Part shown: positions 1 to 50,352 of the stretch, piece after piece
Position numbering within the stretch: the first letter of the stretch is position 1
Layout of the letters: the number at the start of each line of letters is the position of its first letter
Source: Pseudomonadales bacterium
Lineage (GTDB): Bacteria > Pseudomonadota > Gammaproteobacteria > Pseudomonadales > Azotimanducaceae
Assembly (NCBI GenBank): GCA_028281005.1
Contig: JANQKS010000021.1
Location: 1 to 50,352 of the forward strand
Direction of reading: 5' to 3'
Length of the DNA stretch: 50,352 nucleotides
The notes under the pieces: generated by a model
Database searches by the model: none
Seen by the model: only the letters and a program-made list of their open reading frames with translations
Told to the model about the DNA's origin: nothing
Program-made: the position numbers and the translations under genes

Positions 1-159
1 GGACCCTGCTTAACGAGATGGTTGGGGATGACCGAATCGTGCTATCAAGGTGGGTTTAGATCAGCCTCGCTACCTCGTACCGCGCCAGCGGTTTAGTGCT
101 AGGACCCGAAGCGGACCTTAAGCAACGATACACAACAGCACGGCCCAGTCATGACGTTC

Positions 160-891
160 TTATTGGTGCAGCTTATCGCTATAGCCGTCACTTAAACGTT
201 TCCATTGCGCAGTTGGACGCCCGTCCAGCCTGAACTGCCCACCCTCTACACCAAAAAGCTTAGGCCAAGTATCCGGGGAATTTTCCCAGGACTCTTGCCG
301 GCCGTAGAGCGTTAAATCGAGTAACCCATAAGACGTCGCCATGACCTCAACTCCGCGTCCTGTTGTCCAGTACGTCTCAAATACACGGTCGCCGTCTCGA
401 AAGTAGGCGACGATGAAACCGAAGCTACGTCCGGCCAGCAGCCGCTCTTTTGCCTCTGCCGGCACGGAATACCACGGCATCGCCCAGCCCATAAAATCGC
501 GATAACGAGCACTCTCAGCGATCGGCCCCTCGCAAAGCGTCGCGTAACTCACACTCCTAGCATGGAGGTACGACAGCTCATTGATATGGCCGGTAAAAAA
601 GGTGCAGCCCTCACACTGATTTTCGGCCGGTTTGCCCGTATGCCACATGTGGAAATAGACAACGAGCTGGCTTCGGCCCTCAAACAGGTCGATTAACGTC
701 ACTGGCCCCTGATCGCCAATCAATGGCGTGGTTGCGTCAACCTCGACCATTGGCAGTCTGCGGCGTTCAGCAGCCAGCTCGTCCGAGGCTTTCGTGAGCG
801 CTTTTTCTTTGATTCGTAGTGCATCGATCTCGGCCTGCCACGCCGATCGATCCCAAATCTCTGGTTGCTTGGCTGAATTTCTACCTTCCAT
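160..891 (-). CDS. DUF899 family thioredoxin-like protein
   Basis: A 243-residue protein of the DUF899 family, a thioredoxin-fold group of unknown substrate. The visible signature is the segment VVYFHMWHTG followed by a CxxC pair (Cys93 and Cys96, in NQCEGCTFF), then YRDFMGWAMPWYS, which is typical of the family. The frame is open upstream to 1080, but that extension covers the divergent regulator and its operator, so the ATG at 891 (MEGRNSAK) is preferred. It is transcribed away from the TetR gene at 944 with a 7-bp inverted repeat between them, which suggests control by that regulator. The substrate is unknown; a redox or peroxide role would be inference only. Confidence 0.85.
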   Translation of the reverse strand: MEGRNSAKQPEIWDRSAWQAEIDALRIKEKALTKASDELAAERRRLPMVEVDATTPLIGDQGPVTLIDLFEGRSQLVVYFHMWHTGKPAENQCEGCTFFTGHINELSYLHARSVSYATLCEGPIAESARYRDFMGWAMPWYSVPAEAKERLLAGRSFGFIVAYFRDGDRVFETYWTTGRGVEVMATSYGLLDLTLYGRQESWENSPDTWPKLFGVEGGQFRLDGRPTAQWKRLSDGYSDKLHQ

Positions 892-912
892 TTTGCGTCC
901 TTTAGGATTGTG

Positions 913-936
913 TACATACCGACCATATAGTATGTA
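913..936. promoter_or_regulatory. Candidate TetR operator between DUF899 gene and TetR gene
   Basis: A perfect inverted repeat TACATAC (913-919), 10-bp spacer, GTATGTA (930-936). It sits in the 52-bp gap between the divergent starts at 891 and 944. The size and symmetry suit a TetR dimer. It overlaps an alternative ATG at 932, which is one reason to prefer 944 as the regulator start. Confidence 0.6.
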
Positions 937-943
937 TAAGACC

Positions 944-1564
944 ATGCCACGGCCTACAAAGCAAGAACCCGAAAGAGGCGACGCGCGTACAAGGCTTCTC
1001 GATGCGTCTTTGAGCGTGTTTCGACAAAAGGGGTATACGGCGACGACGATCGATGATCTCTGCGAAGTTGCGAGCGTCACAAAGGGCGCCTACGCGCATC
1101 ACTTTAAGAACAAGGAAGCTTTAGGCGTCGCCTCTGCTTACCATTGGTCAGAAACAACATCGCGTGAATTTGAGAATGCGGAGTACAACGGCCTCGACGA
1201 TCCACTCGACCGCATTCTGGGATACATCGATTTTCGTCGAACGCTCATCGATGGCGCCATCGCAGACTGGACATGCCTCGCCGGTACGATGACCCAAGAA
1301 GTTTTCCTATCGCATCCAGAAATACGAGACGCCTGCGCACAGAGTATTTTTGGCCACGCGGCAACCCTTGAACTCAATTTCGAAGAAGCCATGGCAGCGC
1401 GCAATATCGTCGGTGAATGGACGGCAAAGAGCCTTGCTCAATACATCCAAGTCGTTCTTCAAGGGGCGTTCGTTGCTGCAAAAGCGTCGAACAGCGCGAC
1501 AGTTGCACTGGAAAGCATCGATCATCTAAGACGCTATATCTGCCAACTATTTGAGGAGCACTAA
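944..1564 (+). CDS. TetR/AcrR family transcriptional regulator
   Basis: A 206-residue TetR-type repressor. The N-terminal helix-turn-helix is clear: RLLDASLSVFRQKGYTATT, then DLCEVASVTKGAYAHHFKNK, giving the usual GxYxHFxxKxxL pattern. The C-terminal ligand-binding half (about residues 60-206) is not specific enough to name an inducer. The reading frame is open from 728, but that part overlaps the divergent DUF899 gene. ATG 932 lies inside the palindrome, so ATG 944 (MPRPTKQE) is chosen; no strong Shine-Dalgarno is visible. It probably autoregulates and controls the DUF899 gene through the operator at 913-936. Confidence 0.85.
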   Translation: MPRPTKQEPERGDARTRLLDASLSVFRQKGYTATTIDDLCEVASVTKGAYAHHFKNKEALGVASAYHWSETTSREFENAEYNGLDDPLDRILGYIDFRRTLIDGAIADWTCLAGTMTQEVFLSHPEIRDACAQSIFGHAATLELNFEEAMAARNIVGEWTAKSLAQYIQVVLQGAFVAAKASNSATVALESIDHLRRYICQLFEEH

Positions 1565-1568
1565 ACCC

Positions 1569-1685
1569 ATGGCCCAACAACAAATCAACAATGTCATTGA
1601 GCGACTGACTCGAGCCCATCACGACAAAGATGCTCGGGGCACCGCTATCGATCAGCTTGGTGTGCTGGCGGGCAAGCTGGGGTAA
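1569..1685 (+). pseudogene. Stub resembling the N-terminus of a SnoaL/DUF4440-type protein
   Basis: A 38-codon open frame starting four bases after the TetR stop. Its start, NNVIERLTRAHHDKDA, resembles the first helix of SnoaL-like (NTF2-fold) proteins, but the rest of the roughly 120-residue fold is missing. The frame ends in DQLGVLAGKLG before the GFA gene. I read it as a deletion remnant; a genuine small peptide is possible but less likely. Confidence 0.4.
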
Positions 1686-1693
1686 GTGTCGTC

Positions 1694-2089
1694 ATGAATA
1701 GCTTGTATGGCCAGTGCCTCTGTAAAGCCGTGACGTTTGAAGTGCCTGACGAATTTCTCTACGCCATGAACTGTCATTGCTCGAATTGTCGACGAACAAC
1801 AGGGTCGGCCTTCAAACCCATAGCGGGTATTGAAATTTCCAAGCTGAAGATCATTGAAGGTACAGAGTTTTTGCTGACCTACGGCGATGAGGATGCGAGA
1901 GACGAGCATTGCAACCGGTGTGGCTCTCTGCTCTATTCCATCGTTCGGGGCGGGCAATATGTGCATGTACCGTTTGGCGTACTTACTGGCGACGTGAGCA
2001 TTCGACCTACCCATCACATCTTCGTTGGCTCGAAAGCCCCGTGGTTCGAGATCACCGATGATTTACCACAGCATCAGGAATTGGATTGA
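1694..2089 (+). CDS. GFA (CENP-V/GFA domain) family protein
   Basis: A 131-residue protein with the zinc-binding pattern of the glutathione-dependent formaldehyde-activating (GFA) fold: GQCLCKAV (Cys8, Cys10), NCHCSNCRRTTGSAF (Cys27, Cys29, Cys32) and HCNRCGS (Cys73, Cys76). The conserved CxxC-R-TGSAF motif makes the family firm. Most members are not true formaldehyde-activating enzymes, so the reaction is unknown. It lies just downstream of the TetR gene and immediately upstream of a VOC gene, so the three may be cotranscribed. Confidence 0.88.
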   Translation: MNSLYGQCLCKAVTFEVPDEFLYAMNCHCSNCRRTTGSAFKPIAGIEISKLKIIEGTEFLLTYGDEDARDEHCNRCGSLLYSIVRGGQYVHVPFGVLTGDVSIRPTHHIFVGSKAPWFEITDDLPQHQELD

Positions 2090-2097
2090 GCTTTGCA

Positions 2098-2490
2098 ATG
2101 ATCAAAGGATTAGGCGAATTAGAAGTCATTACACTTTTCGTAATCGATCTGGCGTCGTCAAGAGCGTTCTATACCTGTGTCTTTGAAGGCGAGGTAGTCT
2201 ATGAGGACGATGTGTCTTCGGTGTTACAGCTTTGCAACGTGATGATTAATCTGCTGCAACGCTCAGAGGCGGGAGAGCTTGTTCAACCGTTGCCGTTGGC
2301 TGATCCAGATACGGGCAGCCAAATGCTGCTGACGATTAAGGTGGAGAACGTCGACGCAGTTTGTGCAGACCTGAAAACACATGGGGTCGAGCTGCTCAAT
2401 GGTCCGATTGACCAACCTTGGGGGCGTCGCACTGCGGTCTTTGCCGATCCAGATGGGAACGTCTGGGAAGTCGCTCAAGAAATTACTTAG
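2098..2490 (+). CDS. VOC (glyoxalase/bleomycin resistance) family protein
   Basis: A 130-residue vicinal oxygen chelate protein. Visible are the first beta-alpha-beta unit (FVIDLASSRAFYTCVFE), the middle dimer-type repeat (LTIKVENVDAVCADLKTHG) and the closing motif TAVFADPDGNVWEVAQ with the usual metal-site Glu. The frame is open to a TTG at 2086 that overlaps the GFA stop; the ATG at 2098 (MIKGLGELEV) is a more ordinary start. Substrate unknown. It follows the GFA gene closely and probably shares its transcript. Confidence 0.82.
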   Translation: MIKGLGELEVITLFVIDLASSRAFYTCVFEGEVVYEDDVSSVLQLCNVMINLLQRSEAGELVQPLPLADPDTGSQMLLTIKVENVDAVCADLKTHGVELLNGPIDQPWGRRTAVFADPDGNVWEVAQEIT

Positions 2491-2589
2491 AAAGGCGAAG
2501 ACACTGAACGGCCGCTGTTGGCAGAAGTGGTCCCAGGAATTTGAACAAGGAGTCAAGGTGTAGTCGTTCAGCCTGAGGAGGCAATCGAC

Positions 2590-2664
2590 ATGACAAAGAG
2601 AAAACAGTATCCCACCAACTACAATCACTTAAAATACATTTTTGAGACCGCTTCTAGTCATTGA
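2590..2664 (+). pseudogene. Possible IS3-type OrfA N-terminal stub
   Basis: A strong Shine-Dalgarno (GAGGAGG at 2576-2582) precedes ATG 2590. The first residues, MTKRKQYP, look like the start of IS3-family OrfA transposases. After about nine codons the DNA runs into the end of a different element (2628-2658), and the frame stops at 2664. Probably one IS interrupted by, or joined to, another; recognition rests on only eight residues. From 2659 to 2839 I see no gene. Confidence 0.3.
2628..2658 (+). mobile_element. Terminal remnant of an IS5-type element
   Basis: 31 bp matching, in inverse orientation, the IS end at 50254-50284. The last 19 bp (2640-2658) are identical, and 26 of 31 positions match overall. 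In the same codon phase this remnant reads L-K-I-H-F-stop against L-R-N-Y-F-stop at the other copy, so it is the extreme 3' end of a transposase gene plus its terminal sequence. The rest of the element to the left is gone. Confidence 0.6.
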
Positions 2665-2839
2665 CCGAAGTATCACTCTCGATGTCTGTCCAGTTTTCGT
2701 TCGACTCGTCCAAAGATTCGACCAGCTATACTAATTCTCTCCGGTCTCAATCGTGATACTCATAGGTGTCGTTATGGGCAGCATCAGTTTCTTAAGTTGA
2801 TTAAGCTGAGTCCGTGTCCAAAGTGCATTCCATACCAGA

Positions 2840-3604
2840 TTAATCAACCGGATCGGCAAAGAACGTATAGTCCCTCGGCCCATCCAGCATCACACCACCA
2901 CTTGCTTTTTCCTGTCGCATATTCAGGGTCAGACGGTTCTCATGAATCACGCCTTTGTAGACTCTCTCGCCCTCATCGTTGGGAATGGCGAATGTCACGG
3001 CACCAGCTTCGACCCGATAGTCCTGCGGAGGCACCGCAGATCCTTCAAATCGCGCGCGCGATAGTACGCAGGGGATAAAACGGGGTGGATCATAGTGATC
3101 TGCCATAGTCATCTTGCCATCGGGGTAAAACCGGACGAATGTACGCCAACCAGAGGTCGCCGACTGGTAAAAACCATCCGTTCGTAGCCCTTTGGATGAA
3201 GCACCCTCAAGCTTTGGTGGCGTACACGGCGTTCGTCCTAAATAGCTCGGTGGTGGGGCCTCTACAGAAAGTAGCACCATACCTTCATCTTCCGTTTCGG
3301 CCGGTTTCACGCAGCCAAACATGGCTTGTTGCCCACCCGTTGCTGTGAATCGCACCTGGCAAGGGATAAAGAGTCCGGGTACCCAGTCGTCGGTCGGTTC
3401 ACCTGTCACGTCGATGTTCATAAAGGACTGGAACTCGCTGATGGCCGCGCGCGTTTTCGGGCCCATCGCACCATCCGCAACACCCTCGAGCCACCCCAAT
3501 TCGATGAGTCGCTGTTGTGTCATTAGCACGATGTCGTCCGCATGGGTGGTCGCGACAGGGCATGCGAGCAATACTAAAAGAATTGTGATTGTGATCTTGT
3601 TCAT
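2840..3604 (-). CDS. Secreted protein with peptidoglycan-binding domain
   Basis: A 254-residue exported protein. Residues 1-23 form a signal peptide (MNKITITILLVLLACPVATT, cleavage near HADD). Next comes a PG_binding_1 domain (about residues 25-70): MTQQRLIELGWLEGVADGAM, then GPKTRAAISEFQ, the usual LxxLGYxxGxxDGxxGPxTxxAI pattern. The remaining 180 residues are not recognised and hold several cysteines. The ATG at 3604 is chosen over upstream frame because GGGGAGAG precedes it and it opens the signal peptide. It lies 26 bp downstream of the lipoprotein gene on the same strand, so both probably work in the periplasm or cell wall. Confidence 0.8.
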   Translation of the reverse strand: MNKITITILLVLLACPVATTHADDIVLMTQQRLIELGWLEGVADGAMGPKTRAAISEFQSFMNIDVTGEPTDDWVPGLFIPCQVRFTATGGQQAMFGCVKPAETEDEGMVLLSVEAPPPSYLGRTPCTPPKLEGASSKGLRTDGFYQSATSGWRTFVRFYPDGKMTMADHYDPPRFIPCVLSRARFEGSAVPPQDYRVEAGAVTFAIPNDEGERVYKGVIHENRLTLNMRQEKASGGVMLDGPRDYTFFADPVD

Positions 3605-3630
3605 GTCTCTCCCCTCATTAGTATTTTCAA

Positions 3631-4755
3631 CTAGTCTAAGACCGTTAGCCTTTCGTACGGCGGCACCGACGGCCATTCAGGCCACTTCAACTTTTCAGAA
3701 TTCCAACGATCAGTTTGAGTGTACCACTTCAAAAACTCACTGTGGCTGGGGTGATATTGCACGACATCGCCGCAATGCTCCGCTTCAGGTATCTCACCAT
3801 TCGGCTGAGTGATCTCACCTACGGGTGCGGCAAGCTTGGTGAATACCGGTTGAATGCGTCGAACGCCGAAGGAAGGGAGCCCTTGGGCAGTGATGTCTTT
3901 TTCATCAATATAGAGGTGCATGCCTGTGGAGACATCCGTGATCTTGGCGACAACAAGTGCGTCATCGTCAAATGCATCGCGAACCTTGTAGCTGATTTGC
4001 ACGTTGCCATTTGGCGGCGCATCAACTCGGCAGGCTTGAGGGCACTCGGCGTCATTGACGCGTTCGATGATGAAACTTCGGTTCGAACTGACTTGGACTT
4101 GGTTGCATTGCTTGATGTGTTCGAAGGTTTTTGCCACGTACGCATTTCGCAACGCTGCCGCAATCTGGTCTAGGGGTTCTTTTTCAAAATTGGATTTCAT
4201 CGCATACTCGACAAAACCCAGGTCACGGTTGGCGTCAGGGTTAATAAGGCGCCAGTAGTCGGTTATTGAAAAGTAACGGATCTCCCGTAATGCTTTGAAG
4301 TCAGCAGCAGGCCCCATAATCACACCCTGATCCCGCATCAGTACGAAGAAGTCTTGCATCTCCACATAGGCATTCCGTTTGCGATCGGCCGGTAGGCTCG
4401 GTAGCAATTGCCAAGCGTCACTGACTTTTTGCTGTACCGCAGAGAGTTGGCCATACGAATATCCGGAAATGTATCCGACAATTGACGTCGCCTCCTCAAG
4501 TCGAATGGCGAACTTGTCCTCGGTTGTTCCACAGTCGTAGGTCGCGCCTTGATGCATGTTTCTCCGCCAAGGACGGTCCGGATAGCGGGCATCTAACGCG
4601 AGCTTTGCGAGTACCGCAGAGCAACCTTCAGTATCGTTTAATTGACGTAGTTCGTCGATGAACGCCTTTTCTGCTGGATCCATACCCGTTGAAGCCGCGC
4701 AACCGCAAAGAACGAGGATGATGGGCAGAAAGATCTGTTGTCTTAGGTTTTGCAT
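3631..4755 (-). CDS. Lipoprotein of unknown function
   Basis: A 374-residue predicted lipoprotein. The N-terminus (MQNLRQQIFLPIILVL) is a signal peptide ending in the lipobox LVLCGC, with lipidated Cys expected near residue 17-19. The body has several cysteines (ECPQACR, AEHCGDVV) suggesting disulfides, but I recognise no domain. An in-frame upstream Met at 4782 would add nine residues. It is the first gene of a likely two-gene minus-strand unit with the peptidoglycan-binding protein. Just upstream lies the scar zone with an attC-like repeat and an IS91 remnant, so it may have arrived with mobile DNA. Confidence 0.7.
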   Translation of the reverse strand: MQNLRQQIFLPIILVLCGCAASTGMDPAEKAFIDELRQLNDTEGCSAVLAKLALDARYPDRPWRRNMHQGATYDCGTTEDKFAIRLEEATSIVGYISGYSYGQLSAVQQKVSDAWQLLPSLPADRKRNAYVEMQDFFVLMRDQGVIMGPAADFKALREIRYFSITDYWRLINPDANRDLGFVEYAMKSNFEKEPLDQIAAALRNAYVAKTFEHIKQCNQVQVSSNRSFIIERVNDAECPQACRVDAPPNGNVQISYKVRDAFDDDALVVAKITDVSTGMHLYIDEKDITAQGLPSFGVRRIQPVFTKLAAPVGEITQPNGEIPEAEHCGDVVQYHPSHSEFLKWYTQTDRWNSEKLKWPEWPSVPPYERLTVLD

Positions 4756-4912
4756 AGTCCGTTGCTTCCGCGAGCAGTTCAAAGTTCAGGTATTCGAGCG
4801 GCGTTGATCAAGAATTGATTCACTCATGGCGGCGGCGCCCACTCTGAACAAGGTACGGTACTTATCAACCTGAATGTCTGCAACGGGTCGTTCTCGCTGG
4901 TCGCGGCGTCGG

Positions 4913-5031
4913 CTGCTAACAATTCGTTAGCCGTCATCATGCTCGCAGCTGAGTTCGGCCAAAGGACTAAACCGCTCGCGCGGTAGTAGTTAGCGAGGTT
5001 GTGCCAGGCGTCGCTTAAGTTCTGTTAGCAG
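4913..5031. repeat. attC-like imperfect inverted repeat (candidate integron recombination site)
   Basis: The outer arms CTGCTAAC (4913-4920) and GTTAGCAG (5024-5031) are perfect inverted repeats 119 bp apart end to end. The left arm continues AATTCGTTAGC, close to the start of classical attC sites (TAACAATTCGTT). The right side reads GCTTAAGTTCTGTTAG, also attC-like, and inner boxes TTAGC/TAAGC lie at matching distance. A central hairpin ACCGC-TCGC-GCGGT is present. No integrase gene or cassette array is in view, and the 7-bp consensus core is imperfect. The surrounding 4756-5101 has no gene. Confidence 0.3.
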
Positions 5032-5101
5032 GCAGGGCCATCCCTGTAGTTAGGTTGTGGTGACCACACCAAGCCAACTTAACCAAGCAGGAGATAGACC
5101 C

Positions 5102-5660
5102 ATGACTGAGTCTAACATTTCACCCTTACGTCAGCGCATGCTGGATGACATGGCGTTGCGCCGTCTGCACAGCGCGACGGGGTGGTCTATGCCAAAAGCC
5201 CCTTCGTCGACCCCAAAGCCGTGTTGGCCTATCTATCCCGATATACCCATCGCGTCGCCATCTCCAACCATCGCTTGATCAGCCACACCGATCAGGGCGT
5301 GACCTGCAAGTTCAAGGACTATCGCAGCAAGCGCCGTATCCGCTATTAGCGTTGATCCATCAAGGACATCGACACAAACGCATCGACGGCATCCTATTGC
5401 CGAACACCCAAAACCGCACTACCGGAAGGCACAAATCCCTGCCACCGCTCTCTGTGCCAACGCGCAACGCATGGCAAAACGGCACGCGGATTAAACAGCT
5501 CAATCAGTTGACAAGACGCTCGTTATAGAGACCATTCCAAGAATCCCCATAGCGCACAATCTCGGTTTCCTCCCCTGGGCGTTATCGAACAGCCGCCTCG
5601 ATCGCGTTCAACACCGCAGCACCCTCAAACTGCGGATGTACAATAACGCTAACCAATAGC
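5102..5660 (+). mobile_element. Collapsed IS91-type element (integrase stub plus transposase tail)
   Basis: ATG 5102, after a good ribosome site, opens a frame reading MTESNISPLRQRMLDDMALR. This is the start of the tyrosine recombinase carried by IS91-type elements. At about 5180 it meets, in another frame (5182-5349), an IS91 Y2-transposase segment: KAVLAYLSRYTHRVAISNHR, then a KFKDYR motif, ending in a stop. Most of the recombinase and the Y2 catalytic region are missing. The following non-coding part to about 5660 looks like the element's terminal region. No function is expected. Confidence 0.72.
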
Positions 5661-5673
5661 GGCCGTTAATATT

Positions 5674-6153
5674 TTAGTGTTCTGGATATCCAAGATGTTC
5701 GGCAAGAAGTAACCATTTACCACTTTCGAACACCAGTACCGCGGTACCTCTACCTCCGCCTGATGCTTCTTTGCCCTCGAAGATACCAGTCCATGAAAAG
5801 TCGAACATGTACGCCGCTGAATCCTCAGACTCCAACAACCAATGGATGTTTGTCATCTCGTATTTTTCGTGTTCGATTCTTACGAAGTTAGCTTCGTAAG
5901 CTTTCTGCACTGCGTTCTTGCCTTTGTGCACCGTACCATCTGAAAAAACCACGCTGGCTCTGGGATGGATCAAGGGGCTTACTTCTTCCCAGGATTGGGT
6001 TGCTAGAGCTGCCTCATATCGTTTAATAAAGTTCGATGCGGACACTATGTTTCTCTCCTTTGACTGATTGGCGAATGAACTGCTCGCTGCAATCAGGCCT
6101 AAAAATACAAGTAGCACTGACGCTGGTTTACCCAAACTTTGCATGAATTTCAT
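5674..6153 (-). CDS. Secreted SnoaL-like/DUF4440 (NTF2-fold) protein
   Basis: A 159-residue protein with an N-terminal signal peptide (MKFMQSLGKPASVLLVFLGL, cleavage near SSFAN). A single NTF2-like domain follows: NFIKRYEAALATQSWEEVSP, then a GTVHKGKNAVQKAYE segment and RGTAVLVFESGKWLLLAEH at the end. Such domains act as small hydrolases, cyclases or ligand binders; nothing here selects one. The start at 6153 opens the signal peptide; an upstream Met at 6168 is possible. It is divergent from the HxlR regulator at 6253 across 99 bp, so regulation by that protein is a reasonable inference. Confidence 0.8.
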   Translation of the reverse strand: MKFMQSLGKPASVLLVFLGLIAASSSFANQSKERNIVSASNFIKRYEAALATQSWEEVSPLIHPRASVVFSDGTVHKGKNAVQKAYEANFVRIEHEKYEMTNIHWLLESEDSAAYMFDFSWTGIFEGKEASGGGRGTAVLVFESGKWLLLAEHLGYPEH

Positions 6154-6252
6154 TGTCGATACTTGCACTGGATCATCTTGTGTTAAGCATTTAGCCTAGT
6201 CGCAAGTGAGTCAAGTACGTACCTTGGGGTGCCTATGAAGAAGGACGAATGA

Positions 6253-6615
6253 ATGCCAAGAGGTGACTTTGATGACGATTGTCCTGCGCGGCAATTGATC
6301 CTGTTCATGTCGGATAGATGGGTGCCGCCTTTGATGTATCACTTAGGGCAGGAGCCGAGACATCCCAGCGAGCTTTTGAGATTGATGCCAAAAATCTCAC
6401 AGAAAATGCTCACCCAGACTCTCAGAAACATGGAAGCCTGGGGATTGGTCAATCGCAAGAATTACGAAGTTTTTCCGCCAAGTGTGCAATATTCTCTTTC
6501 TCAAACAGGACTAAAATTTAACGAAGCGCTTGACCTGCTTTGCAACTGGGCAAGCACACATGAGGAAGTAGTTTTCAACATGGTCGAAGCACGTTTAAAG
6601 GCCCAGTCTGACTAG
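6253..6615 (+). CDS. HxlR family transcriptional regulator
   Basis: A 120-residue winged-helix protein of the HxlR type. It has the N-terminal Cys (DDDCPARQLILFMSDRW), the recognition-helix region (RHPSELLRLMPKISQKMLTQ, TLRNMEAWGLVNR) and the wing (PSVQYSLSQTG) typical of the family. Members often sense electrophiles, quinones or thiol stress through the N-terminal Cys. It lies divergent from the secreted SnoaL-like gene, its most likely target besides itself. Confidence 0.88.
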   Translation: MPRGDFDDDCPARQLILFMSDRWVPPLMYHLGQEPRHPSELLRLMPKISQKMLTQTLRNMEAWGLVNRKNYEVFPPSVQYSLSQTGLKFNEALDLLCNWASTHEEVVFNMVEARLKAQSD

Positions 6616-6735
6616 GGAGCTAAACTACTGAACGGCAGCCACGGGTCGATTTCTCTCAGATTGCGGAGATACTGCTAACGACAGGTTTCAGGTTAGTCGG
6701 ACGTGAGCTGATTTCAGCTCAGTCAGTGTGACTAC

Positions 6736-6893
6736 GGCCCAGACTGTGTGAAAACTATTTTCAGGATTCACAAGCTGAGAAAAACGCGCGTGAGAGATGC
6801 CTCGTTGGTGGTTTCGATCACGTCGAGTTTGTTTTTAGACCACTCTCGCACGCGTTTTGTTTTGAGGATTTGAGTTTTCACACAGTCTGGGCC
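6736..6893. mobile_element. MITE-like element: internal-deletion derivative of an IS
   Basis: A 158-bp unit bounded by perfect 21-bp inverted repeats, 6736-6756 (starting GGCCCAGACTGTGTG) and 6873-6893. On the minus strand the interior is not random. Directly after the right repeat it reads as transposase-like C-terminal sequence (KTKRVREWSKNK, then DVIETTNEASLTRVFLSL) with a stop at 6770-6768. So this is an IS whose middle was deleted while both ends stayed. No target-site duplication is obvious. The parent IS family is not identified. The rest of 6616-6994 holds only a 7-bp hairpin (6704-6721). Confidence 0.75.
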
Positions 6894-6994
6894 AATTCCT
6901 GTCGCTCAGCTCATCATGCGCAATTCCGAGCCAAAAGTTTTTCAAAGTCTGACGTAAAAGTTTACAACAGACTGCTCACTCATTCCCGCGCGGG

Positions 6995-8041
6995 TTACTC
7001 TTCGCCCCCTGCCAGCGGACCTTCCCACTCACTCTCCAGCAAACGGGCGCCGCGCAAGATATTACCCATGGCGTAGTTACCTTCATGGCAGGCGTATTCG
7101 TAGACCTTGTCTGGGCTGGACCGCCACACATATTCACCGCTCCAGGGCGCCGTCCAAGCTGTGGGGTTGTTCACCGTGAAGTTATAAATGACGTTGCCGT
7201 CTTCACCCATCGAGTAACGCTCGATGACTTCCAGATTTTCATCCGCGCCGGCCAGGCCGCTGGTGGCTTTGAAGTGTTTGGTGTGCACCACCAAGGTATC
7301 ACCCTCCCAATGGCCAATAGAATCGCCCAACCATTTGCGGTTTTCGGCCGGACCATGTTCAGAATTCATGCGGATGATGCGCGCATCGTGCACCATCTCC
7401 TGCAGAATCATCACGTAGTCTTCTGTCTGTAGAATACGTTTGTAGTTGTTGTACAAACTCGGCAGGGTCGGCACGGTTGCGCCAAAGCTGATGAGGCAGC
7501 GTTCGGCCGGCGCCAGGCTTTCCGGCCCATCAAACGGACCAGGGCCATCGTAGGCCAACCACGAAGCGGTGCCGTCGTTGTCGTGGGTAAAAGAACTAAA
7601 AGTGTCCGCCATTTTAGCCATGGCCTGGGGCGTGGGCGGCGGTTGGCGCCCATTTTTCGGATCGTAGATGATTGACGTGCGGAACTTGCCGTCGATTTCA
7701 AACGCGGTGCTACCCGGGTCAATCCAGAACGCGTTGTATCCGCCGACACCGCCGGCACCGGCTGTATTGTTGCCGTCACCCCCTTTAACCGGCGCGCCAC
7801 GATCCGGGTCGCTCTCGCGATTAGCGAATTCAAACACCGCCTTAGTGCGGGCCACTATGGCGTCCGCTTCTTCTTGGGTCATAAACTGCTTGTCGCCAAA
7901 TTCTTCCGGGCGATTCAACGGCGCCAGCGTGCCGGTATCGTAGACGCCTGATAGGTAAGGCTTACCGCTGGCGGTCCGTTTTATGTCCGCGTGTGCTGTT
8001 GCTGTGATCACTACTGCCAAGAGGGCTGCTAGATATTTCAT
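6995..8041 (-). CDS. Secreted protein of unknown function
   Basis: A 348-residue protein with a signal peptide (MKYLAALLAVVITATAHA). The mature part contains RTSIIYDPKNGRQPPPTP, ARIIRMNSEHGP and WLGDSIGHWEGDTLVVHT. These belong to a family of uncharacterised exported proteins that I have seen described from Acidobacteria, sphingomonads and catabolic gammaproteobacteria. ATG 8041 is chosen because it opens the signal peptide, though the frame is open to 8251. It is divergent from the amidase pseudogene. No catalytic function can be assigned; the repeated Trp/Gly motifs suggest a beta-rich fold (inference). Confidence 0.75.
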   Translation of the reverse strand: MKYLAALLAVVITATAHADIKRTASGKPYLSGVYDTGTLAPLNRPEEFGDKQFMTQEEADAIVARTKAVFEFANRESDPDRGAPVKGGDGNNTAGAGGVGGYNAFWIDPGSTAFEIDGKFRTSIIYDPKNGRQPPPTPQAMAKMADTFSSFTHDNDGTASWLAYDGPGPFDGPESLAPAERCLISFGATVPTLPSLYNNYKRILQTEDYVMILQEMVHDARIIRMNSEHGPAENRKWLGDSIGHWEGDTLVVHTKHFKATSGLAGADENLEVIERYSMGEDGNVIYNFTVNNPTAWTAPWSGEYVWRSSPDKVYEYACHEGNYAMGNILRGARLLESEWEGPLAGGEE

Positions 8042-8151
8042 GCTGCGTCCTATTTGCGCTCTTAAACCGGAAAGCATACCAATCGCTGCGGTCTGAGGAA
8101 AAGGTGAGACTGACCTCTCAAGTTTCAGCGTCTTAGGTTTGGGGGAGCCGT

Positions 8152-9016
8152 ATGACCACAGCACACATTTCACGCCAACGTTTTGTGGCTCAAGGGGCAG
8201 CGCTGACAGCCGGCCCGCTTGGCGCGCGTCATTCACTCGCGCATTGGACACCGCCGGTGATGAGCTGGAAAGAATGGGCCAGCTACGATGCCTTGGGATT
8301 GGCCGAGCTCATCCGCAGCGGTGAAGTATCCGTCCTCGAGGTGGCGGAGCAAACCATGCACGCTACCCATTTGGTTAACCCTACCACCAATGCCGTGTTG
8401 GAGTTTTACTACGACAAGTTGGCCCACGGAAAAACCGTCAACCTGCCCAAGGGTATCTTCCACGGTGTGCCGTATTTTTTAAAGATGTTGGCCAAGTCGA
8501 ACAGGGGCGCGTCGCCGAGCTGTTGCGTAACCTCGGCCACCAGGTGGAAGAAGCTGACGCGCCGATTGACCACAGCGCTTTTTATCAAGCCTTCAAAGTG
8601 CAGTGGACCGCAGGCAACCATGCCCGCTTGTCCGCTGCCGAGCTAAAACAGCTGGCGCTGACACTCGAGGAGCCAGACTATAGCCAAGCAGAACCGGTCA
8701 CCCGCGTGATCTACGCCGACGGACAAAGGTGGACCCGCGAGGACTACCTCGCCGCCATCGACGTAAATCAGCAGACCACACATGGTCGTTTATCCCCTAC
8801 ACGCCGCTCGGCAACTTTACCGGACACCCGGCGATCAGCTTGCCGGTGGCAAAGTTTGCCGACGGGATGCCGTTGGGTGCGCACTTCATGGGTGCCTACG
8901 ACAGTGAAGTCACGCTGCTGCAGGTCGCCGCCCAGTTGGAACAAGCCCAACCTTGGTTTGATGATCACCCCCCATTCCACGTGACCGCCTTTGACGCGCA
9001 CGCCGCCAATCGGTAG
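8152..9016 (+). pseudogene. Amidase pseudogene with large internal deletion and frameshifts
   Basis: Three pieces of one amidase-signature enzyme lie in three frames. 8152 to about 8495 gives the N-terminus (LGLAELIRSGEVSVLEVAEQ, then GIFHGVPYFLKM). About 8495-8780 gives a late-middle part (VEQGRVAELLRNLGHQVEEA). About 8780-9016 gives the C-terminus (FIPYTPLGNFTGHPAISLP, then ADGMPLGAHFMGAYDSE). The Lys and Ser-cisSer catalytic section that should follow HGVPYFLKM is missing. What is left codes for about 285 residues against 450-550 for a whole enzyme. The gene is dead; sequencing error cannot explain the missing catalytic core. Confidence 0.82.
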
Positions 9017-9059
9017 CGTTGCCTCAGGGCACTAAAAAGAATATTCAAAGGAGGAACCC

Positions 9060-10361
9060 ATGGCCGAAATGGCACTAGAAAACCCAGACTTGTTCGAACT
9101 GAGCATGTCGGATGAAGCCGCGCCACTGCTGGATGCGGTTAAAAAACACATCCAGGAGAATGTCGCACCCATCAGCGAAGAGTTTTACGCACTCGACAAA
9201 GAAAAAGAAGACCGCTGGACCTGGCATCAGCGGCAACTCGAACTGTTGGACGGCGCCAAACAAGCGGCCAAAGCCAACGGCTTGTGGAATTTTTTCCTAC
9301 CGGATGCAGACACTGGTGAAGGCTTGAGCAATCTCGACTACGCCTACATCGCCAACGAGCTGGGTAAGTGGCCGCTCGCCTCGGAAACACTCAATTGTTC
9401 AGCGCCGGACACCGGCAACATGGAGGTGCTTGAGCGCGTCGGCACGGAGGCGCAAAAGGAGCAATGGCTAAAACCGCTGTTAAACGGTGAAATCCGTTCC
9501 GCCTACGCCATGACCGAACCGGCAGTTGCCTCCTCCGATGCTAAAAACGTCGCCACTTCAGCCGTGTTGGACGGTGACGAGTGGGTCCTCAACGGTGAAA
9601 AGTACTATATCTCCGGCGCCGGTGATCCACGCTGCAAAGTCATGATTACCATGGTCAAAACCAGTCCGGAGGCGCCGCCGCATAAACAGCAATCACAGAT
9701 CCTCGTTCCCATCGACACCCCCGGCGTGAAAATTCTCGAAGGTATGGAGTCTTTTGGAGAAGACGATGCACCCCACGGCCACATGCACATCGTGTTTGAT
9801 AATGTGCGCGTGCCGAAAGAGAACATACTGCTGGGTGAAGGCCGCGGCTTTGAGATTTCACAGGTGCGTTTGGGCCCTGGGCGTATTCACCACTGCATGC
9901 GTTCCATCGGCGCCGGCGAGAAAGCCCTGGAGCTCATGGTACGCCGCGGCTTGGGCCGTCAGGCATTTGGGCGCCCCATCTTGCAGCTGGGTAAAAACAT
10001 CGAGCTGGTGTCCCGCGCGCGCATCGAAATTGACGCTTGCCGTCTCATGGTGCTGCAGGCCGCCAAAGCCATGGACGTGCTGGGCAACAAAGAAGCCCGC
10101 ATCTACGTCAGTGCGGTAAAAGCCATGGTGCCGGAGAAGATGTGCCAGATCATCGACTGGGCCATCCAAATCCACGGCGCCACCGGTGTCTCTCAATGGA
10201 CTCCGTTAGCACGTATGTATGCTCGCCAACGTAACCTGCGACTGGCAGACGGCCCGGATGAGGTGCATCACATGGTGGTTGGGCGCAACGAGCAACGTAA
10301 ATACGAAGGTGAGCGTTACACCGGCCTAGATGACAAGCTGGTGCTCAAGCATAACGTTTAA
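9060..10361 (+). CDS. Acyl-CoA dehydrogenase family protein (ACAD10/11-like)
   Basis: A 433-residue flavoprotein that would introduce a C=C bond in an acyl-CoA using FAD. Seen are AYAMTEPAVASSDAKN and DGDEWVLNGEKYYISGAG (flavin and substrate loop), IVFDNVRVPKENILLGEG, and the C-terminal QIHGATGVSQWTPLARMYA and RLADGPDEVHHMVVGR. The last motif is the mark of the ACAD10/11 branch. AAAGGAGGAACCC just before ATG 9060 is an excellent ribosome site. It follows the dead amidase by 43 bp and is convergent with the nitroreductase. Substrate unknown; larger or branched acyl chains would fit the branch. Confidence 0.9.
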   Translation: MAEMALENPDLFELSMSDEAAPLLDAVKKHIQENVAPISEEFYALDKEKEDRWTWHQRQLELLDGAKQAAKANGLWNFFLPDADTGEGLSNLDYAYIANELGKWPLASETLNCSAPDTGNMEVLERVGTEAQKEQWLKPLLNGEIRSAYAMTEPAVASSDAKNVATSAVLDGDEWVLNGEKYYISGAGDPRCKVMITMVKTSPEAPPHKQQSQILVPIDTPGVKILEGMESFGEDDAPHGHMHIVFDNVRVPKENILLGEGRGFEISQVRLGPGRIHHCMRSIGAGEKALELMVRRGLGRQAFGRPILQLGKNIELVSRARIEIDACRLMVLQAAKAMDVLGNKEARIYVSAVKAMVPEKMCQIIDWAIQIHGATGVSQWTPLARMYARQRNLRLADGPDEVHHMVVGRNEQRKYEGERYTGLDDKLVLKHNV

Positions 10362-10378
10362 GCGCCTGCTTAAACTGA

Positions 10379-11038
10379 TCATGAGGCCCGCCTCCCCCAG
10401 CGGTTGAGGTGGGTCTTTTGCTCCGCCGGAACGCGTCGTACCGGTCCAAAGTTACCCATCGGCCAGCCTATCGGGATGGTGACCACCACGCCGTAGTCCT
10501 CGGGGATTTGGAAATACGCGTGCAGCTCTTCCTCAAAAACCTGGTGCATGGTGGTGAGCGCCGCGCCCAATCCCACGGCGCGGCAGGCCAACAAGATATT
10601 CTGCACACAGGGATAAACCCCGCCGTAGTTTGGCGGCGCTAAACCCACCCGCTCTTCAGCCGGGACTTTAAACGGCCAATCCCGGGCACCACACGCCAAC
10701 ACCAGGTAAGGCGTTTCGTGCAGGTGGTCAATTTGATACAACACCGCCTGCAACTGCCGATTGAGCTTGTCTTCACCGACTTCAATGTCTGCGCGCGATA
10801 TGCCAAACCGCGATTCCATCGCCTGGGCATAGCGTTCGGCAAACCACAGCTTGCTGTCCGCGTCTTCCACCACCACAAATTCCCAGGGTTGCAGATTCTG
10901 CCCGGAAGCTGCCTGCACCCCCGCGTTTAACACTTTAAACAACAATTCCCTCGGCACTGGATCGGGTTTCAGGCGGCGCATGGCCCGTACGTTGCCGACT
11001 AAATCGAAAAACTCCGGGTGTAGTGTGGGTTCCGCCAT
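10379..11038 (-). CDS. Nitroreductase family protein
   Basis: A 219-residue FMN-dependent oxidoreductase. The N-terminus carries the family pattern AMRRLKPDPVPRELLFKVLN and AGVQAASGQNLQPWEFVVVE, which contacts FMN. NYGGVYPCVQNILLACRAVG and LGAALTT form the dimer and flavin part, and PIGWPMGNFGPVRR closes the domain. The frame is open to 11137, but ATG 11038 (MAEPTLHPEFFDLVG) gives the usual family start and leaves a normal 155-bp divergent promoter region before yghU. It would reduce nitro, quinone or enone substrates with NAD(P)H; the substrate here is unknown. Confidence 0.87.
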   Translation of the reverse strand: MAEPTLHPEFFDLVGNVRAMRRLKPDPVPRELLFKVLNAGVQAASGQNLQPWEFVVVEDADSKLWFAERYAQAMESRFGISRADIEVGEDKLNRQLQAVLYQIDHLHETPYLVLACGARDWPFKVPAEERVGLAPPNYGGVYPCVQNILLACRAVGLGAALTTMHQVFEEELHAYFQIPEDYGVVVTIPIGWPMGNFGPVRRVPAEQKTHLNRWGRRAS

Positions 11039-11193
11039 GATGTGTGTTCCTTTAGTCCTGTTTGTTGGGAGCCTATACGCCCAGTGTTGCGCAAACAATT
11101 GCATACATGCCCGCGCCCCACGTAAATTTCTGCACAAGATATTGCTAGACTCACAAGCGTAACTTCACACCCCCACGTATAAGGAAAAACACC

Positions 11194-12039
11194 ATGACGG
11201 AATACACGCCTCCCAAGGTTTGGACCTGGGATAAGGAAAGCGGCGGGCGTTTTGCAAACATCAATCGTCCGATCGCCGGCGCTACTCATGACAAAGAACT
11301 CCCCGTGGGTGAGCACAATCTGCAGCTGCACTCATTGGCCACGCCGAATGGGGTCAAAGTAACCATCCTGTTGGAAGAATTATTGGAGTTGGGTGTTACC
11401 GAAGCCGAGTATGACGCGTACACCATTAACATCGGGGAAGGTGATCAGTTTGGCAGCGGATTTGTGGCGTTAAATCCGAATTCCAAAATTCCTGCCTTGC
11501 AAGACCGCAGCACCACACCACCCACCCGGGTGTTCGAATCCGGCGCCATTTTGGTCTATCTCGCTGAGAAGTTTGGTCACTTTTTACCCACGGACCCATC
11601 CACCCGCGCCGAATGTATGTCGTGGCTCATGTGGCAAATGGGCAGCGCCCCGTACATTGGCGGTGGTTTCGGTCACTTCTACGCGTACGCGCCGGAGAAG
11701 ATTGAATACTGCATCAACCGTTACACCATGGAAGCCAAGCGGCTGTTGGACGTGTTGGACCAACGCTTGGCAGACAATGAGTTTTTGTGCGGCGACGAAT
11801 ACACCATCGCGGATATGGCGAACTATGCCTGGTACGGCGCGTTGGTATTGCACAACATTTATGACGCCGCGGAGTTTATCGAAGCCGATTCGTACGTGAA
11901 CGTAGTGCGCTGGGCCAAACAAATTGAGGAACGCCCGGCGGTGCAACGTGGGCGGCGGGTGAACCGACCCTGGGGTCCAGAAGAAACCCGCGTGGTGGAG
12001 CGCCACAGCGCGGCGGATTTTGACATCAAGCCCGCATAG
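11194..12039 (+). CDS. yghU: Glutathione-dependent disulfide-bond oxidoreductase YghU
   Basis: A 281-residue glutathione-transferase-fold protein closely resembling E. coli YghU along its whole length: PKVWTWDKESGGRFANINRP at the start, HSLATPNGVKVTILLEELLE, NPNSKIPALQD, FESGAILVYLAEKFGHFLP, GGGFGHFYAYAPEKIEY and ERPAVQRGRRVNRPWG. The family binds two glutathiones and reduces disulfides such as 2-hydroxyethyl disulfide. The length matches. It starts at ATG 11194 after AAGGAAAA and is divergent from the nitroreductase. A 57-codon amidohydrolase stump follows. Confidence 0.93.
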   Translation: MTEYTPPKVWTWDKESGGRFANINRPIAGATHDKELPVGEHNLQLHSLATPNGVKVTILLEELLELGVTEAEYDAYTINIGEGDQFGSGFVALNPNSKIPALQDRSTTPPTRVFESGAILVYLAEKFGHFLPTDPSTRAECMSWLMWQMGSAPYIGGGFGHFYAYAPEKIEYCINRYTMEAKRLLDVLDQRLADNEFLCGDEYTIADMANYAWYGALVLHNIYDAAEFIEADSYVNVVRWAKQIEERPAVQRGRRVNRPWGPEETRVVERHSAADFDIKPA

Positions 12040-12065
12040 ACAGCCGTTCCACCAGGCCGAGACAC

Positions 12066-12239
12066 ATGAGCATTACCATCTACCCAACGCGCAAAGTCAT
12101 TACCATGAATCCCTCCAACCCGAAGGGTACTCACGTGGCGGTACGCAACGGCATGATCCTCGGTGTCGGCAGCCTGGATGAATTAAGCGGCTGGGGCGCG
12201 ACTTACAACGTGATGCTATTGCAGGGTGCGGAGGCGTGA
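12066..12239 (+). pseudogene. N-terminal stub of an amidohydrolase
   Basis: A 57-residue frame: SITIYPTRKVITMNPSNPKG, then THVAVRNGMILGVGSLDELS and GWGAT. This is the first beta-sandwich segment of YtcJ/amidohydrolase-type proteins, which normally run to about 500-580 residues and continue into the metal-binding HxH strand. Here the frame ends in unrelated residues and TGA. All metal ligands are missing, so it cannot be active. It starts 26 bp after yghU. Confidence 0.65.
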
Positions 12240-12284
12240 ACAGGACGAAAACGAACCAAAACGCGCGATGAATGCGGATCTGAC

Positions 12285-12303
12285 CTAGTGCTCAAACCAC
12301 TAG
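12285..12303. terminator. Hairpin between amidohydrolase stub and MBL gene
   Basis: CTAGTG (12285-12290) and CACTAG (12298-12303) form a perfect 6-bp stem with a 7-base loop, placed just past the end of the minus-strand MBL gene (12308). There is no T-run, so it is a weak candidate terminator. Confidence 0.25.
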
Positions 12304-12307
12304 ATCA

Positions 12308-13363
12308 CTATGCCTGACGCCACCAGGCTACCCCTTGCGCGTCTTCTTCCACCGTCACCATGCGGCGCTCCAATGCACAATGCAGATGGGCAATCGACTC
12401 GCCGGTTGCGGGAAAGAAACTGGTATCGGTAATTTGGCTTTTAAACAGCGCTGGAAACACATCCACCGCGCGTTTGGGTTCTGCGCACAGATCGTACAGT
12501 TTTTCCAGCGCCACCTCGTGCCAGTCGATCAGTGCGGTGAGGCGTTCGTGCACACCTTCATAAAGGCTTTCATGGGCCGGTAAGACCAGCAAATCCGGCG
12601 GTAATACTTCCCGGAAACGCCCGCAGGAGTTGATAAAGTCGCGCAACGGGTTGGCGCTAGGTTCAGAAGGATTCACGCTGACATTGGGCGTGATCTTCGG
12701 TAAAAGCTGGTCACCGCCAATGATGACTTTGAGCTCCGGGCAATACAGACAAACGTGTTCCGGTGCGTGGCCATGGCCGATGATGGCGCGCCATTCGCGG
12801 CCGCCAATGTCCAGGTACTGGCCTTCGTTAATACGCCGGTAACCCGCCGGCAGCGGTGAGATATTGGCGCCAAATTGACCAAATCGTTCACGGTAACGGT
12901 CTAGCCGTTCCTCGGTAAAACCCGCGCGGCGGTAAAACCGGATGGCGTCTTCCGGCACATCCGATGGGCCGTCAGCCGCCATCACCTTGCACATGAAAAA
13001 GTCACTGCGGGACATCCACAACTCAGCACCAAACTCCTGACAAATCCAACCCGCTAAACCCGTGTGGTCGGTGTGCAGATGCGTAGCGATGACCCTGGTG
13101 ACCGGCTTACCTTCGAGATAGTTTGCAAATATCTTGCGCCAGCAATCTTGCACGTCTTCTCGAAATAGCCCGGTATCCACCACAGTCCAGCCGTCATAGT
13201 CCTCCAATACCCACACATTAATGTGATTGAGGCGGCCCCACATGGGCATCCGCGCCCAATACACCCCATCAGCAACCCGGGTTAAGGCGCCGGGCTCTGG
13301 AGCTTCGTCCTCAAAGCGATACGTCAGCGGGTCAAATCCGCGTTTGGACATGTTATCGACCAC
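12308..13363 (-). CDS. MBL-fold metallo-hydrolase
   Basis: A 351-residue metallo-beta-lactamase-fold hydrolase. The metal motif is complete: THLHTDHTG with His95, His97, Asp99 and His100. Later ligands appear in IGHGHAPEHVCLY (His) and VIIGGDQLLP (Asp), with a final PAHESLYEG His. A C-terminal helical region of about 90 residues follows, as in many thioesterase-like or quinolone-lactonase-like members. GTG 13363 is preferred over ATG 13351 because AAAGGAG lies at the right distance from the GTG. It lies 30 bp downstream of the P450 gene on the same strand, suggesting joint transcription. The substrate could be a CoA thioester or a lactone (inference). Confidence 0.88.
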   Translation of the reverse strand: MVDNMSKRGFDPLTYRFEDEAPEPGALTRVADGVYWARMPMWGRLNHINVWVLEDYDGWTVVDTGLFREDVQDCWRKIFANYLEGKPVTRVIATHLHTDHTGLAGWICQEFGAELWMSRSDFFMCKVMAADGPSDVPEDAIRFYRRAGFTEERLDRYRERFGQFGANISPLPAGYRRINEGQYLDIGGREWRAIIGHGHAPEHVCLYCPELKVIIGGDQLLPKITPNVSVNPSEPSANPLRDFINSCGRFREVLPPDLLVLPAHESLYEGVHERLTALIDWHEVALEKLYDLCAEPKRAVDVFPALFKSQITDTSFFPATGESIAHLHCALERRMVTVEEDAQGVAWWRQA

Positions 13364-13393
13364 AGGGATCTCCTTTAGGCGTGGGGTAATGTG

Positions 13394-14665
13394 TTAACGA
13401 ACGTCAAACGCCAGCGGTAAACCGATTAGGCCGTGTAACAAGGCGTTCGGTGCAAACTGTGGCTCAATTGCCCCAGGTTGCAGCCGGAAATTCTCCAAGC
13501 GCTCAAACAGGACTTTGAAGCCACCGTTCATTTCACGGCGCGCCAGTGCCGCACCCAGGCAATGGTGAACCCCTTTGCCGAAGGCAACGTGGTCTTTCAA
13601 ATTGTCGCGCATGATGTTGAATGTCATGGCGTCGGCAAATTGCGCATCGTCTTGGTTGGCGGAGGCAAAACGGGCAAAACAAACGGAATTTTCCGGAATG
13701 GTCACACCGTGCAATTCCACCTCGCGGGTGGTGCGGCGGAACATATTGGAAGAAGGACTGGAATAACGCAGCACCTCTTCCACCAGGCGGCTGATCATCT
13801 CCGGCGATGGGTCGTTACGCACCAGTTCGTATTGATCCGGATTTTCGATTAACAACCAGATACCTTCAGTGAGCGAACCGGCGGTGGTTTCGTTCCCCGC
13901 CACCAGGATCTGCGACAACATGGACAAACACTCGGCATTGTCCAACGGTTTTTCACCATCGATGCTGGCGTTTACAACTTTGGAGAGGATGTCGTCTTCC
14001 GGCTGGCGGCGCCGCTCCTCCATCTTTTCAACAAAGTAGTGTTGAAACTCGAGGATGTCCTTAGCGGCCTGTAACGTCCCTTCACGGTCAAGTTGCTGAC
14101 TGAGATTGCCAATAAAAGCTTCCGTCCATTTACGCAGTAGCGGCAGATCCTCCAGTGGCACACCAATTTGCGAAGCGATCACTTTCAGCGGCAGCGGCAC
14201 GCCAAAGTCATTCAAAAACTCACACTGGCCGGCGTCGGCAAAGGCATCAATCAACTCGTTTGATATCTGCTCTATGTACGGTTCCAAGGCTTTTAAATTG
14301 GACGGCGAGAAGGCGCCGTCGACAAACTTGCGATATCTGCGCTGCAGCGGCGGATCCTGGGTGAGCATGGTGGGAACGTTTGGATACCCCTGCTCCAGCA
14401 GGTCGACCACCTCTTGGTCGTCGGAGTTTACCGCTCGCGTGGTGGTCCCAGGCATCACGCTGGAGAAGGTCTGATGGTCCTGTGCCATCGCCACCACATC
14501 TGCGTAGCGCGAGATAAAAAAGATACCCGACATGGGGTCCTGAAACACCGGGGCTTCTTCGCGCAAACGGCGGTTCATCAACGCCGGGCAGGCCAGCACC
14601 TCAGGATGCATAGGCATAATTTCGTCGATGGGGCAGGTTTTGATCTGCTCAAGTATCTCGCTCAT
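13394..14665 (-). CDS. Cytochrome P450
   Basis: A 423-residue bacterial class I P450. The I-helix oxygen-binding motif is AGNETT (residues 256-261), the ExxR motif is EVLR (297-300), and the heme loop is AFGKGVHHCLGAALAR with the iron ligand at Cys369. The substrate-recognition part (LTQDPPLQRRYRKFV) has the usual DPP-H/R pattern. No membrane anchor, so it is soluble and needs a ferredoxin partner, which is not seen nearby. It is followed at 30 bp by the MBL hydrolase and preceded by an LLM oxidoreductase on the same strand. A separate P450 stub lies at 46010. Confidence 0.93.
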   Translation of the reverse strand: MSEILEQIKTCPIDEIMPMHPEVLACPALMNRRLREEAPVFQDPMSGIFFISRYADVVAMAQDHQTFSSVMPGTTTRAVNSDDQEVVDLLEQGYPNVPTMLTQDPPLQRRYRKFVDGAFSPSNLKALEPYIEQISNELIDAFADAGQCEFLNDFGVPLPLKVIASQIGVPLEDLPLLRKWTEAFIGNLSQQLDREGTLQAAKDILEFQHYFVEKMEERRRQPEDDILSKVVNASIDGEKPLDNAECLSMLSQILVAGNETTAGSLTEGIWLLIENPDQYELVRNDPSPEMISRLVEEVLRYSSPSSNMFRRTTREVELHGVTIPENSVCFARFASANQDDAQFADAMTFNIMRDNLKDHVAFGKGVHHCLGAALARREMNGGFKVLFERLENFRLQPGAIEPQFAPNALLHGLIGLPLAFDVR

Positions 14666-14749
14666 GAGTAGCTCTGGGTAAAAGTTAAGCCGGCTATTTT
14701 AAGAGAACTCGGTGATGCTTGGACAGCGCCGCGTGTTTGACCAAATCGA

Positions 14750-15670
14750 TCAATCCAAGAGGGACTGTGCTGCAAGCGTGGCGTGGATTGCCGCCATGTG
14801 TTCGTGCAGGGCATCAACGCTGCGAAACCCCGCGCGGAACAATTCCACCAAGTTGATGGTGGCCCAGGTAAAACCCAATTCACCCAAGGCCGCCGCTTGT
14901 TCAGTCATACGTTGGGGATTTTTATAGAACTCCCGCGGGTCGTCTGTGCGCGCCGGCGTCAGTGACATCTGCAAACCGATCTCCGCCGGGTCGCGCCCTA
15001 CCGCCTGTGCGTGTTCGTGAATGGTCTCAATACTGCGCTTGGTTTTGTCCGGATTGAAACCAAAACTCATACCCATCCAACCGTCCCCCACCTCGGCCAC
15101 GCGCCGCAACGCACGCGGTACCATGCCACCGATCCAGATCGGGATGTCGGCACCCTGTGGGGGTTTGGGCTCCATGGCCATGGCTTGCAGCGAATAAAAC
15201 TCACCCTGGACATCAATATTTGCCTCGGACCAACAGGTGCGCAACAGCTGGATGGCCTCATCCATACGCTGGCCACGATTATCAAATGTTTCCTCCAGAG
15301 CATCATATTCACTGGCCTGCCAGCCGGCACCCACACCCAGGCGCACGCGCCCGCCGGACAGGGTATCCAGCGTACTGACCTGTTTGGCCACTAGCGTCGG
15401 CTGCCGTTGGGGCAACACCAGTACCCCGGTAGACAGGCCAACGCGGCTGGTCACCGCCGCGGCAAAAGACAATAGGGAAAAGACTTCCAAGATTGGCATC
15501 TGCGCCGGGTAGATGGGTTTGTCGCGCCCGGGGGCTTCGTATCCCATGACCACGTGATCGAGCACGTTTATGTCATGGAAACCCACCGCTTCGACGGCTT
15601 GGATCAGACGCAGCACCCCTTGCGGCCCTTCGCGGTACATCACGCTCGGGAAGGTAATGCTAAATTTCAT
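14750..15670 (-). CDS. LLM class flavin/F420-dependent oxidoreductase
   Basis: A 306-residue TIM-barrel protein of the luciferase-like monooxygenase class, close to the TIGR03619 type. Seen are MKFSITFPSVMYREGPQG, VGLSTGVLVLPQRQPTLVA, KQVSTLDTLSGGRVRLGVG, AGWQASEYDAL and IPIWIGGMVPRALRRVAEVG. The family uses F420 or reduced FMN; the sequence alone does not decide which. ATG 15670 (MKFSITF) is the family start, six codons inside the longest frame. It lies upstream of the P450 on the same strand (84 bp), so the LLM, P450 and MBL genes may form one catabolic unit. Confidence 0.87.
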   Translation of the reverse strand: MKFSITFPSVMYREGPQGVLRLIQAVEAVGFHDINVLDHVVMGYEAPGRDKPIYPAQMPILEVFSLLSFAAAVTSRVGLSTGVLVLPQRQPTLVAKQVSTLDTLSGGRVRLGVGAGWQASEYDALEETFDNRGQRMDEAIQLLRTCWSEANIDVQGEFYSLQAMAMEPKPPQGADIPIWIGGMVPRALRRVAEVGDGWMGMSFGFNPDKTKRSIETIHEHAQAVGRDPAEIGLQMSLTPARTDDPREFYKNPQRMTEQAAALGELGFTWATINLVELFRAGFRSVDALHEHMAAIHATLAAQSLLD

Positions 15671-15785
15671 GCCTAATCCTGGTGGCATTTTTTGTCGTCA
15701 CGATCGATGCCCGTGGCTTCAAACAACCCCGAAGGGTAGCATCCCCCCATACCTTTGAGTATCAACCGCAACGTTTTCATTACTT

Positions 15786-16129
15786 GTGCCGTCACCGGCT
15801 CTGGCGCCCGGCACGTTGCGCGCCACGGGCGCGCGTATCACACAGTTGGGTGTACAGGCGGAAATCGAAGCGTTTGACACCGGACACCTGTGGTTTGCGA
15901 GACAACTGGTGGAAGAGGGGGTGCTTGTGGACCCGGTGCTGGTGCAGCTGTGTATGGGAGTCCCTTGGGGCGCACCGGATGACCTCAATACGCTCACTTG
16001 AGTATCGCCGCACTGGCCGCACAGCGCGATGAGAATTTGGTAGCCATTCTGTAAGCTCTACGCGGGACAAACCAGGGTGCTGGGCGCATCATCAACGACT
16101 ATCTGAAACACGCGCCCGCTTCCAGCTAA
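15786..16129 (+). pseudogene. BKACE (DUF849) remnant followed by a second unidentified tail
   Basis: 15786-16001 encodes [20 protein letters not shown] and [19 protein letters not shown]. This is an internal segment of the beta-keto acid cleavage enzyme family (DUF849), about 300 residues when whole. The zinc ligands and both ends are absent. From about 16010 to a TAA at 16127-16129 a second fragment reads ALAAQRDENLVAIL, a stop, then GAGRIINDYLKHAPASS, which I cannot assign. Nothing else is seen in 15671-16213 besides the promoter and ribosome site of the next gene. Confidence 0.6.
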
Positions 16130-16213
16130 GAGCCGCACGCAAAAAGTGCAACATAAGGTTGGGGCAGCACTGATAAACACGGTAAAGTAAACACAAATAA
16201 ACGGGAGGTTCAC

Positions 16214-17176
16214 ATGGTTAAGATCATTGGCAACATCAAGCCGGAAGACGACTACACCCATCCGCTTGGACCAGAGTCCAACTTCAACGAATCGGTGTAT
16301 TTCAACTTTTTCGACCGTAGCAACAATCGCGGAGGCTTCATCCGCATGGGTAACCGCGCCAACGAAGGTTATGCGGAAATGACCGTGATTATTTTCAACA
16401 GCGACGGCACTGCTTTTTTCAACTACAAAAAGCCAGAGATCGACAATAACGACGGCTGGGACGCGGGAGGTGCCAAGGTTGAGATTATTGTGCCTGGCGA
16501 GGAGATCAGAACCACTTACGAAGGCTCTGCTTTGTTTATGGAAGACCCGCGGGACATGAAAGACCCGGGCAAGGCATTCAAATCCAATCCGTTTCGCAAA
16601 ATCAAACTGGACCTTACCCACTATGGCGTTGGGCCACTGTATGGCCATGTTGGCGAAGAAGGTGACGGCAATGATTTTGCGCGGGCGCACACTGAACAAC
16701 ATATGCGGGTGGCCGGCACTTTAAGCGTCGAAGGTGAAGCCGGTGTCATGCAGATTAACGGTCACGGCCTGCGCGACCACTCCTGGGGTCCGCGTTATTG
16801 GCAGTCGACGCCTTCTTACCGCTGGATCACCGGCAACTTCAGTGACGATTTAGGTATGGTGTTGACCGTCTCTAGCCGCGGCGCGGGTGGGTTATTTCAC
16901 AAAGGTGAAGAGCTCGTCCGGATCAAAGATCTGCAGCTGGCTACTGAATACGAGGACGGCACCAGCTTCCACAAAAAGCTCACCGCCGACATCACTTTGG
17001 AGGACGGTGATCAGCACCAACTGGTCGGCGAGGTAAAAGGTTTTATACCGCTGCGTAACCGCCGCTCCGAACAGGTCACCTACATCGGCGAAGGCATGAC
17101 TGAGTACACCCTTGACGGCACCCAGGTGGGCTACGGCCTATCTGAATATCTCAACCAACCCGGCGACGACATATAG
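16214..17176 (+). CDS. DUF7064/DUF7065-type protein A
   Basis: A 320-residue soluble beta-rich protein. It opens with FNESVYFNFFDRSNNRGGFI, a lipocalin-like first half, and carries the diagnostic GHGLRDHSWGPRYWQ motif near residue 190. The motif G-x-RDhSWGPR marks DUF7064 proteins, which are related in fold to AttH/CrtC-type carotenoid hydratases and are common in catabolic actinobacteria and proteobacteria. Function unknown; binding or modification of a hydrophobic substrate is inference. GGGAGG precedes ATG 16214. The next gene, 7 bp downstream, is a divergent paralogue. Confidence 0.8.
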   Translation: MVKIIGNIKPEDDYTHPLGPESNFNESVYFNFFDRSNNRGGFIRMGNRANEGYAEMTVIIFNSDGTAFFNYKKPEIDNNDGWDAGGAKVEIIVPGEEIRTTYEGSALFMEDPRDMKDPGKAFKSNPFRKIKLDLTHYGVGPLYGHVGEEGDGNDFARAHTEQHMRVAGTLSVEGEAGVMQINGHGLRDHSWGPRYWQSTPSYRWITGNFSDDLGMVLTVSSRGAGGLFHKGEELVRIKDLQLATEYEDGTSFHKKLTADITLEDGDQHQLVGEVKGFIPLRNRRSEQVTYIGEGMTEYTLDGTQVGYGLSEYLNQPGDDI

Positions 17177-17183
17177 GTATCCC

Positions 17184-18176
17184 ATGTCAGACGAACTGAT
17201 GCACGCGGTCGGCGATGATCCGGCCTGGAGCGAAAGCTACTACTTCAACTTTGTCGACCCGGATAGCAAAATCGGTATGTTCACGCGGATGGGCTTTCGC
17301 CCGGGCAACGGCTGGGCAGATGCGCTCCACGTGGTCTATCTGCCGGGTAACCGCGTGCTATTTACCTATGGTCGCCGGGAAATCAAAGCGGATTTGTCCC
17401 GCTATGACGGCGATTTGAGCGCCGGCCACCTGACGCTGACCTGTGTTGAGCCTCATCAACGCTGGCAAATTCATTATGCGGGCCCAGCACAGGACATTGC
17501 CGACCCGGCCATTCTGCTGGAGCGCAGCAAACAGCGTCCGCAAGGTTGGTTTACCCCCGCCAACCTAACGATGGAACTTAGCTTCGATTGTCTCACCGAA
17601 CCGCACTATGCCGCCCAAGGCAGCCACGGCCACTTTGAGCAAAGCGGCAGGGTCACCGGCACTATCCAAATCGACGACGAAAGCTGGCCAGTCGCGGGTT
17701 ATGGTGTCCGTGATAAGTCCTGGGGACCGCGAGACTGGGGCGCTGGGAGTCGCTCCAGCGATGCCGAAGAGGCCTCCTCAACCGAACCCATCAGCGGCCC
17801 TACCCCGTTTGTTAACTGGTTTTCCATGAATTTTGGCGACTTCGCTGCGCTGGGAGGATCCTGCTTCCGTCATCGAGATGGTGTAATGCGGGGTGAAGGC
17901 TGGATTCAGCGCGATGGTCAATCGGGTAGGCTGACCAATGTGGTCATCGAAACCGACTACGCTGATGATTCCATCATCCATACCGCGGTGCGCTTTTGCG
18001 CAGAAACCGAAGACGGCGAGCAAATCGAGATGACGGGGGATGTCTTTAACGTCTGCCCCACCAAAATACCAATGCCCGGCGGCGCCACCTTTGTCAACGA
18101 GGGGCTTACCGAATTTCAATGGGGCGCTCGCACAGGCTACGGCATTGCAGAACATTGGCACGCGGTCAATTTGTGA
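17184..18176 (+). CDS. DUF7064/DUF7065-type protein B (paralogue)
   Basis: A 330-residue paralogue of the preceding protein with the same order of motifs: SESYYFNFVDPDSKIGMFTR at the start, then GYGVRDKSWGPRDWGAG. The long frame begins at 17112, inside the upstream gene, but ATG 17184 (MSDELMHAVGDDP) fits the family start and the 7-bp gap. It has an insertion of about 20 Ser/Glu-rich residues just after the SWGPR motif that protein A lacks. The two likely act on the same kind of compound, perhaps as a heterodimer (inference). Confidence 0.8.
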   Translation: MSDELMHAVGDDPAWSESYYFNFVDPDSKIGMFTRMGFRPGNGWADALHVVYLPGNRVLFTYGRREIKADLSRYDGDLSAGHLTLTCVEPHQRWQIHYAGPAQDIADPAILLERSKQRPQGWFTPANLTMELSFDCLTEPHYAAQGSHGHFEQSGRVTGTIQIDDESWPVAGYGVRDKSWGPRDWGAGSRSSDAEEASSTEPISGPTPFVNWFSMNFGDFAALGGSCFRHRDGVMRGEGWIQRDGQSGRLTNVVIETDYADDSIIHTAVRFCAETEDGEQIEMTGDVFNVCPTKIPMPGGATFVNEGLTEFQWGARTGYGIAEHWHAVNL

Positions 18177-18197
18177 CCGCGGCGCCCCACCTTTAAA

Positions 18198-19256
18198 TTA
18201 GTCACTCAATCTGATGCGCCATTGAATTTGGTCAACGCCGATGTTGGCCTCAACGTCCATAAACTGCCTGTGTGCGTTGACCGCGCCGCGCCAAAGTTCC
18301 ACCCAACAAACCAACAGGATTTGGGCTTCTGTTGCATCTAGCCCGCGCACCACACGTAACCCCCGCTGGGAGAGAGAGACACTGTTGTCACCTTCTACAG
18401 TGACTTCGCACGGATCCCCCATACCGCGAAACATGACCGCCAAAAACCGGGCTGCGTCTAGCGGGCCGCCGTTGCCGCTGGGGTCCGCATCAATGGCAGC
18501 AGCCATGCGCGCATAATGTTGCAGACCGGTGAGACGTGCGGCCCGTTGACATAACTCCACAGCACGCTGTTCCCCCACCACCTGCACAAGCGCACGCACG
18601 CCATTGCGAATGTACTCCACCGCATAGTTGCGATTGGCCTTGGCCAAACGTTCTGCATTCCACTGGGCATCAGGCGGCGCGGGTTGCACAGCAGGGTCAA
18701 ACGCCGGCGGTCGTTCGTGCGGCGCAAACTGCAGGCGCTCGGATTCGCTGAGATCGTGGTCATACTCTTTGAAGTATCCGCACAAGCCAAACTGACCCGT
18801 CATATCTTCCGAGACACAAACATAACCTAGTCGGGGATTGTTGAGCGAAACGCCGTTTTGCGCATACCAGCCGCGTAGAAAACCGCGGCTGGCTTCCACA
18901 GGCACACCGCAGATGGTGGGCCCATCGTACATCCAGCGGGGGTAACGGAAGCGTACCCAGGCTTTGCGGTCGGATTCGTGCATGTACTCCACCGCCACAC
19001 CACCCAGGCTGTTGGAAAGCACGTGGTATTGCGCACAAGCCACCGCATCGGGTAATCCATCCAAGCCAAGCTTGGCGAAGCTGGAAAGAAACTTTTCTTC
19101 GTGCTGCCGACGAAACAAACCGAACATCCAGTCACCCACCACTTCCGCCCCTTCGTTGGTGGCCACCATCAATTCCAAGCCGAGGAGGTACTGGTGATGC
19201 AACTCTGCTTGGGCTTCGGTCGCTTGTTGATGAAATTCTGCCTGCAACTCTGTCAT
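18198..19256 (-). CDS. Unrecognised 352-residue cytoplasmic protein
   Basis: No signal peptide or membrane segment. A helix-rich N-terminus (TELQAEFHQQATEAQAELHH) leads to SNSLGGVAVEYMHESDRKAW, VRFRYPRWMYDGPTICG and ASRGFLRGWYAQNGVSL. The middle faintly recalls ATC-hydrolase-like proteins (L-2-amino-thiazoline-4-carboxylic acid hydrolase family), but I would not assign that. The C-terminus (RGLDATEAQILLVCWVELWR) is helical. It is convergent with the DUF7064 pair with a 21-bp gap. A role in the same catabolic set is inferred only from location. Confidence 0.7.
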   Translation of the reverse strand: MTELQAEFHQQATEAQAELHHQYLLGLELMVATNEGAEVVGDWMFGLFRRQHEEKFLSSFAKLGLDGLPDAVACAQYHVLSNSLGGVAVEYMHESDRKAWVRFRYPRWMYDGPTICGVPVEASRGFLRGWYAQNGVSLNNPRLGYVCVSEDMTGQFGLCGYFKEYDHDLSESERLQFAPHERPPAFDPAVQPAPPDAQWNAERLAKANRNYAVEYIRNGVRALVQVVGEQRAVELCQRAARLTGLQHYARMAAAIDADPSGNGGPLDAARFLAVMFRGMGDPCEVTVEGDNSVSLSQRGLRVVRGLDATEAQILLVCWVELWRGAVNAHRQFMDVEANIGVDQIQWRIRLSD

Positions 19257-19318
19257 CCGTGTTGACCCACGTTATGCCTTTGTTTGAATGAACGCGGATC
19301 TTAATACGACCACGACGG

Positions 19319-19450
19319 ATGCGCACCGGGCCAGCCGCGGTGGCAGGTACGTTTATGTCGAATGCTTTTGTCGTGGTGCTGCTGATGCTGGTTGCGTGGC
19401 TCAACCGGGTACAGACCAAGCCTGCCTTCCAGCCAAGTGGTCTTCAATAA
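19319..19450 (+). other. Short hydrophobic ORF (43 codons), doubtful
   Basis: ATG 19319 to TAA 19450 encodes one strongly hydrophobic stretch (TFMSNAFVVVLLMLVAWLNR) with a basic tail, like a single membrane helix. It overlaps the 3' end of the isomerase remnant on the other strand and has no clear ribosome site. It may be chance or the leftover of a membrane-protein gene. Confidence 0.2.
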
Positions 19451-19931
19451 ACTCCAAACGGTCTTTACCCCAATACAGCACACACTCAACAATCATGGTG
19501 GGAGCACCAAACACGCCACGCTCGCGTGCGGTATTTGTGCTGTCGATTAACGCTTGACGCACCGATTCACTTTCGCTGGCGGCTTCGAACTCATCTCCAT
19601 CTGCGCCTAAGCCAGCTGCTATTTTGCGCAGCTCCGTATACTCGCCGATGGCACCATTGTCCTGCCCCCAATATTCCGCAAAGATCGCTTGCATATAGGG
19701 CAGTTCCAGATCCCACTGACGCATGGCTAGGGCGCCCCGTAACGCCCGCGCCGTTTTGATGGGAAAATTTTGCGGCCGTTTAAACGGCAGTTCATATTTC
19801 AAAGCCCAGCAAAGTTGGTGGCAAAGGCAGCGTGCACCGCGCTGAATTGGGGCTTGTAGTGCCCATGTATCGAAGTGGCTTGCGACATTTTTCTCCCTAT
19901 TACTGCGACGATCTTGAAGCGATGGTAACAA
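19401..19931 (-). pseudogene. 2-hydroxychromene-2-carboxylate isomerase-like remnant (DsbA family), 5' end lost
   Basis: The C-terminal two-thirds of a kappa-class GST/DsbA-fold isomerase is intact: LPFKRPQNFPIKTARALRGA, then IFAEYWGQDNGAIGEYTELR and ERGVFGAPTMIVECVLYWGK. The GAPT cis-Pro loop and the WGKDRLEFIEDHL ending are typical. The first 60-70 residues, which hold the catalytic SPY/SPF strand (FDFxSPYSYLA), are replaced by unrelated sequence (NVASHFDTWALQAPIQRGAR). Without that strand it should be inactive. The family isomerises aromatic ring-cleavage products such as hydroxychromene carboxylates. Confidence 0.65.
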
Positions 19932-20089
19932 AGACTCTGCGTTGCTTTCTTCCAGGAGCGAGATACCGACAAGTTAGTGGCGGCAGCGATTGAGTCGGTG
20001 GTGCCTGTGCAGGACCGCTGCTAGACAGTTGACGACGCGGTAATCAAGTGGTCCTCTAACGAATAGACCAGAATCAGGATGGCATAGCC

Positions 20090-20899
20090 ATGAGCATACC
20101 CTGTCTCCCTGCCAACGCTTCCATAGAGGAACAAACCAGGGCTCTAGAGCAAGCCGGCTGCTTGGTGTTAACCGACGTATTGACCGACAGACGACGCCAG
20201 GCCGTGCGTGAGGAACTTTCCAGCCACATGGCGCAAGCCCATGTGCTGGAAGCAGACAAAGACGATCCCGCCATGTTTTACCCCGGCCGCACACGTCGCA
20301 TCAGCGGCTTGGTGGCGAGCTCTAAAATTGCGGGTGAAATGGTGCTTGATCCGCACTCAACCGCCTTGTGTGACCAGTTTCTAACCCCCAACAGCGAGTT
20401 TGGCTACCAGTTGCATGTCACGGCGGCTTTGGAAGTGGGGCCGGGCGCACGTAAACAGGTGCTGCACCGCGAAGACGATTCTTTTACCTTCTTCCCACAA
20501 CCCCGTCCTAATCTGATTCTTGCCAGCATGTGGGCTATATCAGATTTTACCGCCGACAATGGCGCTACTTTATTGGTGCCGGGTAGCCACCTCTGGCCGG
20601 AAGAGCGCGTAGCACAACCTGAAGAAGTGGTTGCCGCGGAAATGCCGGCGGGTGCTGTGTTGTACTGGCTTGGCAGCACCTTACACGGCGCGGGCGCCAA
20701 CGTTTCTGAACAATGGCGCTACGGCATTATCTTCACCTACTCCCTGGGATGGCTGCGCCAGGAGGAGAATCAGTATTTAGACGTACCCCCACACATCGCC
20801 AAGAACCTCTCACCGCAACTGCGCGACATGATTGGCTACAAAATGTACCGAGCTTTGGGCTTCTCCATGGATCCGATACTCGGCGAACGGCCTGACTGA
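20090..20899 (+). CDS. Phytanoyl-CoA dioxygenase (PhyH) family protein
   Basis: A 269-residue Fe(II)/2-oxoglutarate dioxygenase-like protein. The jelly-roll core has the first metal motif at VLHREDDSF (His126; the acidic position two residues on is Glu128, giving HxE rather than the usual HxD), then DNGATLLVPGSHLWPEE, and the distal His199 in GSTLHGAGANVSEQWRYG with Arg210 for 2-oxoglutarate. HxE is tolerated in some members of the superfamily, so it may be active. It starts at ATG 20090. Its stop overlaps the ATG of a 37-codon ORF. It would hydroxylate a lipid-like or terpenoid substrate (inference). Confidence 0.85.
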   Translation: MSIPCLPANASIEEQTRALEQAGCLVLTDVLTDRRRQAVREELSSHMAQAHVLEADKDDPAMFYPGRTRRISGLVASSKIAGEMVLDPHSTALCDQFLTPNSEFGYQLHVTAALEVGPGARKQVLHREDDSFTFFPQPRPNLILASMWAISDFTADNGATLLVPGSHLWPEERVAQPEEVVAAEMPAGAVLYWLGSTLHGAGANVSEQWRYGIIFTYSLGWLRQEENQYLDVPPHIAKNLSPQLRDMIGYKMYRALGFSMDPILGERPD

Positions 20900-21012
20900 T
20901 GAGCGGTGCGGAAATCATGATCCTCGGGAAGCTCATCTTGACGTTTGGGGTCTTGTTAGGGGTACCCATTTGGGAGCTTTGGAAACTGAAACGCGAACGG
21001 CCTAAACTCTAA
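20899..21012 (+). CDS. Micro-ORF: single-pass membrane peptide coupled to PhyH
   Basis: A 37-residue peptide whose ATG overlaps the PhyH stop (TGATGA at 20897), a typical translational coupling. It has one hydrophobic helix (KLILTFGVLLGVPIWELW) and a basic tail (KLKRERPKL), so it should be a small inner-membrane peptide with the C-terminus in the cytoplasm. No family is recognised. Coupling and composition make it a credible gene. A role in tethering the dioxygenase to the membrane is speculation. Confidence 0.5.
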   Translation: MSGAEIMILGKLILTFGVLLGVPIWELWKLKRERPKL

Positions 21013-21029
21013 AGGGTAGAATAACAAAT

Positions 21030-21386
21030 ATGGCGACAAAACCAGCGACAGAACCAGGAACCGAATCAGCAACTTCGGGCTTTATCACTCGTACAGCGCC
21101 ACACTTCGACAGTGTTGAAGAAGAGCGTATCCATCGTAAGCAGCGTTTGGCGGCCACTTGTCGGATTTTTGGCCAGCGCGTTGATGAAGCGGCGTGGCGA
21201 TTCATCACCATGGACCGGGCCTGCCACGTGCAACTGTTGGCCGCGGCCGCCGGCGAGCCCGAAGTTTGGCCGGATGAGTTGGCCCAGGCATTACGCGGCA
21301 CCTTAGGCAGCAGCGACTTTTGCTGGCTGTCTTTTCAGACTTTGTGGGATGAACTCATGGCGCAAGGCACAGACTTTTTGGATTGA
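21030..21386 (+). pseudogene. Class II aldolase/adducin gene with in-frame internal deletion
   Basis: A 118-residue open frame in which two ends of a class II aldolase/adducin protein (normally about 250 residues) are joined. The N-terminus is EEERIHRKQRLAATCRIFGQ. The C-terminus is AAWRFITMDRACHVQLLAAA and SFQTLWDELMAQGTDFLD. Everything between, including the GHIT/HxH zinc site, is missing. The frame is kept, so a short protein could be made, but it could not bind the metal. It lies 17 bp downstream of the micro-ORF. Confidence 0.68.
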
Positions 21387-21477
21387 GCCCGCTAACATCT
21401 ACACCTTGCTGCAGCACCCTGCAGCCTTAACAACCAGGCTTCAACAAGCCCAGCAAAACAAACACGAAGGGGGAACT

Positions 21478-21897
21478 ATGGCCACCGCACAGGTCGTAAA
21501 AACAGTAAAAGCACCAGTCGCCGACGTTTGGGCGCAACTTGGCAACTTTGCCGGCGTACAAGTCGGCGGGCCGGTAGAGTCGGTAGAATTTGAAGGTGAA
21601 GGTGAAGGCATGACCCGCTCCATCGGTATGGGCGGAGGCGTGATCGTAGAGCGTCTCGAGGAACACAACGAGGCCGCGCGCCGCTTTACCTATACCATCA
21701 TCAACGGCGATTCGCCGCTGCCGTTCAGCGATTACGCCGCCACCGTGCAGCTGGGTGACAACGGTGACGACACCACCACGGTCATCTGGACCGGCACCTT
21801 CCAACCTCACGGGGTACCTGAAGCAGACGCCATCAATATGGCTACCGGTATCTATGCCGGCGCCATCAAAGGCGCACAGATTGTGTTGGAGGACTAG
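21478..21897 (+). CDS. SRPBCC family protein (polyketide cyclase/START-like)
   Basis: A 139-residue helix-grip protein. It begins ATAQVVKTVKAPVADVWAQL with the typical first strand and helix, has GEGMTRSIGMGGGVIVERLE and RRFTYTIINGDSPLPFSDY in the middle, and ends with the long C-terminal helix (INMATGIYAGAIKGAQIVLE). GAAGGGGGAACT precedes ATG 21478; the frame upstream to 21349 overlaps the aldolase remnant and is not used. Such proteins bind or cyclise hydrophobic ligands. It lies in the PhyH gene train. Confidence 0.85.
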   Translation: MATAQVVKTVKAPVADVWAQLGNFAGVQVGGPVESVEFEGEGEGMTRSIGMGGGVIVERLEEHNEAARRFTYTIINGDSPLPFSDYAATVQLGDNGDDTTTVIWTGTFQPHGVPEADAINMATGIYAGAIKGAQIVLED

Positions 21898-22081
21898 TGC
21901 TGAGGCCGTACGCAGCTACCTGGTAGAAAGTGGTGGCGTACACCCGGAGCGAGTACGCGCGGTCAGCTATGGTGAAGCTACGCGTCGCCAACTTGTGCCG
22001 GGCGAATGGGGCGAAGACGGCGCTGCCAATCGTCGGGTTTCTCTGGTGGTGGATTACATCGGACCGGTCCCCGGACATTAA
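21898..22081 (+). pseudogene. Tail of an OmpA-family C-terminal domain
   Basis: Directly after the SRPBCC stop, in another frame, comes AEAVRSYLVESGGVHPERVR, then VSYGEATRRQLVPGEWGEDG and AANRRVSLVVDY, ending at TAA 22081. This is the last third of a Pal/OmpA-like peptidoglycan-binding domain (NRRV motif included). No start, signal peptide or first half exists. The intact OmpA protein 60 bp downstream is a different sequence, so this is a remnant of a second OmpA-type gene. Confidence 0.6.
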
Positions 22082-22143
22082 TTTGAACCTATTGTGCTCC
22101 CCGTGTGACCTAGAGATATCTAAGTCAACACGAAGGAACACTC

Positions 22144-23139
22144 ATGAAAATTTGCAACCTGCGTTGCTTCCACGTACTTGCACTATTCTTGTTGAGCACA
22201 AGTACCGCCGTTCTGGCTGGAGAGGATCTCCCCGGCAGCCAGGACTATCCTGACTTTCCACGGGTTAAAGACACCTATATCGCCGGTTACGGCTTTGGTG
22301 AGTACGACGCGGGAGTTTTTGTTACCGGTAAAGACGACAAAACCAAGGCTGAAACACTGATGCCCGAGGGTGCGCGTACGCGTATTCTCTATATTGGCAC
22401 CCCCACCCAGACCAGCTTGCAACTCCTGCGCAACTATCAAAAGGCGTTTGCCGAATACGGTGAGTACCAGGAACTGTATACATGCCGCGGCGAGGATTGT
22501 CCGCGCAACATCACCAAGGAGCTTTGGTCGGAAGAAAATCGCGTACCCACTTCCCTGCGCAACGCCTCGCGCTTGTACTCACTGACGAGCCAATATAAGC
22601 AGGTCAACTACGCCTACGGCACCATTAAAAAAGAAGACCGTGTGCTCCACGTCTCCGCCATGTCCGCAGTGATCGTCGCTGGGATGACGGGCTTGCGTAA
22701 CGTCCCCGTGGTCCACCTTGAAGTGCTCGAAGCAGAGGCATTTAGCGCAGACCTGGAGTTTGTCGACGCCGGTAAAATGTTGTCCAGCATCACCGAAACC
22801 GGATCCGTTGCGTTGTACGGCATCCAGTTTGAGTTTGACAGCGCGGCCCTGAAATCCGCTTCCGCTGCCACCATTGAAGAAATTGCCAAAGTGCTCGCCA
22901 GCAGCCCTGAGCTCAATGTCTACGTGGTGGGTCATACCGATGGCGAAGGTAGCCTTGCCTACAACCAACAGTTGTCCAGCCAGCGGGCTGCCACCGTGGT
23001 GGATGCCCTACAAGGCAGCCACGGTGTGGCGGCCGGCCGCTTAACCGCGGTGGGCATTGGGCCGGTAGCACCGTTGGCGACAAACGCCACCGAAGCCGGT
23101 CGCAAATTGAATCGCCGTGTTGAGATCGTAGCGCGTTAA
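22144..23139 (+). CDS. OmpA family protein with DUF4892 domain
   Basis: A 331-residue envelope protein. Residues 1-25 are a signal peptide (HVLALFLLSTSTAVLAG). A DUF4892 domain (about 30-205) begins GSQDYPDFPRVKDTYIAGYG. An OmpA C-terminal domain (about 220-331) carries IQFEFDSAALKSASAATIEE, VVGHTDGEGSLAYNQQLSSQ, RAATVV and KLNRRVEIVAR, which bind peptidoglycan. It would anchor the outer membrane or a periplasmic complex to the wall. It starts after AAGGAACACTC and is convergent with the TonB receptor. Confidence 0.9.
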   Translation: MKICNLRCFHVLALFLLSTSTAVLAGEDLPGSQDYPDFPRVKDTYIAGYGFGEYDAGVFVTGKDDKTKAETLMPEGARTRILYIGTPTQTSLQLLRNYQKAFAEYGEYQELYTCRGEDCPRNITKELWSEENRVPTSLRNASRLYSLTSQYKQVNYAYGTIKKEDRVLHVSAMSAVIVAGMTGLRNVPVVHLEVLEAEAFSADLEFVDAGKMLSSITETGSVALYGIQFEFDSAALKSASAATIEEIAKVLASSPELNVYVVGHTDGEGSLAYNQQLSSQRAATVVDALQGSHGVAAGRLTAVGIGPVAPLATNATEAGRKLNRRVEIVAR

Positions 23140-23184
23140 CCCAGCCTAGCCTCTCCCCGCCACGGGTCTAAGAGCCGTCGCAAA

Positions 23185-23217
23185 AAAGCCCCGGGAACGG
23201 AGGATTCCCAGGGCTTT
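23185..23217 (-). terminator. Rho-independent terminator between ompA-like and TonB receptor genes
   Basis: A 13-bp stem with one mismatch (AAAGCCCCGGGAA at 23185-23197 and TTCCCAGGGCTTT at 23205-23217) and a 7-base loop. The six A at 23182-23187 become a U-run when read on the minus strand, so it serves mainly the TonB receptor transcript; it may act both ways. Confidence 0.75.
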
Positions 23218-23275
23218 ACTCCGCCACCCCTAACCGTTGGATAGGAGCGTTGGAGGGGATCGCGAGCCTTAACGC

Positions 23276-26200
23276 TTAGAAGCGGTAAGACAACTCCACA
23301 CCAGCGGTGCGCGGGTCGGTGACGGTAGCTGCGCGCAGGTAGTTACCCTCCTCACCGAGACGAGAGATCTGACGCACGCCAATTTCATCAAGAATATTGT
23401 TGACGAAACCGGATACCACAATCTTCTGATCCGCGCTGGTCCAAGTAACGCGCGCGTCCCATCGATAGTAGTCAGGAGCCAGATCTTCGTCGTTATTCTC
23501 CGCGGTGAAGAACACCTCATCGGTATAGGACAACGTCGTTCTGAACTCCATGTCACCGCTATCACCGAGGTTCCAGTTGTAGATACCGTAGATGGTGTAT
23601 TTGATTTCCGGCACCAGCTGCAGCTGATTACCTTCAATGTTCACCGTGCGGTCCAGCGGCGCGCTAAACAAAGACGCCGGTACAGCGGGGTCAAACTCAC
23701 TTTGGGTCAACGACACGCCAAACAGGTCATCTACGCGGTCACCGTTGATGTCCAGGTTACCGGTGATGTCTTCGGTGTACTCGCTATCGGTATAGCTGAA
23801 GTTGCCACCCAGCGTCAGGTTGTCCGAGGCCAGCCACAAGACTTCCCCTTCAAAACCAAATACTTCGGCTTCCGGCGCGGCGCGCACGTTGTTCACGGTG
23901 GCACCCAGGGCGGAGCTTTGCCCTTCTACGCTGAGATGAATGTTCTCATAGTCGTAGTAGTAAGCGGACACGCTGATCTGCAGCGTCTTATCGAACAGTT
24001 TGTCTTTCCAACCGATCTCATACGCGGTGATTTCTTCCGACGGATAAATCGGGTCGTCTGACAAGTTGGCCAAGTTGAAGCCGCCCGCGCGGTAACCGGT
24101 GGTCACACCCGCGTACACCAAAGTGGTGTCATTGGGTTCCCAATCCAGGTTTAGACGCCAGGTGATGTCATCAAAGTCTTCTTCAACTGGACGGTAGAAA
24201 GACACACCAAACGGAATACCCCGGTAGCGGGTCACCGCATCCGGATTAGCCGCTTGCACCGCACCGTTAAACTGCGCCAAAGAACCCGTAGGCAACACCG
24301 GCAGCACACCCGGCGCCAAGAACGAAGTTCCGTCCCCTGTGTCCAGCGCCGCCAGCAGCGCAACTTCATTCAAGCCAAATACGTTAGCGGGCTTGGTCAG
24401 GTCAGCTTCCGCGGGGTTGGCTTCGGTGTAAAGGAATACGTTTTCTTCCCCTTCACGGCGGTCTTCCGCGTAGCGAATCCCCAGCGTCAACGAGAACGCG
24501 TCGGTGAGGAAAATTTCCGCCTGGTTATAAAAGGCAAACGCTTCGGTGTTGTTCACCGTGGCGTATTCCAAAAAGCTGCCGCAGGTTGTGGGGCCGGAAG
24601 GAATACGTGAACAGCCGGCACTTTCGTTGTCGCCGTACCACAGACCGGCGTCCGCGTAGGAGTCACCGTTTAACGCTGTGCCTTCAAGGACCGATGCGTC
24701 GCCTTCCAAGTTGGTGGTAAGGCGGTCGGCATCTCCGTCTCCGTCTAAGTCGGTGTCCGGCCCTAAGCTGTTGTACTCAGCTCTTGCGGAGAACAAAGAG
24801 GGCCGCGTCGGAAACACAGCCGGGAGGATGGCGTTCCCCAGCGGGCCGTAGTCTACAGGGTCTGCGTAGCGGGACTCACCCACGGCGGAGTAGAAGTCAC
24901 CACGCTGGTCGATGCGAGCTTCATAGTAGAACAACCCGGAGGTTAACGTCGCGCGCTCGCCGAAATCGATGAAAAACTGCACCTCATGCTGGAAGTTTTC
25001 GTTTTCCTGAGAGACATAGAAGGTCTCATCGGAAAACTGGCTGCCGGTCAGGTCGCGGTCGGTGACGCGATCGTAGAAGTAGTCGGTGTAGCCAAACACG
25101 TACTTCAGGCTAAACGACTCAGTGACGTCCCAAGCAGCCTCTAAAGACATAGCTTGGTGGTCAAAATACTCATCGTTGAAGCCGTTGGTGGCGGTTTTGA
25201 GATCATCGCCATCAATATCGTCGCCTTCTACCGCCGGGGCAAATCCGCTGGTCAAACCAAATGCCCGGTTGGGTTCGTCATCTGCTGCCGGGTCAATGCC
25301 GGGGCGCAGGCGCTGGGCGATCACACTTTCACCCGTTTTTGGGTTGGTGAAGCGGAACAGTTGGGTCTGGTTGTCGGAACCGCTGGTCAACAGGAAGCTG
25401 TTGGCTGCGGCATTTGCGGTATTGAGGTTCGCATTACCGGTGGCGGCAAGCGCTGCCGCGCCTTGGGAAACATCAAAAGTAGACGCCAACGCATCAGTCG
25501 TGGAACTGAGAATCGGGCGGTAGCCAAACACTTCCGATTCGGTATCCCGCGTCAGGCTGCCGGCTTCGTTTAAGACAATGGCGCCTGCGGTCTGTCCAGC
25601 GGCACCCATGACTCGAGCATAGGAGCGTTCGTTCCCACGGACCAACACGGTGAAGTTATCACTCGGGGTCCATTCAAGGGCCAAGGTGTAGTTCTCATCG
25701 CCGTAGTTGTTGGTTTCGCCGCCGGAGCCAACGTCGTCAAAGTAACCGTCACGGGTACGTTTCACACCGGTGGCACGCGCATTCAACAATCCGTCAATAA
25801 CCGGGCCAGAGACCATACCGTAGTAGTCTTTGATGCCGTCGGTACCGAAGATGGTTTTGATCTCCGCCTCAAACTCGTCCGTGGGACGCTTATTAATGAA
25901 GTTGACCGCACCGCCTACTGCGTTGCGGCCGTACAGCGTACCCTGCGGACCGCGCAATACTTCGATCCGCTCAATGTCGTAGAGACCCCCTTCAGTAGAG
26001 GCGATACCGAAGTCTTCTGAGTAGACGCCGTTTAAGTAGGTGGAAATACCCGGGTCACCGCCCAGGGCGCGGAAGGTCCGGCCGACACCGCGAACCGCCA
26101 TATCGTAGGGCTGAATGGTGGTTGCCGGAATGTAGTTGGCCAGGTCTTCCTGGTTGCGAATACCAAAATCTTCCAGAAATTGTCCGTCAAAGGCGGAAAT

Positions 26201-26359
26201 GGATATGGATGTGTCAGATACCGTGGACTCGCGCTTTTCCGCAGTCACAACGATCTCTTCGATGGCACGTGATGCTTGCTCGGCGGTTGCGCTTAAACTC
26301 AGCGGCAACAATACGATCAGCGCGACCACGCTGACGGGGCCACGAATGGGTTTCACCAT
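23276..26359 (-). CDS. TonB-dependent receptor (large)
   Basis: A 1027-residue outer-membrane receptor. Signal peptide in residues 1-27 (VSVVALIVLLPLSLSATAEQ), TonB box EEIVVTAEKRES, plug domain with IERIEVLRGPQGTLYGRNAV, then a long beta-barrel ending in the canonical aromatic residue (VELSYRF). It is longer than the usual 700-850 residues, with big extracellular loops (Asp/Gly-rich stretches such as DTDLDGDGDADRL), as in receptors for large or hydrophobic organic ligands of sphingomonad-like degraders. ATG 26359 is preceded by AGGAGAG. It is divergent from the TetR-SDR operon, with two palindromes in between. Confidence 0.93.
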   Translation of the reverse strand: MVKPIRGPVSVVALIVLLPLSLSATAEQASRAIEEIVVTAEKRESTVSDTSISISAFDGQFLEDFGIRNQEDLANYIPATTIQPYDMAVRGVGRTFRALGGDPGISTYLNGVYSEDFGIASTEGGLYDIERIEVLRGPQGTLYGRNAVGGAVNFINKRPTDEFEAEIKTIFGTDGIKDYYGMVSGPVIDGLLNARATGVKRTRDGYFDDVGSGGETNNYGDENYTLALEWTPSDNFTVLVRGNERSYARVMGAAGQTAGAIVLNEAGSLTRDTESEVFGYRPILSSTTDALASTFDVSQGAAALAATGNANLNTANAAANSFLLTSGSDNQTQLFRFTNPKTGESVIAQRLRPGIDPAADDEPNRAFGLTSGFAPAVEGDDIDGDDLKTATNGFNDEYFDHQAMSLEAAWDVTESFSLKYVFGYTDYFYDRVTDRDLTGSQFSDETFYVSQENENFQHEVQFFIDFGERATLTSGLFYYEARIDQRGDFYSAVGESRYADPVDYGPLGNAILPAVFPTRPSLFSARAEYNSLGPDTDLDGDGDADRLTTNLEGDASVLEGTALNGDSYADAGLWYGDNESAGCSRIPSGPTTCGSFLEYATVNNTEAFAFYNQAEIFLTDAFSLTLGIRYAEDRREGEENVFLYTEANPAEADLTKPANVFGLNEVALLAALDTGDGTSFLAPGVLPVLPTGSLAQFNGAVQAANPDAVTRYRGIPFGVSFYRPVEEDFDDITWRLNLDWEPNDTTLVYAGVTTGYRAGGFNLANLSDDPIYPSEEITAYEIGWKDKLFDKTLQISVSAYYYDYENIHLSVEGQSSALGATVNNVRAAPEAEVFGFEGEVLWLASDNLTLGGNFSYTDSEYTEDITGNLDINGDRVDDLFGVSLTQSEFDPAVPASLFSAPLDRTVNIEGNQLQLVPEIKYTIYGIYNWNLGDSGDMEFRTTLSYTDEVFFTAENNDEDLAPDYYRWDARVTWTSADQKIVVSGFVNNILDEIGVRQISRLGEEGNYLRAATVTDPRTAGVELSYRF

Positions 26360-26428
26360 GCTTAGATTCTCTCCTAGTTGTTGTACCTCTGCCCCCCAAC
26401 TGGGCCCGAGGCGGCGCAATATACTCGA

Positions 26429-26442
26429 TTACATTGATGTAA
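26429..26442. promoter_or_regulatory. Candidate operator 1 in the TonB receptor/TetR intergenic region
   Basis: A perfect palindrome TTACAT-TG-ATGTAA. It lies 70 bp upstream of the TonB receptor start and 190 bp from the TetR start, within an AT-rich stretch likely to hold the promoters. Confidence 0.4.
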
Positions 26443-26454
26443 ATGAATATAAAT

Positions 26455-26472
26455 TTGTAGTTTGTTCTACAA
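26455..26472. promoter_or_regulatory. Candidate operator 2 in the TonB receptor/TetR intergenic region
   Basis: A perfect inverted repeat TTGTAG-TTTGTT-CTACAA, 12 bp away from operator 1. The half-site CTACAA also appears in the leader of the second TonB receptor (49961-49976). The divergent TetR is the natural candidate binder. Confidence 0.45.
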
Positions 26473-26631
26473 TCTGGAGAGGTATGACAGAGAGCAGCAA
26501 TGTATGGGTGTATTTACCCCTACCATACTATTGCGTGTGCGTGCCTAACGAGCTCACCTTCGGGCACAAGGCGCTGCACAAGCCGCAAATGATCTGCTAG
26601 ATTCCCTCCCAGGGAAGGAGGGAGAACTGTC

Positions 26632-27273
26632 ATGCTGGCGCAAGAGCGGCCATACAGTCGGCGTACGCGTCGACGTCAACAAACCCATCAAAACATTCTG
26701 CAAGCCGCGCACAGGCTGTTTGCCGAACGGGGCTACGAACACACCAAACTCATCGACATTGCCGACGCGGCAGACCTGCATTTGCAGACGTTATATCGCC
26801 ATTTCAATTGCAAACATGAACTGGCGGCAGCCATAGACCGCGAGTTTTTAAAGGCGTTCCAAGCCAACATTGTCGACCGCGAGCAAGACACGTTAGCGTT
26901 TTGGCGAGCCTGGGTAGAGGACGCCTCGAAAAACATGCTTGAACTCGGCGTGGACTATCGCAAGACGCTGTTAAATCTGTTCTCCGTGCCTGCCATGTCC
27001 ACCACCTTTTTGGAAACCTGGTTCGAATATCAAGACACATTGGCCACCGAAATCAGCAAAGACTGGGGCACAGCACCCAACGCCAGTGCGTCAGCACAAG
27101 TACTGGCCGGCGCCTTGGTGACCGCCAACACCCAGGTCATTCGCCGCTGGCTACACGCCGACGGTAAATTCGATTTGGTGGCTGAGGCTTGTGGCACGGC
27201 AGACCTCGTCGCCACTGAGTTTGGGCCTGCGTTGAAAAAGAATGTCAAAAAAGAAAGGCGGGCTAAATCATGA
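26632..27273 (+). CDS. TetR/AcrR family transcriptional regulator
   Basis: A 213-residue TetR regulator. The DNA-binding domain is plain: QNILQAAHRLFAERGYEHTK, then DIADAADLHLQTLYRHFNCK, preceded by an arginine-rich arm (SRRTRRRQQTH). The ligand domain has a conserved Trp-rich segment (LAFWRAWVEDASKNMLELG). GGAAGGAGGGAG before ATG 26632 is a strong ribosome site and sits in a small hairpin (TTCCCT-CCC-AGGGAA). Its stop overlaps the SDR start, so both are cotranscribed. It probably controls the divergent TonB receptor. Confidence 0.88.
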   Translation: MLAQERPYSRRTRRRQQTHQNILQAAHRLFAERGYEHTKLIDIADAADLHLQTLYRHFNCKHELAAAIDREFLKAFQANIVDREQDTLAFWRAWVEDASKNMLELGVDYRKTLLNLFSVPAMSTTFLETWFEYQDTLATEISKDWGTAPNASASAQVLAGALVTANTQVIRRWLHADGKFDLVAEACGTADLVATEFGPALKKNVKKERRAKS

Positions 27274-28016
27274 CCAGCAGTAACACTCACCGTTGGCTCA
27301 TCACCGGTGCCAGTTCAGGCATCGGCGCCGCCACCGTGGCCGCCGCCAAAGCCAACGGCGACCAGGTGTTGGCGCTCGACATCGATCAGGAAGCGGGGGC
27401 GGCATTGGCGCAACGCCTCGACGTCACTTTCGAATACTGTGATGTGAGTGATGCGCAACAGTGGCAACAACTGGCGCAACGTTGCGCGACTGCAACCGTA
27501 CCAGACCGCATCCACTTGAACGCCGGCATCCAGATTGCACCACCCGATGCGCCGCTGGCTGAGTATCAGCTTGAAGCCATGACCATGGCGCGTTACCGGC
27601 GCATGATGGGCGCCAATGTCGACGGTGTGGTATTTGCGTTACAGGCACTACTGCCGATGTTAACACCCGGCAGCGCCATCGTGGTCACCGCTTCGTTGGC
27701 TGGCATCACCCCCTATAGCGTTGACCCGCTTTACGCCATGAGCAAACACGCGGTGGTGGGTTTGGTACGCAGCCTTGGCCCTACTTTGGCCAAGCGCGAT
27801 ATCCGCATCAATGCATTGTGCCCGGGTGGTATTGACACCAATATCATTCCCCACCAACAGCGTACCGCCGAGGCTGAGTTTATGCCGCCATCCTGCATTG
27901 CCGACGAAGTGTTGCGCTTGATGGAAGTGTCTGAGACTGGCAAGTCTTGGGCTAAAGTCAGCGAACAAAAACCCGCCTTTATCATCCGCGCGCCCGGCGA
28001 CCGCGGCGACCCTTAA
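27270..28016 (+). CDS. SDR family oxidoreductase
   Basis: A 248-residue short-chain dehydrogenase. Cofactor motif TGASSGIG (residues 12-19), Asp at the end of strand 2 (LALDID, NAD preference), NAG (84-86), catalytic Ser142 (VVTASLAG), Tyr155 and Lys159 (YAMSK), and the PGGIDT loop. All catalytic residues are present and the length is normal. The ATG overlaps the TetR stop (ATGA). Likely oxidises an alcohol or reduces a ketone in the local catabolic pathway; substrate unknown. Confidence 0.92.
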   Translation: MTSSNTHRWLITGASSGIGAATVAAAKANGDQVLALDIDQEAGAALAQRLDVTFEYCDVSDAQQWQQLAQRCATATVPDRIHLNAGIQIAPPDAPLAEYQLEAMTMARYRRMMGANVDGVVFALQALLPMLTPGSAIVVTASLAGITPYSVDPLYAMSKHAVVGLVRSLGPTLAKRDIRINALCPGGIDTNIIPHQQRTAEAEFMPPSCIADEVLRLMEVSETGKSWAKVSEQKPAFIIRAPGDRGDP

Positions 28017-28021
28017 GTGAG

Positions 28022-28933
28022 CTACAGCAAAGCGCGCAGCAGCTCACGTGTTTGCGCACGTTCGGTGGGGTTTAAGTAAAACTCCGAGGCGGCAAAGTCT
28101 GTCACCCCCGCTTCCGCCAAACGCTCAATGCCCTCCGTTACTTGGTCCGCGGAACCGACAATGGCTAAATCCGCCGGGCCTGCAACGCCTTCACGTTCAA
28201 ACATGGCGCGATAGGAAGGCAACTCGGCGTACATTTGCAACCCCTGACCGATAGCGGCACGCACCGCACTTTCATCCGCGGTGACACAGACTGGCAAGGT
28301 GGCGATAACACGCGGTGCTAAGCGGTCAGCGTCTGCGGCCGCGGCACTGATCCGGGGCACGATGTGCTCGCGCACTGTTTTTGGGCCCACCCAGGCCAGC
28401 GTGGTGCCGTCACTTAAGCGTCCCGCCACCGCCAGCGCCTGGGGCCCAAGGGCAGCCACAACCACTGGCACTTGCTTGTCTGGCACCTGAAACAACTGTG
28501 CATCCGCGCTGAGGGTTTCGCCGGTGTAATCGACGCGGCCTTGCCGCAGCAGCGGCATTAAGATGCTCAGGTATTCGCGCAGGTGGCGGATGGGTTTGGC
28601 AAAGCCAATACCAAGCTGCGCCATCATCACCTCGTGCGAAAGCCCCACCCCTAAGGTCAGCACGTTTTCCATGCTGTTTGCCGCGGTTTGCGCCTGCCCC
28701 GCCAGCACCAAGGGGTGCCGTGGGAACGTCGGCACAACGGCGGTGCCGAGCTCAAGTTGCGGTACCTGTTGACCCACGAGAGCCAACACCGTGAGCGCAT
28801 CAAAGCCACCGGTGGGGTGTTCGGCCAACCAGTAACTGGCAAATCCATCCGTTTGGGCCGCGCTGGCATGTTCGGCAATTTTCGCCACGCTGGCGCGTTG
28901 CACCAAGCCAGTACCGTTTATACCTATGTTCAT
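28022..28933 (-). CDS. LLM class oxidoreductase (F420-type)
   Basis: A 303-residue luciferase-like TIM-barrel protein. Seen are YWLAEHPTGGFDALTVLALV, LELGTAVVPTFPRHPLVLA, ENVLTLGVGLSHEVMMAQLG and VPVVVAALGPQALAVAGRLS, then DGTTLAWVGPKTVREHI. The pattern is that of F420-dependent members related to TIGR03564. It is the last gene of a four-gene minus-strand operon, 10 bp after the 490-residue gene. The ending is convergent with the SDR gene with 5 bp between stops. Whether it uses F420 or FMN is not shown. Confidence 0.86.
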   Translation of the reverse strand: MNIGINGTGLVQRASVAKIAEHASAAQTDGFASYWLAEHPTGGFDALTVLALVGQQVPQLELGTAVVPTFPRHPLVLAGQAQTAANSMENVLTLGVGLSHEVMMAQLGIGFAKPIRHLREYLSILMPLLRQGRVDYTGETLSADAQLFQVPDKQVPVVVAALGPQALAVAGRLSDGTTLAWVGPKTVREHIVPRISAAAADADRLAPRVIATLPVCVTADESAVRAAIGQGLQMYAELPSYRAMFEREGVAGPADLAIVGSADQVTEGIERLAEAGVTDFAASEFYLNPTERAQTRELLRALL

Positions 28934-28943
28934 TGAGGTAACG

Positions 28944-30416
28944 TCATCCTTTTAACAAACCACGCAACAAACGCGGGGAACGCGCAAAGCCAAATGCTGC
29001 CGCTACCCGCAACGCCTTGTCGAGCGGGTATGGCAGGGTATGGATCCCGCCGTGCACGCGCACCGCACCCGGCACCGGCGCTTGCGGATGTAACCAATCG
29101 TGCAAAGCCAGCAGCCCATTTACAGCACGGGATTGGCGCGGCGTTAAGGTTTCGATACCAAACGCCCCGGCGCCGCCAAAAGCCGCGGTGAACACAGGAT
29201 GGGCGAGCGAACGCGTGCGTGTAATGGCTGCGGTATTGGCGGACACCCGAAAGTCTCCACGGTTGGACCAACACTCCGCCACCAGCACTTTCGCCACGTA
29301 CTGCGCAGCTTGATAACTGGCACCCTGAATACCAACCACGGTGCGGGTAGCCGCAGCCTGCGCAGTAATTTTGCTTTGCTCAGTTGCTCCGCTCTGAGCA
29401 GTCGCCGCGCCGCCGCCACGGCCCAGCAGTCCGAGACCTGCCAACAGCGCTTCCCAAGCTGGGCGTTGCTGCAGACGCTGTCGCATGGCCTGTAAATCCG
29501 TGGCGGACAAGGCAGTAGGGGTGGTGGGTGATACCAACAACGTGACGCTGGCCAGCAATTCGCTCGGCAGGGCCTCAACCAAGGCATTCATCACCCCCGT
29601 CAGCCGCAGTTCCCGCGCCTGGCCAGGTGCATACGCATACAAAGCCACGTCAAGCGCCTGGCCATCCGCAAAGGCTAACAAAGTTGCCAACACTTCGCGG
29701 GGTTGGCTCAACAGGTCGACGTTGTCCCGCGGCCAATACAAACGCCCGCACAGATCCGCGTCTTTATGCCACTCGGCAGGGGGTGCCGCCGTGTCCAACC
29801 ATAAGACCTCCGCTCCGGCGGCCAACCACAGGCGCGTCGGCGCCATCTCAGCCCCGCCACCAAGGACCGCTATTTTCCTACCCCGCAAATGAATGGCACC
29901 TTGCTCCACCAGGCCAGTGCTGACCCAAGACAACGCCTCACCCGCGGCCTGCGTGACCACGCCGCGCTGCACCAACAGCGAACCCAGGTTGGGTAACTGC
30001 TGAGGTCCCCAACGTTCACCCTGGTAGACCACACTCGGCTGCCAACCCCCAGAACCGGAAAAAGAGGCTTCCTCGAGCGGTAATGGTTGTGCGGTTTGCT
30101 GCAGTGCCTCGTTCAATGGTTGACTGACATCCGCTTGCTGCCACACCAATTGCGCGCGGAGTGCGTCCACTATCTGGGTAGCAATGTCACCACGTTGGGC
30201 GCTGGCAAGCCGCGCCGCTTCATACTGGGGCAGCAGCTGGGCGTAGGCCTTGCGAAATTGATTAATGTGCGTCGGTAGCTGTGCGTCGGCAAAATCCGCA
30301 CCGTGCAACGCCAGGGGTACCTGCAGTACTTCATGCAACACCGTCGATGCCGACTTATCTTCGGCCAGCAACACGCTGCCATGACTATGGACCGAAGTGT
30401 TGGCTTGTTGCGACAT
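28944..30416 (-). CDS. Unrecognised 490-residue protein with a Rossmann-like segment
   Basis: I do not recognise the family. Residues 178-208 (RGRKIAVLGGGAEMAPTRLW, then GAEVLWLD) look like a nucleotide-binding beta-alpha-beta unit with a GGG turn and an Asp at the end of strand 2. A long Gln/Ala-rich helical N-terminus precedes it. Residues about 350-385 form an Ala/Thr/Gln-rich linker. The C-terminus (HGGIHTLPYPLDKALRVAAA) is helical. No signal peptide or membrane helix. It lies between an ACAD (11 bp upstream) and an LLM (10 bp downstream), so it is very probably part of the same CoA-linked pathway. An SDR-like or CoA-processing role is inference. Confidence 0.75.
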   Translation of the reverse strand: MSQQANTSVHSHGSVLLAEDKSASTVLHEVLQVPLALHGADFADAQLPTHINQFRKAYAQLLPQYEAARLASAQRGDIATQIVDALRAQLVWQQADVSQPLNEALQQTAQPLPLEEASFSGSGGWQPSVVYQGERWGPQQLPNLGSLLVQRGVVTQAAGEALSWVSTGLVEQGAIHLRGRKIAVLGGGAEMAPTRLWLAAGAEVLWLDTAAPPAEWHKDADLCGRLYWPRDNVDLLSQPREVLATLLAFADGQALDVALYAYAPGQARELRLTGVMNALVEALPSELLASVTLLVSPTTPTALSATDLQAMRQRLQQRPAWEALLAGLGLLGRGGGAATAQSGATEQSKITAQAAATRTVVGIQGASYQAAQYVAKVLVAECWSNRGDFRVSANTAAITRTRSLAHPVFTAAFGGAGAFGIETLTPRQSRAVNGLLALHDWLHPQAPVPGAVRVHGGIHTLPYPLDKALRVAAAFGFARSPRLLRGLLKG

Positions 30417-30427
30417 CGACGTGCCGG

Positions 30428-31555
30428 TCAGATCAGCTCAGCAAGTTGTTGACGCTGCCACACACCGTCACCAAACAGCTGTTGGCTGTGCATCTGACGC
30501 TTGTGATAAACCTGTACATCCATCTCCCAGGTGAAACCGATACCACCGTGCAACTGTGTCGCCCGATTGGCGCAGAATTCCGCCGTATCGGAAGCACTGG
30601 ATTTAGCTAAGTGGGCACAGCGCAACGCATCCTCCGGATCGGTGTCGTATGCACCGGCTGCGTTGTAGACCAGGGAGCGGGTTTCATCGACGGCGATCAT
30701 CATGTTGACAATGGGGTGTTTCACCGCCTGGAAGAAGCCTATCGGCCGGTCAAATTGCACCCGTACCTTGGCGTAATCCGCGGTTGCCTGCAGCAGCCAC
30801 TCACAACCACCGGCAATGTCCGCCGCCACCAGCGTCAATAACGCGGGTAAACTCTGCTGCAAGGCTTCACCCCCCTGCCCCGGCTCTGCCACACACTCCA
30901 CGGCAGCCGCGTCAAATGTCACGCGCCCCTGATCTCGGGTGAGGTCAACAATGCGGTCTGCATGGCAACTGACCCCGTCTGCTTGCACATCAACCGTATA
31001 TAAACCCAGCTCGTTGTCCTGTTTGGCCGCCACCACCAGAAAATCCACCTTCTGTAAGTCCTGGACAAAATAGCTGGTGCCGGAGAGACGGCCGTCGCTG
31101 ACGGTTACTTCGGTGGCGTCCAGCTCCAGTTCACCATATTGGTTATAGATGGCGATGGCGGCACTGCTGCCTTGGGCGATCCGCGCCAGCGCTGCTTGTG
31201 CCGCCGGTGCTTGCGCATGCCGCAGGACAAAAGTGGCTAACAAGGTGCTGGACAGGGGGGTCGGCATCGCGGCGCGGCCCACCTCTTCCATGACCCCCAC
31301 GGCAGTGACCAAATTCGTACCGGCGCCACCCGCGCTTTCGGGTACCGCCAAGGCGGTCCAACCGAGCTGTACCATCTCCGCCCAGGCCTCAGCATCATAG
31401 ACGCCGGGCCGCGCTTGACCTAAGTAGGGGTCTTCGGTACCGGCGGTGTGTTTACGCAGATGGGCCAGCGGTTGTTTGTCCTGCATAAAACGCAGGGATG
31501 CTTCTTTGAGCATCTGTTGTTCTTCACCAAAGCCAAAATCTCGCGCTTGGGTCAT
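30428..31555 (-). CDS. Acyl-CoA dehydrogenase, small (beta-type) subunit
   Basis: A 375-residue ACAD. Seen are the N-terminal helix LKEASLRFMQDKQPLAHLRK, WTALAVPESAGGAGTNLVTA, VRVQFDRPIGFFQAVKHPIV and the ending THL-type QLHGGIGFTWEMDVQVYHKR. It lacks the EIQR-type ending found in the larger partner encoded just upstream (57 bp). This large/small pairing resembles the alpha2beta2 FadE enzymes of steroid side-chain degradation, where the FAD site is shared between unlike subunits. Such an assembly is inference from gene order and size. Confidence 0.88.
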   Translation of the reverse strand: MTQARDFGFGEEQQMLKEASLRFMQDKQPLAHLRKHTAGTEDPYLGQARPGVYDAEAWAEMVQLGWTALAVPESAGGAGTNLVTAVGVMEEVGRAAMPTPLSSTLLATFVLRHAQAPAAQAALARIAQGSSAAIAIYNQYGELELDATEVTVSDGRLSGTSYFVQDLQKVDFLVVAAKQDNELGLYTVDVQADGVSCHADRIVDLTRDQGRVTFDAAAVECVAEPGQGGEALQQSLPALLTLVAADIAGGCEWLLQATADYAKVRVQFDRPIGFFQAVKHPIVNMMIAVDETRSLVYNAAGAYDTDPEDALRCAHLAKSSASDTAEFCANRATQLHGGIGFTWEMDVQVYHKRQMHSQQLFGDGVWQRQQLAELI

Positions 31556-31612
31556 GTTCTGTATTCCTCTTAAAAACTCAGCACTTAATGAGGCTGGATA
31601 ATTCGCTTCGGC

Positions 31613-32842
31613 TCACTTGGTTTTTGGTAAGCCGAGCACCCGCTCACCGAGAATATTGCGTTGGATTTCACTGCTGCCGCCGGAAATAGTGCCGGTATAG
31701 GTATTCATGTAGCCGAGCGGCCATTTGCCGTCTTCCACCGCGTTGTCATCCCCGACATAGAGGCTCGAGGACATGCCCAATATTGACATGGCGGTTTGGT
31801 GCACTGCTTGACCAATCTCAGACCCGACCAGCTTGCTCTGCAGAGGGATACGCATGCCACCATTTTCCAACGTGCTGACGCCGAGGCGGCGAAAATTCTG
31901 CGTCATGGCTTCGGTGCGCTCATAAAGCTTCATGATGCGGTCGCGCCACACCGGGTCATCCCATACCGGCTTGCCGTTACGGCGGGTGTGTTTGGCCAAA
32001 TCTATCAATTGCATGATGGTGCTCATGGGCGATTCACTGCTGGCCACCGCGCCAACGCCTTGAGCAGCACCGCGCTCGCTGGTCAGCGTCGACATGGCAA
32101 CCTTCCAACCCGCACCCACCTCATCTATGCGCATGTGATCCGGAATCAACACGTCTTCCAGCACAACTTCGTTGAAACCGGATTCACCCGTCATTTTGTG
32201 GATGGGGTTGACCGTCACACCCGGCTGGTCCATGGGGCAGATGAAATAGGTGATGCCATTGTATTTGTCGTTTTTATCGTTGCGTGCCAGCAACAGCATC
32301 CACTTCGCCAAAGCCCCCAAGCTGGTCCACACTTTGCTGCCGTTAATCAGCCAGCTGTCGCCTTGCTTAACCGCGCTGGTCTGTAGCGATACCAGGTCCG
32401 AACCGGCGCCCGGCTCAGAAAACCCCTGACACCAAATGTCTTCGGCTGAAAAGATGGCGGGCAGATAGGTTTGTTTCTGTTCTTCCGTGCCATGTACGAG
32501 CAACGTCGGCGCTGTCATGCCCAAACCGATCCAGTTGATGAAATAGGGCACTTCCGCACGCCGCACTTCTGCGCTGGCAATCTGCTGAAATCCCTCGTGT
32601 CCGTGTCCACCGTAAGCTTTATCGACATCCGTGGCGATCAGCCCCGCCTCGTAACAGCGCGCCTGCCAGTCCACCAGGTAATGGCGGTGCTCATCGGCGG
32701 TCACTTCGTATGCCGCCTGCGGCAACGGTAGATGGGTCGGCGGCGGACGGTTTTCTTCCAACCAAGCGCGGCAATAGGCGCGAAATTCAGCTTGCTCCGC
32801 ACTCTCCTTACGTGCGTGAGCGGGTGTTTGGGATTGGCTCAT
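31613..32842 (-). CDS. Acyl-CoA dehydrogenase, large (alpha-type) subunit
   Basis: A 409-residue ACAD. Motifs: WCQGFSEPGAGSDLVSLQTS (FAD loop), INGSKVWTSLGALAKWMLLL, NEVVLEDVLIPDHMRIDE, and the ending SGGSSEIQRNILGERVLGLP. The Glu expected in helix G for IVD/LCAD-like enzymes may be Glu256 in STLTSERG. ATG 32842 (MSQSQTPAHA) is chosen over an upstream Met at 32908, which lacks homologous sequence. It heads a four-gene operon (alpha, beta, 490-aa protein, LLM). Confidence 0.9.
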   Translation of the reverse strand: MSQSQTPAHARKESAEQAEFRAYCRAWLEENRPPPTHLPLPQAAYEVTADEHRHYLVDWQARCYEAGLIATDVDKAYGGHGHEGFQQIASAEVRRAEVPYFINWIGLGMTAPTLLVHGTEEQKQTYLPAIFSAEDIWCQGFSEPGAGSDLVSLQTSAVKQGDSWLINGSKVWTSLGALAKWMLLLARNDKNDKYNGITYFICPMDQPGVTVNPIHKMTGESGFNEVVLEDVLIPDHMRIDEVGAGWKVAMSTLTSERGAAQGVGAVASSESPMSTIMQLIDLAKHTRRNGKPVWDDPVWRDRIMKLYERTEAMTQNFRRLGVSTLENGGMRIPLQSKLVGSEIGQAVHQTAMSILGMSSSLYVGDDNAVEDGKWPLGYMNTYTGTISGGSSEIQRNILGERVLGLPKTK

Positions 32843-32905
32843 GGGCTCGTTCCATCTCTTGTTGTCTGTCTCGACCGGGCAGTTTACACCGGATACGCGA
32901 CCCAT

Positions 32906-32930
32906 CACCTATCCGCCACCTATCCGCCAC
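32906..32930. repeat. 11-bp tandem duplication
   Basis: CACCTATCCGC occurs twice in a row (32906-32916, 32917-32927) and is followed by CAC, the start of a third. It lies in the divergent gap between the ACAD alpha gene and the EthD gene, so it could affect promoter spacing. Confidence 0.6.
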
Positions 32931-32977
32931 GACACCTGCTACTCTTCAATTAAGTTTGACGCAACATGAGGCGCATC

Positions 32978-33334
32978 ATGATCAAAGTGGTCATGCCTAT
33001 GAAACGCCGCCCCGGTATGACTGTCGAGGCGTTCCGTGAATACTATGAGAGTAAACATCGGCTCATTGGCGAAAAATACCTCCGCGGTTACGCCATTAAA
33101 TATATGCGCCGTTTTACCAATGCCACTGTCGATCGCGACGGTGAATTGCGCGAACCGGAATACGATGTTTTTTTGGAAATCTGGTATCCGGACCTCGACA
33201 CCATGCAAGCTTGCGCCAAGGTGTTGAGTGAGCCAGCCGCGCAGCAGGAGATTCGCGAAGACGAAGAAAAGGTATTTGATACCCGTTTCATGCGGTCTTA
33301 TATCGTCGATGAGTACGTCTCTGAGTTGCGCTAA
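32978..33334 (+). CDS. EthD domain-containing protein
   Basis: A 118-residue ferredoxin-fold (dimeric alpha-beta barrel) protein of the EthD type: IKVVMPMKRRPGMTVEAFRE, YYESKHRLIGEKYLRGYAIK and FLEIWYPDLDTMQACAKVL. EthD proteins accompany P450 and oxygenase systems and some decarboxylate or cyclise substrates. ATG 32978 (MIKVV) matches the family start; an in-frame ATG at 32966 would add four residues. It stands alone on the plus strand and is followed within 6 bp by the MDR pseudogene. Confidence 0.85.
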   Translation: MIKVVMPMKRRPGMTVEAFREYYESKHRLIGEKYLRGYAIKYMRRFTNATVDRDGELREPEYDVFLEIWYPDLDTMQACAKVLSEPAAQQEIREDEEKVFDTRFMRSYIVDEYVSELR

Positions 33335-33339
33335 CCCAC

Positions 33340-33706
33340 ATGTCTGATACACAACAATTCTGGCGTCCAGACAAGCGCCCGCACCGGACGGAGTTTGAGC
33401 AGGCGCTTTCACTCGAGCGCGCAAGCATACCCACCGCGGGCACGGGTACTGCCGGGTCAAGCCAGGAGAATGGTGGCGGTGTCCGCCGCGGCGGGCGCCC
33501 CCGGCTTATTCGCCTGCCAAATCGGCAAGAATCTAGGCTGCCAAGTGATAGGCATTGCCCTCACCGCCCAACTGCAGCAATGGGTCGATGAAGGCAAGCC
33601 ACATACTCCTTTTCAGATCAGCCAAGGCATCGAAAACACCCTTGTCGCCTACCGCCAACTGTTGACCGGCGACAACATCGGCAAAGTCCTGGTCCAACTC
33701 GACTAG
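33340..33706 (+). pseudogene. NADP-dependent MDR oxidoreductase (CurA-like) pseudogene
   Basis: Three short pieces of a medium-chain reductase of about 340 residues remain. The N-terminus (MSDTQQFWRPDKRP, then FEQALSLERASIPTAGTG) is in one frame. The nucleotide-binding segment (VSAAAGAPGLFACQIGKNLG, CQVIGIA) and the C-terminus (FQISQGIENTLVAYRQLLTG, DNIGKVLVQLD) are in the next. The substrate domain and much of the Rossmann domain are gone. Such enzymes reduce enones with NADPH. It is surely non-functional. Confidence 0.72.
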
Positions 33707-33714
33707 CCAAAGAT

Positions 33715-34578
33715 TTAGCTGAGCTTTTGGACCAGCCCAGCCAAGTGATCAAGGCGCGCATCCAAACGATCCGGGGCTTGCGAACCCATGTGCAGGACGA
33801 GCCGATCAACGCCCATGTCCGCAAACGCCGCCAAGTCGTCATCCCCCTCCCGACTCGGCGTGATGATAATTTCAAAACCATTGCGACTGCGTCCTGCCTG
33901 CGCCAACGCGTCGTCCAACTGTGCCAGCATAGGTGCGGTTTGCTCCGGCGTAAGCGCAAAACCGTACCAACCGGTACCATATTTTGCCGCGCGCCGGAAT
34001 GCCGGCTTGCTATGCCCACCCACTAATACAGGGAACTGTACTTGCACCGGTTTAGGATCCAGCCGGCAGGCTTGAGGTAAGTTGAAGAAATCGCCGCTGA
34101 AGCTCACCAGTTCGTCTGTCCATAAGCGCTGCGCTACTTCGAGGAATTCGTCCGAGCGAGGCCCGCGGTCTTCCCAGCCGAAGCCGGAGGCGATCACTTC
34201 CTCTTTACACCAGCCGACCCCTACGCCGAAATCGACACGGCCATTTGACAACCAGTCCAACGTAGCGAACTCTTTGGCCGTGTAAAGCGGGTGACGCTGG
34301 GAAATCAACGTAATGCCGGTGCCCAGACGCAACGTGCTGGTGGCGTTGGCCAAAAAACCAAACGTCGCCACCGTATCCAGCAAGCCGCCACCTTCCGGCA
34401 CGGGAATACGACCGTCTTTCGACGCCGGATAGGGAAACTCCATTTCGTCAAACAACACGACATGCTCACCCATCCACAGTGAATCCAACCCGGCAGCCTC
34501 CACGCGCTGACCAATGCTGCTCACAATATCCGGAGTGCAAATGGGTGACATAAAGGTTCCAAACACACCAATTTTCAT
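33715..34578 (-). CDS. LLM class F420-dependent oxidoreductase (TIGR03619-like)
   Basis: A 287-residue luciferase-like protein: MKIGVFGTFMSPICTPDIVS, LDSLWMGEHVVLFDE, RLGTGITLISQRHPLYTAKE, FATLDWLSNGRVDFGVGVGW and FPVLVGGHSKPAFRRAAKYG. The motif order is that of the TIGR03619 group. The frame is open to 34878, but ATG 34578 is the family start and is preceded by GGGAGG. It lies downstream of the GST gene on the same strand, 140 bp apart. The cofactor (F420 or FMN) is not shown by sequence. Confidence 0.88.
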   Translation of the reverse strand: MKIGVFGTFMSPICTPDIVSSIGQRVEAAGLDSLWMGEHVVLFDEMEFPYPASKDGRIPVPEGGGLLDTVATFGFLANATSTLRLGTGITLISQRHPLYTAKEFATLDWLSNGRVDFGVGVGWCKEEVIASGFGWEDRGPRSDEFLEVAQRLWTDELVSFSGDFFNLPQACRLDPKPVQVQFPVLVGGHSKPAFRRAAKYGTGWYGFALTPEQTAPMLAQLDDALAQAGRSRNGFEIIITPSREGDDDLAAFADMGVDRLVLHMGSQAPDRLDARLDHLAGLVQKLS

Positions 34579-34718
34579 ACAACCTCCCTCATTAGATATT
34601 TCAGAACATATACCAGAATTGAACCGGCTTATATTAAGCTGCTGCCGCTCCTTTGTTGAGACTTGCTTAAAGCAAAGCTTTTTTGGCCGGACCATGAATC
34701 TTAAAACCCGTATCCGCT

Positions 34719-35867
34719 CTAGTGGATGCTTAACCGGTTGTTCTCTCGCCGCAGCCGGTAACGCATCGGCACCGTCAGCAGATCCGTTAACAGACCTGGC
34801 CCCAACAACTGTTGCACTTGCGCCTGCTGCGCGTCTGCCAAACCCTGAAAGTAACTCTGCGCACGTTGCGTAAGCCACACTCCATGCAGATTGGTGGCAT
34901 GCTCGTGCTGAACTCCTGCATAACTCACCGTCTGCTTGGGCAAAGAAGGCTGGTCCTGCTCTGCATCCAACAAGTACCCGGAGGCTGGCTCGATTTGCGC
35001 CATGCTCTGGTTGAAGACTAAGGCACCAAGGACGTACTGCTGCGCGTATTCTTCGGCAATATGCTGCAGAATCGCCAGCGCAGTGGGTGGCACCGCATCG
35101 TCTGGTGCGTAGCTCACGGGCCGACTAAAAAACTCAGGTGACTCTACTTCAGGCACCAGCATGTGTTCTACCCAACGAAATGTTCTAGGTGCATGATCTT
35201 GCATCACCCGAAGCCCCGCGGGATCACGCCCAAGATGGGCATGCAGGGCTCCCATCACCGCATAATCCGCAGCAGACGGATGCCCACCTAAAAAGTAGGG
35301 ATGTTCGGTGAGATGCGCCTCATATAAACCCAACAGCTTTTGGTAGGCACGATCGAGCGCCTCCCGCGTGGCCGCGGTCGAATCCGGCAAGCCGTAACTC
35401 ATCATGCGATCGGCGATTAAGCTGCCATACTTGAGCAGTTCGGCATCACTCCCCTGGGGCCGGAAAGAACGCCCAAAATCCATCTTCACAAACTGATGGT
35501 TCTCCGCAAACAGCCATCGATGCAACCATGCCAGACGCACCAATCCTTCGCTGGCGAGCAACTCCATCAGGTGCACCACGGTGCGCTGCCTTGGTGTGTC
35601 GGGGAAAGCAGGTAACGCAGGGAAACGCGGTTCAAGGTAGTCGACAATCTCCACGCTGTCCTGAATGACCTCTCCGGATGGCGTCAGCAATTGCGGGATG
35701 CGATGGCTGCCTGAAGCTGGGCGCACCTTATTGCGAAACATCGGGTCGCTGGGTAAACGCTCGACAAAGGGGATTTGCTTTTTACGCAGGTACGCCCGCA
35801 CTTTGGCGGTGTAATAGGACGCGTAGGAGCCGTATAACGTATATGGGTCAGACACAGCAATGTCCAT
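34719..35867 (-). CDS. Glutathione S-transferase N-terminal domain protein, long
   Basis: A 382-residue protein. Residues 8-90 form a thioredoxin-like GST domain (TLYGSYASYYTAKVRAYLRK, then RIPQLLTPSGEVIQDSVEIV with the cis-Pro and Asp-Ser glutathione motif). A helical C-domain follows (HLTEHPYFLGGHPSAADYAV). The last 130 residues are an extension not found in ordinary 200-230-residue GSTs, with VQHEHATNLHGVWLTQRAQS. Glutathione conjugation, lyase or isomerase activity on a xenobiotic is plausible. ATG 35867 is used. Upstream lies the RND adaptor on the other strand. Confidence 0.83.
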   Translation of the reverse strand: MDIAVSDPYTLYGSYASYYTAKVRAYLRKKQIPFVERLPSDPMFRNKVRPASGSHRIPQLLTPSGEVIQDSVEIVDYLEPRFPALPAFPDTPRQRTVVHLMELLASEGLVRLAWLHRWLFAENHQFVKMDFGRSFRPQGSDAELLKYGSLIADRMMSYGLPDSTAATREALDRAYQKLLGLYEAHLTEHPYFLGGHPSAADYAVMGALHAHLGRDPAGLRVMQDHAPRTFRWVEHMLVPEVESPEFFSRPVSYAPDDAVPPTALAILQHIAEEYAQQYVLGALVFNQSMAQIEPASGYLLDAEQDQPSLPKQTVSYAGVQHEHATNLHGVWLTQRAQSYFQGLADAQQAQVQQLLGPGLLTDLLTVPMRYRLRRENNRLSIH

Positions 35868-35959
35868 GCAATGGGCTGAAGTAGGGGCCTAGAGTAAACC
35901 CAACCCTCTCGCACAGGCCAGGGTTTACGCGAGTACTTGTTTCAACAGGCCTCCATAAC

Positions 35960-37096
35960 ATGGACATCCCTGCGTGGCACAGGTCTAATCAAGACTGTGT
36001 AAATGGGCCAAGTCCCGGGACAATCAGATTGCAGGTTAAAATAGTCATTTTCGTGCTGCTGCTCGGCGTGACCGGTTGCGGCCAGGAAGACCGTCAGCGC
36101 GGACCCGGCGGCTTTCAACGCCCGCCTACGCTGGTTGTGACGGTCCCTGCCCAACAGCGCGAGATACGCGAATATTTAGAAGCCATCGGCACCGCCATGG
36201 CCAACGAATCTGTCATCCTCACGGCCAAAGTGACCGATACCGTCAGCCATGTACGTTTCGACGACGGCGACTTGGTTCAAGCCGGTGCCGTCCTGGTTGA
36301 ACTCACCGACGCCGAAGAAGCCGCGCTGCTCCGGGAGGCGGAAGCCAACGTCACGGATACCCGTTTGCAATTTGAACGGCTGGACAACCTCTTTAATCAA
36401 GGCAGCGTGCCCCTCTCCCAGGTTGATGAAGCCCGCGCACGTTTCGACGCCGCCCAGGCACGGCAACAGAGTCTGCTTGCACGCCTCAACGACCGTTTGA
36501 TCCGCGCTCCGTTTACCGGCTTGTTGGGTTTCCGGCAAATCAGTGAAGGCACCCTGCTTACGCCGACCACACCCATCACCACATTGGACGACGTCTCCAT
36601 CATCAAATTGGATTTTTCCGTGCCGGAAGTGAACTTAGGGATGATCCAACCCGGGCAAGAGCTTGTCGCCATCAGTCCTACCTATCCGGACACTGCTTTC
36701 CCCGCTACGGTGCGCACCATCGGCTCGCGCGTAGACCCTGTCACCCGAGCGGCCACGATAAGGGCTCACATCGACAACCAAGATCTGCGCATCCGCCCTG
36801 GGATGTTAATGACCGTACGTTTAACCACCAGCACACGCAGCGCGTTAATGGTGCCGGAGCGTTCACTGTTACAGCGCTCGAACGACATGTACGTCTATAC
36901 CGTCAACGACGGCCGCGCCGCCTTGATTGAGATCCAGGCGGGCACCCAAAACCAAGGTTGGGTAGAAGTCATCAGCGGCCTTGAAGCGGGCACCGAAGTG
37001 GTCACTGATGGTGTGATCAAACTGCGCGATCAGGCCCCGGTTAGAATCCAAGGCCAAACGCCGGATCGGCCGAACACAGTGGCAGGCGCCGGCTGA
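35960..37096 (+). CDS. RND efflux periplasmic adaptor (HlyD/MFP family), lipoprotein
   Basis: A membrane fusion protein of up to 378 residues. Signal and lipobox: KIVIFVLLLGVTGCGQE, so it is lipid-anchored. Then the lipoyl half (REYLEAIGTAMANESVILTA), a coiled-coil hairpin (about 115-175, RLQFERLDNLFNQGSVPLSQ), RLIRAPFTGLLGFRQISEGT and the beta-barrel domain (VRTIGSRVDPVTRAATIRAH). The ATG at 35960 would leave 25 polar residues before the signal core; TTG 36029 is an attractive alternative start. The stop overlaps the pump start (TGATG), so both are translated together. It bridges the RND pump to an outer-membrane channel not found here. Confidence 0.9.
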   Translation: MDIPAWHRSNQDCVNGPSPGTIRLQVKIVIFVLLLGVTGCGQEDRQRGPGGFQRPPTLVVTVPAQQREIREYLEAIGTAMANESVILTAKVTDTVSHVRFDDGDLVQAGAVLVELTDAEEAALLREAEANVTDTRLQFERLDNLFNQGSVPLSQVDEARARFDAAQARQQSLLARLNDRLIRAPFTGLLGFRQISEGTLLTPTTPITTLDDVSIIKLDFSVPEVNLGMIQPGQELVAISPTYPDTAFPATVRTIGSRVDPVTRAATIRAHIDNQDLRIRPGMLMTVRLTTSTRSALMVPERSLLQRSNDMYVYTVNDGRAALIEIQAGTQNQGWVEVISGLEAGTEVVTDGVIKLRDQAPVRIQGQTPDRPNTVAGAG

Positions 37097-40000
37097 TGTG
37101 GCTGTCTGACGTTTCGGTCAAGCGGCCGGTATTTGCCACGGTCATCAGCCTGATGCTGGTCGCGTTTGGCGTTTTGTCATTCAACTATCTACCGGTGCGT
37201 GAATACCCGGATGTAAATCCACCGGTCGTTTCAGTGGATACCACCTATATTGGCGCAGGCGCGGACATTATCGAATCCCGCGTGACGCAGATCATTGAAG
37301 ACCAGATCAACGGCATCGACGGCATCAAATCCATCAGTTCTTCAAACCGTGATGAACGCTCACGCATCACCGTCGAGTTTAACCTCGACCGCGATATCGA
37401 AGAAGCCGCCAACGACGTGCGCGACCGGGTTTCGCGCGTGGTCGGCCGGCTCCCGGAAGACGCCGAAAAACCAATCGTCTCGAAATATGACTCCGACCGG
37501 CGGCCGATCTTACACCTAAACCTCTCCAGCAGCGAAATGTCGCTGTTGGAACTGGATGATTACGTGCGCCGCTATGTGGTCGACCGGTTTGCCGTGGTGC
37601 CTGGCGTAGCGGACGCCAGCGTGCGCGGCTCGGGCCGGCAGTCTATGCGTATCTGGCTGGATCGTATGAGCTTAGCCGCGCGCAATCTCACCGTCACCGA
37701 CATCGAAAACGCTTTGCGGCGGGAAAACATTGAGCTACCGGCCGGACGCCTGGAATCCGCGGACCGTGAACTGCGCCTGCGTCTGACACGCAATTATGAA
37801 ACCCCGGAAGATTTTCGCGCCCTGGTAGTGGGCGTGGGAGAACAGGGTTACCCCATACGTTTGGGGGAAGTGGCGGAGATTGAAATAGCATCCAGCAACT
37901 TCCGCGACTTGATGCGCGTGAACCAGAGAGAAATTGTTGGCATCAGTATCTCCAAACAGTCCAAAGCCAACACCTTGGAGACCATCGACGGTGTCAGGAA
38001 GGTGCTGGCCCAAGTGAAAAGCACTTTGCCGGACCATATGCAGCTTGTCTCCAGCTCCGACGACTCTGAGTTCATCCGCTCTGCGATCAAGTCTGTCTAT
38101 CAGACCATCGCCATTACCACCGTGCTGGTCAGCCTGGTTATCTTGCTGTTCTTGGGCACTTTGCGCACGATGATCATCCCGGCCATTACCATACCGGTGT
38201 GCCTCACCGCCGCCTTTATTGCCTTGGCTGCTTTCGACTTCTCGGTCAATCTCATCACCTTGCTGGCCTTGGTGCTGTCGATCGGCTTGGTGGTCGACGA
38301 TGCCATCGTGGTACTTGAAAATATCTATCGCCGTGTCGAAAAAGGAGAACCGCCTTTGCTGGCGGCCTATCGCGGCTCGCGCCAGGTCTCTTTTGCGGTG
38401 GTGGCCACCACCGCGGTGTTGGTCGCCGTGTTCACACCGATCATCTTTTTGCGCGACAACATGGGGGTGTTGTTCGGCGAACTGGCCGTGGCTGTATCAG
38501 CCGCGGTCATCTTCTCCAGCATTTTGGCACTGTCATTAACACCCATGCTGTGTTCGAAACTGTTAAAAGCCTCACCGCGACCTAATCCGCTGACCAAACT
38601 GGTGGATAACGCCTTTCGTAGCTTAGAAGCCCGATATAAAACCGCGTTGGGTTTTATGCTGCGTCACCCGTGGACTGCTGCCGTAGCACTGTTCGTGACC
38701 TTTGGCCTGACGTATACCTTGTTCTCCCAGGTGCCCCAGGAATACGCCCCGGCGGAAGATCAAGGCGTAATTTTTGCCTCTGTGCGCACCGCCGAAGGCA
38801 CCAGCATTGAGCGTATGAAGCAGGAGACCAGCAAACTCGAAGCCACCGTCATGCCTTACGTGGAAAACGGTGAGGTACGCCGAGTGTTGGTGTTTGTACC
38901 CGGCTGGGGTAGCTCCTCCACCAACAGCGGTATGTTGATTGTTGATCTCGCCGCCATCGACGACCGCAACATCGCCACCGCCGATCTGGCGCGCAAACTC
39001 ACAGGCCAATGGCAAGACATACCGGCCGTGCGCGCGTTTGCGTTTTCCCGCTCGGGCCTATCTAGTCGCGGTGGTGATCAACCCATTCAGTTTGTGATCG
39101 GCGGCCCGGACTACGACGAGCTGGCGCGTTGGCGCGACATTGTGCTGGAGCGAGTTGAAGCTTATCCGGGTATCGCCCGCATGGATGCCGACCTCAAAGA
39201 AACTCAGCCGCAAGTCCACGTGCGCATCGACAAAAACCGCGCCGCTACCCTCGGTGTTTCCGTGCAAAATGTCGGCCGTACATTGGCGGCCATGATGAGC
39301 GAACAGCGGGTCACCACCTATGTGCAGGATGGCGAGGAGTACGACGTCATCATGCAGGCGCGCGACGATCAACGCGCCACCCCCCAAGACTTAGACAACA
39401 TCTATGTACGCTCGGAAACCAGCGGCCAATTGGTGCCGTTAGCAAATCTGATCTACGTTGAGCAAACCGCCGGCGCCGGATCGCTGAACCGATACAACCG
39501 TTTGCGTGCAATTACTTTGAGCGGCAGTCTCGCGCCGGGTTATTCACTCGGAGATGTACTGACATTTTTGGAGAACGTGGTGCTCGAAGAGTTGCCGCAG
39601 ACCGCACAAATTGACTATCGCGGCGAGTCATTAGATTACCGGGAATCGTCGAGTAGTTTGTTTTTCACTTTTGGTCTTGCCCTGTTGATCGTCTTCCTGG
39701 TGCTCGCCGCGCAATTCGAAAGTTTCGTTCACCCATTTGTTATTTTGCTGACGGTCCCCCTGGCCATGGCTGGTGGTTTGCTGGGTTTGTACGCCATGGG
39801 TTTGACGCTCAACATCTATAGCCAAATTGGCATCATCATGTTGATCGGGATTGCCGCCAAAAACGGCGTGCTCATCGTGGAATTTATTAATCAGCTACGC
39901 GACGCCGGCCGAGGCTTTGAAGAAGCCATCATCGAAGCGGCTGGTATCCGCCTGCGTCCGGTGCTGATGACCACCATTTCAACCGTGATGGGTTCTATTC

Positions 40001-40221
40001 CACTGATTCTCGCCATGGGAGCCGGGGCAGAATCGCGCAACGTATTGGGTGTGGTGATCTTCTCCGGCGTCAGTTTGGCCACCTTCTTAACGCTGTTTAT
40101 GGTACCGGCGTTTTATCGCCTGTTGGCCAGACGCAGCGGCTCCCCTGAGTTGGTGGCCAACGAGTTAGAGCGTTTGGCCGAGCATCACCCCCGACCCAAT
40201 TCACCGCGCATAGGCGGCTAG
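37096..40221 (+). CDS. RND efflux transporter, HAE1-type inner-membrane pump
   Basis: A 1041-residue AcrB/MexF-like proton-driven pump with the usual 12 membrane helices in two halves. Start: LSDVSVKRPVFATVISLMLV. TM4 carries the proton-relay pair Asp401-Asp402 (SIGLVVDDAIVVLENIYRRV). TM10 has Lys922 (GIAAKNGVLIVEFINQLR). Large periplasmic loops follow TM1 and TM7 (PQEYAPAEDQGVIFASVRTA). Length and all key residues are normal. It is coupled to the adaptor by a TGATG overlap. The substrates are unknown. Its stop shares the bases CTAG with the stop of the convergent VOC gene. Confidence 0.94.
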   Translation: MWLSDVSVKRPVFATVISLMLVAFGVLSFNYLPVREYPDVNPPVVSVDTTYIGAGADIIESRVTQIIEDQINGIDGIKSISSSNRDERSRITVEFNLDRDIEEAANDVRDRVSRVVGRLPEDAEKPIVSKYDSDRRPILHLNLSSSEMSLLELDDYVRRYVVDRFAVVPGVADASVRGSGRQSMRIWLDRMSLAARNLTVTDIENALRRENIELPAGRLESADRELRLRLTRNYETPEDFRALVVGVGEQGYPIRLGEVAEIEIASSNFRDLMRVNQREIVGISISKQSKANTLETIDGVRKVLAQVKSTLPDHMQLVSSSDDSEFIRSAIKSVYQTIAITTVLVSLVILLFLGTLRTMIIPAITIPVCLTAAFIALAAFDFSVNLITLLALVLSIGLVVDDAIVVLENIYRRVEKGEPPLLAAYRGSRQVSFAVVATTAVLVAVFTPIIFLRDNMGVLFGELAVAVSAAVIFSSILALSLTPMLCSKLLKASPRPNPLTKLVDNAFRSLEARYKTALGFMLRHPWTAAVALFVTFGLTYTLFSQVPQEYAPAEDQGVIFASVRTAEGTSIERMKQETSKLEATVMPYVENGEVRRVLVFVPGWGSSSTNSGMLIVDLAAIDDRNIATADLARKLTGQWQDIPAVRAFAFSRSGLSSRGGDQPIQFVIGGPDYDELARWRDIVLERVEAYPGIARMDADLKETQPQVHVRIDKNRAATLGVSVQNVGRTLAAMMSEQRVTTYVQDGEEYDVIMQARDDQRATPQDLDNIYVRSETSGQLVPLANLIYVEQTAGAGSLNRYNRLRAITLSGSLAPGYSLGDVLTFLENVVLEELPQTAQIDYRGESLDYRESSSSLFFTFGLALLIVFLVLAAQFESFVHPFVILLTVPLAMAGGLLGLYAMGLTLNIYSQIGIIMLIGIAAKNGVLIVEFINQLRDAGRGFEEAIIEAAGIRLRPVLMTTISTVMGSIPLILAMGAGAESRNVLGVVIFSGVSLATFLTLFMVPAFYRLLARRSGSPELVANELERLAEHHPRPNSPRIGG

Positions 40222-40622
40222 GACAGCTGCAGGAGCTCTACCCAGTTGCCGTCGGGGTCTTCGACCATCGCAATGTTGACCCCCGGGCGCGACTCCCTGA
40301 TGGGCACCGGAACGTTACAACCCGCGGCGCTACATTCCTCAACCGCGGCGGTCAGATTGTCCACACTGATGGTGAAGTAACGCATGCCGGTTGCACCCAT
40401 AATACCACCGGGCGGGTTCTGCGCATCAGGCGTCGACGGCAACGTCACCAATTTAATGATGGTGGTGCCACAGATGAGGCGCGTCATGGTCATGCCGCCG
40501 GGCATGTCTAACACCGCCTCGACTTGTAAACCCAGCGTATCCCGGTAAAACGCCGTCATGGCCTCGATGTTTCCGGTCACCAGGCCAATGTCTATAGAGT
40601 CTTTGGTAATCCTCAACGGCAT
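40218..40622 (-). CDS. VOC family protein
   Basis: A 134-residue glyoxalase-fold protein: DIGLVTGNIEAMTAFYRDTL, GLQVEAV, MRYFTISVDNLTAAVEECSA and VNIAMVEDPDGNWVELLQLS with the metal-site Glu. It is the last gene of the ACAD pair operon, 26 bp after the 420-residue ACAD. It may act as an epimerase or isomerase of a CoA ester (some VOC proteins are methylmalonyl-CoA epimerases), but this is not shown. Confidence 0.85.
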   Translation of the reverse strand: MPLRITKDSIDIGLVTGNIEAMTAFYRDTLGLQVEAVLDMPGGMTMTRLICGTTIIKLVTLPSTPDAQNPPGGIMGATGMRYFTISVDNLTAAVEECSAAGCNVPVPIRESRPGVNIAMVEDPDGNWVELLQLS

Positions 40623-40648
40623 GTGTCTCTCCTCTTGTTTGGTGTTGT

Positions 40649-41911
40649 TTAATCGTTGCGCTTGATGTCACGGAAGGGGCCAGTGTCCGCGCGTGTTTCC
40701 GTGGGCATACCTAACACCCGCTCGGCAATGATGTTGCGCTGAATTTCGTCTGTACCCCCGGCGATCGAGATGGCCGGCACCGACACCAACACCTCGGCCA
40801 CCATACCTTCTTCAGCAGATTCCGGTCCGCTGCGCATGGCGTCGGCGCCGGAAATCATGGTGTGTACGTGGGCAGCCTGGCGGGCAATGACGCTGGCCGC
40901 CAGCTTGCCAATGGAACCTGCCGGTACCAGCTCGTTGGATCCCGACTTACGTTTGGCTTCCGCAGCCTCCGAAGCCAACATCGCCCCTTTTGACATACAG
41001 ATGAGTTTGGCCATCTCTTGGCGTACCGCGGGATCTTGGATAGCGCCGGTTTGTTGGGCGCGGGGTAACACCAGATCTACCCGCCCCTGCCGTTGGGGGT
41101 ACCAGGTATACGGCTCGTTGGCGATACGCACTTCCTGCGCATATTCGTCATACACCCGACCCTGGCGTTTACCCCGCAAGCCGCCAAAACTCCGCGTAAC
41201 ACCACCCATGCGGCGCTCATAAGACAACGTGGTTTTGGCCACCGCCCAGCCGTTACCTTCACCACCAACCAAGTTGTTGGCCGCCACCACCGCGTCGGTT
41301 AAGAACACCTCGTTGAAAGAGGCGTGTCCATTCATTTGTTTAAGCTGACGCACCTCTACGCCCGGCTGACGCATGTCGATCAAAAAATAACTAATACCCT
41401 GATGTTTGGGTAAGTCAAAATCCGTGCGCGCCACTAGGACGCCAAAATCCGCATGATGAGCACTGGTGTTCCATACCTTCTGGCCATTAACGATCCACTG
41501 CCCGTCTATCATTTCCGCCTTGGTGGACAACCCCGCCAAATCCGAGCCACTACCCGGCTCGCTGAACAACTGACACCAGGAGTGCTCACCGGTCAGGATC
41601 GGCCGCAGATAGCGGCGCTTCTGATCATCGTTACCCATCGCCAGGATGGTTTCTGCCGCCAAACGCCGGGGACCCGTCTGCGCCACCGGCACAATGCCGC
41701 GCTGGTTAAAAATTTTGGAGACCACGGCGGATTGTTCCTGATTAAAGTCGCGCCCAAAAAAAGCCTGCGGCCAATGCGGAGTGGCCCAGCCGCCGTCCAC
41801 CAATATCTCGCGCCACTCACGCAGGGAAAGATCTGCATTCCAATTGGCATCCAACCAAGCGTGCACCGCGTCGGCAATGCTTTCGTTAGTTAGGTTCTCT
41901 GTTTCGCTCAT
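40649..41911 (-). CDS. Acyl-CoA dehydrogenase, large (alpha-type) subunit, second pair
   Basis: A 420-residue ACAD: GWATPHWPQAFFGRDFNQEQ, WCQLFSEPGSGSDLAGLSTK, VNGQKVWNTSAHHADFGVLV, FNEVFLTDAVVAANNLVGG and IAGGTDEIQRNIIAERVLGM. The possible helix-G catalytic Glu is Glu232 (TTLSYERRMGG). ATG 41911 overlaps the stop of the upstream ACAD (ATGA), indicating coupled synthesis in equal amounts, as expected for a heteromeric enzyme. The frame is open to 42010, but that part overlaps the neighbour. Confidence 0.9.
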   Translation of the reverse strand: MSETENLTNESIADAVHAWLDANWNADLSLREWREILVDGGWATPHWPQAFFGRDFNQEQSAVVSKIFNQRGIVPVAQTGPRRLAAETILAMGNDDQKRRYLRPILTGEHSWCQLFSEPGSGSDLAGLSTKAEMIDGQWIVNGQKVWNTSAHHADFGVLVARTDFDLPKHQGISYFLIDMRQPGVEVRQLKQMNGHASFNEVFLTDAVVAANNLVGGEGNGWAVAKTTLSYERRMGGVTRSFGGLRGKRQGRVYDEYAQEVRIANEPYTWYPQRQGRVDLVLPRAQQTGAIQDPAVRQEMAKLICMSKGAMLASEAAEAKRKSGSNELVPAGSIGKLAASVIARQAAHVHTMISGADAMRSGPESAEEGMVAEVLVSVPAISIAGGTDEIQRNIIAERVLGMPTETRADTGPFRDIKRND

Positions 41912-43014
41912 CACAGACTCCCTTGCGCTTCGATGACACCCATCATGCGCTCGCGATGTAAATTCGGGGTACCCATAAACACTTCTGAGCTTTTTGCCCG
42001 CTTGTACCAAAGGTGAGTGTCCTCTTCCCAGGTAAAACCAATTCCCCCGCGCATTTGAATGGCTTCCTTCGCCGCTTTCATATAAGTATCCGACGCCATC
42101 GCCTTGACCATGCTGGCGACGTAGGGTTCACCTTCGCCGGCGTCCAAACAACGCGCCGCATGGTGGACGGCCGCGGTGGCCATCTCCACTTCCATCAACA
42201 AATCTGCGCAGCGGTGCTTCAAGCCCTGAAAAGATCCAATCGGACGGCCAAACTGATACCGCATCTTAGTGTATTCAATGGTGGAATCGAGCAGATGCCG
42301 AGCCCCACCGATCATTTCGTGGGCCAAGGCCACACAAACAAAGTCCCAGGTGGTGTTTAAGGAGTCGGCAGAAACTTCGCCAATCTGCTCAACCGCAGCC
42401 TGGGCAAATTCTACCTTCGCCAGCTTACGTGTCGGGTCCAGCGCCGGGACGGTCTCCACCGAAACACCTGAGCTGTCCCCCGGCAGACTATACAAGCCAA
42501 GACCGGCGCCATGATTCGCAATGACCAGGAGTTGAGTAGCGATGTGTGCGTCCACCACCAGCGGGGCGGTGCCGGACAAGCGGCCCTCTGCAACGGCCAA
42601 ACCAGAACCGATCTTGGCCGGCGCATCTAACGAGTCCAGCACCAAGGTGGCCAGCGTGGTACCGGCGGCAATACCCGGCAGCAGAGCATCTTTGGCGGCT
42701 TCATCAGCGTTGTGTAACAAGGCGTAGGCAGCCATCACCGCGGAGGAAAAAAAGGGTCCGCAGTATAGGTAGCGGCCCATTTCTTCGGCCGCAATACCTA
42801 ATTCGACCGGACCAAAACCAAAACCGCCATATGCTTCAGGTATGTGGGTACCCGCCAGCCCCACCTCGCTGCACAACTGCTGCCAGACGGACGCATCATA
42901 GCCGGCGTCACTCTCCATACACTGCCGTACTGCAGTCGGCTGGGATTTCTCCTGCAGAAACCGCGACACCATGGTGCGGAATTGCTCTTGATCTTCACTA
43001 AACTCTGTTTGCAT
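41911..43014 (-). CDS. Acyl-CoA dehydrogenase, small (beta-type) subunit, second pair
   Basis: A 367-residue ACAD: SEDQEQFRTMVSRFLQEKSQ, VGLAGTHIPEAYGGFGFGPV, KMRYQFGRPIGSFQGLKHRC, ADLLMEVEMATAAVHHAAR and IQMRGGIGFTWEEDTHLWYK. It lacks the EIQRN ending of the large subunit. With the overlapping 420-residue gene it forms the second alpha/beta ACAD pair of the window. It heads a three-gene operon (beta, alpha, VOC) and is divergent from the NERD gene. Confidence 0.9.
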   Translation of the reverse strand: MQTEFSEDQEQFRTMVSRFLQEKSQPTAVRQCMESDAGYDASVWQQLCSEVGLAGTHIPEAYGGFGFGPVELGIAAEEMGRYLYCGPFFSSAVMAAYALLHNADEAAKDALLPGIAAGTTLATLVLDSLDAPAKIGSGLAVAEGRLSGTAPLVVDAHIATQLLVIANHGAGLGLYSLPGDSSGVSVETVPALDPTRKLAKVEFAQAAVEQIGEVSADSLNTTWDFVCVALAHEMIGGARHLLDSTIEYTKMRYQFGRPIGSFQGLKHRCADLLMEVEMATAAVHHAARCLDAGEGEPYVASMVKAMASDTYMKAAKEAIQMRGGIGFTWEEDTHLWYKRAKSSEVFMGTPNLHRERMMGVIEAQGSL

Positions 43015-43176
43015 GCATCTCCCTACCGCAAGCGCTTGGCGCCATTAATGTGCCGCGCTTTATGTCTCTCTTTACGACTATCTTTATGTCCCGGCCAAAT
43101 GCGCAATAGCGCACGCACCGTTGAATAGTTATGCGAATAACATAGCATGAGACGAGCCGAGAAGAGGAGTTTGCGC

Positions 43177-43734
43177 ATGACAAACATAGGCATGTTTGCT
43201 GCCCTTATTGCCGCCGGCTGCGCGGTGGTGGCCAGCCTGTGGCTGCTACGTTGGTGCCGCAACCCCGAGCGCAGGCTAGAACAGGCATTTAGTACCTTTA
43301 GCTCTGCACAACTGCGTGATTTTGTGATCCCCGACGGCACCGGCGGTGAAATTCAGCTCGACTGCCTGCTACTCACACCAAGTGGCCTGGTGGTGCTAGA
43401 CATCAACGACACCCAGGGTACGGTATTTGCCGGTGAGCGCCTTGATCTGTGGAGCGCCACCAGCGCCGGCGCACGCATCACCTTCGATAATCCACTGCCG
43501 CTGTTACAAGCGCGCGTTGATGCGGTTGAGCAACTGGCGCGCGGTATCAAAGTGGAGGGCCGTATCTTGTTCACCGCGGAAACGGATTTTCCCAAGGGGC
43601 ATCCGCCTGAGGTCACCACCCTTGCCGCGCTACAGGAGGCATTGGCGCCGCATCAGCAGAATACTAAGATTGACGGCAGCCACCATCCACTTGCCGCCCA
43701 ATGGGAAAGCGTGGTCAACGCCGTCGTCAAATAA
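43177..43734 (+). CDS. NERD-domain membrane protein
   Basis: A 185-residue protein with one N-terminal membrane helix (NIGMFAALIAAGCAVVASLW) and a NERD (nuclease-related) domain: HLVL-type core EIQLDCLLLTPSGLVVLDIN, then DTQGTVFAG and LWSA. The Glu/Asp-x-Lys nuclease core is not clear (DINDTQG in place of EVKN), so nuclease activity is doubtful. GAAGAGGAG precedes ATG 43177, which is chosen over 43147. It is divergent from the ACAD pair operon. Confidence 0.7.
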   Translation: MTNIGMFAALIAAGCAVVASLWLLRWCRNPERRLEQAFSTFSSAQLRDFVIPDGTGGEIQLDCLLLTPSGLVVLDINDTQGTVFAGERLDLWSATSAGARITFDNPLPLLQARVDAVEQLARGIKVEGRILFTAETDFPKGHPPEVTTLAALQEALAPHQQNTKIDGSHHPLAAQWESVVNAVVK

Positions 43735-43815
43735 ACCCGTGTTGTCACGCACGCGCCACCCATTCGGCTTTGCTTGCAGTACCATATTCAGACCACCTCA
43801 CAGGACGCGAACAAC

Positions 43816-44900
43816 ATGCAACACGGCTTCGTGGTGCCCAACAATTTTGGTATCGCGGACCCGCGTCAGCTGGTTGAACTGGCAGTGCACGCCGAAGCCC
43901 AAGGTTACCACTCGGTATGGGTCAACCATCACGTCCTGAACGTGGGGTATGTCAAAGACCGCCTCGAACACGCGCCCTACCACGATGCGTTAGTCACCGT
44001 AAGCTGGATGGGGGCCGCCAATCTGCAGCCCGGCTGGCAGGCGGAACGGCAAAAACGTTTGGGTGAAACGTTGCTCGGCAGCGCCGTTTATCCCGAGTTT
44101 GAAGACGATGGCTGGTCCCGTTTTGCACGCAACTTGCGTACGCTGCTGGCACAGGCCGGTGACATCCCCGCCACCGAGCTTGAAGAGCTGACGCAGTTGG
44201 CCAACTATAAAATCATGGAGGAGATCCGCAGCCGTGTCAGCGACACCGTGCAAGACCCGGCCGTGGCGGAGCAGTTAAAAGCCTACTACAACCAATTCTG
44301 TAAGCGGCCAACCTGCAACGACAAATACCTGGAAACGTTTAATCGCACCAACGTCGAATTGATCGACGTCAGTGACGCCAAGGGGGTTGAGCGCATCTCA
44401 GCCCGAGGCGTGGTAGCCAACGGCAAAGAATACGAAGTCGATTGCATTGTTTACGCCAGCGGTTTCGAAATCACCAGCAGCTACCTACGCCGCATCGGCA
44501 TCCCCATTTATGGGATAAACGGCGAATCGATTTATACACACTGGGACAAGGGTATGCGCACGATGCACGGGCTGATGTCTCACGGCTTTCCAAACTTGTT
44601 TCTGTGTGGCGGCTTGTTTGTGTTTCAACTGGGCGCAAACTACTGCTACGGCGTCGATGTCCAGGCGGAACGTGGGTTGACGATCAGCTCAGCAGTGAAT
44701 CTGCCCCGGCACAGTTGATTCTGGGCGGTTCGCCGGAAAGCTGTACACCGGGTTACTACAATCAGGAAGGGACCGACGAGCGTTATCGAGATGTGCGGCT
44801 GGAATCTTATGGCAAAGGTCTAGGCGCTTACCGCCAAGTCCTCAGAGATTGGCGCAGCGCCGGGGAATCAGCCGGCTTGGAGCTCACCACTCAAACATAA
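43816..44900 (+). pseudogene. Chimera: LLM N-terminus fused to Baeyer-Villiger monooxygenase middle and tail
   Basis: The first 68 residues are the start of an LLM protein (MQHGFVVPNNFGIADPRQLV, then LVTVSWMGAA). At about 44022 they join in frame to the C-terminal half of a flavin-dependent BVMO: NLQPGWQAERQKRLG, RVSDTVQDPAVAEQLKAYYN, QFCKRPTCNDKYLETFNRTN and DCIVYASGFEITSSYLRRIG. The frame stops at 44718, but the true BVMO ending continues in another frame to 44900 (CTPGYYNQEGTDERYRDVRL). The BVMO FAD-binding GxGxxG and FxGxxxHxxxWP motifs are absent. Non-functional as an oxygenase; deletion of an LLM 3' part and BVMO 5' part would explain it. Confidence 0.75.
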
Positions 44901-45028
44901 GCCGGCCAGCGCCCACGCGGCACAAGCGACTAAAATGGGAGACGGCGCACGTTTTCGGCATAACCCCTCTGGCTAAATGAGCAAACCTAGGAAAAGTTGA
45001 CGCTCAATAGTCAAAGGGGATACGCATC

Positions 45029-45991
45029 GTGACCCGCATGCGCAATCTTGGCGCCCGTGCCCGTAGCGCCACATTGATGGCCGCACTCACCTTCACGTTA
45101 AGTGCCTGCGGTGGTGGTGGTGGTTCTTCCAGCACCGCGGTGGACAGCGCCAGCAGCGGTGGTTCGGGCAGCGGCGGAACACCCTCGCCCAGTCCTGGCC
45201 CTGACACGCAAGCCCCCGTGATCAGCTCACACACACCTACCGAAGATGCAACGGGTGTTGCCGTGACTGCGGCCATAGAAGTGCAGTTTGACGAAACGCT
45301 GGCTGCCGCGAGCGTCAATGCGGACAGCATCATCTTGAGCTTAAACGCGGTACCGTTGGCGGGTGATGTTTCATATGACGCGGCCAGCCGTCTGCTGCGC
45401 TTCGAGCCCCGCGATGAGCTAGTGCCCGACACGGTCTACAGTGTGGAGGTGGCCACCACCTTGGCAGACAGCGCCGGTAACCTCTTCCTCGGCGCCACTT
45501 GGTTTTTCACCACCGGTGATGGCTTCAACCTCGGCGCCACCACGCAGACCACCATCGATCAGTGTATGCAAGACAGTGACAAACAGATGCTGACTTTGGT
45601 GAACAATTCCCGCGCCAGCGCCACTACCTGCGGCGCTGACACCCTTGCTGCAGTACCGGCTTTGTCGTGGCATTGTTTGTTGGAAGACGCGGCCCAAGAC
45701 CACTCGGAATCCATGGCGGACAATGACTTTCATGAACACATCAGCCCCATAGACGGCAGCAACCCAGGCGATCGCATTGCAGCGACGGGTTATACGGCCA
45801 GAGCATGGGGAGAGAACATCGCCGCGGGTTATGCCGACACCGAAACGGTGGTACAAGCCTGGCTGGACAGCGAAGGTCATTGCCGTAATATCATGAGCGC
45901 TTCCTTTACCCAGATGGGATCAGGCGTTGCTGAAAATCCGGCCTCCACATACCGTATTTATTGGACACAAAAATTCGCCGCACCCCGGTGA
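45029..45991 (+). CDS. CAP-domain lipoprotein with Ig-like domain
   Basis: A 320-residue exported lipoprotein. Lipobox TLSACGGGGGSSS, then a Ser/Gly/Pro-rich linker. A bacterial Ig-like (Big_5 type) domain covers about residues 60-165 (APVISSHTPTEDATGVAVTA, then VYSVEVATTLADSAGNLFLG). A CAP/SCP domain follows (about 180-320): LLEDAAQDHSESMADNDFHE, RAWGENIAAGYADTETVVQA and WLDSEGHCRNIMSASFTQMG. GTG 45029 has AAAGGGG eight bases upstream and is used; ATG 45038 is the alternative. Probably on the outer-membrane surface or periplasm; role unknown. Confidence 0.87.
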   Translation: MTRMRNLGARARSATLMAALTFTLSACGGGGGSSSTAVDSASSGGSGSGGTPSPSPGPDTQAPVISSHTPTEDATGVAVTAAIEVQFDETLAAASVNADSIILSLNAVPLAGDVSYDAASRLLRFEPRDELVPDTVYSVEVATTLADSAGNLFLGATWFFTTGDGFNLGATTQTTIDQCMQDSDKQMLTLVNNSRASATTCGADTLAAVPALSWHCLLEDAAQDHSESMADNDFHEHISPIDGSNPGDRIAATGYTARAWGENIAAGYADTETVVQAWLDSEGHCRNIMSASFTQMGSGVAENPASTYRIYWTQKFAAPR

Positions 45992-46009
45992 TGTAAACAC
46001 TTTCTCCGA

Positions 46010-46205
46010 AGCTACAGCCAGCTTTTGTTAATTGCCGGCAACGAAACCACCACCAATCTGTTGAGCAACCTGCTCAACTACGCCGCAGACCACGGATAAT
46101 TGTGGCAGACCTTACGTACGCACCCCGACAAAATTGATGCGGCCATCACACCTTCGGCCATGGCATCCATTTTTGCATCGGCGCACCCTTGGCGCGGCTT
46201 TCACC
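46010..46205 (+). pseudogene. Cytochrome P450 stub (I-helix and heme loop only)
   Basis: SQLLLIAGNETTTNLLSNLL is a P450 I-helix. After a stop codon at the end of ADHG it reads LWQTLRTHPDKIDAAI. Then, in a shifted frame, comes TFGHGIHFCIGAPLARL, the heme-ligand loop. About 100 residues between, with the ExxR helix, and the whole N-terminal half are missing. It is a different sequence from the intact P450 at 13394 (HGIHFCIG versus KGVHHCLG), so it is the remains of a second enzyme. Confidence 0.75.
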
Positions 46206-46230
46206 ACCCTTGGCTAGAGTTACAGCCCGC

Positions 46231-47601
46231 CTAAGGTGCGTTCACCGGCTTGTCCGTAGCCAACGTCCATTGCCCCGCTTCCCGTTCCGCGTGACGGTAG
46301 GCTGGCATGCAGTAGAAAAATAGAAAGGCCGCAATGGGATAAAACAGCCCGTTGATGGACGCGATGGAGTAGTGCAGCAAACTGTCGTCCTGGTAGACAA
46401 AGTCCGTAAAGGCCGCCAGTACGCTGGCCCCAACGGCTAACCCAAGCATGTTGGTCACGAAGATATACACAGCCGTAATTTGCCCGCGCATCTGATTCGG
46501 TGTAATCACCACCATGGCTATGGCCAGCACACCTATGTAGGAGGCGCTCAAAAACTCCGCCGGCCACAACAACAGCAAGGTCCATTGAGCGTTGCCCGCA
46601 AGGGGTGCGGCAACCGACGGCACGATGGTCAATATAGAGGTCAAAAAGATGGTGCGCACATAGGCATCCTGATGACCTCGCCGGCTGAATTGATTGGCAA
46701 TCCAGGCACCAAACAACACACCCAGGCTACCGGCGGTGATCACGATGGTGCCGTAGGAGGTGCCCGCTTCGCTCTTCGACAACCCATAGTTGCGGAACAA
46801 AAACTCCGGATACCAAGCGGCATTACCATACCCTGCCATGGCCATCATCGAAGACCCTAAAAACAAGGATACGTACACACGTTTACGCTGCCACATAAAG
46901 CTCGCCACAGTGGCCACCGGCAACTGCGTTGAGGTGCTGCCATCGGCATTGGCAGCCAGCGCTTTGCGCGTCGGCTCTCGCACCGTGAGCAGCAGCAATG
47001 CCAACAACACCCCCGGCGCTCCCACCGTAATGATAGTGGCTTGCCACGCCGCAATTTCACCGACCCACGGTAAAACTAAGGTGCCCATACCAGCATAGAA
47101 GTCATACAGGACGCCGCCGATGACCAGAGCTAAGCCGGCGCCGATCTTTACCCCCAACTTGTAAAACGACATGGCATAACCCGCGTGTTGGGGCCGAAAA
47201 CTATCGAGAATCAGCGAATAGGCAGCCGGTGATAACCCGGCCTCTCCCACCCCGACCCCCATACGGGCGACAAACATCTGCCCGTAACTGCGGCTGAGCC
47301 CGCAGGCGACGGTCATCACACTCCAGAACAGCACAGAGCCGGAAATGATCAGGCGACGGGAATAGCGATCAGCCATACGCCCAAGCGGCAGCCCGGCAAA
47401 GGTGTAAAGTATGGCAAAGGCCGCACCCTGCAGCAGACTGAATTCAAAATCAGAGATACCGAAGTCTTCGCGGATGGGACCCACCAGCAAAGACAAAATT
47501 TGCCGGTCAACGAAAGAAAAAATGTAGGCAACAAACAACAGGGCTAGGGCATAACTTGCCGCGCCTAGCCCTGGATAATCATCCTGCTCAGCCGTTGTCA
47601 A
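46231..47601 (-). CDS. MFS transporter, spinster-like
   Basis: A 456-residue major facilitator with 12 predicted membrane helices. N-terminus: ALLFVAYIFSFVDRQILSLL, then the loop 2-3 motif GLPLGRMADRYSRRLI and VGVGEAGLSPAAYSLILDSF of helix 4-5, all typical of the spinster-like group common in catabolic clusters. The longest frame starts at a TTG (47601) with no strong ribosome site, so the exact start is uncertain. It lies 39 bp downstream of the second TonB receptor on the same strand; together they could move one substrate across both membranes. Confidence 0.88.
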   Translation of the reverse strand: MTTAEQDDYPGLGAASYALALLFVAYIFSFVDRQILSLLVGPIREDFGISDFEFSLLQGAAFAILYTFAGLPLGRMADRYSRRLIISGSVLFWSVMTVACGLSRSYGQMFVARMGVGVGEAGLSPAAYSLILDSFRPQHAGYAMSFYKLGVKIGAGLALVIGGVLYDFYAGMGTLVLPWVGEIAAWQATIITVGAPGVLLALLLLTVREPTRKALAANADGSTSTQLPVATVASFMWQRKRVYVSLFLGSSMMAMAGYGNAAWYPEFLFRNYGLSKSEAGTSYGTIVITAGSLGVLFGAWIANQFSRRGHQDAYVRTIFLTSILTIVPSVAAPLAGNAQWTLLLLWPAEFLSASYIGVLAIAMVVITPNQMRGQITAVYIFVTNMLGLAVGASVLAAFTDFVYQDDSLLHYSIASINGLFYPIAAFLFFYCMPAYRHAEREAGQWTLATDKPVNAP

Positions 47602-47640
47602 CTAGAGGTAGTCCGCCGACTGGGCAAGATCAATGTACAA

Positions 47641-49941
47641 TCAAAACAGATTGTAAGTTAACTCCACACCGTAGCGGGCTGGTTTCGCCAACGGGGCAAA
47701 GGTGCCGCCGCCAAAGAAAGATAGTGTGCTCCAAGTAGTCTCACCACCCCAATACACTTCGTTGGTCACGTTTTTACCGTAGATTCCAATCTCCCACTTG
47801 CCGTCATTGGAATAAAAATCGATGCCAACATTGATGATGTCTTGCTCGGGCAAAATGCCTTCGTTGTCATCGTCAAAGAAGGCTTCGTCCCGGTGAGAGT
47901 AGGTGATGCGAGATACCATGGACCAATCCCCCAGTTGCAGGTCGTGCACTAACCCGAAGGAGTAACTCCATTCCGGCGCACGAGCGATCTCCAACCCCTC
48001 ATCAACACTGTTTGGAATCTCGCCGCCGACGCCGTTTATGTCAAAGGACACATCCGTATACTCAGTATCGATATAGCCGACGTTGGCCGTCAGCACCAAA
48101 CTTTCCGTCAGGCTGAACACACCATCCAGTTCTAACCCCCAAGTCTCGGTATCCCCGGCATTCTTAATGACTTGCGCACCGCCGGTAGGATTGGGATCGT
48201 TGCGCAGTACAACTCGCTGCACATCTTCACCCTCTGTGAAGAAGACCGCGCCGTTGACGCGACCGCCGTCAAACTCGGTCTTGAAGCCGACTTCAAAACT
48301 ATCAAAGCGCTCTTCGTCGTACGGTCCAGGCCCATTGTTGACGGTGTCAGCGGCGGTGTTTCTCAAATTATAACCGCCAGAGCGATGACCCACACTCCAG
48401 TGGCCGTACATCATGACGCGATCATTCATCCGATAAGTCAAACCCACTTTCGGCGAGATGCTGTCCCACTCGTCTTCACTGGTGAAGTCAAAGTCGCAAG
48501 TTCCTACGTCAACCCGACAAGGGCTATTTTGGTTCAGAGAAAGCGAAGCGACATCCGCCTCCTTTTCCTCTTCTGTGTAGCGCAGACCTGCTGAGAAACT
48601 CCACTGCTCATTGAAATCGTAATCCACCGAAGCAAACACACCGAGCGACTCCACTTCATAATCACCACCGCCATCTTGAGTCAGAGCGTTACCCAGCAAG
48701 CGCCGCCGCTCATGTAACAAGATCTCGTTATCAAAGTAGAAGATACCGGTGGTAAGGTTAATTCGATTATCGATTAACACGTTGTAGCGTAATTCATTGC
48801 TGATCTGCTCGGCTTCGCTCCATTCTTCAGCATGAAACAACCACACGGGCTGGGCGTCGATATCGGCCCGGTTGAAGATCTCCTGATCGCGCCAGCCAAA
48901 TATGTTGGTGATGGTGCCGTTTTCACCAACCGTCCAATTTGCCTCTAGTGAGAAGCGGTGTTTCTCAAGCGTTTGTTTACCTTCTTCATCGATAGACAAG
49001 CTGAAGTCATCGTCATCGTGATCAACGGGAACCCCCGGCCCACAGACCTTGTTCGTAATGGTCCAACCGGGAGAAGCACATCCGCCGCTCGGTAAATGAG
49101 ATTGCGCCGCCGTACCATCACCGTCGGTATCTAAATACTCGTACCGTGCGACAAACTCCAAGTCTTCCGTGGGGTTCCAAACCACTACCGGGCGAATCAT
49201 CAACTGCTCAAGTGTGTTGACCTTATTCCCGGTAAAAGAATTGGTGTGCGAACCATCGTCGTCATTGAAATAGACCGTAAGTCCCGCAGCCAGTTGATCC
49301 GTGATCGGCCCTGAAACCCTGGCGCTGTAGTACATGTTGGTACCACCTTCGTCGCTATTCTCATAGGCGGTGCGAAACCTAGCCTGAAACTCATCGCCGG
49401 GCTTTTTAGTATTGATCAGCACCGCGCCACCAACCACATTGCGGCCGAACAGCACCCCCTGGGGCCCGCGCAACACTTCAATACTCTCGAGATCGGGTAT
49501 GTCGAACAAAATGCCTGTATTGACGCCCATATAGACCCCGTCAACAAACACTCCTACGGTCGGATCTACCGAGAGGATTGAGGCATTGATCCCCAATCCC
49601 CTCATTGAAAAGTTAGCCACCCCTCGCGTCGTGCCGACATCATCCAGCGATACATTGGGCATAGTGAAAGAGATATCTTCTAGCTCCCTGACCTTCAACG
49701 CTTCCAGCTGATCTGAATTAAAGGCGGTAATGGCAATGGGCACGTCCTGCTGCTGCTCATCCCGCTTGCGCGCCGTCACCACCACTTCTTCGATCAGCGC
49801 GCTGGTGGCACGCTGGGGCCGCTGATCTTCCTGAGCCTGGGTTGGCACTGCATAAACCACCAAGCTAAAAAGCAAAGCGGTCAACACGACGGCTACGGTA
49901 GGCCGCGCTTCATCAAACACTCCGGTTTTAAACACTTCCAT
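47641..49941 (-). CDS. TonB-dependent receptor
   Basis: A 766-residue outer-membrane receptor. Signal peptide in residues 1-36 (TVAVVLTALLFSLVVYAVPT, cleavage near AQAQ), TonB box IEEVVVTARKRDEQ, plug with LESIEVLRGPQGVLFGRNVV, and a beta-barrel ending in Phe (YGVELTYNLF). The size is usual for the family. The frame runs up to 50211, but ATG 49941 opens the signal peptide and has AAAGGAG upstream. It resembles the receptors of sphingomonad-type degraders rather than siderophore receptors (inference). The MFS gene follows. Confidence 0.93.
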   Translation of the reverse strand: MEVFKTGVFDEARPTVAVVLTALLFSLVVYAVPTQAQEDQRPQRATSALIEEVVVTARKRDEQQQDVPIAITAFNSDQLEALKVRELEDISFTMPNVSLDDVGTTRGVANFSMRGLGINASILSVDPTVGVFVDGVYMGVNTGILFDIPDLESIEVLRGPQGVLFGRNVVGGAVLINTKKPGDEFQARFRTAYENSDEGGTNMYYSARVSGPITDQLAAGLTVYFNDDDGSHTNSFTGNKVNTLEQLMIRPVVVWNPTEDLEFVARYEYLDTDGDGTAAQSHLPSGGCASPGWTITNKVCGPGVPVDHDDDDFSLSIDEEGKQTLEKHRFSLEANWTVGENGTITNIFGWRDQEIFNRADIDAQPVWLFHAEEWSEAEQISNELRYNVLIDNRINLTTGIFYFDNEILLHERRRLLGNALTQDGGGDYEVESLGVFASVDYDFNEQWSFSAGLRYTEEEKEADVASLSLNQNSPCRVDVGTCDFDFTSEDEWDSISPKVGLTYRMNDRVMMYGHWSVGHRSGGYNLRNTAADTVNNGPGPYDEERFDSFEVGFKTEFDGGRVNGAVFFTEGEDVQRVVLRNDPNPTGGAQVIKNAGDTETWGLELDGVFSLTESLVLTANVGYIDTEYTDVSFDINGVGGEIPNSVDEGLEIARAPEWSYSFGLVHDLQLGDWSMVSRITYSHRDEAFFDDDNEGILPEQDIINVGIDFYSNDGKWEIGIYGKNVTNEVYWGGETTWSTLSFFGGGTFAPLAKPARYGVELTYNLF

Positions 49942-49960
49942 CCAATGAACTCCTTTCCAT

Positions 49961-49976
49961 TCTACTGTGTTGTAGA
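49961..49976. promoter_or_regulatory. Inverted repeat in the leader of the second TonB receptor
   Basis: TCTAC-TGTGTT-GTAGA, 20-35 bp upstream of the receptor ATG and overlapping the region just before its ribosome site. A possible operator or leader hairpin. The rest of 49942-50253 shows no gene. Confidence 0.35.
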
Positions 49977-50037
49977 TGCTCTCCACGTTTGCCACCTTGC
50001 TTTTCAACTTCCCTCGCGACTCCTGCCTTCGAGGGAG

Positions 50038-50075
50038 AAAGTGACCGCCCAGGCGGCGGTGACGGTTACTTTTTG
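50038..50075. terminator. GC-rich hairpin with T-run upstream of the TonB receptor
   Basis: AAAGTGACCGCC (from 50038) can pair with GGCGGT and GGTTACTTT elements at 50053-50072, followed by TTTTT on the plus strand. It looks like a terminator for plus-strand transcription, or a structured leader of the receptor mRNA. Several pairings are possible. Confidence 0.3.
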
Positions 50076-50253
50076 ATCCGCTTAAAAGAAAAGCGCCTTG
50101 CGTATAACAAAGACAAAACTGGTGAAAAAGAAAAGAAATGTGCTGCTGCTTAACCCAGCACTCAACTCTGCCGTCATTGGCCTCTCCCAGATCCACGACC
50201 GACAAACTCACGCTCAGTTTGTACGCGGTTTAATTAGGGATTGCAACCCTGAT

Positions 50254-50352
50254 ACTAGAAGCGGTCTCAAAAGTAGTTTCTAAGCAAAATCATGATGCAT
50301 CCGAGGTGAATGAAGCCGAGAAAGTTCTCGGCGTATCTCTCGTAGCGAGTCA
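50254..50352 (-). mobile_element. IS5-type element, terminal end and transposase C-terminus (runs off the window)
   Basis: On the minus strand, entering from the window edge, the frame reads TRYERYAENFLGFIHLGCIM and ILLRNYF, with a stop at 50269-50267. The RYxxYAENFLG(F/A)I(H/A)L pattern is the C-terminus of IS5-family DDE transposases. The terminal sequence beyond the stop (50254-50266) is shared with the remnant at 2640-2658. The start and catalytic residues lie outside the window. Confidence 0.75.

Follow-up and report, generated by a model that had tools for sequence, protein, structure and literature searches.

The 50,352-nt stretch of contig JANQKS010000021.1 analyzed here (the window; Pseudomonadales bacterium, GCA_028281005.1) holds the remnants of eleven genes, numbered below by the residues of a full-length relative's protein. 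An amidase survives at 8146..8986 (+) as three collinear pieces in three frames (residues 11-124, 316-411 and 453-522 of 524), with joins near 8491-8498 (~583 nt lost) and near 8777-8779 (~133 nt lost), and an amidohydrolase of the Amidohydro_3 type survives as an N-terminal stub (12066..12197, +; residues 1-44 of 550). In a BKACE remnant (15749..15995, +), the N-end is fused to the middle near 15804, where ~374-389 nt are missing, leaving residues 31-50 and 180-242 of 332 (1-33 and 150 onward of 302 by a second relative). This is fused in turn to the C-terminal piece of a 3-hydroxyacyl-CoA-dehydrogenase-like (3HCDH-type) gene (16001..16102, +; residues 271-304 of 310, with one in-frame stop) by a join that spans two adjacent genes, with ~1.07 kb missing across both; a second BKACE was dropped as the fusion partner, the neighbor being of the 3HCDH type. 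A DsbA-like remnant of the HCCA-isomerase type (19434..19808, -) has lost the N-terminal 74 of its 204 residues and retains 75-199, a class II aldolase (21051..21383, +) has its N-end and C-end joined in frame (4-45 and 192-262 of 262; ~444 nt missing), and an OmpA-family gene has left a C-terminal tail (21899..22075, +; residues 157-215 of 216). The OmpA-domain ORF at 22144-23139 was dropped as a candidate for this tail, being separate from it and apparently whole. An MDR (zinc-type dehydrogenase) remnant (33425..33700, +) lacks its N-end and has a cofactor-site piece joined in frame to the C-end (133 to ~181 and 286-331 of 331, with ~105 residues missing between). The N-terminal stump of an LLM (luciferase-like) gene (43831..43938, +; ~7-42 of 286) lies in frame with a BVMO remnant (44014..44888, +), which has lost its first half, retains residues 297-515 and 542-613 of 613, and carries a 76-79-nt out-of-frame deletion near 44671. 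A second P450 (46025..46215, +) is reduced to an I-helix piece with one in-frame stop and a heme-binding loop (283-326 and 386-409 of 445). The names HCCA isomerase, MDR, LLM and BVMO are presumptive; the corresponding Pfam families are DSBA, ADH_zinc_N, Bac_luciferase and FMO-like. To the left of these genes, at 5149..5346 (+), lies a Y2 transposase fragment (PF04986 90-143/183) that we take to be IS91-like. Rfam and tRNA scans of the window gave no match.

Nature of the remnants

A preliminary description of this DNA had named ten items as joined ends or stumps, and nine of them are indeed stumps or collinear joined ends when compared with full-length relatives. Its count of at least ten genes holds as well, since these nine items represent eleven genes, BKACE being fused to its 3HCDH-like neighbor and LLM to BVMO. 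The tenth, a SnoaL "stub" (ORF 5677-6195, -), was dropped as a remnant, being full length by its coverage of DUF4440 (6-107/107) and SnoaL_3 (3-116/121). A full-length homolog is present in relatives for 11/11 genes, and alignment to these families mapped the junctions and showed the pieces to be collinear in all six multi-piece genes (amidase, BKACE, aldolase, MDR, BVMO and P450). E-values of the remnant pieces against relatives (tblastn) range from 4e-4 to 2e-136, and MDR and P450 pieces searched against their own small regions reach 3e-7 or lower in the best relative (LLM, 1e-7); by sequence similarity, the matches to families can be taken to exceed chance. With a 61-residue query, no LLM match was found beside BVMO in the relatives' loci examined.

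Each of the eleven genes has lost more than 35% of its length, about 29% of codons are left across them, and losses are ~76-1074 nt at the six joins that can be placed on a relative's DNA. The joins ignore reading frame, which is kept at 3/9, the one-third expected by chance, and they would thus carry no sign of selection on a product. Nine joins plus the end losses compare with only 2 stops among the 1193 codons retained, and the pieces showed no internal small frameshift. The near-absence of point stops and the deletion-biased decay first described are both upheld by this tally, which supports the view that deletion outweighs point inactivation in the remnants' apparent decay. Because stops are few and small frameshifts absent from the pieces, the decay looks young, with a neutral divergence of d ~0.015 (one-sided upper bound 0.048, ~5%). 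As a gauge of relaxed constraint, private amino-acid changes give a mixed picture, being mildly raised in BVMO piece 1 (12/135 vs 2-7 in six relatives), absent from BVMO piece 2 (0/43) and slightly in excess in BKACE (4/50 vs 0-3 in relatives); the isomerase has 22/106 vs 6 and 6 of 90, but with two sister genomes as its relatives these counts do not allow a like-for-like comparison. Length losses and full-length point lesions stand at 11:0 in the studied genome (G000) vs 9:3 in three relatives, though cases are few. Shared runs at the junctions measure 0, 2, 2, 0, 0, 0 and 0 nt (null 95th percentile 2), and no microhomology above 2 nt is common to both sides of the six relative-placed junctions, a comparison of low power with relatives this distant; the junctions tested give no microhomology signal.

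The neighbors were described as intact, and 26 ORFs of the window do cover at least 70% of a database protein and have at least 70% of its length. Coding density over the remnant span is 0.86 vs a control mean of 0.873 with ORFs of at least 150 aa, and 0.835 vs 0.923 by a looser gene call; a graveyard signaled by low coding density is not supported by the longer ORFs, though it is apparent in the looser call. The window is nevertheless richer than sampled controls in short segments that look coding and in Pfam domains matched only in part. Synteny with relatives is absent, the matches of window genes lying mostly on separate contigs.

The rest of the genome

Joined-end remnants are present on five further contigs (C12, C31, C55, C66 and C124), where the genes with similar scars are ACAD, MFS, P450, ABC-FtsX and Ku-LigD; a P450 stub on C94 was dropped, its cut being made by the contig end. 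With these scars elsewhere and ordinary coding density in the span, a deletion process limited to one degradation island, as originally proposed, is not supported. Under a single survey rule, joined-end places numbered 4 in 783 kb of G000 vs 0 in 1600 kb of relatives G029, G021 and G025, with biased sampling and small numbers. A universal deletion bias would not predict relatives devoid of such remnants under the same rule, tiny as these numbers are.

The only Ku match in G000 is residues 126-203 of 313, and the only LigD match is 325-401 joined to 809-832 of 833. These remnants lie head to head, as the genes do in G029, and we infer from the matches that both are probably inactive. Ku is absent from 13/14 control genomes.

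At 5.1 Mb, the genome is larger than 35/39 relatives listed (1.6-6.0 Mb, several incomplete), and it yields 23 BVMO-type, 17 amidase, 38 P450 and 66 LLM match rows, counts that take in the window's own pieces. Neither size nor repertoire is reduced and many catabolic paralogs are kept, leaving host restriction or genome streamlining, both suggested at the outset, unsupported as a cause. Alongside this paralog redundancy, the amidase and aldolase are sparse among the 39 relatives: only G026 (the query source) exceeds 40% identity for amidase among matches listed, and only G021 (the query source) and G030 exceed 31% for aldolase among rows listed.

Interpretation

The probable explanation is that redundant accessory genes lying between selected neighbors are undergoing ordinary, young erosion, dominated by deletion. 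Selection on a catabolic gene would lapse first, replication or break-repair errors would then cut blocks of ~0.1-1.5 kb and join non-homologous ends, and deletions reaching a useful neighbor would be weeded out by selection, leaving stumps bounded by whole genes. We infer that the remnant genes decayed in situ, driven by mutation and not by selection for their loss, and that deletions hitting neighbors were purged. Similar scars elsewhere, even in DNA-end-joining genes, point to recent, deletion-driven, ordinary gene loss. A deletional bias in the erosion of bacterial pseudogenes was reportedly described by Mira, Ochman and Moran in 2001 and by Kuo and Ochman in 2009.

The assembly is in draft form, with 135 contigs and 2% contamination, and its consensus could have bridged strains or reads over the missing blocks. 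Judged from the assembly alone, such an artefact, including the chimeric assembly raised in the preliminary description, is very unlikely: searches of the assembly for the segments lost from amidase, aldolase and BVMO (3/3 tested) found none of them at another place, its other copies of these genes being at most 57% identical among rows listed. Near-identical repeats were absent from own-genome searches of 8000-26000 (40/124 first-look candidates scored) and 28000-46000 (7/105 scored), and from a comparison of the whole window with 733 kb of sampled own DNA. The brevity of shared runs at the relative-placed junctions and the scars on five other contigs also argue against it, as do 95 other loci totaling 1051 kb and drawn mostly from metagenome assemblies, which contain no clear stub (4 flagged, 2 from an insertion in the query and 2 ambiguous). 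It is hardly probable that the fragments came already truncated with horizontally acquired DNA, with no decay in place. The lack of synteny and the scatter of matches over different contigs would fit such an arrival, under which the one-ended stumps (amidohydrolase, OmpA tail and isomerase) would look no different, but internal deletion is needed at some time because amidase, aldolase, MDR, BVMO, P450 and BKACE each keep two or more collinear parts, and the Ku-LigD remnant keeps the relatives' head-to-head order. It is most improbable that the joined ORFs of aldolase (118 aa), MDR and LLM-BVMO (314 aa) have been kept as new miniature proteins; three joins are in frame with open ORFs, but that share matches chance, and cores are lost (aldolase 46-191; the BVMO N-terminal half with its dinucleotide-binding matches).

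A repair defect, also suggested earlier, may be involved, Ku and LigD being remnants, but G025, which lacks both, has 0 joined-end remnants in 520 kb, albeit as one relative only. We doubt that loss of Ku-LigD, or another change in break repair, led through resective joining to more large deletions genome-wide, although Ku and LigD are each matched by short pieces only and the survey found joined ends in G000 alone. In a study of M. smegmatis, repeats induced large deletions especially in repair-deficient strains, NHEJ mutants most, but precise deletions were unaffected by NHEJ absence and large episomal deletions were NHEJ-independent (PMC3519483). In Streptomyces, mutagenic repair of induced breaks needed NHEJ, with 1 clone in a ku mutant and none in a ligase mutant (PMC5869714). 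Furthermore, its own loss cannot have caused the deletions that removed Ku-LigD, most control genomes lack Ku, and the repair-linked reading rests on one lineage. Similarly unlikely is a recent genome-wide burst of 0.1-1.5 kb, microhomology-poor deletions in unselected genes, with few small indels or stops, that removed Ku-LigD too and whose coarse spectrum the loss of Ku-LigD then sustained.

Erosion of the kind we favor has partial parallels. In Salmonella, unselected genes likewise erode mainly by deletion, but the commonest lesions include premature stops and short indels, and pseudogenes that lack more than 20% of their length are few (Kuo and Ochman 2010, PMC2916853). The spectrum here is by that comparison unusually coarse, with more than 35% lost in eleven of eleven genes and small lesions almost absent. 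Large-deletion bias is not universal, since large insertions outnumber large deletions by a ratio of 4.86 in wild-type E. coli mutation-accumulation lines (PMC10292909). Superfluous genes are also lost by deletion in Salmonella, where the loss is described as selection-driven (PMC3386194). Deletions under 5 kb are likewise frequent in Salmonella populations, where deletion junctions were accepted as true from 8 bp of microhomology (PMC3411829), whereas runs here are at most 2 nt, at low power. Insect endosymbionts also lost many genes early on, repair genes among them (PMC1544356), but here the genome shows no sign of reduction and a broad catabolic range persists.

Genes are seldom caught partway through removal, and Salmonella pseudogenes are rarely more than 20% shortened (PMC2916853). 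Here, many half-deleted and apparently young remnants stand beside intact paralogs in one genome, with full-length relatives in the genus. Because half-deleted genes occur together with a broken end-joining locus, a link between break repair and deletion size may be tested by comparing Ku-intact with Ku-less congeners.

Description

The gaps between long open reading frames (ORFs) of the window were translated, which made family motifs visible in short pieces, and after full-length relatives had been fetched the pieces were compared with them by tblastn. By this comparison, nine of the ten decayed genes named in the preliminary description are remnants; SnoaL, named as the tenth, is full length. 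The nine items represent eleven genes, because the BKACE remnant is fused to a C-terminal piece of a 3-hydroxyacyl-CoA-dehydrogenase-like (3HCDH) gene, the next gene in relatives, and the LLM stump is in frame with a BVMO piece. A further remnant, a Y2 transposase fragment (5149-5346; PF04986 positions 90-143 of 183), lies at the window's left end, where GC content is lower. Summed over the relatives used, 1193 of 4072 codons (524, 550, 331, 310, 204, 262, 216, 331, 286, 613 and 445) are retained, or 29%. Two neighbouring DUF7065-DUF7064 proteins (16214-18176), 64% and 30% identical to one relative's protein, adjoin the BKACE remnant. A perfect 21-bp inverted repeat with 116 bp between its arms (6736-6893), which resembles the paired termini of a small mobile element, has no further copy in a sampled 733 kb of the genome under study (G000).

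Six of the nine deletion junctions (joins) could be mapped onto the DNA of a relative, with about 583, 133, 444, 389, 1074 and 76 nt lost; against a second relative the fourth join loses 374 nt, and against another the sixth loses 79 nt. About 105 residues are lost at the join in MDR and about 60 in P450. Frame is kept at three of nine joins (aldolase, MDR and LLM-BVMO), the share that chance would give. In seven comparisons, bases that agree with both flanks of a join form runs of 0, 2, 2, 0, 0, 0 and 0 (null 95th percentile, 2), and microhomology of 3-10 bp was not seen, in a test of low power because the relatives are distant.

The near-absence of point stops described earlier is borne out: among 1193 retained codons there are two in-frame stops, one each in the 3HCDH and P450 pieces. 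Inside the retained pieces the frame was not seen to change except where sequence is lost. With expected stops taken as 132.8 x d (transition weight 2), d comes to roughly 0.015 substitutions per site, with 0.048 as the one-sided upper 95% bound; the omission of pieces too eroded to align biases this estimate downward. Private amino-acid changes number 12 at 135 conserved positions of BVMO piece 1, versus 2-7 per relative (six relatives), and 0 at 43 of piece 2; those of BKACE (4/50; relatives 0-3) and OmpA (3/39; relatives 0-5) fall within the range of the relatives or close to it, and the isomerase (22/106 versus 6/90 in each of two relatives) gives no verdict because these relatives are sisters. 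We infer that selection acted on the remnant sequences until recently.

Chimeric assembly had been suggested as an alternative to deletion. The G000 draft comprises 5,135,096 bases in 135 contigs (98.67% complete, 2.01% contaminated). Searches of the rest of this assembly did not find the missing parts of the amidase, aldolase or BVMO; other copies of these genes there are at most 57% identical (for amidase, among the best 12 of 17 rows). No near-identical repeat was found in G000 for window 8000-26000 (40 of 124 candidates scored) or 28000-46000 (7 of 105), nor, save the short inverted repeat, for the whole window in the 733 kb sampled. Among named records, the BVMO piece is matched best by metagenome-assembled Pseudomonadales or gammaproteobacteria. 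DNA matches between the window and relatives mostly have 65-79% identity, and relatives' matches to window genes are mostly scattered over different contigs, so the relatives compared include no syntenic sister.

Coding density in ORFs of at least 150 aa is ordinary (0.86 in the window; mean 0.873 over 35 controls). The window holds 25 short coding-like segments outside large ORFs (5.0 per 10 kb) versus 91 (2.6 per 10 kb) in the first 20 control stretches, a comparison that is not unbiased because the window was chosen for its remnants. Partial Pfam families were found at five places in the 21 window segments scanned, out of 25 (Y2_Tnp, Amidase, BKACE, DSBA and OmpA; E-value limit 0.001, for part of the scans 0.05) and at four among 40 of 49 segments picked from the 91 controls (ACAD, ABC-FtsX and, more weakly, Cass2 and YchJ; limit 0.05, excluding a DUF6552 match at 0.014 and glycine-zipper matches). 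The ABC-FtsX case (L138:12903-13337, on G000 contig C31) is an ORF joining an ABC-transporter ATPase start to an FtsX-like permease C-end, and thus one more joined-end remnant in G000. A survey under one database rule, targeted loci excluded, covered 777 kb of G000, where 11 places have lost more than 30% and none of the full-length genes showed a point lesion; the respective counts are 2 and 1 in 680 kb of relative G029, 5 and 1 in 400 kb of G021, and 2 and 1 in 120 kb of G025. Some such places are matches to long ORFs and not certain remnants, and the database detects one of nine window items, so real counts are higher.

Joined-end remnants, sought under one rule, number four in the 783 kb of G000 covered, each at a separate place (ACAD on C12, MFS on C66, P450 on C124 and the window BVMO), and none was seen across the 1600 kb taken from G029, G021 and G025. 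By hand calculation the chance of all four landing in G000 is about 0.012, for control stretches that are non-random, lying on contigs named by earlier matches, with the C124 stretch fetched for its P450 stub; without that stretch and the window, two places are left and the probability is about 0.1. Among 95 further relatives' loci (1051 kb, excluding 7 from already-tested genomes), four places were flagged, of which two are ambiguous and the other two arise from an insertion that the query protein carries. P450 frames shorter than 150 aa make up 3 of 38 rows in G000 (one at a contig end), 1 of 20 in G025, 0 of 47 in G029 and 0 of 34 in G021, which has five frames of 211-315 aa; such short frames in relatives count against a process confined to G000.

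The repair defect proposed earlier was tested by seeking Ku (PF02735) in seven genomes of the genus. Ku is whole in four, was not found in G025 or G028 (in the latter LigD runs off the end of its contig, so Ku may have been missed), and in G000 matches profile positions 100-177 only. Whereas G029 carries whole Ku and LigD genes head to head, 104 bp apart, G000 retains at L257:11051-11592 (contig C55, about 23051-23592), also head to head, Ku residues 126-203 and LigD residues 325-401 fused in frame to 809-832 (G029 numbering); no further match to either was obtained in G000. From its sequence, the G000 end-joining system appears to have been removed by the same kind of deletion as the window genes; its loss cannot have caused the deletion that removed it. 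The literature on NHEJ and deletions, in the passages concerned, is divided: in M. smegmatis, large deletions occur mostly in repair-deficient strains, above all NHEJ-deficient ones, according to one passage, and other passages report no effect (PMC3519483); in a passage on Streptomyces, mutagenic break repair depends on NHEJ (PMC5869714). G025, without Ku and LigD, has no joined-end remnants in 520 kb.

Deletion bias in bacteria is long established; what stands out here is that small lesions are nearly absent and that so much of the length is gone. This contrasts with Salmonella as presented in part of PMC2916853, and a passage on E. coli mutation-accumulation lines has large insertions outnumbering large deletions (PMC10292909). 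No title that came up in literature searches made without the genus name, a weak guide to what has been published, mentions joined-end remnants of this sort. Paralogue sets of G000 are very large, and its accessory genes redundant (match rows including window pieces: 23 BVMO-type, 17 amidase, 38 P450, 66 luciferase-like (LLM)); the corresponding rows in three relatives number 20-47 for P450 and 39-84 for luciferase-like proteins. The amidase and aldolase, both cases tested, are sparse among relatives. Redundant accessory genes were probably lost recently, in blocks, and deletions reaching useful neighbours would have been eliminated, so that whole genes a few bases away would need no special process.
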